From a virus: a stretch of DNA of 41,662 bases. Shown in pieces: positions 1 through 41,662 of the stretch; the stretch's first letter is position 1, and each line of letters starts with the position of its first letter. Position numbers and translations under genes: made by a program. The DNA lies in the IMG/VR virus record IMGVR_UViG_3300044986_000742, positions 1 through 41,662 of that record. One strand, given 5' to 3'. The notes under the pieces are model-generated. The model was given only the letters and a program-made list of their open reading frames with translations. It was not told the origin of the DNA and did no database searches.

Positions 1-256
1 CTCCGAGGGCAACCGCATCGCGTGGATGTTCAGCCAGAAGCGCCTCATGCTGGGCACTTCGGGCGACGAGTGGACGATTGGCGGCGCGGACAGCGGGCAG
101 GCGTTTAGCGCGACCAACGTGCAGGCCCAGAAGCAAAGCAGCTTCGGATCGAAGACCATGCGGGCCATCCTGCTCAACGACGTCCTGCTCTTTGTCCAGC
201 GCCGCGGGCGCAAGGTGCGGGAGCTAACGTATAACTTTGAACGCGACGGCTGGGTC
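1..256. repeat. Terminal overlap repeat, left copy
   Basis: This segment is repeated at 41407-41662 in direct orientation. Only positions 127 (C here, A there) and 130 (G here, A there) differ; both are third codon positions and synonymous. The repeat lies inside the tail tube gene and the reading frame runs through the junction. It therefore marks a circular or permuted molecule sequenced slightly past one unit length, rather than a gene duplication. Confidence 0.95.
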
Positions 257-1105
257 GCGCCGGATTTGACCGTCCTTTCCGAGCATGTCACCGCGGGCGA
301 GATCGTCGAACTAGCCTTCCAGCAGCAGCCCGACGCCATCCTGTGGGCGGTGAGGGGAGATGGCCAACTGATCGGCATGTCCTACGAGCGCGACCAGAAT
401 GTGGTCGCATGGCACCGGCACACGACCGACGGCGAGTTTGAATCCGTCGCCACCGTCTACGGCTTGTCCGGCGCGGACGACGAGGTCTGGTTTTGTGTCA
501 AGCGGACGATTGGCGGGCAAACCAAACGCTACATCGAACGCTTCAAGCCCGACAACCGCGCCAACTTTGAGGCCCAGACCAAGGACGACTGGTGGTATCT
601 CGACTGCGCCAAACGCTATTCCGGCACCGCCACGGCCACCATCACCGGACTTTCCCACTTGGAAGGCAAGGCGGTCAGCGTCTTGGCCAACGGGGCCGTC
701 CAGCCCGACGAGACGGTCGCCAGCGGTCAGATTACCCTCGACAAGACCTACACCAAGGTTCTGGCCGGTCTGCCCTACACCTCGACCATCCTGCCCATGA
801 AGTTCGACTTCGATCTGCGCGACGGCCCGACCCGCGGGCGCAAGAAGCGGATCAACCGCGTGGAGGTCAGCCTGTTCAAGTCCTTGGCAGGGGAGGCCAG
901 CACCAACGGCACCGAGTGGCTCTGGATCTACCCGCGGGACTTCGATGACCCAATGGACGCCAGCCCGCCGCCTTTTTCCGGCGATGCCGAGGTCGTCGTC
1001 GCGGGCGACTATTCCGACGACAGCGACATCTATTTGCGCCAGCGCCTGCCTTACCCGTTCACCGTCCGCGCTCTGGTCGTAAAGCTCGACGCCTTCGGGG
1101 ATTGA
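1..1105 (+). CDS. Tail tubular protein B-like (T7 gp12-type nozzle), 3' part
   Basis: This is the C-terminal part of the gene that starts at 39992 and is cut by the window ends. Joining 39992-41406 to 1-1105 gives one frame of 839 residues. The family forms the distal tube or nozzle of the short podovirus tail and contacts fibres and ejection proteins. The identification rests on the N-terminal half (see 39992) and on its place between a gp11-like gene and gp13/gp14/gp15-like genes. No membrane segment or signal peptide is visible. The internal ATG at 26 is not a real start; it is an in-frame methionine. The gene is followed after 24 bp by the GNAT-like gene, with a copy of the 12-bp element between them. 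Confidence 0.85.
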   Translation, partial: SEGNRIAWMFSQKRLMLGTSGDEWTIGGADSGQAFSATNVQAQKQSSFGSKTMRAILLNDVLLFVQRRGRKVRELTYNFERDGWVAPDLTVLSEHVTAGEIVELAFQQQPDAILWAVRGDGQLIGMSYERDQNVVAWHRHTTDGEFESVATVYGLSGADDEVWFCVKRTIGGQTKRYIERFKPDNRANFEAQTKDDWWYLDCAKRYSGTATATITGLSHLEGKAVSVLANGAVQPDETVASGQITLDKTYTKVLAGLPYTSTILPMKFDFDLRDGPTRGRKKRINRVEVSLFKSLAGEASTNGTEWLWIYPRDFDDPMDASPPPFSGDAEVVVAGDYSDDSDIYLRQRLPYPFTVRALVVKLDAFGD

Positions 1106-1116
1106 CATTAGTGTGA

Positions 1117-1128
1117 TTTGACTAAACC
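1117..1128 (-). promoter_or_regulatory. 12-bp dispersed element (GGTTTAGTCAAA), inverted copy
   Basis: Exact copy, reading TTTGACTAAACC on the + strand. It lies between the tail tube stop (1105) and the next ATG (1130), directly in front of that start. Its role is inferred: stoperator-like repressor site (see findings). Confidence 0.7.
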
Positions 1129-1129
1129 C

Positions 1130-1546
1130 ATGAGCCAGCCCGTTCTTCAACTTCGCATGTTTGACCGCGACAAAGACCACGCCACGCTGGTCGAGTGGTG
1201 TGACGCGCACGGGACCGTTGCCACGCCCGCGGTTTTTTTGCCGCCGCTGGGTGTCGTCACCCAAATGGACGGCCAAGATGCCGCCATGCTTTTTGTCTAC
1301 TACGCGCTCTCGACGCCCGTGGCCTTTGTCGATTGCGCGGCCACGCGCCCCAAGTTGCCGCTCAAAGATTCCGTGGCGTGTCTGGAGTTCGCTTACAACT
1401 TTCTCAAAAGCGAAGCCAAGCACGACGGTTATGCCGTCATGCTGGCCAACGTGACCAAGCCCTTTGCGCGGCTCATGGGCCGCGTCGGCTTTCAAACTCA
1501 AGAGGAGGGACTGACCAGAATGTTCGATCTGGCCGTCAGCGACTGA
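1130..1546 (+). CDS. GNAT-fold internal virion protein, T7 gp13 position
   Basis: A 138-residue protein. The tail VMLANVTKPFARLMGRVGF followed by a short strand resembles the end of a GNAT acetyltransferase fold, where a helix precedes an R/G-x-G-F strand. In T7 and relatives the gene between gp12 and gp14 (gp13) encodes a GNAT-like internal virion or assembly protein, and this gene sits in exactly that slot. The ATG at 1130 is preferred over an upstream TTG at 1118 because the 12-bp element overlaps the TTG. The stop TGA overlaps the next ATG (ATGA-type coupling at 1544-1548). Catalytic activity cannot be judged from the sequence; a structural role is equally likely. Confidence 0.65.
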   Translation: MSQPVLQLRMFDRDKDHATLVEWCDAHGTVATPAVFLPPLGVVTQMDGQDAAMLFVYYALSTPVAFVDCAATRPKLPLKDSVACLEFAYNFLKSEAKHDGYAVMLANVTKPFARLMGRVGFQTQEEGLTRMFDLAVSD

Positions 1547-2238
1547 TGCCGATGATTCCTCCAGCCGTGGCCGCAACCGTTGCCACCTATTCCGCCATCG
1601 CCGCCACCGCAGCTTCAGTGGGTGCCGCGGGTCTGTCGTTCTACGGGCAACAACAGCAAGCCGCCGCCAGCCAGCGCATGGCGCAATACAACTTCTCCGT
1701 GCAAAAGGCCCAGATGGAAATGCAAAACCAGATGGCCGCGCAGGCTTCGCAGCAGCAAGCCGCAATCTTCGGCTACAACGCACAGGTCGCGCAAAACGAG
1801 GCCAACCGCACCGAAATGGAGGCCCGCGAACGCGCCCGCCGGATGCGGTCCGAAAACGAGCGCATGCTGGGCCTGCAACGCGCCGCCTACGGCAAGAGCG
1901 GCGTGACCAGCGAGGGTTCGCCCTTGATGATCATGGCCGACACCGCGGGCCTTGGCGAACTGGCTGTGGCCGACGAACTTTACAAAGCCGACGCCCAGCG
2001 CAGCGGACTTTTCACGCAGGCCGCGCTGGAGCAATACAAGGGCCGCATGGCGCAGTTTGAGGGCGCGGGATATTCCCTCAACGCGGCCAACGCCGGAACC
2101 TTCGCCCGACCGGCGCTCATGCAAGGCATGAACGAGGCGTCCGCGCTCCGCACCAGCAGCTACGGGTCGCTGATTAGCGGTGTGGGCAGCGCGGCCAATT
2201 CGCTTTCGGGATTACCCATCCGCGGGAGGTCACGCTAA
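1546..2238 (+). CDS. Internal virion (core) protein, T7 gp14-like
   Basis: A 230-residue protein with a hydrophobic Ala-rich N-terminus (about residues 5-30: PPAVAATVATYSAIAATAA), which could insert in a membrane, then a long Gln/Ala/Arg-rich helical stretch (about 35-125). A motif of the type GKSGVTSEGSPLMIMADTA follows, recurrent in podovirus gp14-type internal proteins. These are ejected into the host envelope with gp15 and gp16 to build the DNA conduit. The start overlaps the preceding TGA by one base and the TAA overlaps the next ATG, so the gene is translationally coupled on both sides. The family call comes from motif plus order; the ejection role is from the family. Confidence 0.75.
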   Translation: MPMIPPAVAATVATYSAIAATAASVGAAGLSFYGQQQQAAASQRMAQYNFSVQKAQMEMQNQMAAQASQQQAAIFGYNAQVAQNEANRTEMEARERARRMRSENERMLGLQRAAYGKSGVTSEGSPLMIMADTAGLGELAVADELYKADAQRSGLFTQAALEQYKGRMAQFEGAGYSLNAANAGTFARPALMQGMNEASALRTSSYGSLISGVGSAANSLSGLPIRGRSR

Positions 2239-4307
2239 TGGCCAACATTCCCACAGCCCAAATCCCCAACGTGCAGACCGCCGTCGGCAACGCGCCGACG
2301 CTGTCTCCCAGCGCCGTCCGCACGCCCAACATCCAGCGCATGCCGGTGCTGGGACGCGAAGTCTTCGACGGCGTGGGCGCGGGCATGGTGGGCTTGAGCC
2401 GCGGCGTTTGGGAAGGGTCGCAGATGCTGGGCGATTTTGCCACCAAGATGTCGGCGCTCAACGACCAAGCGCAAATTGCCGAAGCCGACAAGCTCATGTC
2501 CGACGCGATTGCCAAGCACTCCGCCGAACGCATGACGCTGCCGGAGAGCGAGTGGGCCAAAAACTGGAACGACAAATACCGGCCCAAGCTCGACGAATCC
2601 ATTGCCCAAATGCCCGTCACGATCGATGGCAGGGCGCGGCTGATGTCTTGGTATACCGGCAAGCAGGCCGCGATGGGCGCAGACATCACCGTCGAAAGCC
2701 AAAAGAATTTTATCCGGCGCTCGCTGGATTCGGTGCAGGCCCGCGTGGACCGCGCCAAGACCGACCGCAATCCCGAAGAGGCTTATGTGGCCATCGCCAA
2801 CTTGAAGGGCTTGGTCAGCGACGAGCAGATCGAACGCATGAACGCCGACGTCTATCAATGGGAAAAGGCCGAAACGACCCGCGAACTCTGGGAAACTATC
2901 GACACGCAGATGGTGCAGCGTTTGGCTGACGGAACCTTGGCGGAAAACGAGGAGGTGACCGCGGATCTGCGCCAAGCCGTCGAAAGCGCATCGTTTAAAA
3001 GCAAATTTTTCCCCGCGCTTAACGGCGAGTCAGCCGACATGAAAAAGGCGCTTAAAATGTGGGAAGACTACAGCCGCAACGCGACCATCGACAAAATGAA
3101 CGAGGCCGTCACCGGCATTGCCGAGGGGCAATACGGGACCGCCGACGAACTGCGCGAAGAATACGGCGACAAGCTCGACACGCTCAACATGCAGAAGCTG
3201 GAAGCCACTTGGGCGCAATCGCCCGAAGAGCAGTCCAAGCGCCTTGCCCAGCGCCCGCAATTGATCACCGCCATCGATCTCTACGATCCGGCCAGCGACC
3301 CAGAGTCCAAGGATTTTGACCGCCTACTGTCATGGGTTCACACCATGCCCGCAGGTTTCCAAGCCGACTTAAGCCAGATGCTGCGCGACAAAAAGAAGGA
3401 CGCCCAGCCCAAGCCCAGCACCGCCATCGAAGCCATCAAGCAGCGCAGCCGCGAGATGTTCGACGCGGGCAAATACGGTTCCACCGGCAACGAAGAGGCG
3501 TGGCAGATGGCCAAGACGCGCCAGTCCCGCGAGATCGACATGCTCAACAGTTGGGCCGCGGCCAACCCGAAGGAGGCCGCCGACGCCACCAAGGTCACCG
3601 CGCAATACAACGAGATCCGCACCAAGATTTACCAAGAGGACATGGCCGACGGCACCGCCGAGATGCCCAAGCCGGAGATGCTCAAGCCGCCAACCCTCAA
3701 CCCGCGGCGCGTCTTGCAAGACCCGCGCCTGCGCGATGAGGACGAGTCGCCGCTTGACGCCGTCCAGTTGCCAATGGGCGATGGTTCGTGGCAAGTGACG
3801 CCGCAGACCCGCGACCAGATCAAGACCTCCAGCCGCGCCGGTCAGCGGCAGATTTCCTTGGATTTCAACTCCGGCGTGGCCACCAGCCGCGGCGTGGAGA
3901 TTGTGATCCCGCACGACGCCACACCCGAAGAGCGGGCCGCGGCACAGGCGTATGTGGACAAGACCGTCGCGTGGTATCAGTCCAAGGGCATTGAAGTTCC
4001 GAAAGGCCGCGTGCTAACCAAGACGGGCAGGGGGGCCAAGGTCAGCCGTTTCCACACCGAGCCGTTCTACGTCCAAGACGCCGACGCGATGGCCGCGGTG
4101 CAAAACGACCCCGACGGCTACGCCGCCATCTTGGAAGACACCTTGGGCCGGTTGACCGGCGCGACCTTTATCGCCCCGCACAAGACCAAGGACGGCGGCG
4201 CACAAAACGACACAATCAACGAACGCGACTTCGCCCGCAGCTACGTCATCCCCGCGCTCCAGCGGCGCAAGGGCGAGGAACCCACCCTCATGGCGCAAAA
4301 TGAGTAG
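2238..4307 (+). CDS. Internal core/ejection protein, T7 gp15 position
   Basis: A 689-residue, mostly helical, charged protein without cysteine clusters or membrane segments. The N-terminus is Pro/Asn-rich (residues 1-45) and is followed by a long helical region with many KAEAD/RARVDRAKTD-type heptad-like stretches. Size and position between the gp14-like and giant gp16-position proteins match T7 gp15, a tubular internal core protein ejected into the periplasm. Sequence similarity to T7 gp15 is not obvious by eye, so the assignment is mainly positional. It overlaps the previous stop by one base (TAATG) and the next start by eight bases. Confidence 0.65.
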   Translation: MANIPTAQIPNVQTAVGNAPTLSPSAVRTPNIQRMPVLGREVFDGVGAGMVGLSRGVWEGSQMLGDFATKMSALNDQAQIAEADKLMSDAIAKHSAERMTLPESEWAKNWNDKYRPKLDESIAQMPVTIDGRARLMSWYTGKQAAMGADITVESQKNFIRRSLDSVQARVDRAKTDRNPEEAYVAIANLKGLVSDEQIERMNADVYQWEKAETTRELWETIDTQMVQRLADGTLAENEEVTADLRQAVESASFKSKFFPALNGESADMKKALKMWEDYSRNATIDKMNEAVTGIAEGQYGTADELREEYGDKLDTLNMQKLEATWAQSPEEQSKRLAQRPQLITAIDLYDPASDPESKDFDRLLSWVHTMPAGFQADLSQMLRDKKKDAQPKPSTAIEAIKQRSREMFDAGKYGSTGNEEAWQMAKTRQSREIDMLNSWAAANPKEAADATKVTAQYNEIRTKIYQEDMADGTAEMPKPEMLKPPTLNPRRVLQDPRLRDEDESPLDAVQLPMGDGSWQVTPQTRDQIKTSSRAGQRQISLDFNSGVATSRGVEIVIPHDATPEERAAAQAYVDKTVAWYQSKGIEVPKGRVLTKTGRGAKVSRFHTEPFYVQDADAMAAVQNDPDGYAAILEDTLGRLTGATFIAPHKTKDGGAQNDTINERDFARSYVIPALQRRKGEEPTLMAQNE

Positions 4308-7300
4308 CGTCATTAACGAGGGCAGTGTTTCCCGCGGCGCGGCGGGCAGGCAGACCGCAGACTTCACGCTGGACATTGACGACCAGAGGGCCAGCGAACT
4401 CTACGACAGTCTCGACGCCGCCAGCCCCTTGGAGCGGTCGCAATACAAAAAGGCGCTCCGCAATTGGGCGGAAACCAAGCTGGCCGAGGAGCAGTCGCGC
4501 AACTACGACGAACTGACCGGCATTTACGCCGACGTCAACCGCTGGTGGGAAGGCTCCGGCGGCGGGCAGGCCGACGACGAGGTCAAATTCGGCGCGGCCA
4601 ACCGCAAGTTCATCGCCGCCCAGACCGGCCAAAGCGCCCGCGAAATGGGCGACCTTTATCCGAGCGAACGCGACCGCTGGTTTTTGCAGAACATGGGCAA
4701 AGCGCCCAAGACCGAAAGCGAAGCCTTTGAACTTGTCCGCAAGTCGTTTGAGACAAAGAAGCAAACCGACGAAGCCTACGACCTCATCGCCGGAGACGTT
4801 GCCCTTTCCCTTTTCGACCAAGTCAACAAAGGCACGCCGGTAGACATCCCGACCTTGATGACCAAGTGGAAAGAGGAAAACGCCGAGATCCTCGACGCTT
4901 TGCCGGACAACTGGGAGGCCAACACGCTCAAGGCCGCAGAACAATATTACGTCGAAAACGAGCAGATGCTGCGCGACCACGGCGACGTCCTGCAACGGCT
5001 TTACGCCAACATCATCAACGTCACCGGACGCAAGGTCGAGGGAGCGCCGGAGGATGACGTCAAGACGGTCGAAGACCTCAACGCCATCATTGACGGGCTG
5101 GGCGAATTGCCCAAGGAAGTGCGCGACCGTGGCTACGCCGCCATCTTCATGGCCGCAAAGCGCCAAGGGATGGACGACAAGGGCTTCTGGGAAATGGCCG
5201 CGGAGGCGTGGCCGCGCTCGCTCAACATGGTCCGCACCACCGCTCTGGTCGCGCAGGAAACCGACGCCGAGGCCAAGGTTGCTCTCCTGCAAGGCGAAGG
5301 CCCGCTTTTCCGCAACAAAAACACCGGCCAACTGACCCGCGCCACCGGCACCGCTTTCAGCCCGCAGGACTTTGAGGAGGTCAGCACCGACGACCGCGCA
5401 ACCCTGCTCCAGCAGGCCGAGCGCGAACTGCAACGCTTCAACGTCGTCCGCGAACTGCGCGACTTGGCCGACAACCGCTTTGACCCGATCAAGAGCAACG
5501 CCACCGGCCCGCTCAAGTTCGCGCAGGATATTGCCCTCTTGGGGCCACAATCGCTGGCCTTCACCGGAGTCGCCGCAATCCCCGTTGTTGGCCCCGTTTT
5601 GACCGGCGCGGCCATCTACGCCGACGAATACAACCAACTCCGTCTGGAGGGCTTCACGCCCTCGCAATCACGCACCTTGGCCGCGGTTAGCGCCCCGCTC
5701 CAGACCGCCGCGGAGGTCTTCGGTGCCAAGCTCGTTTTCGGTCGCTACAAGTGGTATCGGGAGACGATCCAGAAGCTGGTCAATCCGGCGCGGTTTGCCC
5801 GCACCACGCAAGGCGCGGTCAGCTTTTTCGGCAAGGTGGTGGGCGAAAACATCACCGAGGGAACACAGGATTTGACCACGCCGCTGGTGCAGGATGTCGC
5901 CGCCGCGTTAAGCGACGAGTTTCCCGACGTCAACTGGGAAGAGACGCTGACCCAGTGGAAAGACAGTCGTTTGGAGGTCTTGGCCGCGACCCTCATGCCG
6001 GTCATCGGCGGTCACATGGTCGAGACGTTTGCCGACGGCGAACGCTTTGCCAGCGCCGAGCGCCGCCAGAAGATGATGTACGATCCGACCGGCATTAACG
6101 AGCAGGAGCGCCGATACATCGAAGACGGCACCACGCCGCAGGAACGCCGCAACCGCTACGTCGAGACTCTCAAGAACATGCCGCCGGAGCGCGTGCAAGC
6201 AGCCAAGGATCGCATAGCCGAGCAGTCTCGCGCCGCAGCGACCAACCAAGAAGACGCCGCCATGCCCACGATGGAGACGCAAAAGGACACCGCCGGTCGC
6301 ATGACCTACATCGTGCGCGACGAAAAGGGCGTCGAGCGTTACCGCACGACCAGCCAAGAGGCCGCGGAGGACGCCTACCGCATGGCGGTGATGAAATCGA
6401 CCGCGGCACAATTCAGCGCCGACCGCATCGCCACCAAGGAACTGATCGACTGGTGGACGCAACAAGACCCCAACAACGTCGTCCGGTTGGAAGGCTCCCG
6501 CACCGCCCAGCAGGAACTGGAGCGCCTGCAAGGACTGGGCGACACCGCAGGCATCGAAACCCTGCACCGCCGCATCGCCCAAGACCCGCGCACCGCGGGG
6601 CAAGACTACAGCACGCTTACGATCCTTGGCACCGCCAGCATCGAAACCGTGGCCGAGGGCGTCTTCCGCGGCGTCATCGCGCTCAACGAATCCTCGCGCC
6701 CGAAGGACGCCTTGGAGGAGATCAACCACGTTTTCGTCCGGCGGGCCGTCGCCCAAGGCAGCGTCAACGAGCAGCAACTGCGCGACTGGCTCACTGCCAC
6801 CGAGGCCATCACCGGAGAAACCTACGCCAAGGACAACTTTGACGACATCATCGAATCGCTCGCCATTGTGGCCGAAGCCTACGTCAGCCAGCGTATCGAC
6901 CAGAACGCCGAGTCCCAGCTACCGGCCAGCTTTGTCGATTACCTCAAGCGCCTCGTCCAAGTTCTCAAGGAGGTCATGGCCCGCGGTCTTGCGCTCCGCA
7001 GGGGATTTGCCGACGGCACGCTGGGGCAGGACTACGAGCAATTCCTTGCCGAGTCCGTCGGACTGGCCGACCAGACCGTCGTAGACCGCTCCCGCGAAAA
7101 GACCGCGCAGGAGGTTGCGCCGGAGGTGGCGAATTATTCGATTGGCGTAACGTCACAGCAAGACGCCGACTACCTCGCAGCAGTCGAGCGCGGCGACATG
7201 GAGACGGCGCAGCGGATGGTGGATGAGGCGGCGCGTAGAGCAGGCTTTGACATTGGGCCGGTCTGGCATGGAGGCGCTGACGGCTTTGACGTATTCGATT

Positions 7301-10300
7301 GGAGATTCATCGGCGCACAGGGCAACACGGAGGGCAAAGGATTTTATTTTAGCAACGACAGGGATCTTGCCGCTGGATACGCCGAAAGGCATGGAGGCCG
7401 CTTGCTCCGCGTTTATCTTCGTTCCGGCAAACCTATCGACGGAAAAAAGCAAACTATCTCCGAGGCAACATGGCGGCGCATTTTGCGGATTGTTCACCAA
7501 CGCAGTGAACAGAGCGACGATTACAATAGCCCGCTGTGGAACTACGCCGATATCTCCGTTGATGGTCTGACCAGCGCGATTGAAGAGACGGCTCGCATAC
7601 TTACTGAATCATCCGAATCCGACGTCGATACCATTGCCGGTTTTGTCAACGGAGGCGCTGATCCCGAAATTACTTACGATGCCATTTACGAAATCACCGG
7701 CAAAACCGGCATTGTAGAAAGCGAAGCGTGGGGCCGCGCCGGTCACGAAGTCTACGTCGCTACAAGTGCCAACCATGTCAAACTGGCCGACCCAGTCACC
7801 TACGACTCCCAAGGCAACGTCATCCCGCTCTCGCAGCGTTTTGATGCAACGACGGGGGATATTAATTACTCCATCGGTTCTGCCGCGCAGCTTGCGGCTC
7901 AAAACGCCGAGATGGCCAAAGAAATTCAGCGTAAGGCCGACGCTGTCGTCGCCGCCGACCAAGAAGCTGAAGACGTCTTCTTCACGCAGTTTTGGCCCAA
8001 GATGCTCAAAAAGGCCGGACTCAATCTCAAGCCGACCAAGGCCAACCTCACCAAAGCCGCAGAGTATACCATGCCGGAGCTATTGGAGTGGCTCAAAGAC
8101 AACCCGCAATATTTGGATTACTACCACAAGGACTGGGACTTGACCAAGACGCTGCTCCAAGCGGTCTACCCAAACATGACCGACGACCAGTTTATTGCGT
8201 TCCGACTGTTTACCGGAATTACCTCTCCGAATACCAAACTCCGCAGCAACATGGCCGACGCGGTGCAGTTGTTCGACTTGTGGATGCGCGAAGGAAGCAT
8301 CAAGTCGATGGAGTGGGAGTGGTCGGCCAAAGGCAACCGCAAGGTCAAGACGGGGCCGTTTATGTTCTCCGGCACGACGGGTGCTGGCAAAACCTATGCC
8401 GCCCACGTTTTGGAGGACATTTTCCAAGAATTGGGATCGTGGCAAGCTGTGCTGGATCACCTTTACGAGGCGGTCACCGTCAAGGAAATCAACGCCTACC
8501 GCAACCAGCGCGGGTGGGCGACGGGCATCGAAGTCGGCAAAGTCAAAGAAGTGGTCAAGGCCGCGACCGGCCAATCCGATTTAATACCGCGGATGTTTAT
8601 TTTCGGCCCGAAGGTCGGAGCCTACACGCTCAACACCAGCGGAGACGACCGCTTTACCACCACCGATATTTGGGAAGGGCGTTTTATCCGTTCGCATTTC
8701 CCGTCGATGTTTGAAACCGCCGACGGACTTCCGGTTTCAGTTGAGGAAAACCGCATTTTCCAAGAGTTCTCCCAAGCCTTCAACGAAGTCTTCCAAAACA
8801 TGACCGGATTGAATTTGCCGCCTTCTGCCTTGCAAGCAGTGCGTTGGTTCTTTATGTTGAACCATGCCAAAAAGGCAGGATACCGATATGCAAGCACCGA
8901 CGACACCATCAGCGGCTACGCAGCCCAAGCCATCCGAGGAAAACTTGGATTCGATCTTGGCGTTGCTGGACAAGGTGGGCGAGGAAGCGGTCAAGCTGGC
9001 GACGGAGCGGGTTCGCAAGTTGGCGCAGTAAGCAACTACTCCATCTCCACCCAGTCCGAAATCGACCGCGTCGGCGCGGCGTTGAACAGGCTCGACCGCG
9101 ACCCTCTGGACTCGCTGGGCTACACCGAAAAGATCCGCGAGCGTTTCGCGCAGATCATGGCCGAGAACATGGCCGAATTGCAGGCCATGCAGCAGGGTGG
9201 GGTAGCCGAGCGCACCGTCCTCGACGAAGAAGGAAACCCCATCGGCCCGCAACCGGATGCCGCCAAGACCAAGGCGACCGGAGCCGAGATGCGCCGCACC
9301 AAGTTTTTGCAGGCGCTGGGCGAACTCGATGGACTGCTTTCGGTGCTGCCGCCGCAAGTCGCCGCCAAAGTGGGCGGCTATACAGTGCTGACCAACATCG
9401 GCACCGGAGACAGGGCGCTTTCCAACTTCTTCATCAAGCGTCTGGAGATGATCGACAAGGAACTGGAACGCTATCTCAAAGACCGCTACACCACGGCGCT
9501 CAAAGAGCTATTCAAGCGGGCGAAGCCGAAGCGTGACGACGCGGGCAAGGTTCCCAAGGGCAAGCTGGGCGCAGGAGTTCACACGCTGTTTGAGCGTTTG
9601 GAAATGGCGGTCGAGATGTCGTCGGTCGAGATCGACGGCGAGATCGCCAGCTTGGAGCAGCAGATCGCGTCCGGTGAATTGGAGCCGGAGCAGGAAGCGG
9701 CCAGCATTTTGCTCTCCGACTCGCTGCCGCTGTTTGGCGAGTGGAAGACCGCGGACGCTTCGCGCATGGCGCAGGCCGTCCAGATGGGCTACGACATTTA
9801 CCGCATTGCCTACAAAAAGCAGCAGGCCAAGGCGCTGCTCCGCAAGAATCTACGCGACCAAGAACGCATTGATGCCAAGGACGCCTCTGGTGCGCCGGAC
9901 GACACCGCGCCGGTTCGCCAGCAAAACAAAAACGAGGCCGAGCAACTCAAGTCAAAGACCAAGGGAATTGTCACCAACTTGCTGGGGTTTGACCAACTCA
10001 TGTCGCTGGTTTTTGGGCGCGACAGCGCGTTTACCAAAAAGTGGGTCAACTGGCAGCGCAAGTCCGACAATGCCAAGGACGACGAGTTCAACGCGGTCTA
10101 CGACCAGTGGTCACGGTTTCTCGCCACGCTTACCAAGCACAAAAAGCCCTACAGCATGAAGGCGACCTACGCGGGGCAAGACTTGGCGTTTGCCATGTCG
10201 GAGCCGAAGCACAAGATCAAGCACACCAATCCTTTTGGCAAAGAGGTGGAGTTTGAGTTTAGCCAAGCTGACCTTCTCGACATCACCATGATGTGGATGC

Positions 10301-11952
10301 AGCCCAAAGGACGAGCGCACATGATCGGCAAGCTAAACGATTATGGTGATCCGATTGACGATTGGAGCTACGACCAGACTTTTGTCAGCAAGGCTGAAGC
10401 CTTGCTTACCAATGAGGCCAAGGCCGTTCGCACGTTTCTTCTTAACGACTACGCGCAAGAGTGGGGATCGCTGAACGAAGTGTTTGTCAGACTCAACGAC
10501 ATCAATCTTCCCCAAGAGCAGTTTTATTCGCCGCTGTCGGTTAATCCCGTCCAGACGACGCAGAACCAAACTGTTGACGCATTGACCGGATTTACCATTG
10601 CGGTTCCGAACCGCACGCCGCCTTCGCTTCGCTCCCGCGGTGCCGCCGTGGCCGAGCCGGTCTTTCGCAACGCCATCGACAAATGGTTCGCGCACCGTTT
10701 GCAAATGGCGCACTGGAAAGCGTATGCCGAGTTTAACAACGAGGCGCTGTCGGTGCTGGGCCACCGCAACGTCCGCAACGCCATCGAAGCCAAGGTGGGG
10801 CAGGCCGGTCTGACCTCGCTCCAGCACTATCTGACTTACTTCCAGCAGGGCGGCAACCGCGCCGCAGACGCTAACTTGGAGCTAACCAAGGCGCTGCGCG
10901 GAATCTTGGGCCGCGCCATCACGATGTCGCTGTTTGGTCGCATTGGCACCGTTCTTATCCAGTTCACCCAGCTTGGCGCTGCCGCGGCAAAAATGCCTTT
11001 GCACGCCTATCTGCGCCGGTTTTCAAAGCTGATGACCGGACAGATGGGCTGGGGAGAGGCGCTGAACTCGCCCTACATCCAGCGCCGCATCGCACAGATG
11101 CCGCCGCAAGTTCAAGTGGCAATGGCCGGATTGCGGGCCAACAAGCCCAGCCAGATCCGCGAAGCCGCCCGCAGGGTGGGCTGGCTATTGAGCGGCAACG
11201 ACGGTCTGTCCACCGCGGGAACCTACGCGATGGTCTACGACTACCAACTGGAGCAGATGAAAAAAGCGGGCATGACCGGCGCGCAGGCCGAAGCCGCCGC
11301 CCGCGAAGAGGCTGAACGAACAACCGACGAGATTGCCCAGCCAACCAGAGCCGGTGCCAGATCCTCTTTTGAGTTAAGCCAAACCAGCCCGCTCCAGACC
11401 GTCGCGTGGGCGTTTGCTTCCGAGCCGCGCAAAAATGTGGCGCTCCTTGCCTACTTGCAGCGGGCCAAGCGACCGCTGACGGAAAAAGGCCGCGCCACGC
11501 TCTACGTCTTTATCATCAACGGCCTCTTTGCTGCTATTGTGCGGACAATGCTGCGCGACCTTCGGGACGACGAGGATGATGAAATCTTTGACTGGGACGA
11601 CACATGGAGTCCAAAGCGTCTTGCAATGATGGTGATGACCGAACCGCTCTACGGCGTGCCGGTCTTGGGCGAAATGGCAGAGGAAGCCATCTTCCGCGCC
11701 TTCCGCGAGTATCGCCCAGAGGGTTCGCTCTATAGCGTGGCCGACCCAGCGTTCAGCTTGTCCCGCGTGCCGGAGCATTTCAGCAATTTGCTGGAGGGTG
11801 AGGTTGACGGGCGGCGTTTGGTCAAGGACATCAACAACATCCTGCGCGGATTCGGCTACGCCTACCCGACCGCAGCCGGTGCCGCCGCGCTATCCAACCT
11901 TGGCAAGGAAGTCTACGAAATGGCCGACAACATCTTCGGAGAAGACGAGTAA
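4300..11952 (+). CDS. Giant 2550-residue ejection / polyvalent protein with ADP-ribosyltransferase-like module
   Basis: It occupies the T7 gp16 position, the last internal virion protein before the tail fibre, so it is probably ejected into the cell. Three NYSI(G/S) motifs (N945, N1189, N1579) divide it. Residues 1-944 are helical, with a glycine/alanine-rich hydrophobic stretch around 415-450 and a degenerate EEINH (806-810) where a HExxH would be expected. Residues 950-1188 look like the ART-PolyVal ADP-ribosyltransferase domain: a D-x-x-YL-x-AVE-x-GD lead-in, WHGG (H990), GKGFYF (Y1016), then the usual closing DPVTYDSQGNVIPLSQRF. Residues 1194-1578 contain GTTGAGKT (1358-1365), which fits a Walker A pattern, and FGPKVGAYTLN...TTDIW (1435-1458), reminiscent of the helix-hairpin-helix glycosylase GPK...D signature. 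Residues 1580-2550 resemble the large helical C-terminal domain of phage polyvalent proteins. No transglycosylase motif was recognised. Confidence 0.75.
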   Translation: MSSVINEGSVSRGAAGRQTADFTLDIDDQRASELYDSLDAASPLERSQYKKALRNWAETKLAEEQSRNYDELTGIYADVNRWWEGSGGGQADDEVKFGAANRKFIAAQTGQSAREMGDLYPSERDRWFLQNMGKAPKTESEAFELVRKSFETKKQTDEAYDLIAGDVALSLFDQVNKGTPVDIPTLMTKWKEENAEILDALPDNWEANTLKAAEQYYVENEQMLRDHGDVLQRLYANIINVTGRKVEGAPEDDVKTVEDLNAIIDGLGELPKEVRDRGYAAIFMAAKRQGMDDKGFWEMAAEAWPRSLNMVRTTALVAQETDAEAKVALLQGEGPLFRNKNTGQLTRATGTAFSPQDFEEVSTDDRATLLQQAERELQRFNVVRELRDLADNRFDPIKSNATGPLKFAQDIALLGPQSLAFTGVAAIPVVGPVLTGAAIYADEYNQLRLEGFTPSQSRTLAAVSAPLQTAAEVFGAKLVFGRYKWYRETIQKLVNPARFARTTQGAVSFFGKVVGENITEGTQDLTTPLVQDVAAALSDEFPDVNWEETLTQWKDSRLEVLAATLMPVIGGHMVETFADGERFASAERRQKMMYDPTGINEQERRYIEDGTTPQERRNRYVETLKNMPPERVQAAKDRIAEQSRAAATNQEDAAMPTMETQKDTAGRMTYIVRDEKGVERYRTTSQEAAEDAYRMAVMKSTAAQFSADRIATKELIDWWTQQDPNNVVRLEGSRTAQQELERLQGLGDTAGIETLHRRIAQDPRTAGQDYSTLTILGTASIETVAEGVFRGVIALNESSRPKDALEEINHVFVRRAVAQGSVNEQQLRDWLTATEAITGETYAKDNFDDIIESLAIVAEAYVSQRIDQNAESQLPASFVDYLKRLVQVLKEVMARGLALRRGFADGTLGQDYEQFLAESVGLADQTVVDRSREKTAQEVAPEVANYSIGVTSQQDADYLAAVERGDMETAQRMVDEAARRAGFDIGPVWHGGADGFDVFDWRFIGAQGNTEGKGFYFSNDRDLAAGYAERHGGRLLRVYLRSGKPIDGKKQTISEATWRRILRIVHQRSEQSDDYNSPLWNYADISVDGLTSAIEETARILTESSESDVDTIAGFVNGGADPEITYDAIYEITGKTGIVESEAWGRAGHEVYVATSANHVKLADPVTYDSQGNVIPLSQRFDATTGDINYSIGSAAQLAAQNAEMAKEIQRKADAVVAADQEAEDVFFTQFWPKMLKKAGLNLKPTKANLTKAAEYTMPELLEWLKDNPQYLDYYHKDWDLTKTLLQAVYPNMTDDQFIAFRLFTGITSPNTKLRSNMADAVQLFDLWMREGSIKSMEWEWSAKGNRKVKTGPFMFSGTTGAGKTYAAHVLEDIFQELGSWQAVLDHLYEAVTVKEINAYRNQRGWATGIEVGKVKEVVKAATGQSDLIPRMFIFGPKVGAYTLNTSGDDRFTTTDIWEGRFIRSHFPSMFETADGLPVSVEENRIFQEFSQAFNEVFQNMTGLNLPPSALQAVRWFFMLNHAKKAGYRYASTDDTISGYAAQAIRGKLGFDLGVAGQGGRGSGQAGDGAGSQVGAVSNYSISTQSEIDRVGAALNRLDRDPLDSLGYTEKIRERFAQIMAENMAELQAMQQGGVAERTVLDEEGNPIGPQPDAAKTKATGAEMRRTKFLQALGELDGLLSVLPPQVAAKVGGYTVLTNIGTGDRALSNFFIKRLEMIDKELERYLKDRYTTALKELFKRAKPKRDDAGKVPKGKLGAGVHTLFERLEMAVEMSSVEIDGEIASLEQQIASGELEPEQEAASILLSDSLPLFGEWKTADASRMAQAVQMGYDIYRIAYKKQQAKALLRKNLRDQERIDAKDASGAPDDTAPVRQQNKNEAEQLKSKTKGIVTNLLGFDQLMSLVFGRDSAFTKKWVNWQRKSDNAKDDEFNAVYDQWSRFLATLTKHKKPYSMKATYAGQDLAFAMSEPKHKIKHTNPFGKEVEFEFSQADLLDITMMWMQPKGRAHMIGKLNDYGDPIDDWSYDQTFVSKAEALLTNEAKAVRTFLLNDYAQEWGSLNEVFVRLNDINLPQEQFYSPLSVNPVQTTQNQTVDALTGFTIAVPNRTPPSLRSRGAAVAEPVFRNAIDKWFAHRLQMAHWKAYAEFNNEALSVLGHRNVRNAIEAKVGQAGLTSLQHYLTYFQQGGNRAADANLELTKALRGILGRAITMSLFGRIGTVLIQFTQLGAAAAKMPLHAYLRRFSKLMTGQMGWGEALNSPYIQRRIAQMPPQVQVAMAGLRANKPSQIREAARRVGWLLSGNDGLSTAGTYAMVYDYQLEQMKKAGMTGAQAEAAAREEAERTTDEIAQPTRAGARSSFELSQTSPLQTVAWAFASEPRKNVALLAYLQRAKRPLTEKGRATLYVFIINGLFAAIVRTMLRDLRDDEDDEIFDWDDTWSPKRLAMMVMTEPLYGVPVLGEMAEEAIFRAFREYRPEGSLYSVADPAFSLSRVPEHFSNLLEGEVDGRRLVKDINNILRGFGYAYPTAAGAAALSNLGKEVYEMADNIFGEDE

Positions 11953-11965
11953 ACTCTTGCGCCAA
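11948..11965 (+). repeat. 18-bp direct repeat spanning a stop codon, copy 1
   Basis: AGTAAACTCTTGCGCCAA is identical to 29013-29030. In both places the TAA is the stop codon of the upstream gene, and a 12-bp element follows within 6-12 bases. A near copy (TAAACCCTTGCGCCA) is at 37711-37725. Confidence 0.8.
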
Positions 11966-11977
11966 CATGACCACGAA

Positions 11978-11989
11978 GGTTTAGTCAAA
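11978..11989 (+). promoter_or_regulatory. 12-bp dispersed element, copy before the tail fibre gene
   Basis: Exact GGTTTAGTCAAA, eight bases before the tail fibre ATG (11998) and 25 bases after the stop of the giant ejection gene. With the 18-bp repeat it fills this 45-base gap. No Shine-Dalgarno is visible, so the element lies where a ribosome-binding site would normally be. Confidence 0.75.
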
Positions 11990-11997
11990 TCACTACT

Positions 11998-14232
11998 ATG
12001 GCCGTCCAGTCCGATACATCACGCATTTCCTACGCAGGCAATAACTCGACCTCGACGAGTTATGCCGTGCCGTTTGTGTTCTTGGAGAACAGCCACCTCA
12101 AAGCCATCGCCAAGACCAGCGCCGGAGTCGAAAGCGTCGTCACGCTGACCAACCACACCGGAGCCGGAGACGTCAACGGCGGCACCGTCCGCACCGCGGT
12201 CGCCATCCCCGCGACCAGCACGCTCACCATCTACCGCGACGTCCCGATCACCCAGACGACCACCTACGCCGAAGGCGGCGATTTCCCCGCGGCCAGCCAT
12301 GAGCGGGCGCTTGACAAACTGACCCAGATCACCCAGCAAAACGCCCGCCAGATTGGCAGCAGCATCCGCTTTTCCGAAGCGACCCAGATTAACCCCGTCA
12401 ACCCGCCGGTCAGCACCACGCCCCACGTTTTAACGACCGTCAACGGCGGTGCGCCCACGTGGGAAACTGTGCCTTCGGTTAGCTTCCCCGATTCCCTTAA
12501 CGCGCTCACCGACGCCACGACTGTCAACGCCGCCGACGAGCTAATTATTCAGCAGTCCGGCATTACCAAGCGGGCCACAGCGACCGAAGTGGCGGCTGGA
12601 CTTTTTGCAACAACGGCAGAACTCGACATCCCTGCGAGTAGCCCCAACCAAGAATATTCTCAAAACGGCGCACGGGTCCACCGGCTGGCTGACAAGCTGC
12701 TGGTTGGCGGGGCGGTCGCCCACAGTGGTTCGCTGGAGTTTGACCCCATTGCAAACCGCTTTCTCTCGCAAACGCCAGACTGGTTTGGCGAGTTTCAGCA
12801 AGACAAAAACCTAATCCGCATTGTCGGTGCGTCGGCTTCTGGCGTGACGATGGGTCCGAAAACCATTGCGTCGATCAGCATTGCCACAGGCACTGCGACC
12901 GCCACGCTGACGGCGCACGGTTACGCGAACGGTCAAAAGATCATCGTCAGTGGGGCCACGCCGTCCGGCCTTAACGGCACGCACACCATTACGGTGACCG
13001 ACGCCAATACGTTTACATATACGACGGCGGCGACCGGAGCCGTGTCTGTCGCGGGAACCGCCAGCAATCCCGTTGTTACCTTCACCGCAGGCGGCATCGT
13101 GCCGGAAGCTGGCGCATACATTTTCAGCGAAGCAATTCCGCCCGACACCAAGATATCCACCGTAGACAGCGCCACCCAAATTACGCTGGACAAGGGCGCG
13201 ACGGCATCGGCCACTGGACTGACGCTGTGGTCAAGCCGCGCAGCCGATCTTTACACAGGCACCGCCTTTGGCCAGATCCGAAGCCTCAACAACGAGCACC
13301 AAGCGAGCGCGTTTGGCGGGACATTCGCCTCGCAAAGTCGGCACTTCAATGCCGCCGGAACGTCATGCATTGGCGTGACGGCGTTTGCGGTCAACAACCA
13401 CGCCACGTTGGCGACAAGCTGCTGGGGAGGATACTTTGAGGCTTTCCGCATAAACTCGACGGTGGGCGGCGCTCGCGGTATTGAGATTGACGTTGTCTCC
13501 TGCTCTTCGGGCGAAATTCTTCCAAACGCTTTCCAGCAATCGCAGACTGCTTGCATTCAACTTGGCGCTGGCAATGGGTTGGCGGGAGAGTTGCAAACGC
13601 AACCAGCGCCAGCGGCAAAGGTTCCCCAAGTTAACATTGGTGCCGCCATCCAAGTGCTGCCCAATCCCATGCGCTTCCGCGCTGGTATCGTGTTCAATAG
13701 TCGCAGCATTGAAGGCACGGATGGCTACACCGGAACGGGCCGCGCCATCGCAATGGGAACCGGTCACGGCATCGAATGGCACAATCCGTCGCAGGACATG
13801 GTGTCGAGGATCGTGTGTCTTACTGGCATCACTTCGGCGCAGCGGACAGAAATTCGTTTTGGTCCGAGCGGTGTGCAGTTTTTCGGGGCGGGCGGAACCA
13901 GCGGATTTATTTTCAATAGTAGCCCGACCACGCTGGCCAACTGGTGGACGTTGGCTGGAGCCGCAACCAACCAGCCGGTGACAATTAGCTCCTCTGGAAC
14001 CGACACCAACGTCGATCTGCGATTGTCCTGCCAAGGCACCGGCGTCCTTCGCTTCGGCACTCACGCTGCCAGAGGCGCAGTCACAAAGCCAACCGGAGGA
14101 GGAACCATAGATGCAGAGGCTAGAACGGCCATTGATGCCTTGATTGACATCATTGCCGATGGAACCGCCGCCGGTCATATCACGATCAAAGATACCGCAG
14201 GCAACACCCGCAAGCTCGCAGTCGTCAGCTAA
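11998..14232 (+). CDS. Tail fibre protein with T7 gp17-type N-terminal domain
   Basis: A 744-residue protein. Residues 1-150 match the T7 tail-fibre N-terminal domain, which anchors the fibre to the tail: a YAVPFVFLENSHLKAIAKT-type segment, then LTIYRDVPITQTTTY, then FPAASHERALDKLTQITQQ. Around residues 280-365 is a small beta domain with AHGYANGQKIIVSG and TITVTDANTFTY, also seen in the tail tube protein. The rest is Gly/Ser/Thr-rich beta sequence ending in an IDALIDIIADG...ITIKDTAGN-type segment, as in fibres that trimerise at the C-terminus. It should bind the host receptor. No endosialidase or lyase motif was recognised. Confidence 0.85.
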   Translation: MAVQSDTSRISYAGNNSTSTSYAVPFVFLENSHLKAIAKTSAGVESVVTLTNHTGAGDVNGGTVRTAVAIPATSTLTIYRDVPITQTTTYAEGGDFPAASHERALDKLTQITQQNARQIGSSIRFSEATQINPVNPPVSTTPHVLTTVNGGAPTWETVPSVSFPDSLNALTDATTVNAADELIIQQSGITKRATATEVAAGLFATTAELDIPASSPNQEYSQNGARVHRLADKLLVGGAVAHSGSLEFDPIANRFLSQTPDWFGEFQQDKNLIRIVGASASGVTMGPKTIASISIATGTATATLTAHGYANGQKIIVSGATPSGLNGTHTITVTDANTFTYTTAATGAVSVAGTASNPVVTFTAGGIVPEAGAYIFSEAIPPDTKISTVDSATQITLDKGATASATGLTLWSSRAADLYTGTAFGQIRSLNNEHQASAFGGTFASQSRHFNAAGTSCIGVTAFAVNNHATLATSCWGGYFEAFRINSTVGGARGIEIDVVSCSSGEILPNAFQQSQTACIQLGAGNGLAGELQTQPAPAAKVPQVNIGAAIQVLPNPMRFRAGIVFNSRSIEGTDGYTGTGRAIAMGTGHGIEWHNPSQDMVSRIVCLTGITSAQRTEIRFGPSGVQFFGAGGTSGFIFNSSPTTLANWWTLAGAATNQPVTISSSGTDTNVDLRLSCQGTGVLRFGTHAARGAVTKPTGGGTIDAEARTAIDALIDIIADGTAAGHITIKDTAGNTRKLAVVS

Positions 14233-14238
14233 CAACCT

Positions 14239-14403
14239 ATGAACACGTTCAACTTCATTTTCACCGAAGATCACCTCAAAGTCATCAACGCGGCCCTGCT
14301 CAACGGTCCTTACGGAGCCGTCGCGCCGGTCATTGCCGCAATCAATGAGCAGATCCAAAAGCAATTCAACGCGCGCATTGACGCTGGCAAGGAGGCACAA
14401 TGA
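14239..14403 (+). CDS. Small conserved-type phage protein, 54 residues
   Basis: It begins MNTFNFIFTEDHLKVINAALL and ends in a charged helix (NEQIQKQFNARIDAGKEAQ). The N-terminal 'F-x-F-T-x-x-x-L-x-x-I-x-x-A-L' layout is common in small accessory proteins beside tail-fibre genes of podoviruses, but no function is known to me. It starts six bases after the tail fibre stop, and its TGA overlaps the next ATG (ATGA). That coupling and normal codon use support a real gene. Confidence 0.6.
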   Translation: MNTFNFIFTEDHLKVINAALLNGPYGAVAPVIAAINEQIQKQFNARIDAGKEAQ

Positions 14404-14690
14404 CTTGGTCGATCACCGGAATCAAAACACTCGACGAGCCGCTTGAGGGCACCATCGTCATTGCCTCGTTCGGTGTGACGGACGGAACCAGCACGGTGGC
14501 CAGTGACCAAAAGCTGCTGCCCGCCGACGCAAGCAACTTTGTCCCGCTTGCGGAGATCACCGAAGAGCAAGTGGTGGGCTATGTGAAGATGGCGTTGGGC
14601 GAGCAACAGGTCGCCGTTTACGAGGCGCTCGTCGAGCAAAAGACCAATGCGGTCGAGCCGCAGCCTGTTAGCCCGCTTCCTTGGGAATAG
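14400..14690 (+). CDS. Small phage protein, DUF7936-like
   Basis: A 96-residue protein with an N-terminal beta region (MTWSITGIKTLDEP, then a variable loop), a FVPLAEITEEQVVGYVKMALGEQQV segment that probably forms a helix, and a C-terminal PLPW(E). The order 'MTW ... PxxxLTEEQVxxWVxxxLG ... PW' is a widespread small phage family of unknown role, often near tail and lysis genes. It overlaps the previous gene by four bases and is followed two bases later by the next ATG. The family name is given from memory of the pattern. Confidence 0.6.
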   Translation: MTWSITGIKTLDEPLEGTIVIASFGVTDGTSTVASDQKLLPADASNFVPLAEITEEQVVGYVKMALGEQQVAVYEALVEQKTNAVEPQPVSPLPWE

Positions 14691-14692
14691 CC

Positions 14693-15028
14693 ATGATTTT
14701 GGAACTCAAAACCAGCGCCGCCATGCTGACCGCCGGAACCTTTGGCGTGTTTGCTACCGCCACGCCGGTCATGGAGTCCTTTGGCTGGCTTCGCACTGTG
14801 GCGGAACTGGGCAGCTTTGGACTGGTCGCCTTCAGCGCCATCATGTTGTTGGTCAAAGTGGCACCGGCATTTATCGCGCATCTGGACAAGGCCCGCGACA
14901 GTTTCCTCGTCGAACTCAAGCAGGAGCGCGACCAGCGGCACGCGCACGCGGAGAAACTCAACGACTCGCTGCACCAGATCGACCAGTCGATCCGCGACGT
15001 CCACGCGACACTACGGGGAGGTAAATGA
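14693..15028 (+). CDS. Small membrane protein with coiled tail, holin candidate
   Basis: A 111-residue protein. Residues about 8-25 (TSAAMLTAGTFGVFATATP) and 37-60 (ELGSFGLVAFSAIMLLVKVAPAF) are hydrophobic and probably span the membrane. They are followed by a charged helical tail (LDKARDSFLVELKQERDQRHAHAEKLNDSLHQIDQSI), which could form a coiled coil. Two short membrane segments and a charged cytoplasmic tail fit a class II-type holin, but the gene is 4 kb from the endolysin and other candidates lie closer. The TGA overlaps the next ATG. Function is inferred from topology only. Confidence 0.55.
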   Translation: MILELKTSAAMLTAGTFGVFATATPVMESFGWLRTVAELGSFGLVAFSAIMLLVKVAPAFIAHLDKARDSFLVELKQERDQRHAHAEKLNDSLHQIDQSIRDVHATLRGGK

Positions 15029-15282
15029 GTATGGTTAAAATTCAAGACTGGAACAAAGTTGCCAGCAACGTCGTCCTTGTCGCGCAGGGGCCGGATGGCA
15101 AGCCTGCGCTGCTCGCGGAAAACAAGCCCGCTTACGACTACCGCGCCTTCACTTGGACAAGCGGCAACGCAACGCAAGTTGTCTACAAGCAAGGGGGCGC
15201 AAGCGGAACCATCGTGCTGACCGAAACCTTCACCTACGACGGCGACGGCAACCCGCTCACCCAGACGTTGACCTACCCGTAA
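15025..15282 (+). CDS. Small beta-rich phage protein, 85 residues
   Basis: The protein ends in a strand-rich region (TIVLTETFTYDGDGNPLTQTLTYP) typical of small proteins encoded next to phage appendage genes. It couples to the previous gene by ATGA overlap and is followed one base later by the next ATG. A second in-frame ATG at 15031 is also possible as the start. I do not recognise a domain; a minor structural role is a guess from composition and neighbours. Confidence 0.55.
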   Translation: MSMVKIQDWNKVASNVVLVAQGPDGKPALLAENKPAYDYRAFTWTSGNATQVVYKQGGASGTIVLTETFTYDGDGNPLTQTLTYP

Positions 15283-15283
15283 C

Positions 15284-16795
15284 ATGCCTTGGAAATACAA
15301 CCCGTTTACCGACGCGCTTGATCAGACTGGCTCCGGCGGCGGCAGCTATATCGACGGCGAAGTCGAATACCACAGCAACCTTCCGGTGACGGTTGGTTCG
15401 CCCGCGGTGAACAGTGCGTTCCTTGTCCGCAAGGGCGAGGGGCTATACTTCGTCTCGCGCAAACCGGCGGGAATCTGGGTGCGCGAACTGAACAACGGCA
15501 ATCTGGACGATTGGAAATATGCTGGGACGTTCAGTGATTTGTATCGGGATGCCAATTTTCGCATCCTTAACAATGCGGACGTCAGTAAAGAACTGGCGTT
15601 TGATGTTTCTGGTGTGACCACCGGCACCACCCGCACGCTGACCGTGCCCGACGCCTCCGGCACCATCGCGCTGACCACAACCGCCCCAGCCTCCCACTCC
15701 CACGGCAACCTAACCAACGACGGAAAGATCGGCACCACCGCCAACCTCCCCTTAAAAACAGGCAGTGGCGGCGTAGTCGAGGCGGGCAGCTTCGGCACGG
15801 CGGCAGGGACGTTTTGCGAGGGTAATGATGCGCGGTTGTCGGCCAACCGCGACCCCAACGCCCACGCAGCAAGTCACGCCGCAGGCACAGCGGCCAGCTA
15901 CACGGGCATCGGAGACAACGAAACTTTTTCCGAAGAGGTAACCATCACGGCCAACACCGCAGGCACGGCGGGCAACAGCATCACGCTTACGTTCGATGGG
16001 GTTGATGATGTCGATACCGTGCTGGCCGCTTGGAACGCAGCCAACCCTTCAAACCAAGCCACACTCGACAGCGGCGATGGCGGACAAGTTCCCGACGATG
16101 GCGACTTGCTCCAGCTTTCAGGCGGGGTAACAGGCGGCAGCGATCCGTTTGCCAACATCAACCAAGACCTCGGCACCACCGACACGCCAACGTTCGCAGG
16201 CATAAACTCCACCGACCAAATTGGAGTCGAGGCCGCTGGCTCAGACGGCGAAGCGGGAATCTTGCTGGACAACACGCAATACGGAAAGTGGCTGCTCTAT
16301 ACTGGCGTCGGCAGCCAAGACTCGCTTGGAGTTTATTCTTTCGGAAACGGCACAAACACCGCCGCCGCCGATGTCTTTGTTTTCGTCAACAACAACGGCG
16401 AAGGGCGCATGGGCGTTGCCACGCCTGCCCCCGAATACGCTTTAGATGTAGACGGACAGATTAGATTCAGCGAATCGGTTGGATTTACTGCAACAGACAC
16501 AACCGACGAAACTAAAAAAGTGTCGCTGGATGTTTCGGGCGTCACGACAGAAACGACAGTAAGTTTAGAAATCCCCAATGCGAGCGGCAAGATCGCCCTC
16601 CAAGGGGCCATAACATCCAGCGGCCTAACCCAAGCCACCGCAAGAATTTTGGGAAGAACGACCGCCAGCACAGGAGCCGTCGAGGAGATCCAAATCGGAT
16701 CGGGCCTTTCGCTGTCGGCGGGGGAGTTGTCGGCTACGGGCGGAAGCGGCTCCTCCATCATGCAGTCCATCGCGGTCGGCTTCGTCCTCAACTAA
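15284..16795 (+). CDS. Appendage / fibre-like structural protein
   Basis: A 503-residue Gly/Ser/Thr/Asn-rich beta protein. It begins MPWKYNPFTDALDQTG, a start common to phage fibre-like proteins that sit beside tail genes. It carries two copies of a repeat: FDVSGVTTGTTRTLTVPDAS (about 105-124) and LDVSGVTTETTVSLEIPNAS (about 408-427), each followed by G-K/T-I-A-L. Segments such as SHGNLTNDGKIG and FCEGNDARL are frequent in phage fibres and hydrolase-adjacent adhesins. It probably forms an elongated trimeric appendage. No enzymatic motif is visible. Confidence 0.65.
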   Translation: MPWKYNPFTDALDQTGSGGGSYIDGEVEYHSNLPVTVGSPAVNSAFLVRKGEGLYFVSRKPAGIWVRELNNGNLDDWKYAGTFSDLYRDANFRILNNADVSKELAFDVSGVTTGTTRTLTVPDASGTIALTTTAPASHSHGNLTNDGKIGTTANLPLKTGSGGVVEAGSFGTAAGTFCEGNDARLSANRDPNAHAASHAAGTAASYTGIGDNETFSEEVTITANTAGTAGNSITLTFDGVDDVDTVLAAWNAANPSNQATLDSGDGGQVPDDGDLLQLSGGVTGGSDPFANINQDLGTTDTPTFAGINSTDQIGVEAAGSDGEAGILLDNTQYGKWLLYTGVGSQDSLGVYSFGNGTNTAAADVFVFVNNNGEGRMGVATPAPEYALDVDGQIRFSESVGFTATDTTDETKKVSLDVSGVTTETTVSLEIPNASGKIALQGAITSSGLTQATARILGRTTASTGAVEEIQIGSGLSLSAGELSATGGSGSSIMQSIAVGFVLN

Positions 16796-16813
16796 TTTGA
16801 AAGGAATAAAACT

Positions 16814-17191
16814 ATGGCAACTCCAAACATCAACGATGCAACGAAGAACATCACGGGCTACACCACTGGCACGGCGCTCTCCACGACCAACGCCACGGCA
16901 ATCCTCAACAACGCCGCCTCATCGGGCAAGCTGATGAAGGTCAACTCGGTCTATGTCGCCAATGTGGACGGCACCAACGCCTGCGATGTGACCGTATCCT
17001 ACTACACGCAAGACGACATCGGCGGCACGGCCTTCAGAATCGCCTCCACCGTCAGCGTCCCCGCTGATGCCACGGTTGTCGTGGTGAGCAAAGACGCCCC
17101 GCTCTATCTGCGCGAGGATTCGTCGCTCGGCGCAACGGCGGCAGTCGCCAGCGACCTTGAAGTGGTGGTCAGCTACGAGGAAGTCAGCTAA
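16814..17191 (+). CDS. Small structural-type protein, 125 residues
   Basis: Beta-rich sequence of the type SSGKLMKVNSVYVANVDGTNACDVTVSYYT, later PADATVVVVSKDAPLYLRE. This fits the family of small phage and cyanophage proteins that look like subunits of trimeric knobs or decoration proteins. It has one of the clearest ribosome-binding sites of the region (AAGGA at 16801-16805, eight bases before ATG), suggesting high expression as expected for a virion component. Function is otherwise unknown. Confidence 0.6.
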   Translation: MATPNINDATKNITGYTTGTALSTTNATAILNNAASSGKLMKVNSVYVANVDGTNACDVTVSYYTQDDIGGTAFRIASTVSVPADATVVVVSKDAPLYLREDSSLGATAAVASDLEVVVSYEEVS

Positions 17192-17194
17192 CGC

Positions 17195-17986
17195 ATGATC
17201 GAAAACGCTAACATACTTGGCAAATATCAAGCGGCAACGCTCGGGCAATCCAGCGGGATGCACTCGCTGCAAGCCGTTGCTTTGCGGCGCAATGGCGGCG
17301 TGTGGCCCGTCAGCACCGCATCGTTACCTTACACAACAAATCTTTTTGCCCACTTTGACGCTAATGATGGCGCAACTATTTTTGACTCCAATAGCGGCGG
17401 GTCTGCTACCACCAACGGCGGGGCTGTCGGGCGATGGGAAGACAAAAGCGGAAACGGCAGACACTTGGTGCAGGCCACGGCCAACAATCGCCCATTGCTA
17501 AGAACGGGTCATCGAGTCGGGCGCAGCGGCATTGAATTTGACGGAACCAATGACGGCTTGGCCTTTGTCGCCACACTGCCATCCGCTTGCACCATTTTTC
17601 ATGTAATCAGCTCCAGCGTTTCAAACAAAATTCCGTTCAAAGAAGACGATTCAAACAATTATTTCGGCTATATTCACACGGCGGCTGGCAATGGAAGCCA
17701 AAGTGCTGGCACTAATTTTCGATATTTCATCAATGGCGTTGCTACATCTGATTATGACTGGATTCCAAGTGCTCAATTTGTTCGTTTTCATACATTCAGC
17801 AACGGCGTTGTCACGACCTGTATCCGCAATCTGACGCTTAACGCATGGAGCGGGCTGTCGCTCGCCGATTATTCTAATTTTGTGTGGTCGGGCTTTTTCT
17901 ACGAGTTAATCATTTATAGCGAGAGCATCAGCGACGCCAACAGGGCGCTAGTCGAAGCATACTTAATGAGTAAATGGCGCACCTAA
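17195..17986 (+). CDS. Concanavalin/LamG-like lectin-fold adhesin
   Basis: A 263-residue protein. Features typical of phage LamG-type jelly-roll proteins are FAHFDANDGATIFDSNSG (about 50-67), VGRWEDKSGNGRHL (about 77-90), GIEFDGTNDGL (about 109-119) and a C-terminal FFYELIIYSESISDANRALVEAYLMSKW (about 234-261). That closing helix is the usual end of the module. It probably binds surface sugars. The second half (about 17600-17980) is visibly richer in A+T than its neighbours, which may mean recent acquisition. The stop overlaps the next ATG (TAATG). Confidence 0.75.
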   Translation: MIENANILGKYQAATLGQSSGMHSLQAVALRRNGGVWPVSTASLPYTTNLFAHFDANDGATIFDSNSGGSATTNGGAVGRWEDKSGNGRHLVQATANNRPLLRTGHRVGRSGIEFDGTNDGLAFVATLPSACTIFHVISSSVSNKIPFKEDDSNNYFGYIHTAAGNGSQSAGTNFRYFINGVATSDYDWIPSAQFVRFHTFSNGVVTTCIRNLTLNAWSGLSLADYSNFVWSGFFYELIIYSESISDANRALVEAYLMSKWRT

Positions 17987-18270
17987 TGAACCGATATTTC
18001 ACAGTAGAAGCAGATGCCTACGAGCAGGCGCGGTTTGCCGTAGATGCTGCATGGGGATTTTCCGAAACAGAAACCAGCATCGAGCCGTTGGCGACTGCGC
18101 CGAAAGACCAAGGCAACAATGTCCTTATCGCCATCCGCGCCGTGCATTGCGACATGGAGCCGTTCAAGAGCGCCGTGGAGTCTTTGCTTGGCAGTAACGC
18201 CGCCGCCGAAATCACGCAGGCCGAATACGAAGCCGCCCTGCCGCAAACACAAGGAGGACCGCAGCAATGA
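17986..18270 (+). CDS. Small phage protein, 94 residues
   Basis: An acidic protein beginning MNRYFTVEADAYEQARFAVD, with a central beta region (APKDQGNNVLIAIRAVH) and a C-terminal Gln-rich tail. The ATG at 17986 overlaps the preceding TAA and is preferred over an ATG at 17974 inside the lectin gene. Its 3' end carries a strong AAGGAGGA (18251-18258) that serves the next small ORF. I do not recognise the family; its place suggests an accessory of the adhesin gene. Confidence 0.6.
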   Translation: MNRYFTVEADAYEQARFAVDAAWGFSETETSIEPLATAPKDQGNNVLIAIRAVHCDMEPFKSAVESLLGSNAAAEITQAEYEAALPQTQGGPQQ

Positions 18271-18371
18271 CCGCATCCCCGACACCCGCACCAGCGGAGT
18301 CTTTCGGCCAGCCGCAGGCGAGCTTTGCGGAGGCGAGTGGGGAGGCTGTGGGGGATTTGCAGCAGTCGTAA
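18267..18371 (+). CDS. Tiny ORF, 34 residues
   Basis: It encodes a 34-residue Ala/Ser/Gln/Glu-rich peptide. Support comes from an excellent Shine-Dalgarno (AAGGAGGA, 18251-18258) placed eight bases before the ATG, and ATGA overlap with the preceding gene. The composition is low-complexity, so it may instead be a leader or a decayed gene. No function is suggested. Confidence 0.4.
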   Translation: MTASPTPAPAESFGQPQASFAEASGEAVGDLQQS

Positions 18372-18386
18372 AGCAACGCTTTACAA

Positions 18387-18605
18387 GTGACGGCGACGCT
18401 GACGTTTCAACTGCCCGAAGAGCAGGAAGAATTTTACCACGCGGCCAAGGGGGCGGATTGGCGTATGGTCGTCGAAGACTTGGACGGCTGGCTTCGCTCC
18501 AAACTCAAACACGAAGAACTCACGCCGGAACAAGACGCCGCTTACGAAGAAGCAAGAAAGCATCTGTTTACGATACTTGAGGAGCGCGGACTGCAACTTT
18601 GGTGA
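18387..18605 (+). CDS. Small conserved phage protein, 72 residues (GTG start)
   Basis: It begins with GTG and reads TATLTFQLPEEQEEF, then DWRMVVEDLDGWLRSKLKHEE, an acidic helical middle, and LFTILEERGLQLW at the end. This layout ('TF-x-LPEE-x-EF ... DLD-x-WLR-x-x-xK ... L-x-x-xGL-x-x-W') recurs in many phages as a protein of unknown function. The GTG is the only start that keeps the conserved N-terminus. It is followed by a 39-base gap holding a copy of the 12-bp element. Confidence 0.7.
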   Translation: MTATLTFQLPEEQEEFYHAAKGADWRMVVEDLDGWLRSKLKHEELTPEQDAAYEEARKHLFTILEERGLQLW

Positions 18606-18630
18606 ACCCTTGACCACCGTTCCGGCGGGC

Positions 18631-18642
18631 GGTTTAGTCAAA
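18631..18642 (+). promoter_or_regulatory. 12-bp dispersed element before the lysis genes
   Basis: Exact GGTTTAGTCAAA, ending two bases before the GTG of the next gene (18645). Upstream lies AACCCTTGACCACC (18605-18618), a weak relative of the AAACYCTTGCGCCA repeat found near other copies. Confidence 0.75.
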
Positions 18643-18644
18643 GC

Positions 18645-18923
18645 GTGAAAACCTTCCTTGCCAAACTCATGGGCATCGGCGCGTCAGTGTGGAGCTTCTA
18701 CGGCCCGATCCTCCGCAACCTCTTCGTCACCGGCACCAGCGCGTTGCTCCCGCTGGCTCTGGACATCGTGCGCGAACTCGCGGCCACAACCAAGTCGTCC
18801 GCGGACAAGCGCGACACCGCGATTGCCCGCCTCAAAACCGAAGCGACCGCCTACGGCATCAGTGCGACCGAATCGCTCATCCGGTTCACTGTCGAGAGCG
18901 CGGTGCAGCGCATCCGGCTATGA
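18645..18923 (+). CDS. Small amphipathic/membrane protein of the lysis cassette
   Basis: A 92-residue protein with a GTG start. Residues about 10-45 (IGASVWSFYGPILRNLFVTGTSALLPLALDIV) are strongly hydrophobic with one or two short helices. The second half is a charged helix (SSADKRDTAIARLKTEATA). Similar small proteins precede holins in many podoviruses. It could be a holin, an antiholin or a membrane accessory. It couples by ATGA overlap to the 18920 gene. The 12-bp element abuts its start, suggesting control of lysis entry. Confidence 0.55.
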   Translation: MKTFLAKLMGIGASVWSFYGPILRNLFVTGTSALLPLALDIVRELAATTKSSADKRDTAIARLKTEATAYGISATESLIRFTVESAVQRIRL

Positions 18924-19234
18924 TCAAGCGCCTGTTTACCAAGTTCCTCGTCTCGCGCATTGGCAGCATTGCCACGCCGGTAATTGCCGCTGCCGTCGCC
19001 GCGGTCATCGCCCGCGTGGCAACCTTCGACACCGCGCTGGCCGGTCAGATTAACGAGGAGGCCGTCGTGGGTTTTATCATCGCCGCGCTTGTTTCGGCGG
19101 CGAACTTCTACACCAACAACACGCTAACCACGGACGTCAAAAAGATCCAAGCAGTGGTCAACGTCCCGCAGGACGGCTGGTTTGGTCCGGTGACTTATAC
19201 GGAAGTCCGTCGCGCCATTCCGGTCGTCAAATAG
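18920..19234 (+). CDS. Holin candidate with C-terminal peptidoglycan-binding-like motif
   Basis: A 104-residue protein. Two membrane helices are predicted by eye at about 13-34 (IGSIATPVIAAAVAAVIARVAT) and 46-64 (EEAVVGFIIAALVSAANFY). The C-terminal 30 residues read IQAVVNVPQDGWFGPVTYTEVRRAI. This is the 'x-Q-x-x-L-x-V-x-x-DGxxGPxT-x-x-x-V' core of a PG_binding_1 repeat, usually found in cell-wall hydrolases. Position directly before the endolysin supports a holin. The short motif may anchor the protein to the wall. It starts by ATGA overlap. Confidence 0.65.
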   Translation: MIKRLFTKFLVSRIGSIATPVIAAAVAAVIARVATFDTALAGQINEEAVVGFIIAALVSAANFYTNNTLTTDVKKIQAVVNVPQDGWFGPVTYTEVRRAIPVVK

Positions 19235-19380
19235 CGCGGCACACGCTCCATGCGATATTCACTCAACCGGCGCTGCCGGAGGACCGACGTCCCTTCCTGC
19301 TTCGCCTCCTTGCGTCGGTGCGGGCCGATCTGGATCTGGGCAAGCAGCGATTGTGGCTGAAGGGCAAGGCCGATTTCTAA
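19231..19380 (+). CDS. Putative small ORF without a standard start, upstream of the endolysin
   Basis: The frame ending at TAA 19378-19380 reads as a sensible protein (ALPEDRRPFLLRLLASVRAD, then LGKQRLWLKGKADF). Its TAA overlaps the endolysin ATG (TAATG), the coupling used throughout this genome. However, no ATG, GTG or TTG is found near the expected 5' end; the coordinate given begins at an in-frame ATA that overlaps the previous stop. It may use a rare start, be produced by frameshifting from the holin gene, or be a decayed gene. Confidence 0.35.
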   Translation: MARHTLHAIFTQPALPEDRRPFLLRLLASVRADLDLGKQRLWLKGKADF

Positions 19381-19808
19381 TGAGCAGCGAACAAGGATTT
19401 CAAAAGTTACTCGACAAGTGGGGCGTGAAAAACTTCACCGCCAAGGAGTTTTACTACCGCGGGGCAAGCGACGAGCGGCTGCAACTAAACACCGACCCTC
19501 CGGCGAAGCTGTGGCCGAACATGGAGCGCACCGCCAAGGTGCTGGACGAGGCACGCACGCGGCTGAAAGCGCCGATTCGTCTGACGTCAATTTTCCGGTC
19601 CGAAGCGTACAACCGGCGCATCGGCGGGGTCAGAAATTCCAGTCATTGCGTATTCAACGCGACCGACTTGGTGACAGCGCAACCGGCCTCGCTTTACCTT
19701 GTGCTGCTCGACCTCCGGCGTGAGGGGATGTTTAAGGGAGGATTAGGATTGTATCGCTCGTTTGTCCACTTGGACACCCGCGGGCACAACGCCACTTGGA
19801 GGGGATGA
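19380..19808 (+). CDS. Endolysin, peptidase M15 family
   Basis: A 142-residue protein without signal peptide. It matches the M15-type (D-Ala-D-Ala carboxypeptidase/L-Ala-D-Glu endopeptidase) fold. LTSIFRSEAYNRRIGGVRNSSHCVFNATD gives zinc ligands H89 and D96 (H-x6-D), and SFVHLDTRG supplies the H-x-D pair (H130, D132). The expected start is the ATG at 19380, coupled to the TAA of the upstream frame. It cuts peptidoglycan cross-links at lysis after a holin opens the inner membrane. Length is typical for phage M15 endolysins of Gram-negative hosts. Confidence 0.85.
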   Translation: MSSEQGFQKLLDKWGVKNFTAKEFYYRGASDERLQLNTDPPAKLWPNMERTAKVLDEARTRLKAPIRLTSIFRSEAYNRRIGGVRNSSHCVFNATDLVTAQPASLYLVLLDLRREGMFKGGLGLYRSFVHLDTRGHNATWRG

Positions 19809-19891
19809 TGATCACCGGCATTGTGCTTACGGTGCTGATGTATCTGGGGCTGCTGGCGTTTGGCTACTGGCTATCGAAGCAAGAGGGGTGA
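19805..19891 (+). CDS. Tiny single-pass membrane peptide, 28 residues
   Basis: It reads MMITGIVLTVLMYLGLLAFGYWLSKQEG: one membrane helix with a short charged tail. It overlaps the endolysin stop (ATGATGA) and runs 65 bases into the 3' end of the oppositely oriented integrase gene. Its place after the endolysin suggests a lysis accessory, but there is no lipobox, so it is not an outer-membrane spanin. Very short; support is coupling and hydrophobicity. Confidence 0.4.
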   Translation: MMITGIVLTVLMYLGLLAFGYWLSKQEG

Positions 19892-21005
19892 GCGCCTTGG
19901 CCATCGTTTCGATGGAGGCGTGGGTGTAGTTGTTGCTGACCTTCGTCGAATCATGGTCGCAGATTAGCTGCCGGACGCGCTGATCGACACCGGCATCGAC
20001 GAGCAGGGAGTTAGTCGTGTGACGCCATGAGTGGAAGGACTTGTCGGACTGCTGCCGACCCTTGCCGGTCTTTTTGCTGATGGCGCGTTCGACGCCCGCC
20101 TTGTCCAGCAGGCGGATAAAATTGCGGGACGCCACGCTGGCTGACATGGCCGCGAGGGTTGGCGTGATCTTGCCGGAACCGCGGAGGCCGACCAGTTCGC
20201 CCATCAGCGGCACCGAGACGACGACGCCCTTGCGGCTCTTTTTCTCCGGCACAAAGTGCAGGACGCCGTCCTTGATCTCCTCGTGGCTCCGGCGAGTGGC
20301 GTCCCCGATCCGCATGCCGTAGAGCAACCCAAACAAACAGGCTGTGCGCCACTCCGGCTCCGCGGCGGCGAGGATGGCGGTGATCTCGTCCTTGGTAAAA
20401 GCCTTCCGGCTGGTGCCTCCGGTGCGGTGCAGTGACACAAGCTCCGCTGGATTGACGTCGATTTGCCGCAGCAGGACGGCCCGCTTTAGCACCGAGCGGA
20501 CGGCCTTGATGATGTAGACGACGGTGGATTCGGCCAGCCCGCTGTCGGCCAGCGATTGCCGGAACTCCGCGATGTCGTCGGCGGTGATGCCGCGCAAATC
20601 GTGACCGGCGCGGACGCCCAGCCAGCGCGTGAAATGGGCGACGTCATTGCGATACTTCTCCAGCGACCGCGGCTTGGACGCCTTGGCGGCAAGCCAGCCC
20701 TCCGCGGCCTTGTTCCATGTGACCGTCTTTTTGGGACTGGCAACATTGGCCAGTCTGACCAGCGCATCCACGCGGGAAGCATACCAATGCTCGTCTGGCA
20801 CCACAGAGCGTAGCTCACGCGCTGTCCGCTCCATTTCGTCGGCAAACGCTTTAGCTGCCCGTTTAGGCGTTGTTTTGTGCGGTAGCTTGGTGCTACGCAT
20901 AGTGAGTCGCCAAAAGCCGCCACGGGCGTATTCCGGCGAAGCAACCCACACGCGCATGCGACCGATCCAATATGGTGAAGACGGGATCATGATTACGGAT
21001 GCCAT
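19827..21005 (-). CDS. int: Tyrosine recombinase integrase
   Basis: A 392-residue integrase that inserts and excises the phage at attP/attB. The N-terminal 45 residues are a basic arm-binding-like region (SPYWIGRMRVWV). A SAM-like core-binding domain spans about 95-190 and the catalytic domain about 200-375. Catalytic residues are visible: R232 (GMRIGDA), a basic turn near 256-259, H325 and R328 (HSWRH), H351 and Y360 (NNYTH). All five key positions are present, so it should be active. It is the only clear minus-strand gene and converges with the lysis genes. Its start faces the attP region, usual for temperate phages. M1 at 21005 or M6 at 20990 could be the start. Confidence 0.93.
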   Translation of the reverse strand: MASVIMIPSSPYWIGRMRVWVASPEYARGGFWRLTMRSTKLPHKTTPKRAAKAFADEMERTARELRSVVPDEHWYASRVDALVRLANVASPKKTVTWNKAAEGWLAAKASKPRSLEKYRNDVAHFTRWLGVRAGHDLRGITADDIAEFRQSLADSGLAESTVVYIIKAVRSVLKRAVLLRQIDVNPAELVSLHRTGGTSRKAFTKDEITAILAAAEPEWRTACLFGLLYGMRIGDATRRSHEEIKDGVLHFVPEKKSRKGVVVSVPLMGELVGLRGSGKITPTLAAMSASVASRNFIRLLDKAGVERAISKKTGKGRQQSDKSFHSWRHTTNSLLVDAGVDQRVRQLICDHDSTKVSNNYTHASIETMAKALTPLASIASSQTPAAPDTSAP

Positions 21006-21102
21006 GAGCCAAACCTACCACAGCCAGCTATACATTAAAACCCCTAAAATGCATAAAGGAAAAGGGTCGTTTTACTCTGTTACAGAAGCACTTACACAAA
21101 AC

Positions 21103-21128
21103 GAGGGTTCGATTCCCTTCACCCGCTT
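21103..21128 (+). other. attP core: 3' end of a glycine tRNA
   Basis: The bases form a T-arm (GAGGG, loop TTCGATT, CCCTT) followed by an acceptor 3' strand CACCCGC and a T. That is the 3' quarter of a bacterial tRNA whose 5' strand would be GCGGGTG, typical of tRNA-Gly. There is no tRNA body upstream (no anticodon arm or D-arm), so it is not a functional tRNA gene. It is the identity block that restores the host tRNA after integration. Confidence 0.8.
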
Positions 21129-21214
21129 TTACTCTGTAAAACCTTCCGGAAGCGCCCGATTTAGCACACCCAGTTAGCACACGTTTTAGATATTGCATAC
21201 GCTTTAGATCCGCG

Positions 21215-21226
21215 TTTGACTAAACC
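21215..21226 (-). promoter_or_regulatory. 12-bp dispersed element, inverted, start of early region
   Basis: Exact copy, reading TTTGACTAAACC on the + strand. It ends two bases before the ATG of the first early gene (21229), which has no visible Shine-Dalgarno. Confidence 0.7.
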
Positions 21227-21228
21227 GC

Positions 21229-21408
21229 ATGCCTTACGCCGATCCCGACCAGCAGCTTGCCGCCATGCGCCAACGCTACGCCGAGCGGTATGCCAGCGAC
21301 CCGAAGTTCCGTAAGGCAGAATCCAAGCGCAAGGCCCGCTACTACGCCGAGAACCCCGCCTACCAGCAGCGCGTCAAGCGCAAGGTCAAAGCCCGCCGGT
21401 CAAAATAA
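21229..21408 (+). CDS. Small basic protein, 59 residues, putative nucleic-acid binder
   Basis: The protein begins MPYADPDQQLAAMRQRYAER and contains about 17 Arg/Lys residues, ending KVKARRSK. 'MPYxDPxxQ' starts followed by a basic helix are common in short phage DNA-binding or HNH-associated proteins. Here no Cys or His metal site exists. As the first gene right of attP and adjacent to a 12-bp element it could be a regulator or an excisionase-like factor; this is inference from size, charge and location. Confidence 0.5.
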   Translation: MPYADPDQQLAAMRQRYAERYASDPKFRKAESKRKARYYAENPAYQQRVKRKVKARRSK

Positions 21409-21419
21409 TTTCTGGTTGC

Positions 21420-21432
21420 GGGGGGGGGGGGG
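21420..21432 (+). repeat. G13 homopolymer tract
   Basis: Thirteen consecutive G bases lie 12 bases after the stop of the small basic protein, in the short gap before the next ORF. Such a run is prone to slipped-strand changes, and its true length may differ from the sequenced one. Confidence 0.85.
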
Positions 21433-21473
21433 ACTACGAATGTCTCATGCCATTCTCTATTCTCCCCACCGAT

Positions 21474-21719
21474 ATGGAACAACAACTCATCACTCTCATT
21501 CGGCAACTCGCGGAGCGCGAGGGCGTTACACCGGCTCAACTTCTGTGGGGTGTTCTCCCCATTGTTGACAACCGTCAGACAGACGATGACAGTAGCCAGT
21601 ATGAAAAAGAAAACGACCAAGGACGGGAGGGCAGCGGATCGAATCCGCAAGACGCTCTCCTTGCCACAGGATCTGACAGACCGCATCCAAGCGTTGGCCG
21701 ACGACAAGTATGCCGGTGA
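21474..21719 (+). CDS. Small protein with LWGVL motif, overlapping the RHH gene
   Basis: The first 35 residues (MEQQLITLIRQLAEREGVTPAQLLWGVLP) resemble a common phage family that reads 'LIRQLAEKLGxTVExLWGVL'. The remainder is polar and unlike that family, because it overlaps the RHH regulator gene in another frame from about 21586. Either the genes overlap or an old frameshift or deletion fused the motif to out-of-frame sequence. An alternative start is the ATG at 21447. Possibly a truncated relic. Confidence 0.4.
   Translation: MEQQLITLIRQLAEREGVTPAQLLWGVLPIVDNRQTDDDSSQYEKENDQGREGSGSNPQDALLATGSDRPHPSVGRRQVCR
21571..21583. promoter_or_regulatory. Degenerate RHH-operator-like palindrome
   Basis: ACCGTCAGACAGA differs at two positions from the perfect palindrome ACTGTCNGACAGT found three times nearby. 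It sits two bases before the possible ATG (21586) of the first RHH gene, suggesting autoregulation. Confidence 0.45.
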
Positions 21720-21819
21720 CTTCACGCGGGCGACGTTGGAAATCCTCGCCACACGCTATCCCGAAGCGCGGCAGTTCCTGCGCGAGAACACGACCTACAA
21801 GCACAGCCGGAAAAAATAA
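21586..21819 (+). CDS. Ribbon-helix-helix (Arc/CopG-type) transcriptional regulator
   Basis: A 77-residue protein with a basic N-terminal arm (MKKKTTKDGRAADRIRK). The RHH signature follows: beta strand RIRKTLSLP, helix 1 QDLTDRIQALADDK, then FTRATLEILATRY as helix 2, and a charged tail. RHH proteins bind DNA as dimers through the paired beta strands; P22 Arc and Mnt are phage examples. Starts at GTG 21550, ATG 21586 or ATG 21601 are all possible; none has a good ribosome site. Three perfect palindromes and one degenerate palindrome nearby are its likely operators. It is a candidate lysogeny regulator, as no Cro/CI-type repressor was found. Confidence 0.7.
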   Translation: MTVASMKKKTTKDGRAADRIRKTLSLPQDLTDRIQALADDKYAGDFTRATLEILATRYPEARQFLRENTTYKHSRKK

Positions 21820-21856
21820 TTTCGGACGCCCGAAAAATATTTTTATTTTCCTATTG

Positions 21857-21869
21857 ACTGTCGGACAGT
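21857..21869. promoter_or_regulatory. Palindromic operator 1
   Basis: ACTGTC-G-GACAGT, a perfect 13-bp palindrome. It overlaps a TTGACT (21854-21859) that could be a -35 box; TAGACT at 21877-21882 is 17 bp downstream as a possible -10. Confidence 0.7.
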
Positions 21870-21879
21870 TGGTCTATAG

Positions 21880-21892
21880 ACTGTCTGACAGT
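21880..21892. promoter_or_regulatory. Palindromic operator 2
   Basis: ACTGTC-T-GACAGT, perfect palindrome, 23 bp centre-to-centre from operator 1. It overlaps the likely -10/start region of the promoter for the genes at 21925 and beyond, so binding here would block transcription. Confidence 0.7.
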
Positions 21893-21924
21893 TGATGAAT
21901 AAATCCTCAACTAATCCACACACA

Positions 21925-22188
21925 ATGAACACACAAACACCCAGCAAACCCCGTTGGAATTTTAACGGGACATTCACACGCTTGCGCGAGGGCGACCTCG
22001 TCAAGTATGACAATCAAACGGTGCGCGTCGAGCGCGTCACGCCGACCGCCGCCTACGTTGCGCTGCCACGCGAGGCACGCTCGTTTACCACGCTCATGGG
22101 CCAGACGGTTACGCTCAAGCCGAGCGCACGCCGCGTGGCCATCAGCGCGAACTCCGAGATCCCAATCCTCAACCGGAGGGCCGCGTGA
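21925..22188 (+). CDS. Small early protein, 87 residues
   Basis: First gene after the operator pair. It has a central beta-rich segment (FTRLREGDLVKYDNQTVRVERVTPTAAYVAL) resembling a small barrel. The C-terminus is basic (LKPSARRVAISANSEIP). The family is not recognised. The ATG at 21925 lies in a CA-rich leader without Shine-Dalgarno; an in-frame ATG at 21895 abuts operator 2. It overlaps the next gene's start region by one base. Probably an early regulatory or accessory protein. Confidence 0.55.
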   Translation: MNTQTPSKPRWNFNGTFTRLREGDLVKYDNQTVRVERVTPTAAYVALPREARSFTTLMGQTVTLKPSARRVAISANSEIPILNRRAA

Positions 22189-22430
22189 TGAATCTCAAAA
22201 ATATTACCAACGACGACCAACTTGCTCTTGGTCGAGTGTTTCACGATATGCCCAAGGCGGTGCTGGCCGCTATCGCTTGCAGCGCGTATCGCCAGCACGG
22301 ATACCACGACGACAGATTGCAGGAACGCATTGCTCACGAATGGGTGACGCTGCATGCCAATGGCATCGTCCACAACAAACCAACCAAACATGTAAGGGAA
22401 GTGGCTCAAGTCTACGCCGATTCCATGTAA
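22188..22430 (+). CDS. Small early protein, 80 residues
   Basis: A protein with His-rich helical segments (VFHDMPKAVLAAIACSAYRQHGYHDDRLQERIAHEW, written across residues 18-53) and a short C-terminal helix. The ATG at 22188 has GGAGG about eight bases upstream and overlaps the preceding TGA. No known domain is recognised. It is transcribed with the other early genes. Confidence 0.55.
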   Translation: MNLKNITNDDQLALGRVFHDMPKAVLAAIACSAYRQHGYHDDRLQERIAHEWVTLHANGIVHNKPTKHVREVAQVYADSM

Positions 22431-22469
22431 CCACCAACGCGGGTTCCACCCCCGCTTACATTTTAGCCC

Positions 22470-22649
22470 ATGCCCACCACCACCGAACCCACCATCCGAA
22501 AAACCATATCGTTCCCTCGCAGCCTTGTCGTCCGGCTGGCCGCGGAGGCCAAGTCCGAGCGCCGCCGGTTCTCACCACAGGTCGTCAAAGCCCTTGAGGA
22601 CTTTTTCGCGCCCGCAACTGTCAGACAGTCGAAGGGAGGCCAGCGATGA
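22470..22649 (+). CDS. Second ribbon-helix-helix protein, 59 residues
   Basis: It begins MPTTTEPTIRKTISFPRSLVVRL. IRKTISFP is the DNA-contacting strand, RSLVVRLAAEAKSERR helix 1, and FSPQVVKALEDFFAP helix 2, giving a complete minimal RHH fold. The strand motif 'RKT-L/I-S-L/F-P' is shared with the first RHH protein, so both could recognise the same operator. A perfect operator palindrome (22617-22629) lies inside its own 3' end. Its TGA overlaps the next ATG. Two RHH regulators in 1 kb recall the Arc/Mnt arrangement of P22. Confidence 0.65.
   Translation: MPTTTEPTIRKTISFPRSLVVRLAAEAKSERRRFSPQVVKALEDFFAPATVRQSKGGQR
22617..22629. promoter_or_regulatory. Palindromic operator 3, inside the second RHH gene
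   Basis: ACTGTC-A-GACAGT, perfect 13-bp palindrome in the codons for T-V-R-Q near the C-terminus. Its perfect match within coding sequence, 750 bp from the other copies, indicates selection at DNA level. Confidence 0.65.
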
Positions 22650-22987
22650 CACTCATCGATAAAGCCCACGCCGCTCCCCGCGGCGACCAGCGCAACTACA
22701 GCCACGAACTTGTCGATGCCGTCGAAGTGTTGCGGTCGAAGGGCTGGGGCTTCCGCGCCATTCACCAGTGGCTCGCGGACGAGGGCCAAGACATCAACCC
22801 GAACTGGGTCACTTTCGCGTCGGCCATGTGCCAGCGCATCAACCACCGCAGAAACAAAACCAATGAACCAAGAACCCACCTACACCGTTCCCGCACTTAC
22901 CTGCATGGAACTGGTCAGCATCCGAGTGGCGCTCAAGCACAACTTGTGCCGCTTCTGGAAATGGCGTCACGACACAACGTGGCGTGA
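22646..22987 (+). CDS. Small early protein, HTH-like, 113 residues
   Basis: Residues 15-70 (NYSHELVDAVEVLRSKGWGFRAIHQWLADEG, then NWVTFASAMCQRI) are arranged like a short helix-turn-helix region, with 'LRSKGWGFRAIHQWL' as the likely recognition unit. After about residue 72 the frame overlaps the gene at 22863 and becomes Arg/His/Gln-rich and less protein-like. The original end may therefore have been earlier. Function unknown; a regulatory role is possible. ATGA coupling to the RHH gene upstream. Confidence 0.5.
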   Translation: MTLIDKAHAAPRGDQRNYSHELVDAVEVLRSKGWGFRAIHQWLADEGQDINPNWVTFASAMCQRINHRRNKTNEPRTHLHRSRTYLHGTGQHPSGAQAQLVPLLEMASRHNVA

Positions 22988-23045
22988 AACCGTCCGCACG
23001 CACATCGCGGCGCTACGCAAACTCAACCGGCAGGAGGTCGTCTAA
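22863..23045 (+). CDS. Small early protein, 60 residues
   Basis: The protein reads MNQEPTYTVPALTCMELVSI at the start and ends HIAALRKLNRQEVV. It has mainly two helices and no recognised domain. It overlaps the preceding ORF by 125 bases in another frame; codon use and a TAATG junction with the next gene suggest this frame is the coding one in the overlap. Confidence 0.5.
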   Translation: MNQEPTYTVPALTCMELVSIRVALKHNLCRFWKWRHDTTWRETVRTHIAALRKLNRQEVV

Positions 23046-23206
23046 TGGACTACCTCATCGTCGCCCTGCTGCTGGCCCTGTGGCTCATCACCGTCGTCGG
23101 CGCTTACTCCGCGGGTTGGATCACCGGCTGGGACAAAGCCGAAGCCAGTCACAAGTGGAGCCGGTGGATTCTCCGGCAATACGAAAATCGCTCCATCCGA
23201 TTTTAG
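23045..23206 (+). CDS. Small membrane protein, 53 residues
   Basis: One N-terminal membrane helix (MDYLIVALLLALWLITVVGA) is followed by GWITGWDKAEASHKW and a basic tail. The ATG overlaps the preceding TAA. Small single-pass proteins in early operons often act in superinfection exclusion or host takeover, but nothing in this sequence proves that. Confidence 0.55.
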   Translation: MDYLIVALLLALWLITVVGAYSAGWITGWDKAEASHKWSRWILRQYENRSIRF

Positions 23207-23286
23207 GCATGCAAACCACAAAAGAAAACCCGCCGACGCAGCATGCCGCGCCGACGGGTCAGAACACAATGAAAGGTCAAACTACA

Positions 23287-24003
23287 ATGAGCGAAAACAA
23301 TGGTCAACTGGTCACCCAGAAGGCCCAGCCGGTCGAGATCCAACTCGACCAACACGGAGTGCAACTACGCAGCTTCGATGAAATGGCGAGGTTCTGCCGC
23401 GCCATCGTGAACTCCGGCCTTGCGCCGAAGGGATTCAACACACCGGAGGCCGTCATGGTCGCGGTGCAGCATGGCTTGGAACTGGGCCTCGCGCCCATGC
23501 AGGCGCTCCAGTCCATCGCCATCGTCAACGGCAAGCCGGTCGTCTACGGAGACACCGCACTGGCCATTGCGACGGCGCATCCGGCGTTTCTCGACATCGA
23601 TGAGAGGGTCGAGGGCAACACCGCGACATGCGTGGTAAAGCGCCGCGACCGCTCGCCGGTCGTCCGTACTTTCTCCGAGGCCGACGCCAAGAAGGCCGGC
23701 TTGTGGGGCAAGTCCGGCCCTTGGCAGCAATACCCGAACCGCATGCTCCAGATGCGGGCGCGTAGCTGGGCGCTCCGCGATGCCTTCCCCGACGCGCTGC
23801 GCGGTCTGGGCATCCGCGAAGAGGTGGCCGACTACCAAGTCAAGGTGGCCCGCGGGCGCGAAGTCGCGTCCAGCGTAGTGCTGCCGGAGGTCAAGACCGC
23901 TGACGAGTTCTTTGAGTCCGCGGTCAGCGCCGACGTTAGCCAACGCGCCGCGCTGGAAGACATCGAAACCGGCGAACTCTTCGGAAAGGTGGCATCACGA
24001 TGA
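23287..24003 (+). CDS. RecT-like single-strand annealing protein
   Basis: A 238-residue protein matching the RecT/Redbeta-type annealing family. The signature is SFDEMARFCRAIVNSGLAP (about 26-44), then AVQHGLELGLAPMQALQSI (about 58-76) and VVYGDTALAIA. Later comes WGKSGPWQQYPNRMLQMRARSWALRDAFPDAL (about 140-171), the conserved 'W-x-x-YP-x-x-M-x-x-xRA-x-x-x-x-x-R-x-x-F' segment. It pairs single strands during recombination and replication and works with the exonuclease at 24331. Upstream in-frame ATGs at 23209 and 23269 are possible starts. The C-terminal tail is acidic. ATGA overlap with the next gene. Confidence 0.85.
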   Translation: MSENNGQLVTQKAQPVEIQLDQHGVQLRSFDEMARFCRAIVNSGLAPKGFNTPEAVMVAVQHGLELGLAPMQALQSIAIVNGKPVVYGDTALAIATAHPAFLDIDERVEGNTATCVVKRRDRSPVVRTFSEADAKKAGLWGKSGPWQQYPNRMLQMRARSWALRDAFPDALRGLGIREEVADYQVKVARGREVASSVVLPEVKTADEFFESAVSADVSQRAALEDIETGELFGKVASR

Positions 24004-24182
24004 AACGCATCATCACTCCGAAGGAGGCCAAGGAGGCCAAGTATCGCGCCATGACGAACCCGTATGTCCTGCCGAAAGAAGCCGACATGCTGCAAAACGT
24101 CGTGTTGGACATGGTCCGCGGCAAAGCGGACTACGCGCTGGTCGCAGTGGGCGAAGATCAAGTGGAGGTGTGGCGTAAATGA
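24000..24182 (+). CDS. Small protein between RecT and exonuclease, 60 residues
   Basis: A helical, charged protein (MKRIITPKEAKEAKYRAM, then PYVLPKEADMLQNVVLDMVRGK, then a short strand). No domain recognised. ATGA-type overlaps at both ends tie it into the recombination operon. Confidence 0.55.
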   Translation: MKRIITPKEAKEAKYRAMTNPYVLPKEADMLQNVVLDMVRGKADYALVAVGEDQVEVWRK

Positions 24183-24334
24183 ACGCTGACCTCGTCTGGG
24201 CCGTCGAGTGGCTCAACACACTCACCGACCGCATGACCGGCGACCACATGGTTGCCGAGTTCATGGCCGAGTTGGAACACCGCCGCACGCAGAGCGATGC
24301 GCTTAATTTGGCAGCGAAGGAGGCCGGAATATGA
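24179..24334 (+). CDS. Small protein, 51 residues
   Basis: A short acidic helical protein (ADLVWAVEWLNTLTDRM, then FMAELEHRRTQSDALNLAAKEAGI). It overlaps both neighbours by four bases. Unknown function; likely an accessory of the RecE/RecT operon. Confidence 0.5.
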   Translation: MNADLVWAVEWLNTLTDRMTGDHMVAEFMAELEHRRTQSDALNLAAKEAGI

Positions 24335-25137
24335 ACACCGGCATCCTGTCGCTGCCGGAGGCGCAATATCGCGCCGCGGAGGGTGTATCGAAGTCCATGC
24401 TCGACTGGATTGCGCCGCCCAAAACTCCGGCGCATTTCAAGGCCAAGCTCGACGGGTTGATCCCCGACGAGCAGACGCCCGCGATGCGGCTGGGCAGCAT
24501 GATCCACCGCGCAATACTGGAGTGGGACACGCTCGACTACGTAGTGCGTCCGGAGGGCATGGTCTTCACGACCAAGGAGGGCAAAGAGTGGAAGGCCGCG
24601 CAGACCAAGCCGGTGATCACGCAGGACGAGTATCAGACGATCCTTGGCATGCGTGATTCGGTGAACGCTCACCCCGCGGTCAAGCGGGTGCTGGCCAACG
24701 CGAAGACCGAGGTTTCGCTGTTCGCGAATGGCGAAGACGGAGTTCTCCGCAAGGCGCGGATCGATGCGCTGCCCGACTCCGGCAACGTCATCGTGGACAT
24801 CAAGAGTTGCCAAAGCGCCGACGCGGACATGATGGCCAAGAGCGTGGTCAACTACCGCTACGACGTCCAAGCCGCCTACTACCTCGACCTCTGCCAACTG
24901 CTGGGGATCGACAAGACGGAGTTCTTGTTTGTGTGCGTGGAAAAGCAGCCGCCCTACGCGGTTGCCGTCTACGCGCTCGACCAGCAGGCCATTGAGTGGG
25001 GGCGCAAGCAATACCAGCGCGATCTGGCGCTGGTGAAAAACTGCATGGCGGAAGACCACTGGCCGTCGTTTACGCAAGACATCACCACGCTCGCGCTTCC
25101 GGCGTGGGCGCAGAAACAAGCGGAGAGCGTCCTCTAA
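24331..25137 (+). CDS. RecE-type PD-(D/E)XK exonuclease
   Basis: A 268-residue protein. GVSKSMLDWI near the N-terminus, RLGSMIHRAILE (H59), KARIDALPDSGNVIVDIKS with D145 and the D156-x-K158 pair, then YDVQAAYYL (Q180, Y183) form the metal site and helix of the Exo VIII/RecE exonuclease fold. It degrades one strand of duplex ends so that RecT can anneal the other. The pair sits in the usual phage order with two tiny genes between. All catalytic positions are present. Confidence 0.85.
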   Translation: MNTGILSLPEAQYRAAEGVSKSMLDWIAPPKTPAHFKAKLDGLIPDEQTPAMRLGSMIHRAILEWDTLDYVVRPEGMVFTTKEGKEWKAAQTKPVITQDEYQTILGMRDSVNAHPAVKRVLANAKTEVSLFANGEDGVLRKARIDALPDSGNVIVDIKSCQSADADMMAKSVVNYRYDVQAAYYLDLCQLLGIDKTEFLFVCVEKQPPYAVAVYALDQQAIEWGRKQYQRDLALVKNCMAEDHWPSFTQDITTLALPAWAQKQAESVL

Positions 25138-25448
25138 TGAGCGAAAAAGCCTACGTCCCGTATTGGGCCAAGGGCATCTCGCCCGCCCAGTGGCGTCAGC
25201 GTCTTTTGACGCTGGCGCTGCCGGTGCGGCACGCCGCGGCGCGGATCATCTGGTGGGAGACGCTGTCCCTCCGGATGGTTCCCGACCGCGACGACGTCCT
25301 CGACGACATGCTCAAGCACGGGCCGGAGGTTCCCGACAGCGACCTCCAAGCGGCGCTCGTCCAGATCGGCCTGCCAAGCCGCTTCGTATTGCGCCGGATT
25401 ACGACACCCAAACCGCGCCCACCGCGGCGCAAAAAACCCACACAATGA
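25137..25448 (+). CDS. Conserved-type early protein, 103 residues
   Basis: It begins MSEKAYVPYWAKGISPAQWRQ and contains ALPVRHAAARIIWWETL and DLQAALVQIGLP, ending in a basic tail (KPRPPRRKKPTQ). It couples to the exonuclease by TAATG and to RusA by ATGA overlap. It has the look of a small DNA-associated protein, but no family is recognised. Confidence 0.55.
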   Translation: MSEKAYVPYWAKGISPAQWRQRLLTLALPVRHAAARIIWWETLSLRMVPDRDDVLDDMLKHGPEVPDSDLQAALVQIGLPSRFVLRRITTPKPRPPRRKKPTQ

Positions 25449-25840
25449 TCACCGCAATTATTCAAGGCGACCCGCCGACGGTCACCGCCCAGCAGAAGGG
25501 CGTGATGGTCCGCGGCGGTCGTCCCATGTTTTTCACGAAGAAAAAGGTCAAGGACGCGCAGGACGCGCTGGTCTTGCAACTTCGGCAATTCAAGCCGCGT
25601 CAGCCGGTCGAGTTTCCGGTGCTGATTAAGATCAAGTTCGCCTTCCGCGTGACCAAGGCGCGACCCAACGAGCGCATCCACGCGGTGCGGCCCGACCTTG
25701 ACAACTTATGCAAGGGCGTCCTCGACGCGCTGGTGCCTGCCGGTTGGGTTGCGGACGACGCGCTGGTTGATCAACTCGTCGCGGAGAAGTGCCGCGTGGC
25801 AGATCCGTATTTGGAAATCACGATGAAGGAGAGGTTGTGA
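25445..25840 (+). CDS. rusA: RusA-family Holliday junction resolvase
   Basis: A 131-residue protein with the RusA active-site segment RPDLDNLCKGVLDAL (D84, D86, N87, K90, D94), then VADDALVDQL (D104, D105) and K115. RusA dimers cut four-way junctions produced by recombination and replication, which suits the RecE/RecT genes just upstream. The length is close to E. coli RusA (120). The ATG at 25445 overlaps the preceding stop and its own TGA overlaps the next GTG. Confidence 0.88.
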   Translation: MITAIIQGDPPTVTAQQKGVMVRGGRPMFFTKKKVKDAQDALVLQLRQFKPRQPVEFPVLIKIKFAFRVTKARPNERIHAVRPDLDNLCKGVLDALVPAGWVADDALVDQLVAEKCRVADPYLEITMKERL

Positions 25841-26676
25841 AGCTGGACGCCAATTTTATCACTCACTGGAAGACCGAGCGCCTGCTGGAAGCATGCGGGC
25901 CGACCGCGGTCTTGGGACTGCTCCGGCTTTGGGGAGACGCGCAGAACAAGCGCCAGTGGCGCGGTCTGACGCTCAACCCGCGCAAGCTGGCCGCGATCAT
26001 GCGCCACGATGGCGATGCCGACGCGCTCTGGGCCGCGATGACCGACAAGGACTCGCCGTGGCTCGACGAGGAGCCGGAGGGAACGTGGGCTATTCATGGG
26101 TTCGACGAGCACAACCGCCAGCTACTGCACCTTTGGGAAGCCGGTCGCAAGGGTGGCCGTCCTACTAAAGACAATACTAATAATGGTAGGGTAGGGCTTG
26201 GCGCATATGAAAAGCATATGGATACCATATGCAAACCATATGGTTTTTCTACAGAGAGCGTCACGACCCCCACCTTGGAGGAGTTCAAGGCCGCGGCGCT
26301 TTTGATGGGCGTCGAGGAGGCGATTGCTGAAGAGGTCTGGCACGATAACGAGTCTCGCGCCATCGCTCCGACCGGCGAGTGGACCGACTGGAACGGACGC
26401 CCGATTGCCAACTGGCGTTCCAACCTCAAAGCCAGAGCCGCCCAGATTGCGCGTAAACGCCCGTCCAAGGCTTTGACTAAACCCAAGGGGGTCTGGGACG
26501 CCAAACAGGGCATCGACGCCTTAAACGCGAAGCTGGAGCGAATGAAGGCCAATCCGAAGTTCCGGCGGCAAAGGGAAGAGACGCCGTGGGAGACGGAGTG
26601 GACGCCGGAGGCGAAAGCCGAGGTGGCGCAGATACGTCAGAAAATCCGCGAACTGGAAGGGGTGGTGGCGGCGTGA
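25837..26676 (+). CDS. Phage replication initiator / replisome organiser-like protein
   Basis: A 279-residue protein with a GTG start preceded by AAGGAGAGG. The N-terminal domain (residues 1-95: KLDANFITHWKTERLLEACG, LLRLWGDAQNKRQWRGLTL, RKLAAIMRH) looks like the winged-helix DNA-binding part of phage O/DnaD-type initiators. A linker (about 105-140) contains the CATATG iterons. The C-terminal part has EWTDWNGRPIANWRSNLKAR, a motif found at the end of many phage replisome organisers. It probably binds the repeats inside its own gene and loads the host helicase. A 12-bp element lies in codons 213-216. Confidence 0.7.
   Translation: MKLDANFITHWKTERLLEACGPTAVLGLLRLWGDAQNKRQWRGLTLNPRKLAAIMRHDGDADALWAAMTDKDSPWLDEEPEGTWAIHGFDEHNRQLLHLWEAGRKGGRPTKDNTNNGRVGLGAYEKHMDTICKPYGFSTESVTTPTLEEFKAAALLMGVEEAIAEEVWHDNESRAIAPTGEWTDWNGRPIANWRSNLKARAAQIARKRPSKALTKPKGVWDAKQGIDALNAKLERMKANPKFRRQREETPWETEWTPEAKAEVAQIRQKIRELEGVVAA
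26161..26250. other. Putative replication origin with four CATATG iterons
   Basis: CATATG occurs at 26204, 26215, 26226 and 26237, each exactly 11 bp apart, next to an A+T-rich stretch (26164-26185). Within it GCATATGG-ATA-CCATATGC (26214-26232) and AAACCATATGGTTT (26233-26246) are perfect palindromes. It lies in the linker of the replication gene, as lambda ori lies inside gene O. The origin role is inferred. Confidence 0.7.
26472..26483 (-). promoter_or_regulatory. 12-bp dispersed element, inside the replication gene
   Basis: Exact copy, + strand TTTGACTAAACC, in the codons for A-L-T-K-P. One of four copies inside coding sequence. Confidence 0.65.
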
Positions 26677-26707
26677 TTCCATTTGACCACCGACATAAAA
26701 TCGCAAC

Positions 26708-26914
26708 ATGCCCAACACGCTGGAGTCCTACATCCAGAACGTCCTGCACGATGACGAGATTACGGTGATGAACATTCTCGCAGAGCATTGCTATCTCGTT
26801 TCGGACAACGCTTTTCGCGCCGCGGACGTCGCCAACTCCGGTGAAGTTGTCGCGTGGATGGAGCGCAATCCGCACTACTTTCGCAAAGGTTTAGTCAAAA
26901 CCAAGAGACGATGA
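26708..26914 (+). CDS. Small early protein, 68 residues
   Basis: A helical acidic protein (MPNTLESYIQNVLHDDEITV, then NAFRAADVANSGEVVAWMER) with a basic end that reads RKGLVKTKRR. The G-L-V-K near the end is encoded by a copy of the 12-bp element. No domain recognised. It overlaps the next small ORF by four bases (ATGA). Confidence 0.55.
   Translation: MPNTLESYIQNVLHDDEITVMNILAEHCYLVSDNAFRAADVANSGEVVAWMERNPHYFRKGLVKTKRR
26888..26899 (+). promoter_or_regulatory. 12-bp dispersed element at a gene end
   Basis: Exact GGTTTAGTCAAA in frame as Gly-Leu-Val-Lys, 15 bases before the stop of the 26708 gene. The following bases make GGTTTAGTCAAAACC, a short hairpin also present at 37884. Confidence 0.7.
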
Positions 26915-27027
26915 AACTTTCCGGCGGCAACGTGGCGTCAACGTATAGATGGCAAGCGCCATATCTGTGTGTGGGGCACTGCTTCGGTATTACGCTATCC
27001 GAAGCCCGCCGGAACTTTTTCCCATGA
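26911..27027 (+). CDS. Small ORF, 38 residues
   Basis: It reads MKLSGGNVASTYRWQAPY, then LCVGHCFGITLSEARRNFFP. It is coupled by four-base overlap at both ends, in keeping with its neighbours. Two cysteines and one histidine do not form a clear metal site. Function unknown. Confidence 0.45.
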   Translation: MKLSGGNVASTYRWQAPYLCVGHCFGITLSEARRNFFP

Positions 27028-27395
27028 TGCTGGAACTGCAACGCCCGTTCCCCGTGGACACACCGCTTGGCTATGGCTGGGCGATCATCGTCAGCCGCGA
27101 GAGCAATCTGGCCAACGACATTTGGACGGTGGTCATGGAGCGCGACGGCGCGTTTGTCCATCTGCGATCCGAACAAATCTGGGCGCTCCCCAACGGGACG
27201 CTCGACATCAACACAACACCAACACCAACACAACCATGCAATACGACGACAATAACCGAGGAGCAGCGTTCCCGCGTCAAAGCGATAATCCAAAAGCTCC
27301 AAAGTGGTCTGGACCCGTCAAAATCGAAGGCCGCGACTACGAGATCAGCATCTGGGAGCAAACGAGCAAAAGCGGGAAGGAATTCCTCTCGCTGA
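27024..27395 (+). CDS. Small early protein, 123 residues, 3' part overlaps next gene
   Basis: The first 65 residues (MMLELQRPFPVDTPLGYGWA, then NDIWTVVMERDGAFVHLRSEQI, then NGTLDI) follow the pattern of a known small phage family with 'TPLGxGxAIxV...NDxWxVVxxxxGxxxHxxxxQI'. Those relatives usually end about here. In this genome the frame stays open and overlaps the SSB-like gene by 160 bases, where it becomes Thr/Ser/Lys-rich. The extension may be meaningless read-through rather than functional protein. Confidence 0.5.
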   Translation: MMLELQRPFPVDTPLGYGWAIIVSRESNLANDIWTVVMERDGAFVHLRSEQIWALPNGTLDINTTPTPTQPCNTTTITEEQRSRVKAIIQKLQSGLDPSKSKAATTRSASGSKRAKAGRNSSR

Positions 27396-27508
27396 AATTC
27401 GGCCCGCCGTGGCAACCGAAGGAAAAAGGCAGCAACTACAACGCGCCGAAACCGGCGGCACCGCGGGTGACGGACGAACCGGCGACTGAAGACGACATTC
27501 CGTTTTGA
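27236..27508 (+). CDS. SSB-like protein with acidic DDIPF tip, 90 residues
   Basis: A 90-residue protein: an open N-terminus (MQYDDNNRGAAFPRQ), a beta core (KWSGPVKIEGRDYEISIWEQ, GKEFLSLKFGPP), a flexible Lys/Pro linker and the tip EPATEDDIPF. DDIPF is the classic end of bacterial single-strand binding proteins, which recruits replication and repair enzymes. It is shorter than typical SSB (about 110-180), so an OB fold is plausible but unproven. The CA-rich leader has no Shine-Dalgarno. Its genome place beside recombination and replication genes fits. Confidence 0.6.
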   Translation: MQYDDNNRGAAFPRQSDNPKAPKWSGPVKIEGRDYEISIWEQTSKSGKEFLSLKFGPPWQPKEKGSNYNAPKPAAPRVTDEPATEDDIPF

Positions 27509-27939
27509 TCCTGCACGAGACACAAGCAGACCGGCGCACCGAAGCGCGGATCGTCGAAGCCGTCGCCGCCAAGCACGGTTTCGGCACCGCGTTTTGCTCC
27601 AAGGCTTACCCCGTGGACTCCATGTTCATGCGGGGCCGGAGGCCGGTCTGCTTTGTCGAGGCAAGGCACCGCAACAACGCGAAGGACAAGTATCCGACCT
27701 TTATGTGGTCGCTGCAAAAGTTCATTCACGCCAAGCAGTTTGCCGAAGTGCTGCCGACCGTCCTGCTCGTCGAGTGGGAGGACGGCATCTTTAGCCACAG
27801 GATCAACGGCGACCACTACGAGATCAGCTACGTCAACCGCACCGGCACCACCGGACGCACCAGCGCCGACAACGAGCCGGTCATTGAAATACCGACGGAC
27901 AAGTTCAAAGAGGAAATACCGAGGGAATACGAATGGTAA
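27505..27939 (+). CDS. PD-(D/E)XK-like nuclease-related protein
   Basis: A 144-residue protein. RRTEARIVEAVAAKHG is followed by PVDSMFMRGRRPVCFVEARHRNN, then YPTFMWSLQKFIHAKQFAEVL and TVLLVEWEDGIFSH. The order 'D ... (strand) E-x-K/R ... Y-P-T-x-M ... LLVEW' is that of a small phage family with a nuclease fold. Here the usual E-x-K reads E-A-R, so activity is uncertain. The likely start is TTG at 27505, overlapping the previous TGA; no ATG fits. Last residues overlap the glycosyltransferase start. Confidence 0.5.
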   Translation: MILHETQADRRTEARIVEAVAAKHGFGTAFCSKAYPVDSMFMRGRRPVCFVEARHRNNAKDKYPTFMWSLQKFIHAKQFAEVLPTVLLVEWEDGIFSHRINGDHYEISYVNRTGTTGRTSADNEPVIEIPTDKFKEEIPREYEW

Positions 27940-28592
27940 AGATCGACTACGCCATCCAAACCAGCGAGCGCACCCGCAACCGGCTCCCGCTGCTGGAAAA
28001 CTGGACGCGCCACGTTCAAGCGCCCAGCACCGTCCGGTTTGTCAGCGACGAGCATGTGGGCAGTGGCACCTACTTGAGCGCCATCGACAAGACGATCTAC
28101 GCGCTGGACACGTTCCAGCCGCATTACGACTGGCTCTACATCGTGGACGACGACGGCTACGTCGTTCCAAGGCGCTTGGAACTGCGACTGATTGATCTCG
28201 ACCCCGACGAGCATCACGCCATTGGCTGCGTGCAGGGCGTGTTATCCAACGACACCCACAAATTTCCATCGATTCATGGCGGGTGCGGTTACGCGCTGTC
28301 CAGAGCGACGGCCTTGGCCTTGCAGCAACGTCACTGGCATGGCGAACTGGTGCGGCACCACCGGAGCAGTGATGGAACCGTTGCGATGAATTTGCACCAC
28401 ATCCGCGTGATTCCGACCGGCGACGAGCGATTCAGCGACGGCGCACCGAAAGACGAGACGACATTCATCGCGTGCCACAAGGCGAAATTGGAGGATTACG
28501 CACGACTTAATAGCGCACAGGCAGGAGCGGAACCAAGTAAGGAAGGATATTTAAGGAAACCAAACGAAGATGCGGTCAATGTTTTAGTTTGA
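27933..28592 (+). CDS. Fringe/GT31-like glycosyltransferase
   Basis: A 219-residue protein. The key parts are a Rossmann-like start (IDYAIQTSERTRNRLPLL), 'HYDWLYIVDDDGYVV' with the DxD metal/nucleotide-sugar motif at D72-D74, and 'IHGGCGYALSRATALAL' (115-130), the GG-x-GY-x-(L/I)S segment typical of Fringe and beta-1,3-galactosyltransferases. No signal peptide or membrane helix is present, so it acts in the cytoplasm. Possible substrates are host surface-sugar precursors (serotype change) or modified phage DNA bases. It ends the early operon, just before packaging genes. Confidence 0.7.
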   Translation: MVKIDYAIQTSERTRNRLPLLENWTRHVQAPSTVRFVSDEHVGSGTYLSAIDKTIYALDTFQPHYDWLYIVDDDGYVVPRRLELRLIDLDPDEHHAIGCVQGVLSNDTHKFPSIHGGCGYALSRATALALQQRHWHGELVRHHRSSDGTVAMNLHHIRVIPTGDERFSDGAPKDETTFIACHKAKLEDYARLNSAQAGAEPSKEGYLRKPNEDAVNVLV

Positions 28593-28618
28593 CCAACAGA
28601 GTAGAAAAGATTCACGAC

Positions 28619-29017
28619 ATGACCTCTCAAACCGAAAAAGACAAGCGCATCGATGCCGTGGCCGACTGGATCATCGATGGCGTGCGCTACTCTGAACTCG
28701 TTGCAAAAACTTGCAGTGAGTGGAAGGTTTGCCCGCGGACAGCTTATACCTATATCGGCGCGGCCAATGCCATTGTGCGCGACGTCCGCATGACCATGAA
28801 AGAGGCCGAGGTGCGCGAGGCCGTTGATTGCTTGAAGGACACCTATCAATCGGCCCGCAGGGAGAACGACCATTCCGCCGCCACCGGAGCCGTGCGCGAA
28901 CTGGTCAAACTTTTGGGTCTGGCCGAACCCGACAAGACCGAGGTCAAGCACGACGCGACCGATCCGATCAAGGCGCTCTTGGGCGAGATCGTCAACGCAC
29001 CGGACAAGGCGCAGTAA
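28619..29017 (+). CDS. Terminase small subunit
   Basis: A 132-residue protein beginning MTSQTEKDKRIDAVADWI. The N-terminal helix-turn-helix is IIDGVRYSELVAKTCSEW, then CPRTAYTYIGAANAIVRDV. A long coiled helix follows (TMKEAEVREAVDCLKDTYQS), then VRELVKLLGLAEPD and an acidic/charged end. This is the plan of podovirus small terminases, which form rings and recognise the packaging site. The ATG at 28619 is preferred to a TTG at 28589. It is separated from the large terminase by three genes. Its stop carries the 18-bp repeat. Confidence 0.78.
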   Translation: MTSQTEKDKRIDAVADWIIDGVRYSELVAKTCSEWKVCPRTAYTYIGAANAIVRDVRMTMKEAEVREAVDCLKDTYQSARRENDHSAATGAVRELVKLLGLAEPDKTEVKHDATDPIKALLGEIVNAPDKAQ

Positions 29018-29030
29018 ACTCTTGCGCCAA
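29013..29030 (+). repeat. 18-bp direct repeat spanning a stop codon, copy 2
   Basis: AGTAAACTCTTGCGCCAA, identical to 11948-11965; the TAA is the terminase small subunit stop. It can form a small GCGC-CAATT-GCGC hairpin (29024-29036). Confidence 0.8.
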
Positions 29031-29036
29031 TTGCGC

Positions 29037-29048
29037 GGTATAGTCAAA
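29037..29048 (+). promoter_or_regulatory. 12-bp dispersed element, one mismatch
   Basis: GGTATAGTCAAA (A instead of T at the fourth base), eight bases before the ATG at 29057, immediately behind the 18-bp repeat. The same arrangement is seen at 11948-11989. Confidence 0.65.
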
Positions 29049-29056
29049 ACACGCCG

Positions 29057-29527
29057 ATGATCACTCCTCGTTACATTTCCAAAGTCTCCAACACGCGCCC
29101 GAACGACACGACCGCCTATGCGGCCAACGATGTCCTTGGCACTGATCCGGCCAGCGTCATTGAGTTCGCCAACATTGCCCCGCAGGGCGGCGGCACAATT
29201 GTGCTGCTTTACGCTGCGATGCGGATCGACGCCGGAACAAGCACACAAGGCCAGACACGTTTGCACCTGTATTCCAGCGCCCCGACAGCCATCGCGGACA
29301 ATGCGGCCTTCAATCTGCCTTCCGGCGACCGCGACAAGTATCTTGGCTTCATCACGCTGGGCGGGCCGATTGACTTGGGCGACACGATGTTCACCGAGGA
29401 GGATTTCCTCCGCAAGACGATCACCGCGACATCCTCCAGCATCTTTGCCATTGCCGAGACAACGGGCGCGTTCACGCCCGCGGCCAGCACGGTGCGGACA
29501 TTGGAACTTCGCTCCGTCGAGGCGTAA
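29057..29527 (+). CDS. Structural-type phage protein, 156 residues
   Basis: A beta-rich protein (TTAYAANDVLGTDPASVIEF, then GGTIVLLYAAMRIDAGTST, then FNLPSGDRDKYLGFITLGGP). Proteins of this plan are common in phages near adhesin or head genes and look like small virion or baseplate-like components. It is encoded directly before the receptor-binding-type gene 29531 with only three bases between. No enzymatic residues stand out. Confidence 0.6.
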   Translation: MITPRYISKVSNTRPNDTTAYAANDVLGTDPASVIEFANIAPQGGGTIVLLYAAMRIDAGTSTQGQTRLHLYSSAPTAIADNAAFNLPSGDRDKYLGFITLGGPIDLGDTMFTEEDFLRKTITATSSSIFAIAETTGAFTPAASTVRTLELRSVEA

Positions 29528-29530
29528 GCC

Positions 29531-30829
29531 ATGTCGGCTATTGATCTCATCCTGCGCTACGGGCGGCAGGGAGTGCCTCCCACGTTCCAGAGGGACTTCG
29601 CAGGCGTTAAGACCCTCGACCACGGCACCGGCCCCGCCATCACCTTCACGCGGGCATCGAACGCCACCTTCTTCGACGCCAATGGTGTCTTGCAAACCGC
29701 CGCCAACGACACGCCGCGTTTCGACCACGACCCCGCCACCGGAGCGAGCCGCGGGCTGCTTATTGAGGAGTCGCGGACGAATAGCCTTCGCAATTCGCAG
29801 GCTGGTGGGGCGGTGGTTGGAACTCACGCAGGCGGTTCGGGTGATGGAGGCGTTTTGCCGACAAACTGGATCTGGACGAGCGGCGGACTTGATTTAGACG
29901 TTGTCGGCACCGGCATAGAGAACGGGTTTAACTATATCGAAATTCGTTTTTACGGAACAACTACCTCAAGTGCTGCCGCGCTCGGATACGAGGCTCAAAA
30001 TCACATTGTAGCCGCAAACGGGCAAACATGGACTGGTTCGCACTATGTGCGAACGGTGGCCGGAGATCTGACAAACATTACCCAAGTCAGCACGCAGGTG
30101 CGGGTAAACAACTTTAGCACAAGCGTTGGCAGTACAACCGTTGCGTTTACTCCATCGGCGTCCTACCAGCGCGCAACGTCAACGATAACAATAGCGGACG
30201 CAACGGCGAACCGTGTTGTGGGGCGGCTTGCTTTTAGCTTTTCTAGCGGGGTCGCCATCGACATCACCCTCCGCATAGCCGCCCCGCAGTTGGAGCAAGG
30301 TGCCTTTGCCACAAGTTACATTCCGACGACAACCGCTGCCGCGACCCGCGCAGCGGACAGTGCCATCGTCACGCCGGTCTCGTCGTTCTATAATGAAGCG
30401 GAAGGGACGCTGTTTGCGGACAGCACGGCTTTCGCTGCCAATAATAGCCGGATTCTTGCTTTTTCAGATAACACCACTTCTAACCGCGTTACCATCAATC
30501 GCGGCTCTGGGTCTGGCGGCAACATAAACCTTAACGTCACCAGCGGAGGCGCGGCCCAAACATCGCCCCTATTGCTTGGGTCGTCACTGTCTGGCAACAC
30601 AGCCATATCCGTTGCCGCAGTATACAGAGCCGCTGATTTTGCTGGGTCGTTCAACGGGAATACGGTTATCACGCAAACATCTGGATCAGTTCCCGCAGGG
30701 ATTTCTCAGCTTACCATTGGAAATGGAGAAGCTGCAGGCAATAACACGTATTCGGGCCACATCCGCAAAGTCGCCTACTGGCCCAAGCGTCTCACCAACA
30801 CGCTGCTTGAACAACTCTCAACCACATGA
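29531..30829 (+). CDS. Receptor-binding-type adhesin with lectin-like domains
   Basis: A 432-residue protein. The segment ITFTRASNATFFDANGVLQ, then PRFDHDPATGASRGLLIEESRTN (residues about 37-83), is the well-known leader of phage carbohydrate-binding tail proteins. A beta-sandwich follows (about 95-265) ending QLEQGAFATSYIPT, and a second LamG/concanavalin-like domain lies at about 285-430 (EGTLFADSTAFAANNSRIL, closing HIRKVAYWPKRLTNTLLEQL). It probably binds surface sugars. Its place between the two terminase genes, far from other tail genes, is unusual. Confidence 0.75.
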   Translation: MSAIDLILRYGRQGVPPTFQRDFAGVKTLDHGTGPAITFTRASNATFFDANGVLQTAANDTPRFDHDPATGASRGLLIEESRTNSLRNSQAGGAVVGTHAGGSGDGGVLPTNWIWTSGGLDLDVVGTGIENGFNYIEIRFYGTTTSSAAALGYEAQNHIVAANGQTWTGSHYVRTVAGDLTNITQVSTQVRVNNFSTSVGSTTVAFTPSASYQRATSTITIADATANRVVGRLAFSFSSGVAIDITLRIAAPQLEQGAFATSYIPTTTAAATRAADSAIVTPVSSFYNEAEGTLFADSTAFAANNSRILAFSDNTTSNRVTINRGSGSGGNINLNVTSGGAAQTSPLLLGSSLSGNTAISVAAVYRAADFAGSFNGNTVITQTSGSVPAGISQLTIGNGEAAGNNTYSGHIRKVAYWPKRLTNTLLEQLSTT

Positions 30830-31110
30830 CCGATTACCTCCACAAATTCCCCGACGAGGCCACGGCCCAAACCGCGCTGGCTGATTACTACGATGGCGGC
30901 TATGGCGGCTGGAAGACCAGCGGTGAAGGCTATGCTCTGGATGCGGTGGGTATCCTCACCGCCGAGACGGGTGCAGTGGACGAGGAGGGCAATCCGATTT
31001 CAGCACTGCTCGACGGCTGGCACGTTAACCTCCGCGTCCTCGACGACCGGCCCGATCCGGCACCGACTTACGCGGTCACGCCGACCAATCAGCGGAGGGT
31101 ATGGCTGTAA
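30826..31110 (+). CDS. Small phage protein, 94 residues
   Basis: It begins MTDYLHKFPDEATAQTALADY, contains WKTSGEGYALDAVGILTAETGA and ends YAVTPTNQRRVWL. Proteins ending with 'HVNLR...P....V.P..P.RVWL' are found next to phage adhesin genes and are thought to be accessories or structural; no function is established. It overlaps the adhesin stop by four bases and the large terminase start by ten. Confidence 0.6.
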   Translation: MTDYLHKFPDEATAQTALADYYDGGYGGWKTSGEGYALDAVGILTAETGAVDEEGNPISALLDGWHVNLRVLDDRPDPAPTYAVTPTNQRRVWL

Positions 31111-32642
31111 AGCCCGACCTCGCCAATCCCCTTTGGCGACTCCGCAATCTTTACCACATTAAACGGGCCGACGACGGGCGCATCATCAAGTTTGCTCCGC
31201 GACCGGAGCAGCAGCGGGTCTACGACATGCTCTTCAAGCAGGGTGTCAAGCGGCTTATCATTCTCAAAGCGAGGCGGCTGGGCATGTCCACCGCCCTCGA
31301 CGTATTGTTGACCGACCAGATGCTGTGGAACGCGGGCACCCAGTGCAGCCTTGTCGATCAAACCGCCGCGGATGCCGAGCGCAAGCTGGCGACCATTGCC
31401 AAGGTCGCGGTGGACAACTTGCCCAGCGGCACCTTGCAGCACGTTGAGCGGGTGCGCGACAGCGGCTCTATCCTTGAAGTCAGCGTGGCCGGTAACGTGG
31501 CCTCGTCCTTCTTTGCGGGCCTCCGCGCCCGCGGCGGCACCAACAACTGGCTGCATTTGAGCGAGTGGGGCGTCATCCAAGCCGACGACCCGCGGCGCTC
31601 CGAGGAAATTCTGACCGGCGCGATCCCGTCCGCCGAGCATGGCCGGATCATCGTCGAAACCACTTGGAAAGGCGGGCGAGGGGGCCACCTGTGGGACATC
31701 GTCAAGGGAGCCTTGGAAACACCGGAAGAGGCCAAGACGGACAAGGACTGGCGCGTGGTCTTTTTCCCATGGTGGAAAGACCCGACCTATGTGGTGGAGG
31801 GCGATGTGTCCACGGTCAGTCCGGCAATCAGTCAGTATCTCGACGAGATGGAGCGCACCACCGGCCACACCTTCACGCCGCAGCAGCGGCTCTGGTACGA
31901 CCGGCAGCAGCGGCAACTGGGCCTCTTTATTTACCGCGAGTTCCCCACCACCTTGGACGAGTGCTTCAAGTCGCCGGTCGAGGGCGCGATCTACGCCGCG
32001 GAACTCGACAAGCTCCGCGCCTCCGGAGCGATCAGCGCCTTCAAATACGACAACAGCACGCTTGTCCACACCGCGTGGGATCTGGGCAGTCCGGTCAATA
32101 CGGTGGTCTGGTATTTCCAAGTGATCGGCGGCAACGAGATCCGCGTGATCGATTGCGACATGGACATGGACATGACTCCTGTCCAGCGCGTCGGCCACAT
32201 GCTGGCCAAGGGATACAGCTACGGGGCGCACTTCCTGCCCCACGATGCCGCGGCGACCCGAACCAGCGGCAAGGCTGACGCTCAAGTGTACACCGAGGCC
32301 GGACTGGCCAACGTGCGCGTGCTGCCAAGGACGCATGACATCTGGATCGGGATCAATGCTTGCTTGCAAATGTTCCCGCGGTTCTCGTTCCGCCTGCCTG
32401 CCTGCGAGCGTGGGCTGGATGCCTTGGCCAACTACGCCTACAAGCGCAGCAGCGCGACCGGCATTGTGGTCAACGAACCGGTGCATAACTGGGCCAGCCA
32501 CGCCGCGGACGCGCTCCGGATGATTGCCGAGGCCGAGATGGCGGGCATGCTCAAGACCGGCTTTGCCAAGCCGCGCCCGACCGTAGTGACAACCGGCATC
32601 CGCGACTTGGACTTCAACCGCCGAACCATTGTGAGACGATGA
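31101..32642 (+). CDS. Terminase large subunit
   Basis: A 513-residue packaging motor. The ATPase domain shows a deviant Walker A, LKARRLGMST (K56, T64), as in many large terminases, and a Walker B-type WLHLSEW (E155). The coupling region is HGRIIVETTWKG. The nuclease domain contains TAWDLGSP (D327), VIDCDMDMDM and later HDAAATR, with a closing SHAADALRMIAE, an RNase H-like arrangement. It cuts and pumps concatemeric DNA into the procapsid through the portal at 33371. The short ATPase-nuclease arrangement without extra domains fits podovirus enzymes. Confidence 0.9.
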   Translation: MAVKPDLANPLWRLRNLYHIKRADDGRIIKFAPRPEQQRVYDMLFKQGVKRLIILKARRLGMSTALDVLLTDQMLWNAGTQCSLVDQTAADAERKLATIAKVAVDNLPSGTLQHVERVRDSGSILEVSVAGNVASSFFAGLRARGGTNNWLHLSEWGVIQADDPRRSEEILTGAIPSAEHGRIIVETTWKGGRGGHLWDIVKGALETPEEAKTDKDWRVVFFPWWKDPTYVVEGDVSTVSPAISQYLDEMERTTGHTFTPQQRLWYDRQQRQLGLFIYREFPTTLDECFKSPVEGAIYAAELDKLRASGAISAFKYDNSTLVHTAWDLGSPVNTVVWYFQVIGGNEIRVIDCDMDMDMTPVQRVGHMLAKGYSYGAHFLPHDAAATRTSGKADAQVYTEAGLANVRVLPRTHDIWIGINACLQMFPRFSFRLPACERGLDALANYAYKRSSATGIVVNEPVHNWASHAADALRMIAEAEMAGMLKTGFAKPRPTVVTTGIRDLDFNRRTIVRR

Positions 32643-33028
32643 CGCCGATCGAAAAGTGCAAGATGCTTTACACCGCGGACAGCCCGCGGACGTTTGAGGA
32701 GGACATGCTGGCGCACCTCTCGCATGGCTGTTTTTTCTCGACGCCGGATTATGTGATGATGGCGCGTCCGGTGTGCAGCGCCGCCCCGCAGGAAATGATC
32801 AACGACGTCTGGTGTGGCTTCCAGCGCAAGGACTGGGATGCATGGTATGTCTACGCCTTTGCCTTGGCCGACGACCAAGGTCTGGCGGGTTTAGTCAAAA
32901 AACTATTGCGCCACATACCGTTTTATCTTCCGCTCATCGCATGGGAGAGGAGCGGCCATCCGCTGACTTTCTTTTCGACCGACAAACTCATCCAAAAATA
33001 TGCGATTCTACAACTCGTCCAAGATTGA
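32639..33028 (+). CDS. Conserved-type phage protein between terminase and portal, 129 residues
   Basis: A protein of mixed helices (TPIEKCKMLYTADSPRTFEE, DWDAWYVYAFALADD) with 'FSTPDYVMMARPV' and a basic-aromatic C-terminal half (HIPFYLPLIAWERSGHPLTF). GNAT-like podovirus proteins in this position often end 'KHPIRFYPTDRL', and the sequence here (SGHPLTFFSTDKLI) is similar, so a divergent member of that family is possible. The Gly-Leu-Val-Lys at codons 84-87 is encoded by a 12-bp element. Overlap ATGA with the terminase. Confidence 0.55.
   Translation: MTPIEKCKMLYTADSPRTFEEDMLAHLSHGCFFSTPDYVMMARPVCSAAPQEMINDVWCGFQRKDWDAWYVYAFALADDQGLAGLVKKLLRHIPFYLPLIAWERSGHPLTFFSTDKLIQKYAILQLVQD
32888..32899 (+). 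promoter_or_regulatory. 12-bp dispersed element inside a coding region
   Basis: Exact GGTTTAGTCAAA, in frame as Gly-Leu-Val-Lys in the gene before the portal. It uses TTA, a leucine codon rarely seen in this GC-rich genome. Confidence 0.65.
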
Positions 33029-33065
33029 CCTAACGTGCCGGTGCCATTTCGGCGGGGGCGGCAAG

Positions 33066-33290
33066 ATGCCCAAGGCACCCAAAATGGAGATGCCGCCCAT
33101 GCCCGCTATGCCCGCGCCGCCGCCTCCTCCTCCGCCCCCGCCCGAAGCCCAGACCATGAGCGCGAGCGATGCCGCCAACCAGCAGCGCACCGCCGCGGCC
33201 AAGCGCGGCGGCTACCGCAAGTCGATCCTCGCGGGCGAGACGGGCGGCTACGTCAATCCGGCCACCGGCAGCGGAAGCCTGCTGGGATGA
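33066..33290 (+). CDS. Small Pro-rich virion-associated protein, 74 residues
   Basis: It starts MPKAPKMEMPPMPAMPAPP with a long proline run, then SDAANQQRTAAAKRGGYRKS and SILAGETGGYVN ending GSGSLLG. Short Pro-rich proteins with a C-terminal 'RRG-x-x-x-(S/T)IL-(A/T)G' are regularly encoded just before T7-type portal genes; their role is not established. An earlier in-frame ATG at 33000 would add 22 residues. Confidence 0.6.
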   Translation: MPKAPKMEMPPMPAMPAPPPPPPPPPEAQTMSASDAANQQRTAAAKRGGYRKSILAGETGGYVNPATGSGSLLG

Positions 33291-33374
33291 ATGGAACTGA
33301 CCTTCTATTTGGCTGTCTTTGCGGTGGGCATTGTCCTGCTCATCTGCGCGGCTAACGACCCCGACCTCTGGTGA
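33291..33374 (+). CDS. Tiny membrane peptide, 27 residues
   Basis: MELTFYLAVFAVGIVLLICA is one membrane helix, followed by NDPDLW. It lies directly after the Pro-rich gene (ATGAATG) and its TGA overlaps the portal GTG. Its conserved-looking coupling supports translation; function unknown. Confidence 0.4.
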   Translation: MELTFYLAVFAVGIVLLICAANDPDLW

Positions 33375-35062
33375 AAGACAACGTCCAACTGGCCGACTGG
33401 GTGCTGGCGAGGAACCAAGACCTCGCCGCCGAGCGTGCCCCGTGGGACACCCACTGGCAGGAGTTGAGCGAATACTTCCTGCCGCGCAAGGCCGAGATCA
33501 GCAGCAAACGCAGCGTGCCGGACAGTTCGCGCCACGATGTCCTTTTCGACACCTCCGCCGTCCAAGCCGCGGCCACGCTGGCCAACGGGCAATTGGCCTA
33601 CATCACGCCCGCCGACTCGCGCTGGTTCACCTACGAGCCGCCCAAGGGCGTGACCAGCGACAAGGCCAAGCAGTGGTATTCGCGGTGCAGCGAGGCCACG
33701 CAGCTGCTCTTGGCCACCAGCAACGTCTACACCGAACTGCACGAACTGTATTACGACGACAGCGTCTTTGGCACCTACTGCATGTTTGTCGAGAAAGGCA
33801 TCAGCCATCCGGTGGTCTTCACCAAATTCGACATCGGCACCTACAGCTTGGCCGAAGATGACGAGGGTTTAGTCAATACCGTCTTCCGCGAACTGGAACT
33901 GACCGTCCTGCAAGCCGCCGAAAAGTTTGGCGAGGACAACCTTGCTCCGGCCATGAAGAAGCGGCTGGCCGATATCCGCGCCACCGGCAAAGGCGGCACG
34001 GTCAAACACAAGTTCATCCATGCCGTCTACAAACGCGAGGACAACGACCGCGACCGCAGCAAGGCCGACGGCCCGAACAAGCCTTGGGCATCGGTTTACG
34101 TTGACCAGAGCAACAAGCACGTTTGCCGCAACAGCGGTTATGACGAGAAACCTTTCTTTGCCGGTCGCCATGTCAAAAGCCAGCAGGGCGTCTACGGGGT
34201 CTCTCCGGCGTGGATGGCTTTGCCGGAGGCCCGCCAACTCAATTTCCTTTCCAAGCAACTTGACGCCCTCGCGGAGATCAAGGCTTTCCCGCGCCTCTTG
34301 ATGCCTGCAACTCATGAAGGGGAAGTAGACTTGCGAAGCGGGGGCGTCACCTACTTCGACCCCACCCAGCCCAACGCCATCCCGCAGGAGTGGGCGACCG
34401 GCGGCGACTATCAGATCGGCTTGGACCGCGAGAACCGCAAGACCGCGGCCATCAACCAAGCGATGCATGTGGACATGTTCCGCATGTTCGCCAGCTTGGA
34501 GCGGCCCAACATGACGGCCACCGAGGTCGCGGAGCGGGCCAGCGAAAAGCTCGTCCAGTTTTCACCCAGCTTCACGCGCAAGACGACCGAACTGCTCTCG
34601 CCCATGCTGCGCGGAGTTTTCGGCATCTTGATCCGCAACGGGCATTTCCCGCCGCCGCCGCCGGACGCCATCCTTCTCGACCAGATGGGCCAGCCGATCA
34701 TTCCGGAGCCGGAAGTCAGCTATGTGTCCAAGGTCGCCTTGGCCATCCGCGCCATGCAGAACCTTTCCTTGGCAAGGACGATGGAGCGCAACGCGATTAT
34801 CGCGCAAGTGCGGCCCGAAGTGCTGGACAACTTCAAGTGGGACGTCATCTCCCGCGAAACGGCCCGCAACGACGGTCTGCCCGCCGACTGGCTGGCCGAG
34901 GAGGACGAGGTCGAAGAGGCCCGCGCCGCCCGCGCCGAGGCGCAGGCCAAGATGGCCCAGCAGCAGGAGATGCTCACGATGGCCGAGGCCGCGGGCAAGG
35001 CCGGTAGCGTCAAACAGGATTCCGCACTGGGCAAGCTCTTCAATCAAGCCACCGGCACATGA
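33371..35062 (+). CDS. Portal (head-tail connector), T7 gp8-like
   Basis: A 563-residue protein of the podovirus head-to-tail connecting family. It begins with a GTG (KDNVQLADWVLARNQ). Early motifs are RAPWDTHWQELSEYFLPRK and DTSAVQAAATLANGQLAYITP, then RWFTYEPP and CSEATQLLLATSNVYTELHELYYD. Central NRKTAAINQAMHVDMFRMF and NMTATEVAERASEKL are the conserved portal core. A Glu/Ala/Gln-rich coiled C-terminus (EEDEVEEARAARAEAQAKM) is typical. Twelve copies form the vertex ring through which DNA enters and leaves. A one-mismatch 12-bp element lies in its codons. Confidence 0.9.
   Translation: MKDNVQLADWVLARNQDLAAERAPWDTHWQELSEYFLPRKAEISSKRSVPDSSRHDVLFDTSAVQAAATLANGQLAYITPADSRWFTYEPPKGVTSDKAKQWYSRCSEATQLLLATSNVYTELHELYYDDSVFGTYCMFVEKGISHPVVFTKFDIGTYSLAEDDEGLVNTVFRELELTVLQAAEKFGEDNLAPAMKKRLADIRATGKGGTVKHKFIHAVYKREDNDRDRSKADGPNKPWASVYVDQSNKHVCRNSGYDEKPFFAGRHVKSQQGVYGVSPAWMALPEARQLNFLSKQLDALAEIKAFPRLLMPATHEGEVDLRSGGVTYFDPTQPNAIPQEWATGGDYQIGLDRENRKTAAINQAMHVDMFRMFASLERPNMTATEVAERASEKLVQFSPSFTRKTTELLSPMLRGVFGILIRNGHFPPPPPDAILLDQMGQPIIPEPEVSYVSKVALAIRAMQNLSLARTMERNAIIAQVRPEVLDNFKWDVISRETARNDGLPADWLAEEDEVEEARAARAEAQAKMAQQQEMLTMAEAAGKAGSVKQDSALGKLFNQATGT
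33866..33877 (+). promoter_or_regulatory. 12-bp dispersed element, one mismatch, inside the portal gene
   Basis: GGTTTAGTCAAT, in frame as Gly-Leu-Val-Asn (codons 166-169 of the portal). Only the last base differs from the consensus. Confidence 0.55.
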
Positions 35063-35349
35063 CCGACACCAAAGAACTGGAGCGCAGCAAAAACCTCCAG
35101 CGCATCAACAACGCCTACCACCGCTGCTTCGGCAGCGAGGAGGGCAAGCTCGTCTTGGACAACCTCCGCGCCTACTTCCGCATGAACCGGCCCGCCTTTG
35201 AGCGCACGCTGGGACGTCCGTTCGATCCCATCGCCGCCGCGGTGCGTGACGGCCAGCGCGAGGTGATCCTTTTCGTCGAACACAAACTTTCCTTGCCCGT
35301 CGTCGGGGATGCCGACGTCGAGCAGCCCAAGACCGAAGTCCTCCGCTAA
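35059..35349 (+). CDS. Bbp19-like small virion protein, 96 residues
   Basis: The sequence NNAYHRCFGSEEGKLVLDNLRAYF, then DPIAAAVRDGQREVILFVEHKL, fits the Bbp19-type domain ('F-x-T/S-x-x-G-x-x-VL-x-D/N-L ... a-x-x-dG-x-R-x-v-x-x-I'). This is a small phage structural protein usually encoded next to the portal. The start overlaps the portal stop by four bases. It is followed by a gap with a 12-bp element. Confidence 0.65.
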   Translation: MTDTKELERSKNLQRINNAYHRCFGSEEGKLVLDNLRAYFRMNRPAFERTLGRPFDPIAAAVRDGQREVILFVEHKLSLPVVGDADVEQPKTEVLR

Positions 35350-35353
35350 ACGC

Positions 35354-35365
35354 GGTTTAGTCAAA
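35354..35365 (+). promoter_or_regulatory. 12-bp dispersed element between portal and scaffold genes
   Basis: Exact GGTTTAGTCAAA, four bases after a stop and 26 bases before the scaffold ATG. The rest of the gap is CA-rich with no ribosome-binding site. Confidence 0.75.
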
Positions 35366-35391
35366 ACACCAACCAACCAACACCACCAACT

Positions 35392-36267
35392 ATGACAGAT
35401 GCAACCACCACCGCCGCCCCCGCCAGCACCACCGCGGACAGCGCCGCTGTTCCCGCGTCCACCGCACCCGCTCCTAACACCAACACCACAATTGAAGGGA
35501 CACTGCTGTCCAGTGCGCCCGCCAGCACCACCGACGCGCCAGCGGCCCAACCCGTAGAAAAACCCGACTGGGTGCCGGAAAAGTATTGGCGCAACGACAA
35601 GATCGACGTCGAGTCGATGGCCAAGGGCTTCAACGGTTTGGAACAGCTTTTGGGCAAGAAGGCCCACGCGGTTGTTCCGCCCACCGAGAAATCCACGCCG
35701 GAGGAAATTGCCGCCTACCGCCAAGCACTGGGCGTTCCCGATTCGCCGGAGGGCTACAAGCTCAAGCCCGAACAACTGCCCGAAGGCGTCACATGGGACG
35801 ACAGCGTGGCCAAGCGGGCCGCGGAACTGGCCCACAAGCACAACGTGCCTGCCGCCGCCATGCAGGAGTTCATGAAGTTCGACATGGAGCGGGCCGCGCT
35901 GATGAACCAAGCCGCGGCCAACATGATCGAAGAGCAGTTGCAGCAGGGCCGCGCCGAACTGGAGCGGGTCTGGGGCGACAAGATGCCGGAAAAGATCGAA
36001 CTGGCCCGCCGCGCCGCGGTGACCGCTGGAGTCGATCCAACCTCGCAAGGCTTCGTCGATCCGCAAGTGGTCAAGGCCATTGTGTCGCTGGCCGAGAAAC
36101 TCTCCGACGACAAGCTCGTCGCGGGCGACCAGACCGGCGTGAGCAGCACGCGGGCGCGGGCGCGGGACATTATGACCAACCAAGCCAACCCGCTGTACAC
36201 CCGCTACCAAGAAGGTGACTCCGAGGTCGTCGATCAAGTCCGCCGGATGCTGACCAGCGCCGGATAA
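35392..36267 (+). CDS. Capsid assembly scaffolding protein
   Basis: A 291-residue protein. The first 60 residues are Ala/Thr/Ser/Pro-rich and disordered. Then PDWVPEKYWRNDKIDVESMAKGFNGLEQLLGKK, followed by YRQALGVPDSPEGYKL, is a common lead-in for T7 gp9-like scaffolds. The rest is a helical acidic-basic segment (residues 140-215), closing TRARARDIMTNQANPLYTRYQEGD, the usual scaffold tail. It should guide procapsid formation and leave before DNA packaging. It sits upstream of capsid as in T7, but four other genes intervene. Confidence 0.85.
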   Translation: MTDATTTAAPASTTADSAAVPASTAPAPNTNTTIEGTLLSSAPASTTDAPAAQPVEKPDWVPEKYWRNDKIDVESMAKGFNGLEQLLGKKAHAVVPPTEKSTPEEIAAYRQALGVPDSPEGYKLKPEQLPEGVTWDDSVAKRAAELAHKHNVPAAAMQEFMKFDMERAALMNQAAANMIEEQLQQGRAELERVWGDKMPEKIELARRAAVTAGVDPTSQGFVDPQVVKAIVSLAEKLSDDKLVAGDQTGVSSTRARARDIMTNQANPLYTRYQEGDSEVVDQVRRMLTSAG

Positions 36268-36271
36268 GGCT

Positions 36272-37012
36272 ATGGCGAGCAAAACCAAGGGCTGGCAGAA
36301 GTTTCTGGCCTGCACATGCACGCATGGCAGCGAGGCCGACCCGCGGGCGCTGGACGCCATCCTGCGCCTACGCGAGGCGTGGAAACCGGACTTTGTCCTG
36401 CATCTGGGCGATGCCATCGATGTCCGCAACATGCGGGCCGGAGCGCGGCGGGACAGCACTGATCCCGACTACGGGGCCAGCATGACCGACGACGTCTTGC
36501 AGGGGCTGGCGTTCCTGCAAGAACTGCGCCCGAACATCTACCTCTTCGGCAACCATGAGGCGCGGCTTGCACAAATGCAGCACAGTGCCAGCGGCGTCCA
36601 TCGGGACGCGGCCCTTGGCATCATGGACCGCATCCAAACGGCGTGCGACAAGATGAAGTGCCGGATCATCCCCTACAAGGGCGTGCATGCCGACTGCGCG
36701 TTTTTGCTGGGCGACACTGCCTTCATCCACGGGGCGCTCTTCGGAGTCAGCGCCGTGCGGGACGCCGCCGAATACTTCGGGCGCAGCGTGGTCATGGGCC
36801 ACACCCACCGCGTGGCGATGGAGTCAGCCCGCATCCACGCCAAGGCCACCGGCTACAACATCGGCTGTGGGGTCAAGCTCGACATCGAATACGCGGCCAC
36901 CCGCCGCCAAACGCTGGGCTGGCGGCACGCCGCGGCCTACGGGCATTTCAACGGGAGCCACTGCATCGTCAACATTGCGGTTTTCGATCCGCACTACCAA
37001 CTGCCGCTGTGA
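36272..37012 (+). CDS. Calcineurin-like metallophosphoesterase
   Basis: A 246-residue protein with all five motifs of the family: ACTCTHG (H18, with C-T instead of the usual D before it), HLGDAID (D47, D50), LFGNHE (N94, H95, E96), FIHGAL (H153) and VMGHTHR (H177, H179). The first metal ligand (normally D-x-H) reads C-T-H, so one metal site is altered. Relatives cleave phosphodiesters of nucleotides, nucleic acids or lipids. It is inserted between scaffold and capsid, four bases after the scaffold stop, so it is expressed late; its substrate is unknown. Confidence 0.8.
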   Translation: MASKTKGWQKFLACTCTHGSEADPRALDAILRLREAWKPDFVLHLGDAIDVRNMRAGARRDSTDPDYGASMTDDVLQGLAFLQELRPNIYLFGNHEARLAQMQHSASGVHRDAALGIMDRIQTACDKMKCRIIPYKGVHADCAFLLGDTAFIHGALFGVSAVRDAAEYFGRSVVMGHTHRVAMESARIHAKATGYNIGCGVKLDIEYAATRRQTLGWRHAAAYGHFNGSHCIVNIAVFDPHYQLPL

Positions 37013-37254
37013 AAAAGCACGCCGATGCCGAACTGTCCGCGTGGTGCGCGGTGCTGTCCTCGCCCGCGCCGGTCGAGACGGTTCCCGAAGGCTGGCTGAC
37101 CGCCCGCCAGATTGCCGCCAAGCTGGGCAAGGGCAACAGCACGGTGGGCGCATTGCTGGTCCGCGCCGTGCGCGACGGAAAGGCCCAGCGGCAAAACTTC
37201 AAAGTGACTTCCGGCCAAGTGACGCGGCCCATCCCGCACTACCGACTAACATGA
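37009..37254 (+). CDS. Winged helix-turn-helix protein, 81 residues
   Basis: A GTG-started protein overlapping the phosphoesterase stop. Residues 28-60 (GWLTARQIAAKLGKGNSTVGALLVRAVRDGK) are a good helix-turn-helix with recognition helix NSTVGALLVRAV, and QRQNFKVTSGQVTRPIPHYRL would be the wing. It is probably a DNA-binding regulator, unusual within a late structural cluster. It is followed immediately by the HExxH protein (ATG overlapping its own TGA). Confidence 0.65.
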   Translation: MKKHADAELSAWCAVLSSPAPVETVPEGWLTARQIAAKLGKGNSTVGALLVRAVRDGKAQRQNFKVTSGQVTRPIPHYRLT

Positions 37255-37541
37255 GTCGTCGCATCCCCACCAAACGCGTTTCCATCGACGGCAAGCCGTG
37301 GCGGATCAAGATCCAGCGCCCACCGGCCCGCGAAGTCTACGACGGGCTGTGTGTCAAAGACGACAAGACAATCTACATCCACCCCGACGCCATCAGCCAC
37401 CGCGGCATCGAACTGGCCTGCCATGAAGTCGTGCATGCCCGTCTCTTCGACTTGGACGAGGAGTGTGTGGACGAAATCGGGCGTCTGGTCAGCGAGGTTT
37501 GTAACTGGCTGGCGCGGCACAACGACGGAATCATTTCGTGA
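37251..37541 (+). CDS. HExxH zinc-metalloprotease-like protein, 96 residues
   Basis: The protein has IELACHEVVHARLFDLDE (H58-E59-x-x-H62) and then ECVDEIGRLVSEV (D74, E75 as the third ligand position). This is the core of gluzincin-like or ImmA/IrrE- and SprT-related small proteases. A beta region precedes it (RVSIDGKPWRIKI, YDGLCVKDDKTIYIHP). Partner candidates are the scaffold, the capsid or the neighbouring winged-helix protein; in ICE/phage ImmA systems the protease cleaves an adjacent repressor. The arrangement here resembles that, but it is inference. Four-base overlap with the next gene. Confidence 0.65.
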   Translation: MSRRIPTKRVSIDGKPWRIKIQRPPAREVYDGLCVKDDKTIYIHPDAISHRGIELACHEVVHARLFDLDEECVDEIGRLVSEVCNWLARHNDGIIS

Positions 37542-37693
37542 CCTTTGTTCCGCTCCTCATCTGCACGATCTGCTACGGCTGGACGGCGGTGGGCTTTTAC
37601 ATGCAGAGCAACTACCCCATGTCGGCGGTCTTTGCCGGTTACATGTTTAGCAATTTCGCTTTTTTGTACATATCGCTGACGACATGTCGATAG
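37538..37693 (+). CDS. Small two-helix membrane protein, 51 residues
   Basis: A GTG start overlapping the HExxH gene's TGA. Hydrophobic segments FVPLLICTICYGWTAVGFY and SAVFAGYMFSNFAFLYISL could span the membrane twice with a short loop (MQSNYPM). No known motif. It closes the inserted cassette; the 220-bp capsid leader follows. Confidence 0.5.
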   Translation: MTFVPLLICTICYGWTAVGFYMQSNYPMSAVFAGYMFSNFAFLYISLTTCR

Positions 37694-37704
37694 CTTCGAC
37701 ATTT

Positions 37705-37716
37705 TTTGACTAAACC
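37705..37716 (-). promoter_or_regulatory. 12-bp dispersed element, inverted, left edge of capsid leader
   Basis: Exact copy, + strand TTTGACTAAACC, fused to a near copy of the TAAACYCTTGCGCCA repeat (37711-37725). It faces the copy at 37884. Confidence 0.7.
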
Positions 37717-37883
37717 CTTGCGCCACTTTCCGGCGCAGCGTAATCGTCAGCACAGTTAGGCAGACACCTCCTTGTTGAGCCTGCCCGACGGCAACCCAAG
37801 GCCGACGACCCGTCACGAACGGATACTCGGTAGCGCCGCGGGACAGAAAACCAACAACAACCCGACCGAATCGGCGCGATGCC

Positions 37884-37895
37884 GGTTTAGTCAAA
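37884..37895 (+). promoter_or_regulatory. 12-bp dispersed element, right edge of capsid leader
   Basis: Exact GGTTTAGTCAAA, immediately upstream of the capsid ribosome-binding site (AAAGGAG at 37899-37905). Confidence 0.75.
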
Positions 37896-37913
37896 ACCAA
37901 AGGAGAAACAACT

Positions 37914-38822
37914 ATGTCTGCTATTGCACAGATCCCGCAATACTTCACGACGGAGTTCACCTCCAACTGGGAACACCTCCTCCAGCAGAAGGTTTCCAAG
38001 TTGCGTGAGTTCGTGTCCGTGGAGTCTGTTCGCGGCAAAGAAAAAACATTCAACCAGATGGCCGCGGTCGAAATGACCAAAATCACCAACCGCGCCTCTG
38101 ACACCAACATCAGCGATGTGGCCTTGGCCAAACGCTGGCTGCGTCCGTATCCCTACGAGCATGCCACCCTCTTTGACGAGTGGGATGCCGAATACTTGGG
38201 CGAAGTCAGCCTTCCGCAGTCCGAAACCGTTGCGAACCACGCGATGGCCTACATGCGGACTTGCGACAAAGTCATCATCGACGCCGCGCTTGGCACCGCC
38301 TACACGGGCGAAACCGGCGTGACCCCGACCAGCTTGCCTTCGGGCCAGAAAGTCGCCGTCGATTACGTCGAAACCGGCTCCGCCGCCAACAGCGGCCTCA
38401 CCATCGCGAAACTTCGCCAAGCCGCTTACCTCCTCAACGAGGCGGAAGTGGACGACAGCGATCCGCGCATCATCGTGGTCAGCGCCAAGCAAATCCAAGA
38501 TTTGCTCCGCACGACCGAAGTGACGAGCGCCGACTTCAACAGCGTCAAGGCGCTGGTGCAGGGCGACATCGACACCTTCATGGGCTTCAAGTTCCGCCGC
38601 GTGGCGTCGTCCTTGCTTCCCTACGTCGCCGCAACCGGCGTCCGCACTTGCTTCGCCTACGTCCGCTCCGGCCTCAAGCTGGCCGACGCCGGTCGCAAGG
38701 TGCATGTGGACATCCGCGCCGACAAGTCGCACTCCCTGCAAATCCGCACCGTGGCCAGCCTTGGTGCGACACGCATGGAAGAGAAGAAGGTCGTGGAAGT
38801 TGCCGCCGACGAGGTTCTCTAA
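37914..38822 (+). CDS. Major capsid protein
   Basis: A 302-residue protein of the HK97-fold phage capsid type. The start SAIAQIPQYFTTEFTSNWEHLLQQKVSKLREFV is typical of podovirus capsid proteins. 'RWLRPYPYEHATLFDEWDAEYLG' (about 75-97) corresponds to the E-loop-to-P-domain region, and AYLLNEAEVDDSDPRIIVVSAKQIQDLL and TFMGFKFRRVASSLLPYV to the A-domain core. It is preceded by the strongest Shine-Dalgarno of the genome (AAAGGAG), as expected for the most abundant virion protein. No protease cleavage site or extra domain is obvious. Confidence 0.88.
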   Translation: MSAIAQIPQYFTTEFTSNWEHLLQQKVSKLREFVSVESVRGKEKTFNQMAAVEMTKITNRASDTNISDVALAKRWLRPYPYEHATLFDEWDAEYLGEVSLPQSETVANHAMAYMRTCDKVIIDAALGTAYTGETGVTPTSLPSGQKVAVDYVETGSAANSGLTIAKLRQAAYLLNEAEVDDSDPRIIVVSAKQIQDLLRTTEVTSADFNSVKALVQGDIDTFMGFKFRRVASSLLPYVAATGVRTCFAYVRSGLKLADAGRKVHVDIRADKSHSLQIRTVASLGATRMEEKKVVEVAADEVL

Positions 38823-38854
38823 TCAACAACAACCAACCATAGGAGAATCATAAT

Positions 38855-39325
38855 ATGGCTACGTTCTACACCGACATCGCTCCCGAAAATCTGGAGCTTA
38901 ACGTCCGCAACCGCGTGGACGGCGACCTTGTCAAAGGCAACGTCGTTTACGCGCAGGCGACCTACACGACCACCGGCACCGAAGCGGCCAGCGGCGACAA
39001 CATCAATGTTGCCGTCCTGCCCGTCGGCGCGATCCCGCTGCCCGAACTGTGGCGCGTCAACAACGAGGCGTCGATTGGCGGCTCCGTTGTGGCGATCCCG
39101 AAGATCGGTGACGCGGGCGACGACGACCGTTACAGCGCGACCTCCATCTCGCTGAACAGTTCGACCGCCGGTTCCGCCGCTGTTACTCCGAACATCGGAG
39201 CCAGCGTCGTGCCGCGTTACGCCGTGACCGCCGACACCCGCACGGTTGTCGCCGCGATCACGCGCACCAACGCGCTCACCGCAGGCAAGCGCATCAGCTT
39301 CTTGCTCGCGTTCCGCATGCCCTAA
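38855..39325 (+). CDS. Head decoration / minor head protein candidate
   Basis: A 156-residue beta-rich protein (MATFYTDIAPENLELNVRN, then GDNINVAVLPVGAIPLPELWRV, then a Ser/Thr/Asn-rich middle) encoded directly after the capsid gene with a clear GGAG. Proteins of this kind are commonly decoration or head-fibre components; the exact role is not shown. It is followed by a terminator-like hairpin, so head genes form a unit separate from the tail genes. Confidence 0.6.
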   Translation: MATFYTDIAPENLELNVRNRVDGDLVKGNVVYAQATYTTTGTEAASGDNINVAVLPVGAIPLPELWRVNNEASIGGSVVAIPKIGDAGDDDRYSATSISLNSSTAGSAAVTPNIGASVVPRYAVTADTRTVVAAITRTNALTAGKRISFLLAFRMP

Positions 39326-39341
39326 AGGCACTCACCGCCGC

Positions 39342-39374
39342 TGGCAGACCGGCTTTAATAGTCTGCCACCTTTT
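39342..39374 (+). terminator. Factor-independent terminator-like hairpin
   Basis: TGGCAGAC (39342-39349) pairs with GTCTGCCA (39361-39368) across an 11-base loop. ACC and TTTT (39371-39374) follow just before the gp11-like gene. The U-tract is short and offset, so partial termination or attenuation between capsid and tail genes is likely. Confidence 0.6.
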
Positions 39375-39382
39375 ACACTTTC

Positions 39383-39988
39383 ATGGCCGACGAAACCTCC
39401 ATTTGCAATCTGGCTTTGGCCAAGCTGGGCATCAGCCCGATCATGGCGCTGACTGACGATTCCAAGCAGGCCCAGTTTTGCAATCGTTTCTTCGCTCAAA
39501 CCCGCGACGAAGTCTTGCAGTCCCATCGCTGGAACTTCGCCATGCGCCGCTCCGCGCTCAACAAGCTGGCCAACGCCCCGCAAAGCGAGTGGGAGAGCGC
39601 CTACCAGTTGCCGTTTGACTGCCTGCGCGTCGTCCAACTCAATGGCTACGAGCCCAACGAAAGGCTGGGGGAGTTTAGCGTCGAGGGCGACCAGCTTCTG
39701 ACCAACGCGGAGGAGGCCAACATCCGGTATGTGTCCCGCGTGGAGGACGGCAGCTTCTACCACCCGCTCTTTGTCCACGCCTTGGCCACCATGCTGGCCT
39801 CGCGCTTGGCAGGCCCGTTAACCGGCAGCCGCAACATGCCGCAGGAACTGCTGCAAGAATACGAAGCCATCACCGGCCCCAAGGCCCGCATGGCCGACGC
39901 TTTTGAGGAGCGTCTCCGGCGTAAGATGCCGTGGACGAACAGCGACCTTGTCGCCGCCCGCTACACCAAGTTCCCGTCCAGCCAATAG
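39383..39988 (+). CDS. Tail tubular protein A-like (T7 gp11)
   Basis: A 201-residue protein with the gp11/gp4-type adaptor start (ADETSICNLALAKLGISPI, then SKQAQFCNRFFAQTRDEVLQSHRWNFAM), then LPFDCLRVVQLNGYEPN and ANIRYVSRVEDGSFYHPLFVHALATMLA. This is the conserved podovirus head-tail adaptor that binds the portal and the gp12-like tube. The order portal ... capsid, gp11, gp12 is that of T7. Confidence 0.88.
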   Translation: MADETSICNLALAKLGISPIMALTDDSKQAQFCNRFFAQTRDEVLQSHRWNFAMRRSALNKLANAPQSEWESAYQLPFDCLRVVQLNGYEPNERLGEFSVEGDQLLTNAEEANIRYVSRVEDGSFYHPLFVHALATMLASRLAGPLTGSRNMPQELLQEYEAITGPKARMADAFEERLRRKMPWTNSDLVAARYTKFPSSQ

Positions 39989-39991
39989 GTC

Positions 39992-41662
39992 ATGGCCAAT
40001 CTCCTCGTCACCGCCCTCAATGCAGGCGAGTTGAGTCCTTACATGGACGCCCGCACGGACGTCGAAAAATACCGCAGCGGATGCCGCACGCTGGAGAACA
40101 TGGTCGTCCTGCCCTACGGAGGCGTCTACCGCCGCGCTGGCACCGAGTATCTGGGCGAAGCCAAGAACGCCAACCAGCGTTGCCGCTTGATCGGGTTTAA
40201 CTTCAGCGTGACCACCCGCTTTGTCTTGGAGTTTGGCCACCAATACATCCGGTTCTGGGGCAACGACTCACAAGTGCTTTCCGGCGGTTCGCCCTTGGAA
40301 GTGGCCAGTCCCTACCAAGAAAGCGAACTGCGCGAACTGCAATACGTCCAAGTCAACGACATCATGTATATCGCGCACGCCAACCACGCGCCGCGCAAGC
40401 TGACCCGCGTCAGCGACACGAACTGGACGCTGACCACCGTCGCGTGGAGCTATCCGCCGCTCCTCGACCAAAACCTCACGACCACCACCATCGCTTCCTC
40501 CGCGGCCTCTGGCAGCGCCACGTTGACCGCCAGCGCGTCTGTTTTCCAAGCGGGCCATGTGGGTAGCCAGTGGGCTATCCAGTGGCCGCGCAACAGCGGG
40601 TCGGTCGATGAAACCATTGACGCCAACAAAGTCAGCCAAGGAACGCTCGACATCCAAGGATCGTGGACAATCACCACGGTAGGAACGTGGATTGGCAAAA
40701 TCCGCTTACTCCGCATCCCGCAGGAGAAAATGGATTCTAACGGAGGGCGGGATCTGACCGCCTTGGCCCGCTCGACGACGACCGCGACAGCCACCCGCAC
40801 CGCCCACGGCTACGCCACGGGCGACGAAGTTTTCATTCCCTCCACCGTGGCCGCGCCCTTTGCCGGAACCTATGCGATCACCGTCACCGGAGCCGACACC
40901 TACACCTTCACTGTGGCCAACAGCGGGGCCGCGTCGGCCAGCGATGCGCCCGTGCAGAACTTGAGCAAGATGGAGGTGGTGCGGGAGTTCACCTCGCTGA
41001 CCACCGCCCGCAACTTCACCGCCACCGGCACCGAAGACGAGCGCGTCGGCCTTAAGCTGCGCGTCACCGACTACGTCTCCAACACCAGCGCCCGCGTCTT
41101 CCTTGAATCCACCGACTTCAACTCCGGCGGCACCGTCACGATCAACAGCGTGGCCAGCGGCACCAGCGCCGGAGCCACGGTCAACAAGTGGCTGGGATCG
41201 GTCATCACCGGAACCACCCAATGGAGCGAGGCCGCGTTCTCCGCGGTGCGCGGCTACCCGCGGGCCGTCGCCATCCACGAACAGCGCCTCTGCTTCGGCG
41301 GCACCGCCCACCAGCCCAACACCGTCTGGTGCAGCAAGGTAGACGACTTTGAGAATTTCCAGACCGGAGCCGCTGCCGACGACGCGCTGTCCTTTTCGGT
41401 CGCCTCCTCCGAGGGCAACCGCATCGCGTGGATGTTCAGCCAGAAGCGCCTCATGCTGGGCACTTCGGGCGACGAGTGGACGATTGGCGGCGCGGACAGC
41501 GGGCAGGCGTTTAGCGCGACCAACGTGCAGGCACAAAAGCAAAGCAGCTTCGGATCGAAGACCATGCGGGCCATCCTGCTCAACGACGTCCTGCTCTTTG
41601 TCCAGCGCCGCGGGCGCAAGGTGCGGGAGCTAACGTATAACTTTGAACGCGACGGCTGGGTC
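39992..41662 (+). CDS. Tail tubular protein B-like (T7 gp12-type nozzle), 5' part
   Basis: This is the N-terminal part of the gene that continues at base 1 (839 residues in total after joining). The start is characteristic: LVTALNAGELSPYMDARTD, then YRSGCRTLENMVVLPYGGVY and RRAGTEYLGEAK. The family is found across podoviruses as tail tube/nozzle. Around residues 250-325 an inserted beta domain (TAHGYATGDEVFIPS, YAITVTGADTYTFTV) resembles one in the tail fibre. Later QRLCFGGTAHQPNTVWCSKVDDFENF is the conserved beta-propeller-like core. The frame is open to the end of the window. It starts three bases after the gp11-like stop. Confidence 0.88.
   Translation, partial: MANLLVTALNAGELSPYMDARTDVEKYRSGCRTLENMVVLPYGGVYRRAGTEYLGEAKNANQRCRLIGFNFSVTTRFVLEFGHQYIRFWGNDSQVLSGGSPLEVASPYQESELRELQYVQVNDIMYIAHANHAPRKLTRVSDTNWTLTTVAWSYPPLLDQNLTTTTIASSAASGSATLTASASVFQAGHVGSQWAIQWPRNSGSVDETIDANKVSQGTLDIQGSWTITTVGTWIGKIRLLRIPQEKMDSNGGRDLTALARSTTTATATRTAHGYATGDEVFIPSTVAAPFAGTYAITVTGADTYTFTVANSGAASASDAPVQNLSKMEVVREFTSLTTARNFTATGTEDERVGLKLRVTDYVSNTSARVFLESTDFNSGGTVTINSVASGTSAGATVNKWLGSVITGTTQWSEAAFSAVRGYPRAVAIHEQRLCFGGTAHQPNTVWCSKVDDFENFQTGAAADDALSFSVASSEGNRIAWMFSQKRLMLGTSGDEWTIGGADSGQAFSATNVQAQKQSSFGSKTMRAILLNDVLLFVQRRGRKVRELTYNFERDGWV
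41407..41662. repeat. Terminal overlap repeat, right copy
   Basis: Direct copy of bases 1-256 with two synonymous differences (41533 A, 41536 A). See the left copy. Confidence 0.95.

Follow-up and report, generated by a model that had tools for sequence, protein, structure and literature searches.

Dispersed asymmetric 12-bp sites at conserved gene addresses in a group of related phages as candidate operators of a phage-encoded repressor

Only a handful of phages are so far known to silence their entire prophage through dispersed operators. The stoperators of mycobacteriophage L5 mostly point one way and repression is lost on their reversal (PMC6550527, PMC9283540), phage P1 carries 22 dispersed asymmetric 17-bp operators for its C1 repressor (PMC8546580), and MrpR of SPbeta binds a repeated element, SPBRE (PMC10516654). 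Here we analyzed a viral stretch of 41,662 nucleotides (IMG/VR record IMGVR_UViG_3300044986_000742; hereafter the window), in which the 12-mer GGTTTAGTCAAA recurs. Similar tag systems are known from a few other phages, and that of the window is new. A preliminary description of this DNA had regarded any such system outside the actinobacteriophages as a novelty, for which P1 C1 (PMC8546580) and SPbeta MrpR (PMC10516654) are precedents.

The window contains 10 exact copies of the 12-mer and two with one mismatch (Table 1); two weak matches with two mismatches are located at 7639 and 17537. At up to two mismatches this amounts to 14 sites against 1.85 expected, a total reached by none of 100 dinucleotide shuffles, and the 12-mer is the top-repeated one of the record (score 11, against approximately 4 in shuffles). 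The fuller form of the operator is GGTTT-AGTC-AAAaC. Eight of the 12 copies are intergenic, seven of them with a start codon 0–26 bp downstream, and four (26472, 26888, 32888, and 33866) lie within genes. Eight are oriented along the main rightward transcription and four in the opposite direction, where "against" is a relative term for the copy at 21215, which has the leftward integrase on one side and the rightward early genes on the other. The copy number, positions, intergenic share and orientations given in the preliminary description were all reproduced by our search and recount.

At 37705, the T-run of the 12-mer joins a terminator-like hairpin (37684–37702) found in the terminator scan. 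The 12-mer itself was rejected as an RNA element, since changes in G011 and G015 break a possible stem without compensation and both orientations occur. As a side observation, a new covarying RNA is present upstream of the capsid gene.

Table 1. Copies of the 12-mer and other features of the window (G-numbers denote related genomes).
Feature	Position	Strand	Context
12-mer	1117–1128	-	Exact; immediately 5' of ATG at 1130 (gene 1130–1546); reversed homologous site in G001, G005–G007, G009–G011, G014
12-mer	11978–11989	+	Exact; 8 bp 5' of tail-fiber gene 11998–14232; address shared by relatives, orientation reversed in G011 and G014
12-mer	18631–18642	+	Exact; 2 bp 5' of gene 18645; address kept in G010 and G016
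Tyrosine integrase	19827–21005	-	Pfam Phage_integrase 2e-10; PHROG integrase 3e-37
Probable attP core	21102–21125	+	tRNA-Gly 3' end, GAGGGTTCGATTCCCTTCACCCGC
12-mer	21215–21226	-	Exact; separates integrase/attP from early gene 21229; probably the main operator
59-aa basic protein, second candidate binder	21229–21408	+	In nearly all carriers
Small HTH protein, candidate binder	22646–22987	+	In all carriers of the 12/13-mer
12-mer	26472–26483	-	Exact; within replication-initiation-like gene 25789–26676; reversed copy there in most relatives
12-mer	26888–26899	+	Exact; inside gene 26708–26914; codons Gly-Leu(TTA)-Val-Lys
12-mer variant GGTATAGTCAAA	29037–29048	+	One mismatch; 8 bp 5' of gene 29057; variant recurs at the equivalent place in G001, G002, G003
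12-mer	32888–32899	+	Exact; inside gene 32639–33028; codons Gly-Leu(TTA)-Val-Lys
12-mer variant GGTTTAGTCAAT	33866–33877	+	One mismatch; in portal gene; weak; absent from most relatives; probably not essential
12-mer	35354–35365	+	Exact; 26 bp 5' of gene 35392 (scaffold-like position); address and flanks conserved in relatives
12-mer	37705–37716	-	Exact; 5' edge of capsid-gene leader
12-mer	37884–37895	+	Exact; 18 bp 5' of major capsid gene 37914–38822

The 12-mer is conserved in approximately 65 related viral contigs at matching gene addresses, with approximately 8–12 copies per phage. The homologue of gene 21229 is preceded at 2–4 bp by the 12-mer in G001, G004, G006, G007, and G010, and by a copy in the opposite orientation in G011. 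The capsid gene of the relatives has the 12-mer 18–22 bp upstream and a reversed copy approximately 200 bp 5' of the gene, as at 37705. Orientation flips occur at homologous addresses, and among 122 exact sites over the carriers, 82 run with transcription and 40 against it. Within genes, the codons of the 26888 site are kept in 27–30 of 30 relatives, with CTA used in the sister clade, and at 32888 TTA is kept in 43 of 50 relatives, yet this codon makes up 1.4% of Leu codons. The retention of a rare Leu codon, replaced by CTA in the sister clade, shows selection on the intragenic 12-mers at the DNA level.

The sister clade carries GGTCTAGTCAAA at all sites. Further versions of the site are GGATTAGTCAAA in G015 and G416, and the 13-mer GGTGTCAGTCAAG in G412 and G413, and the cousins G019–G023 have a 14-bp dyad, GGTGT-N4-ACACC, again upstream of the capsid and fiber genes. 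In most of the distant Verrucomicrobiota prophages, no dispersed motif stood out. Repeats were also met in G278 and G202, and those of G056 and G134 resemble CRISPR arrays. Many sites coincide with gene borders, and relatives differ in the genes that follow 11978 and 29057, as might be expected of recombination linkers that aid RecT-mediated gene shuffling at module borders. The joint change of all sites in the sister clade would be needless for linkers, and neither the conserved intragenic copies nor the orientation flips fit this explanation, which we regard as highly improbable.

The window belongs to a temperate podovirus; among bacterial genomes, its closest known kin are prophages of Verrucomicrobiota. 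Judging from its conserved R, HxxR, H, and Y residues (boxes GMRIGD, HSWRH, DHDS, and NNYTH), the integrase looks like an active enzyme, and together with the probable attP it marks the phage as temperate. The attP core has an exact match in 79 of 376 Verrucomicrobiota genomes, and a scan of genome contigs for close prophages returned a single distant Spartobacteria MAG. The preliminary description had proposed the frequency of the 12-mer in the host chromosome as the test for a host signal, for example for uptake or segregation; a host regulator's site acquired by the phage would be a further signal of this kind. In the 376 Verrucomicrobiota genomes, which represent a host inferred at the phylum level and not the exact host, we found 44 copies, at most three per genome and not above the reversed control, against 10 in the 41.7 kb of the phage. 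On this count the host motif was rejected, and its residual probability is minimal.

These comparisons show the presence of the motif, its conserved addresses, its phage specificity, selection at the DNA level and a coherent change between clades. Conserved addresses, the exclusion of a host motif, DNA-level selection and coherent shifts together require a trans-acting DNA-binding factor, and on this sequence evidence a trans-acting phage protein almost certainly recognizes and binds the 12-mer. With moderate confidence, we propose that the copies are dispersed operators of a phage-encoded protein, most likely a lysogeny or immunity repressor. One site lies between integrase/attP and the early genes, and the rest stand at the starts of structural-gene blocks or mid-operon inside genes. 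At 21215, the predicted repressor would block initiation of the early genes, and in the prophage state this site would also fall downstream of the host tRNA promoter. At the dispersed sites, the bound protein would form a roadblock to elongation or read-through; the sites within operons suggest such a roadblock and not promoter control alone. The putative binder would have to act in either orientation, at least at the tail-fiber and early addresses. The promoter part of this model is one that we infer, since a search for sigma-70-like promoters gave none at 21215 and none in the vicinity of the capsid sites.

A lytic-cycle regulator (an activator, or a factor for timing or against read-through) would leave identical marks in the sequence, and late genes do start 0–26 bp after sites. 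The sites might also form part of phage-specific promoters in which TTTAGT serves as the -10-like box, as TTGACC or TTGCGC is found 17 bp 5' of TTTAGT at 18631 and 11978. However, a -10 element is directional, whereas one third of the sites are reversed and orientation flips occur at homologous places, and the spacing to the -35-like box is not general (11 at 29037). The conservation of intragenic sites argues against both versions, and we consider an explanation of this kind unlikely.

Gene content narrows the binder of the proposed repressor operators to 22646–22987, 21229–21408 or the integrase. The HTH protein 22646–22987, absent from the candidates of the preliminary description, is favored over the basic protein 21229, which was listed there and stays possible; we name the former as binder tentatively. 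Its predicted model has three helices and is HTH-like (local confidence of approximately 85), and a fold search with this model gave nothing significant. A scan with 22646 recovered the carriers G414–G416, which portal scans had missed, indicating that the motif accompanies the early cassette. Counting against our best explanation, G411 has 21229 as well as a 22646 with a near-identical recognition helix, yet is without the motif. The 21229 protein had no family or PDB match, and no PDB sequence match was obtained for the candidates 22646, 26708, RHH, 21229, and 36994. No CI-like or L5-like repressor was recognizable in the Pfam, NCBIfam and PHROGs matches of the early and small genes. The true binder should favor the site of its own clade (GGTTTAGTCAAAAC vs. 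GGTCTAGTCAAAAC).

Gene 26708–26914 at first tracked the motif and was dropped because carrier G416 is without it; its model had no PDB fold match. Two other suggestions of the preliminary description fit poorly. The winged-helix protein (36994–37254) was dropped, as it is absent from the carriers G014, G015, G414, and G415. RHH genes, of which the early cassette has two small ones, are present in all carriers examined, and the cousin prophage of genome G223 has GGTGACTAGACACC (twice) and GGTGTATAGTCACC between two divergent RHH genes, abutting a start codon; the dyad sites of G019–G023 resemble these operators. Against an RHH binder, the proteins differ strongly in phages with an identical 12-mer (the window and G016 vs. 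G417), and the G417 type is also found in G411, which lacks the 12-mer. In addition, the RHH genes of the window carry their own local palindromes (CTGTCNGACAG), and the RHH gene of G412 and G413 is flanked by GGTGGTTATACACC and not by the dispersed 13-mer, making such a binder quite improbable.

It is possible, if doubtful, that the network as a whole relies on a new, orientation-independent type of repressor (the approximately 75-aa HTH of 22646 or the 59-aa basic protein), with conserved addresses and a tag that differs between clades throughout the genome, having changed from the asymmetric 12/13-mer into the symmetric 14-bp dyad. The phages described here, from an understudied bacterial phylum, add at least five naturally occurring versions of the motif whose addresses are conserved, making a joint specificity change of a repressor and its approximately 12 sites testable by comparison. 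Homologous sites of opposite orientation are also informative on a question left by the L5 model, the need for polarity in roadblock silencing.

Like SPbeta, where a master repressor maintains lysogeny, the window has a repeated intergenic element across the prophage (PMC10516654). MrpR has a tyrosine-recombinase fold without catalytic residues, whereas the sole recombinase of the window (19827–21005) retains them. The system has in common with L5 and Cluster A that its sites are short, asymmetric and spread through the genome of a temperate phage, often in short intergenic gaps near start codons, and that a clade-specific consensus shifts between relatives; GGTGTCAGTCAAG of G412 and G413 agrees at 11 of 13 positions with the L5 consensus as quoted in the preliminary description. 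It differs from L5 in having 8–12 sites instead of more than 20, and in the 40 of 122 exact sites that are reversed and the homologous flips. L5 has a two-domain monomeric repressor (HTH and Stoperator domain, approximately 183 aa), and none was found here among the candidates compared with PDB sequences. Of the stoperator-like system first suggested, the dispersed, asymmetric and phage-specific layout is upheld by the addresses and the host test, and strict stoperator behavior is not supported, given the orientations (82 vs. 40) and flips. The window system would appear to work like L5 stoperators, at which the bound repressor halts transcription elongation, with membership unsupported by orientation and the repressor search.

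P1 C1 offers dispersed asymmetric operators that silence lytic genes in a temperate phage of Gram-negative bacteria (PMC8546580). The P1 operator differs in sequence (ATTGCTCTAATAAATTT) and length, P1 is a plasmid prophage, and no family of a C1-type repressor with Coi/Lxc partners was present in the Pfam, NCBIfam and PHROGs matches of the early and small genes. The operators of P1 C1 occur in either orientation, and the sites of the window are likewise dispersed, asymmetric and found in either orientation.

The preliminary description had listed 10 exact copies of the asymmetric 12-mer GGTTTAGTCAAA and two with one mismatch, and a motif search of the window (41,662 bp, 60% GC, one entire viral record) recovered each of them in place. 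Eight of these 12 are intergenic and four lie within genes. When up to two mismatches were allowed, 14 copies were found where 1.85 are expected, a count equalled in none of 100 shuffles, and a blind search for repeated 12-mers again returned GGTTTAGTCAAA as the top one of the record.

The gene content of the window (tyrosine integrase, RecT, a PD-(D/E)XK gene, RusA, terminase, portal, capsid and tail genes) is that of a temperate podovirus, whose closest cultured phages by portal, at ~30% identity, are the Pelagibacter HTVC010P-type phages and Bordetella BPP-1. One large tail gene is divided between the ends of the record and shows a frame shift when these are joined, which suggests a nearly complete, circularly permuted genome whose junction has a slight overlap, gap or error. 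A tRNA-Gly 3' end between the integrase and the early genes marks a probable attP. As its 24-bp core has an exact match in 79 of 376 Verrucomicrobiota genomes, and related portal genes occur in 40 of 388, we infer Verrucomicrobiota to be the host phylum. The 12-mer is not enriched in DNA of this phylum, the comparison that the preliminary description had proposed for recognizing a host signal.

A portal scan yielded 69 related viral loci, nearly all with the 12-mer at matching places; the addresses compared between the window and 13 fetched relatives are listed in the table.

Positions of the 12-mer addresses and of other elements
Feature	Where	Position
12-mer address	window + 13 relatives	18-22 bp upstream of capsid gene
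12-mer address	window + 13 relatives	~200 bp upstream of capsid gene, reversed
12-mer address	window + 13 relatives	ahead of scaffold-position gene
12-mer address	window + 13 relatives	8 bp upstream of tail-fibre gene
12-mer address	window + 13 relatives	ahead of gene 21229
12-mer address	window + 13 relatives	within gene 26708
12-mer address	window + 13 relatives	within gene 32639
12-mer address	window + 13 relatives	within replication gene, reversed
12-mer address	many relatives	within giant virion-protein gene
GGTGTCAGTCAAG, dispersed	G412/G413, joined coordinates	L235 76, 6254, 9395; L236 1635, 5517, 7472, 10611
Structured RNA-like leader	window	37753-37845 (+), upstream of major capsid gene
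Same leader	relatives	L230 15323; L117 6886; L118 7196; L229 5620 (-); L226 14003 (-); L121 6263; L124 280
CTGTCNGACAG-type repeats	window	21560-21575; 21855-21895; 22620-22635
Sigma-70-like promoter	window	21854-21882
Winged-helix-like and HExxH-type genes	window	36994-37541
Divided tail gene	window	39990-41662 and 1-1105
GGTGACTAGACACC/GGTGTATAGTCACC sites	G223 contig 3 (L166/L167, joined)	34039-34132
CRISPR-like arrays	G056 and G134	L158 6897-7300; L159/L158 16700-17310; L160 16714-17535

In a sister clade at 72% portal identity essentially all sites read GGTCTAGTCAAA, those of the related genomes G015 and G416 read GGATTAGTCAAA, and those of G412 and G413 read GGTGTCAGTCAAG. At 45% portal identity, G019-G023 have a dyad instead, GGTGT-N4-ACACC, likewise placed ahead of the capsid and fibre genes. 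Such coherent, genome-wide change between clades argues that one trans-acting factor reads all the sites. Nearly all relatives preserve the codons GGT-TTA-GTC-AAA within genes 32639 and 26708, even though TTA makes up 1.4% of Leu codons; the sister clade has the synonymous CTA in its place.

Judging from this anatomy, a factor with sites by the early operon and at the starts of late-gene blocks would most simply be the repressor of a temperate phage. Bound within operons it may act as a roadblock to elongation, because those sites cannot all be promoter operators. Relative to transcription, 82 sites point along and 40 against, and G011 or G014 have the sites of the fibre and early genes inverted compared with the window, which suggests that polarity cannot be essential at these addresses.

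No CI-like protein was recognized among the window genes searched. Set against relatives lacking the 12/13-mer, the phages that carry it have only three non-structural families in common: the integrase, the 59-aa basic protein 21229 and the small HTH protein 22646. A scan with 22646 led to phages G414-G416, overlooked by the portal scans, all of which carry the motif. Its model has three HTH-type helices (local confidence ~85) and found no match in the PDB. Counting against 22646, phage G411 has a nearly identical recognition helix, yet lacks the motif; we regard this protein as the favoured though tentative candidate, at rather less than even chances. Protein 21229, not seen in G412, whose contig ends at that point, is an unlikely binder. 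The two small RHH proteins, which differ from one phage to another where the motif is the same and recur in a phage lacking it, are slightly less probable still. The remaining probability falls to some other protein or to the integrase, which is disfavoured because that of G412 matches only distantly.

CTGTCNGACAG-type repeats adjoin the small RHH genes, overlie a promoter-like TTGACT-17-TAGACT and probably form a separate local RHH operator. Two GGTGACTAGACACC and one GGTGTATAGTCACC (14 bp each) stand between two divergent RHH genes in a prophage region of Verrucomicrobiota, with one site adjoining the start of a gene; the arrangement is likely a switch under RHH control. Adjoining the capsid operon, a winged-helix-like gene is followed by one for a small protein with the HExxH-type motif ACHEVVHARLFD; the pair recalls repressor/metalloprotease partners, and family searches gave it no confident match. 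CRISPR-like arrays (repeat with GTGCGTGGATTGAAAC, unit ~66 bp) lie near prophage portal genes in two Verrucomicrobiota genomes.

The two 12-mer copies ahead of the capsid gene enclose a conserved non-coding segment that folds as RNA, with no match in Rfam. Covariation is strong (both-side changes in 13 of 20 predicted pairs) and 93% of cells pair, against 81% in shuffles, both figures coming from an alignment fitted to the model, which favours structure. The leader also precedes the capsid gene in distant relatives, more weakly in those without the 12-mer. It appears to be independent of the 12-mer system and may regulate capsid synthesis.

By analogy, the 12-mer system would work like dispersed-operator silencing, its closest known counterparts being the L5/Cluster A stoperators, the P1 C1 operators (22 asymmetric sites of 17 bp; PMC8546580) and the SPBRE element of SPbeta with MrpR, also a dispersed-operator silencing system (PMC10516654). 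In L5 the sites are oriented with transcription, and turning them round abolishes repression (PMC6550527, PMC9283540), whereas the 12-mer system mixes orientations and flips between relatives at matching addresses. The stoperator-like system first proposed holds for its dispersed layout; we do not class it as L5-type, because it departs from L5 in orientation and no L5-type repressor was found among the candidate proteins compared with the PDB. The G412/G413 site GGTGTCAGTCAAG agrees at 11 of 13 positions with the L5 consensus as quoted in the preliminary description, a lead that may reflect common origin or possibly coincidence.
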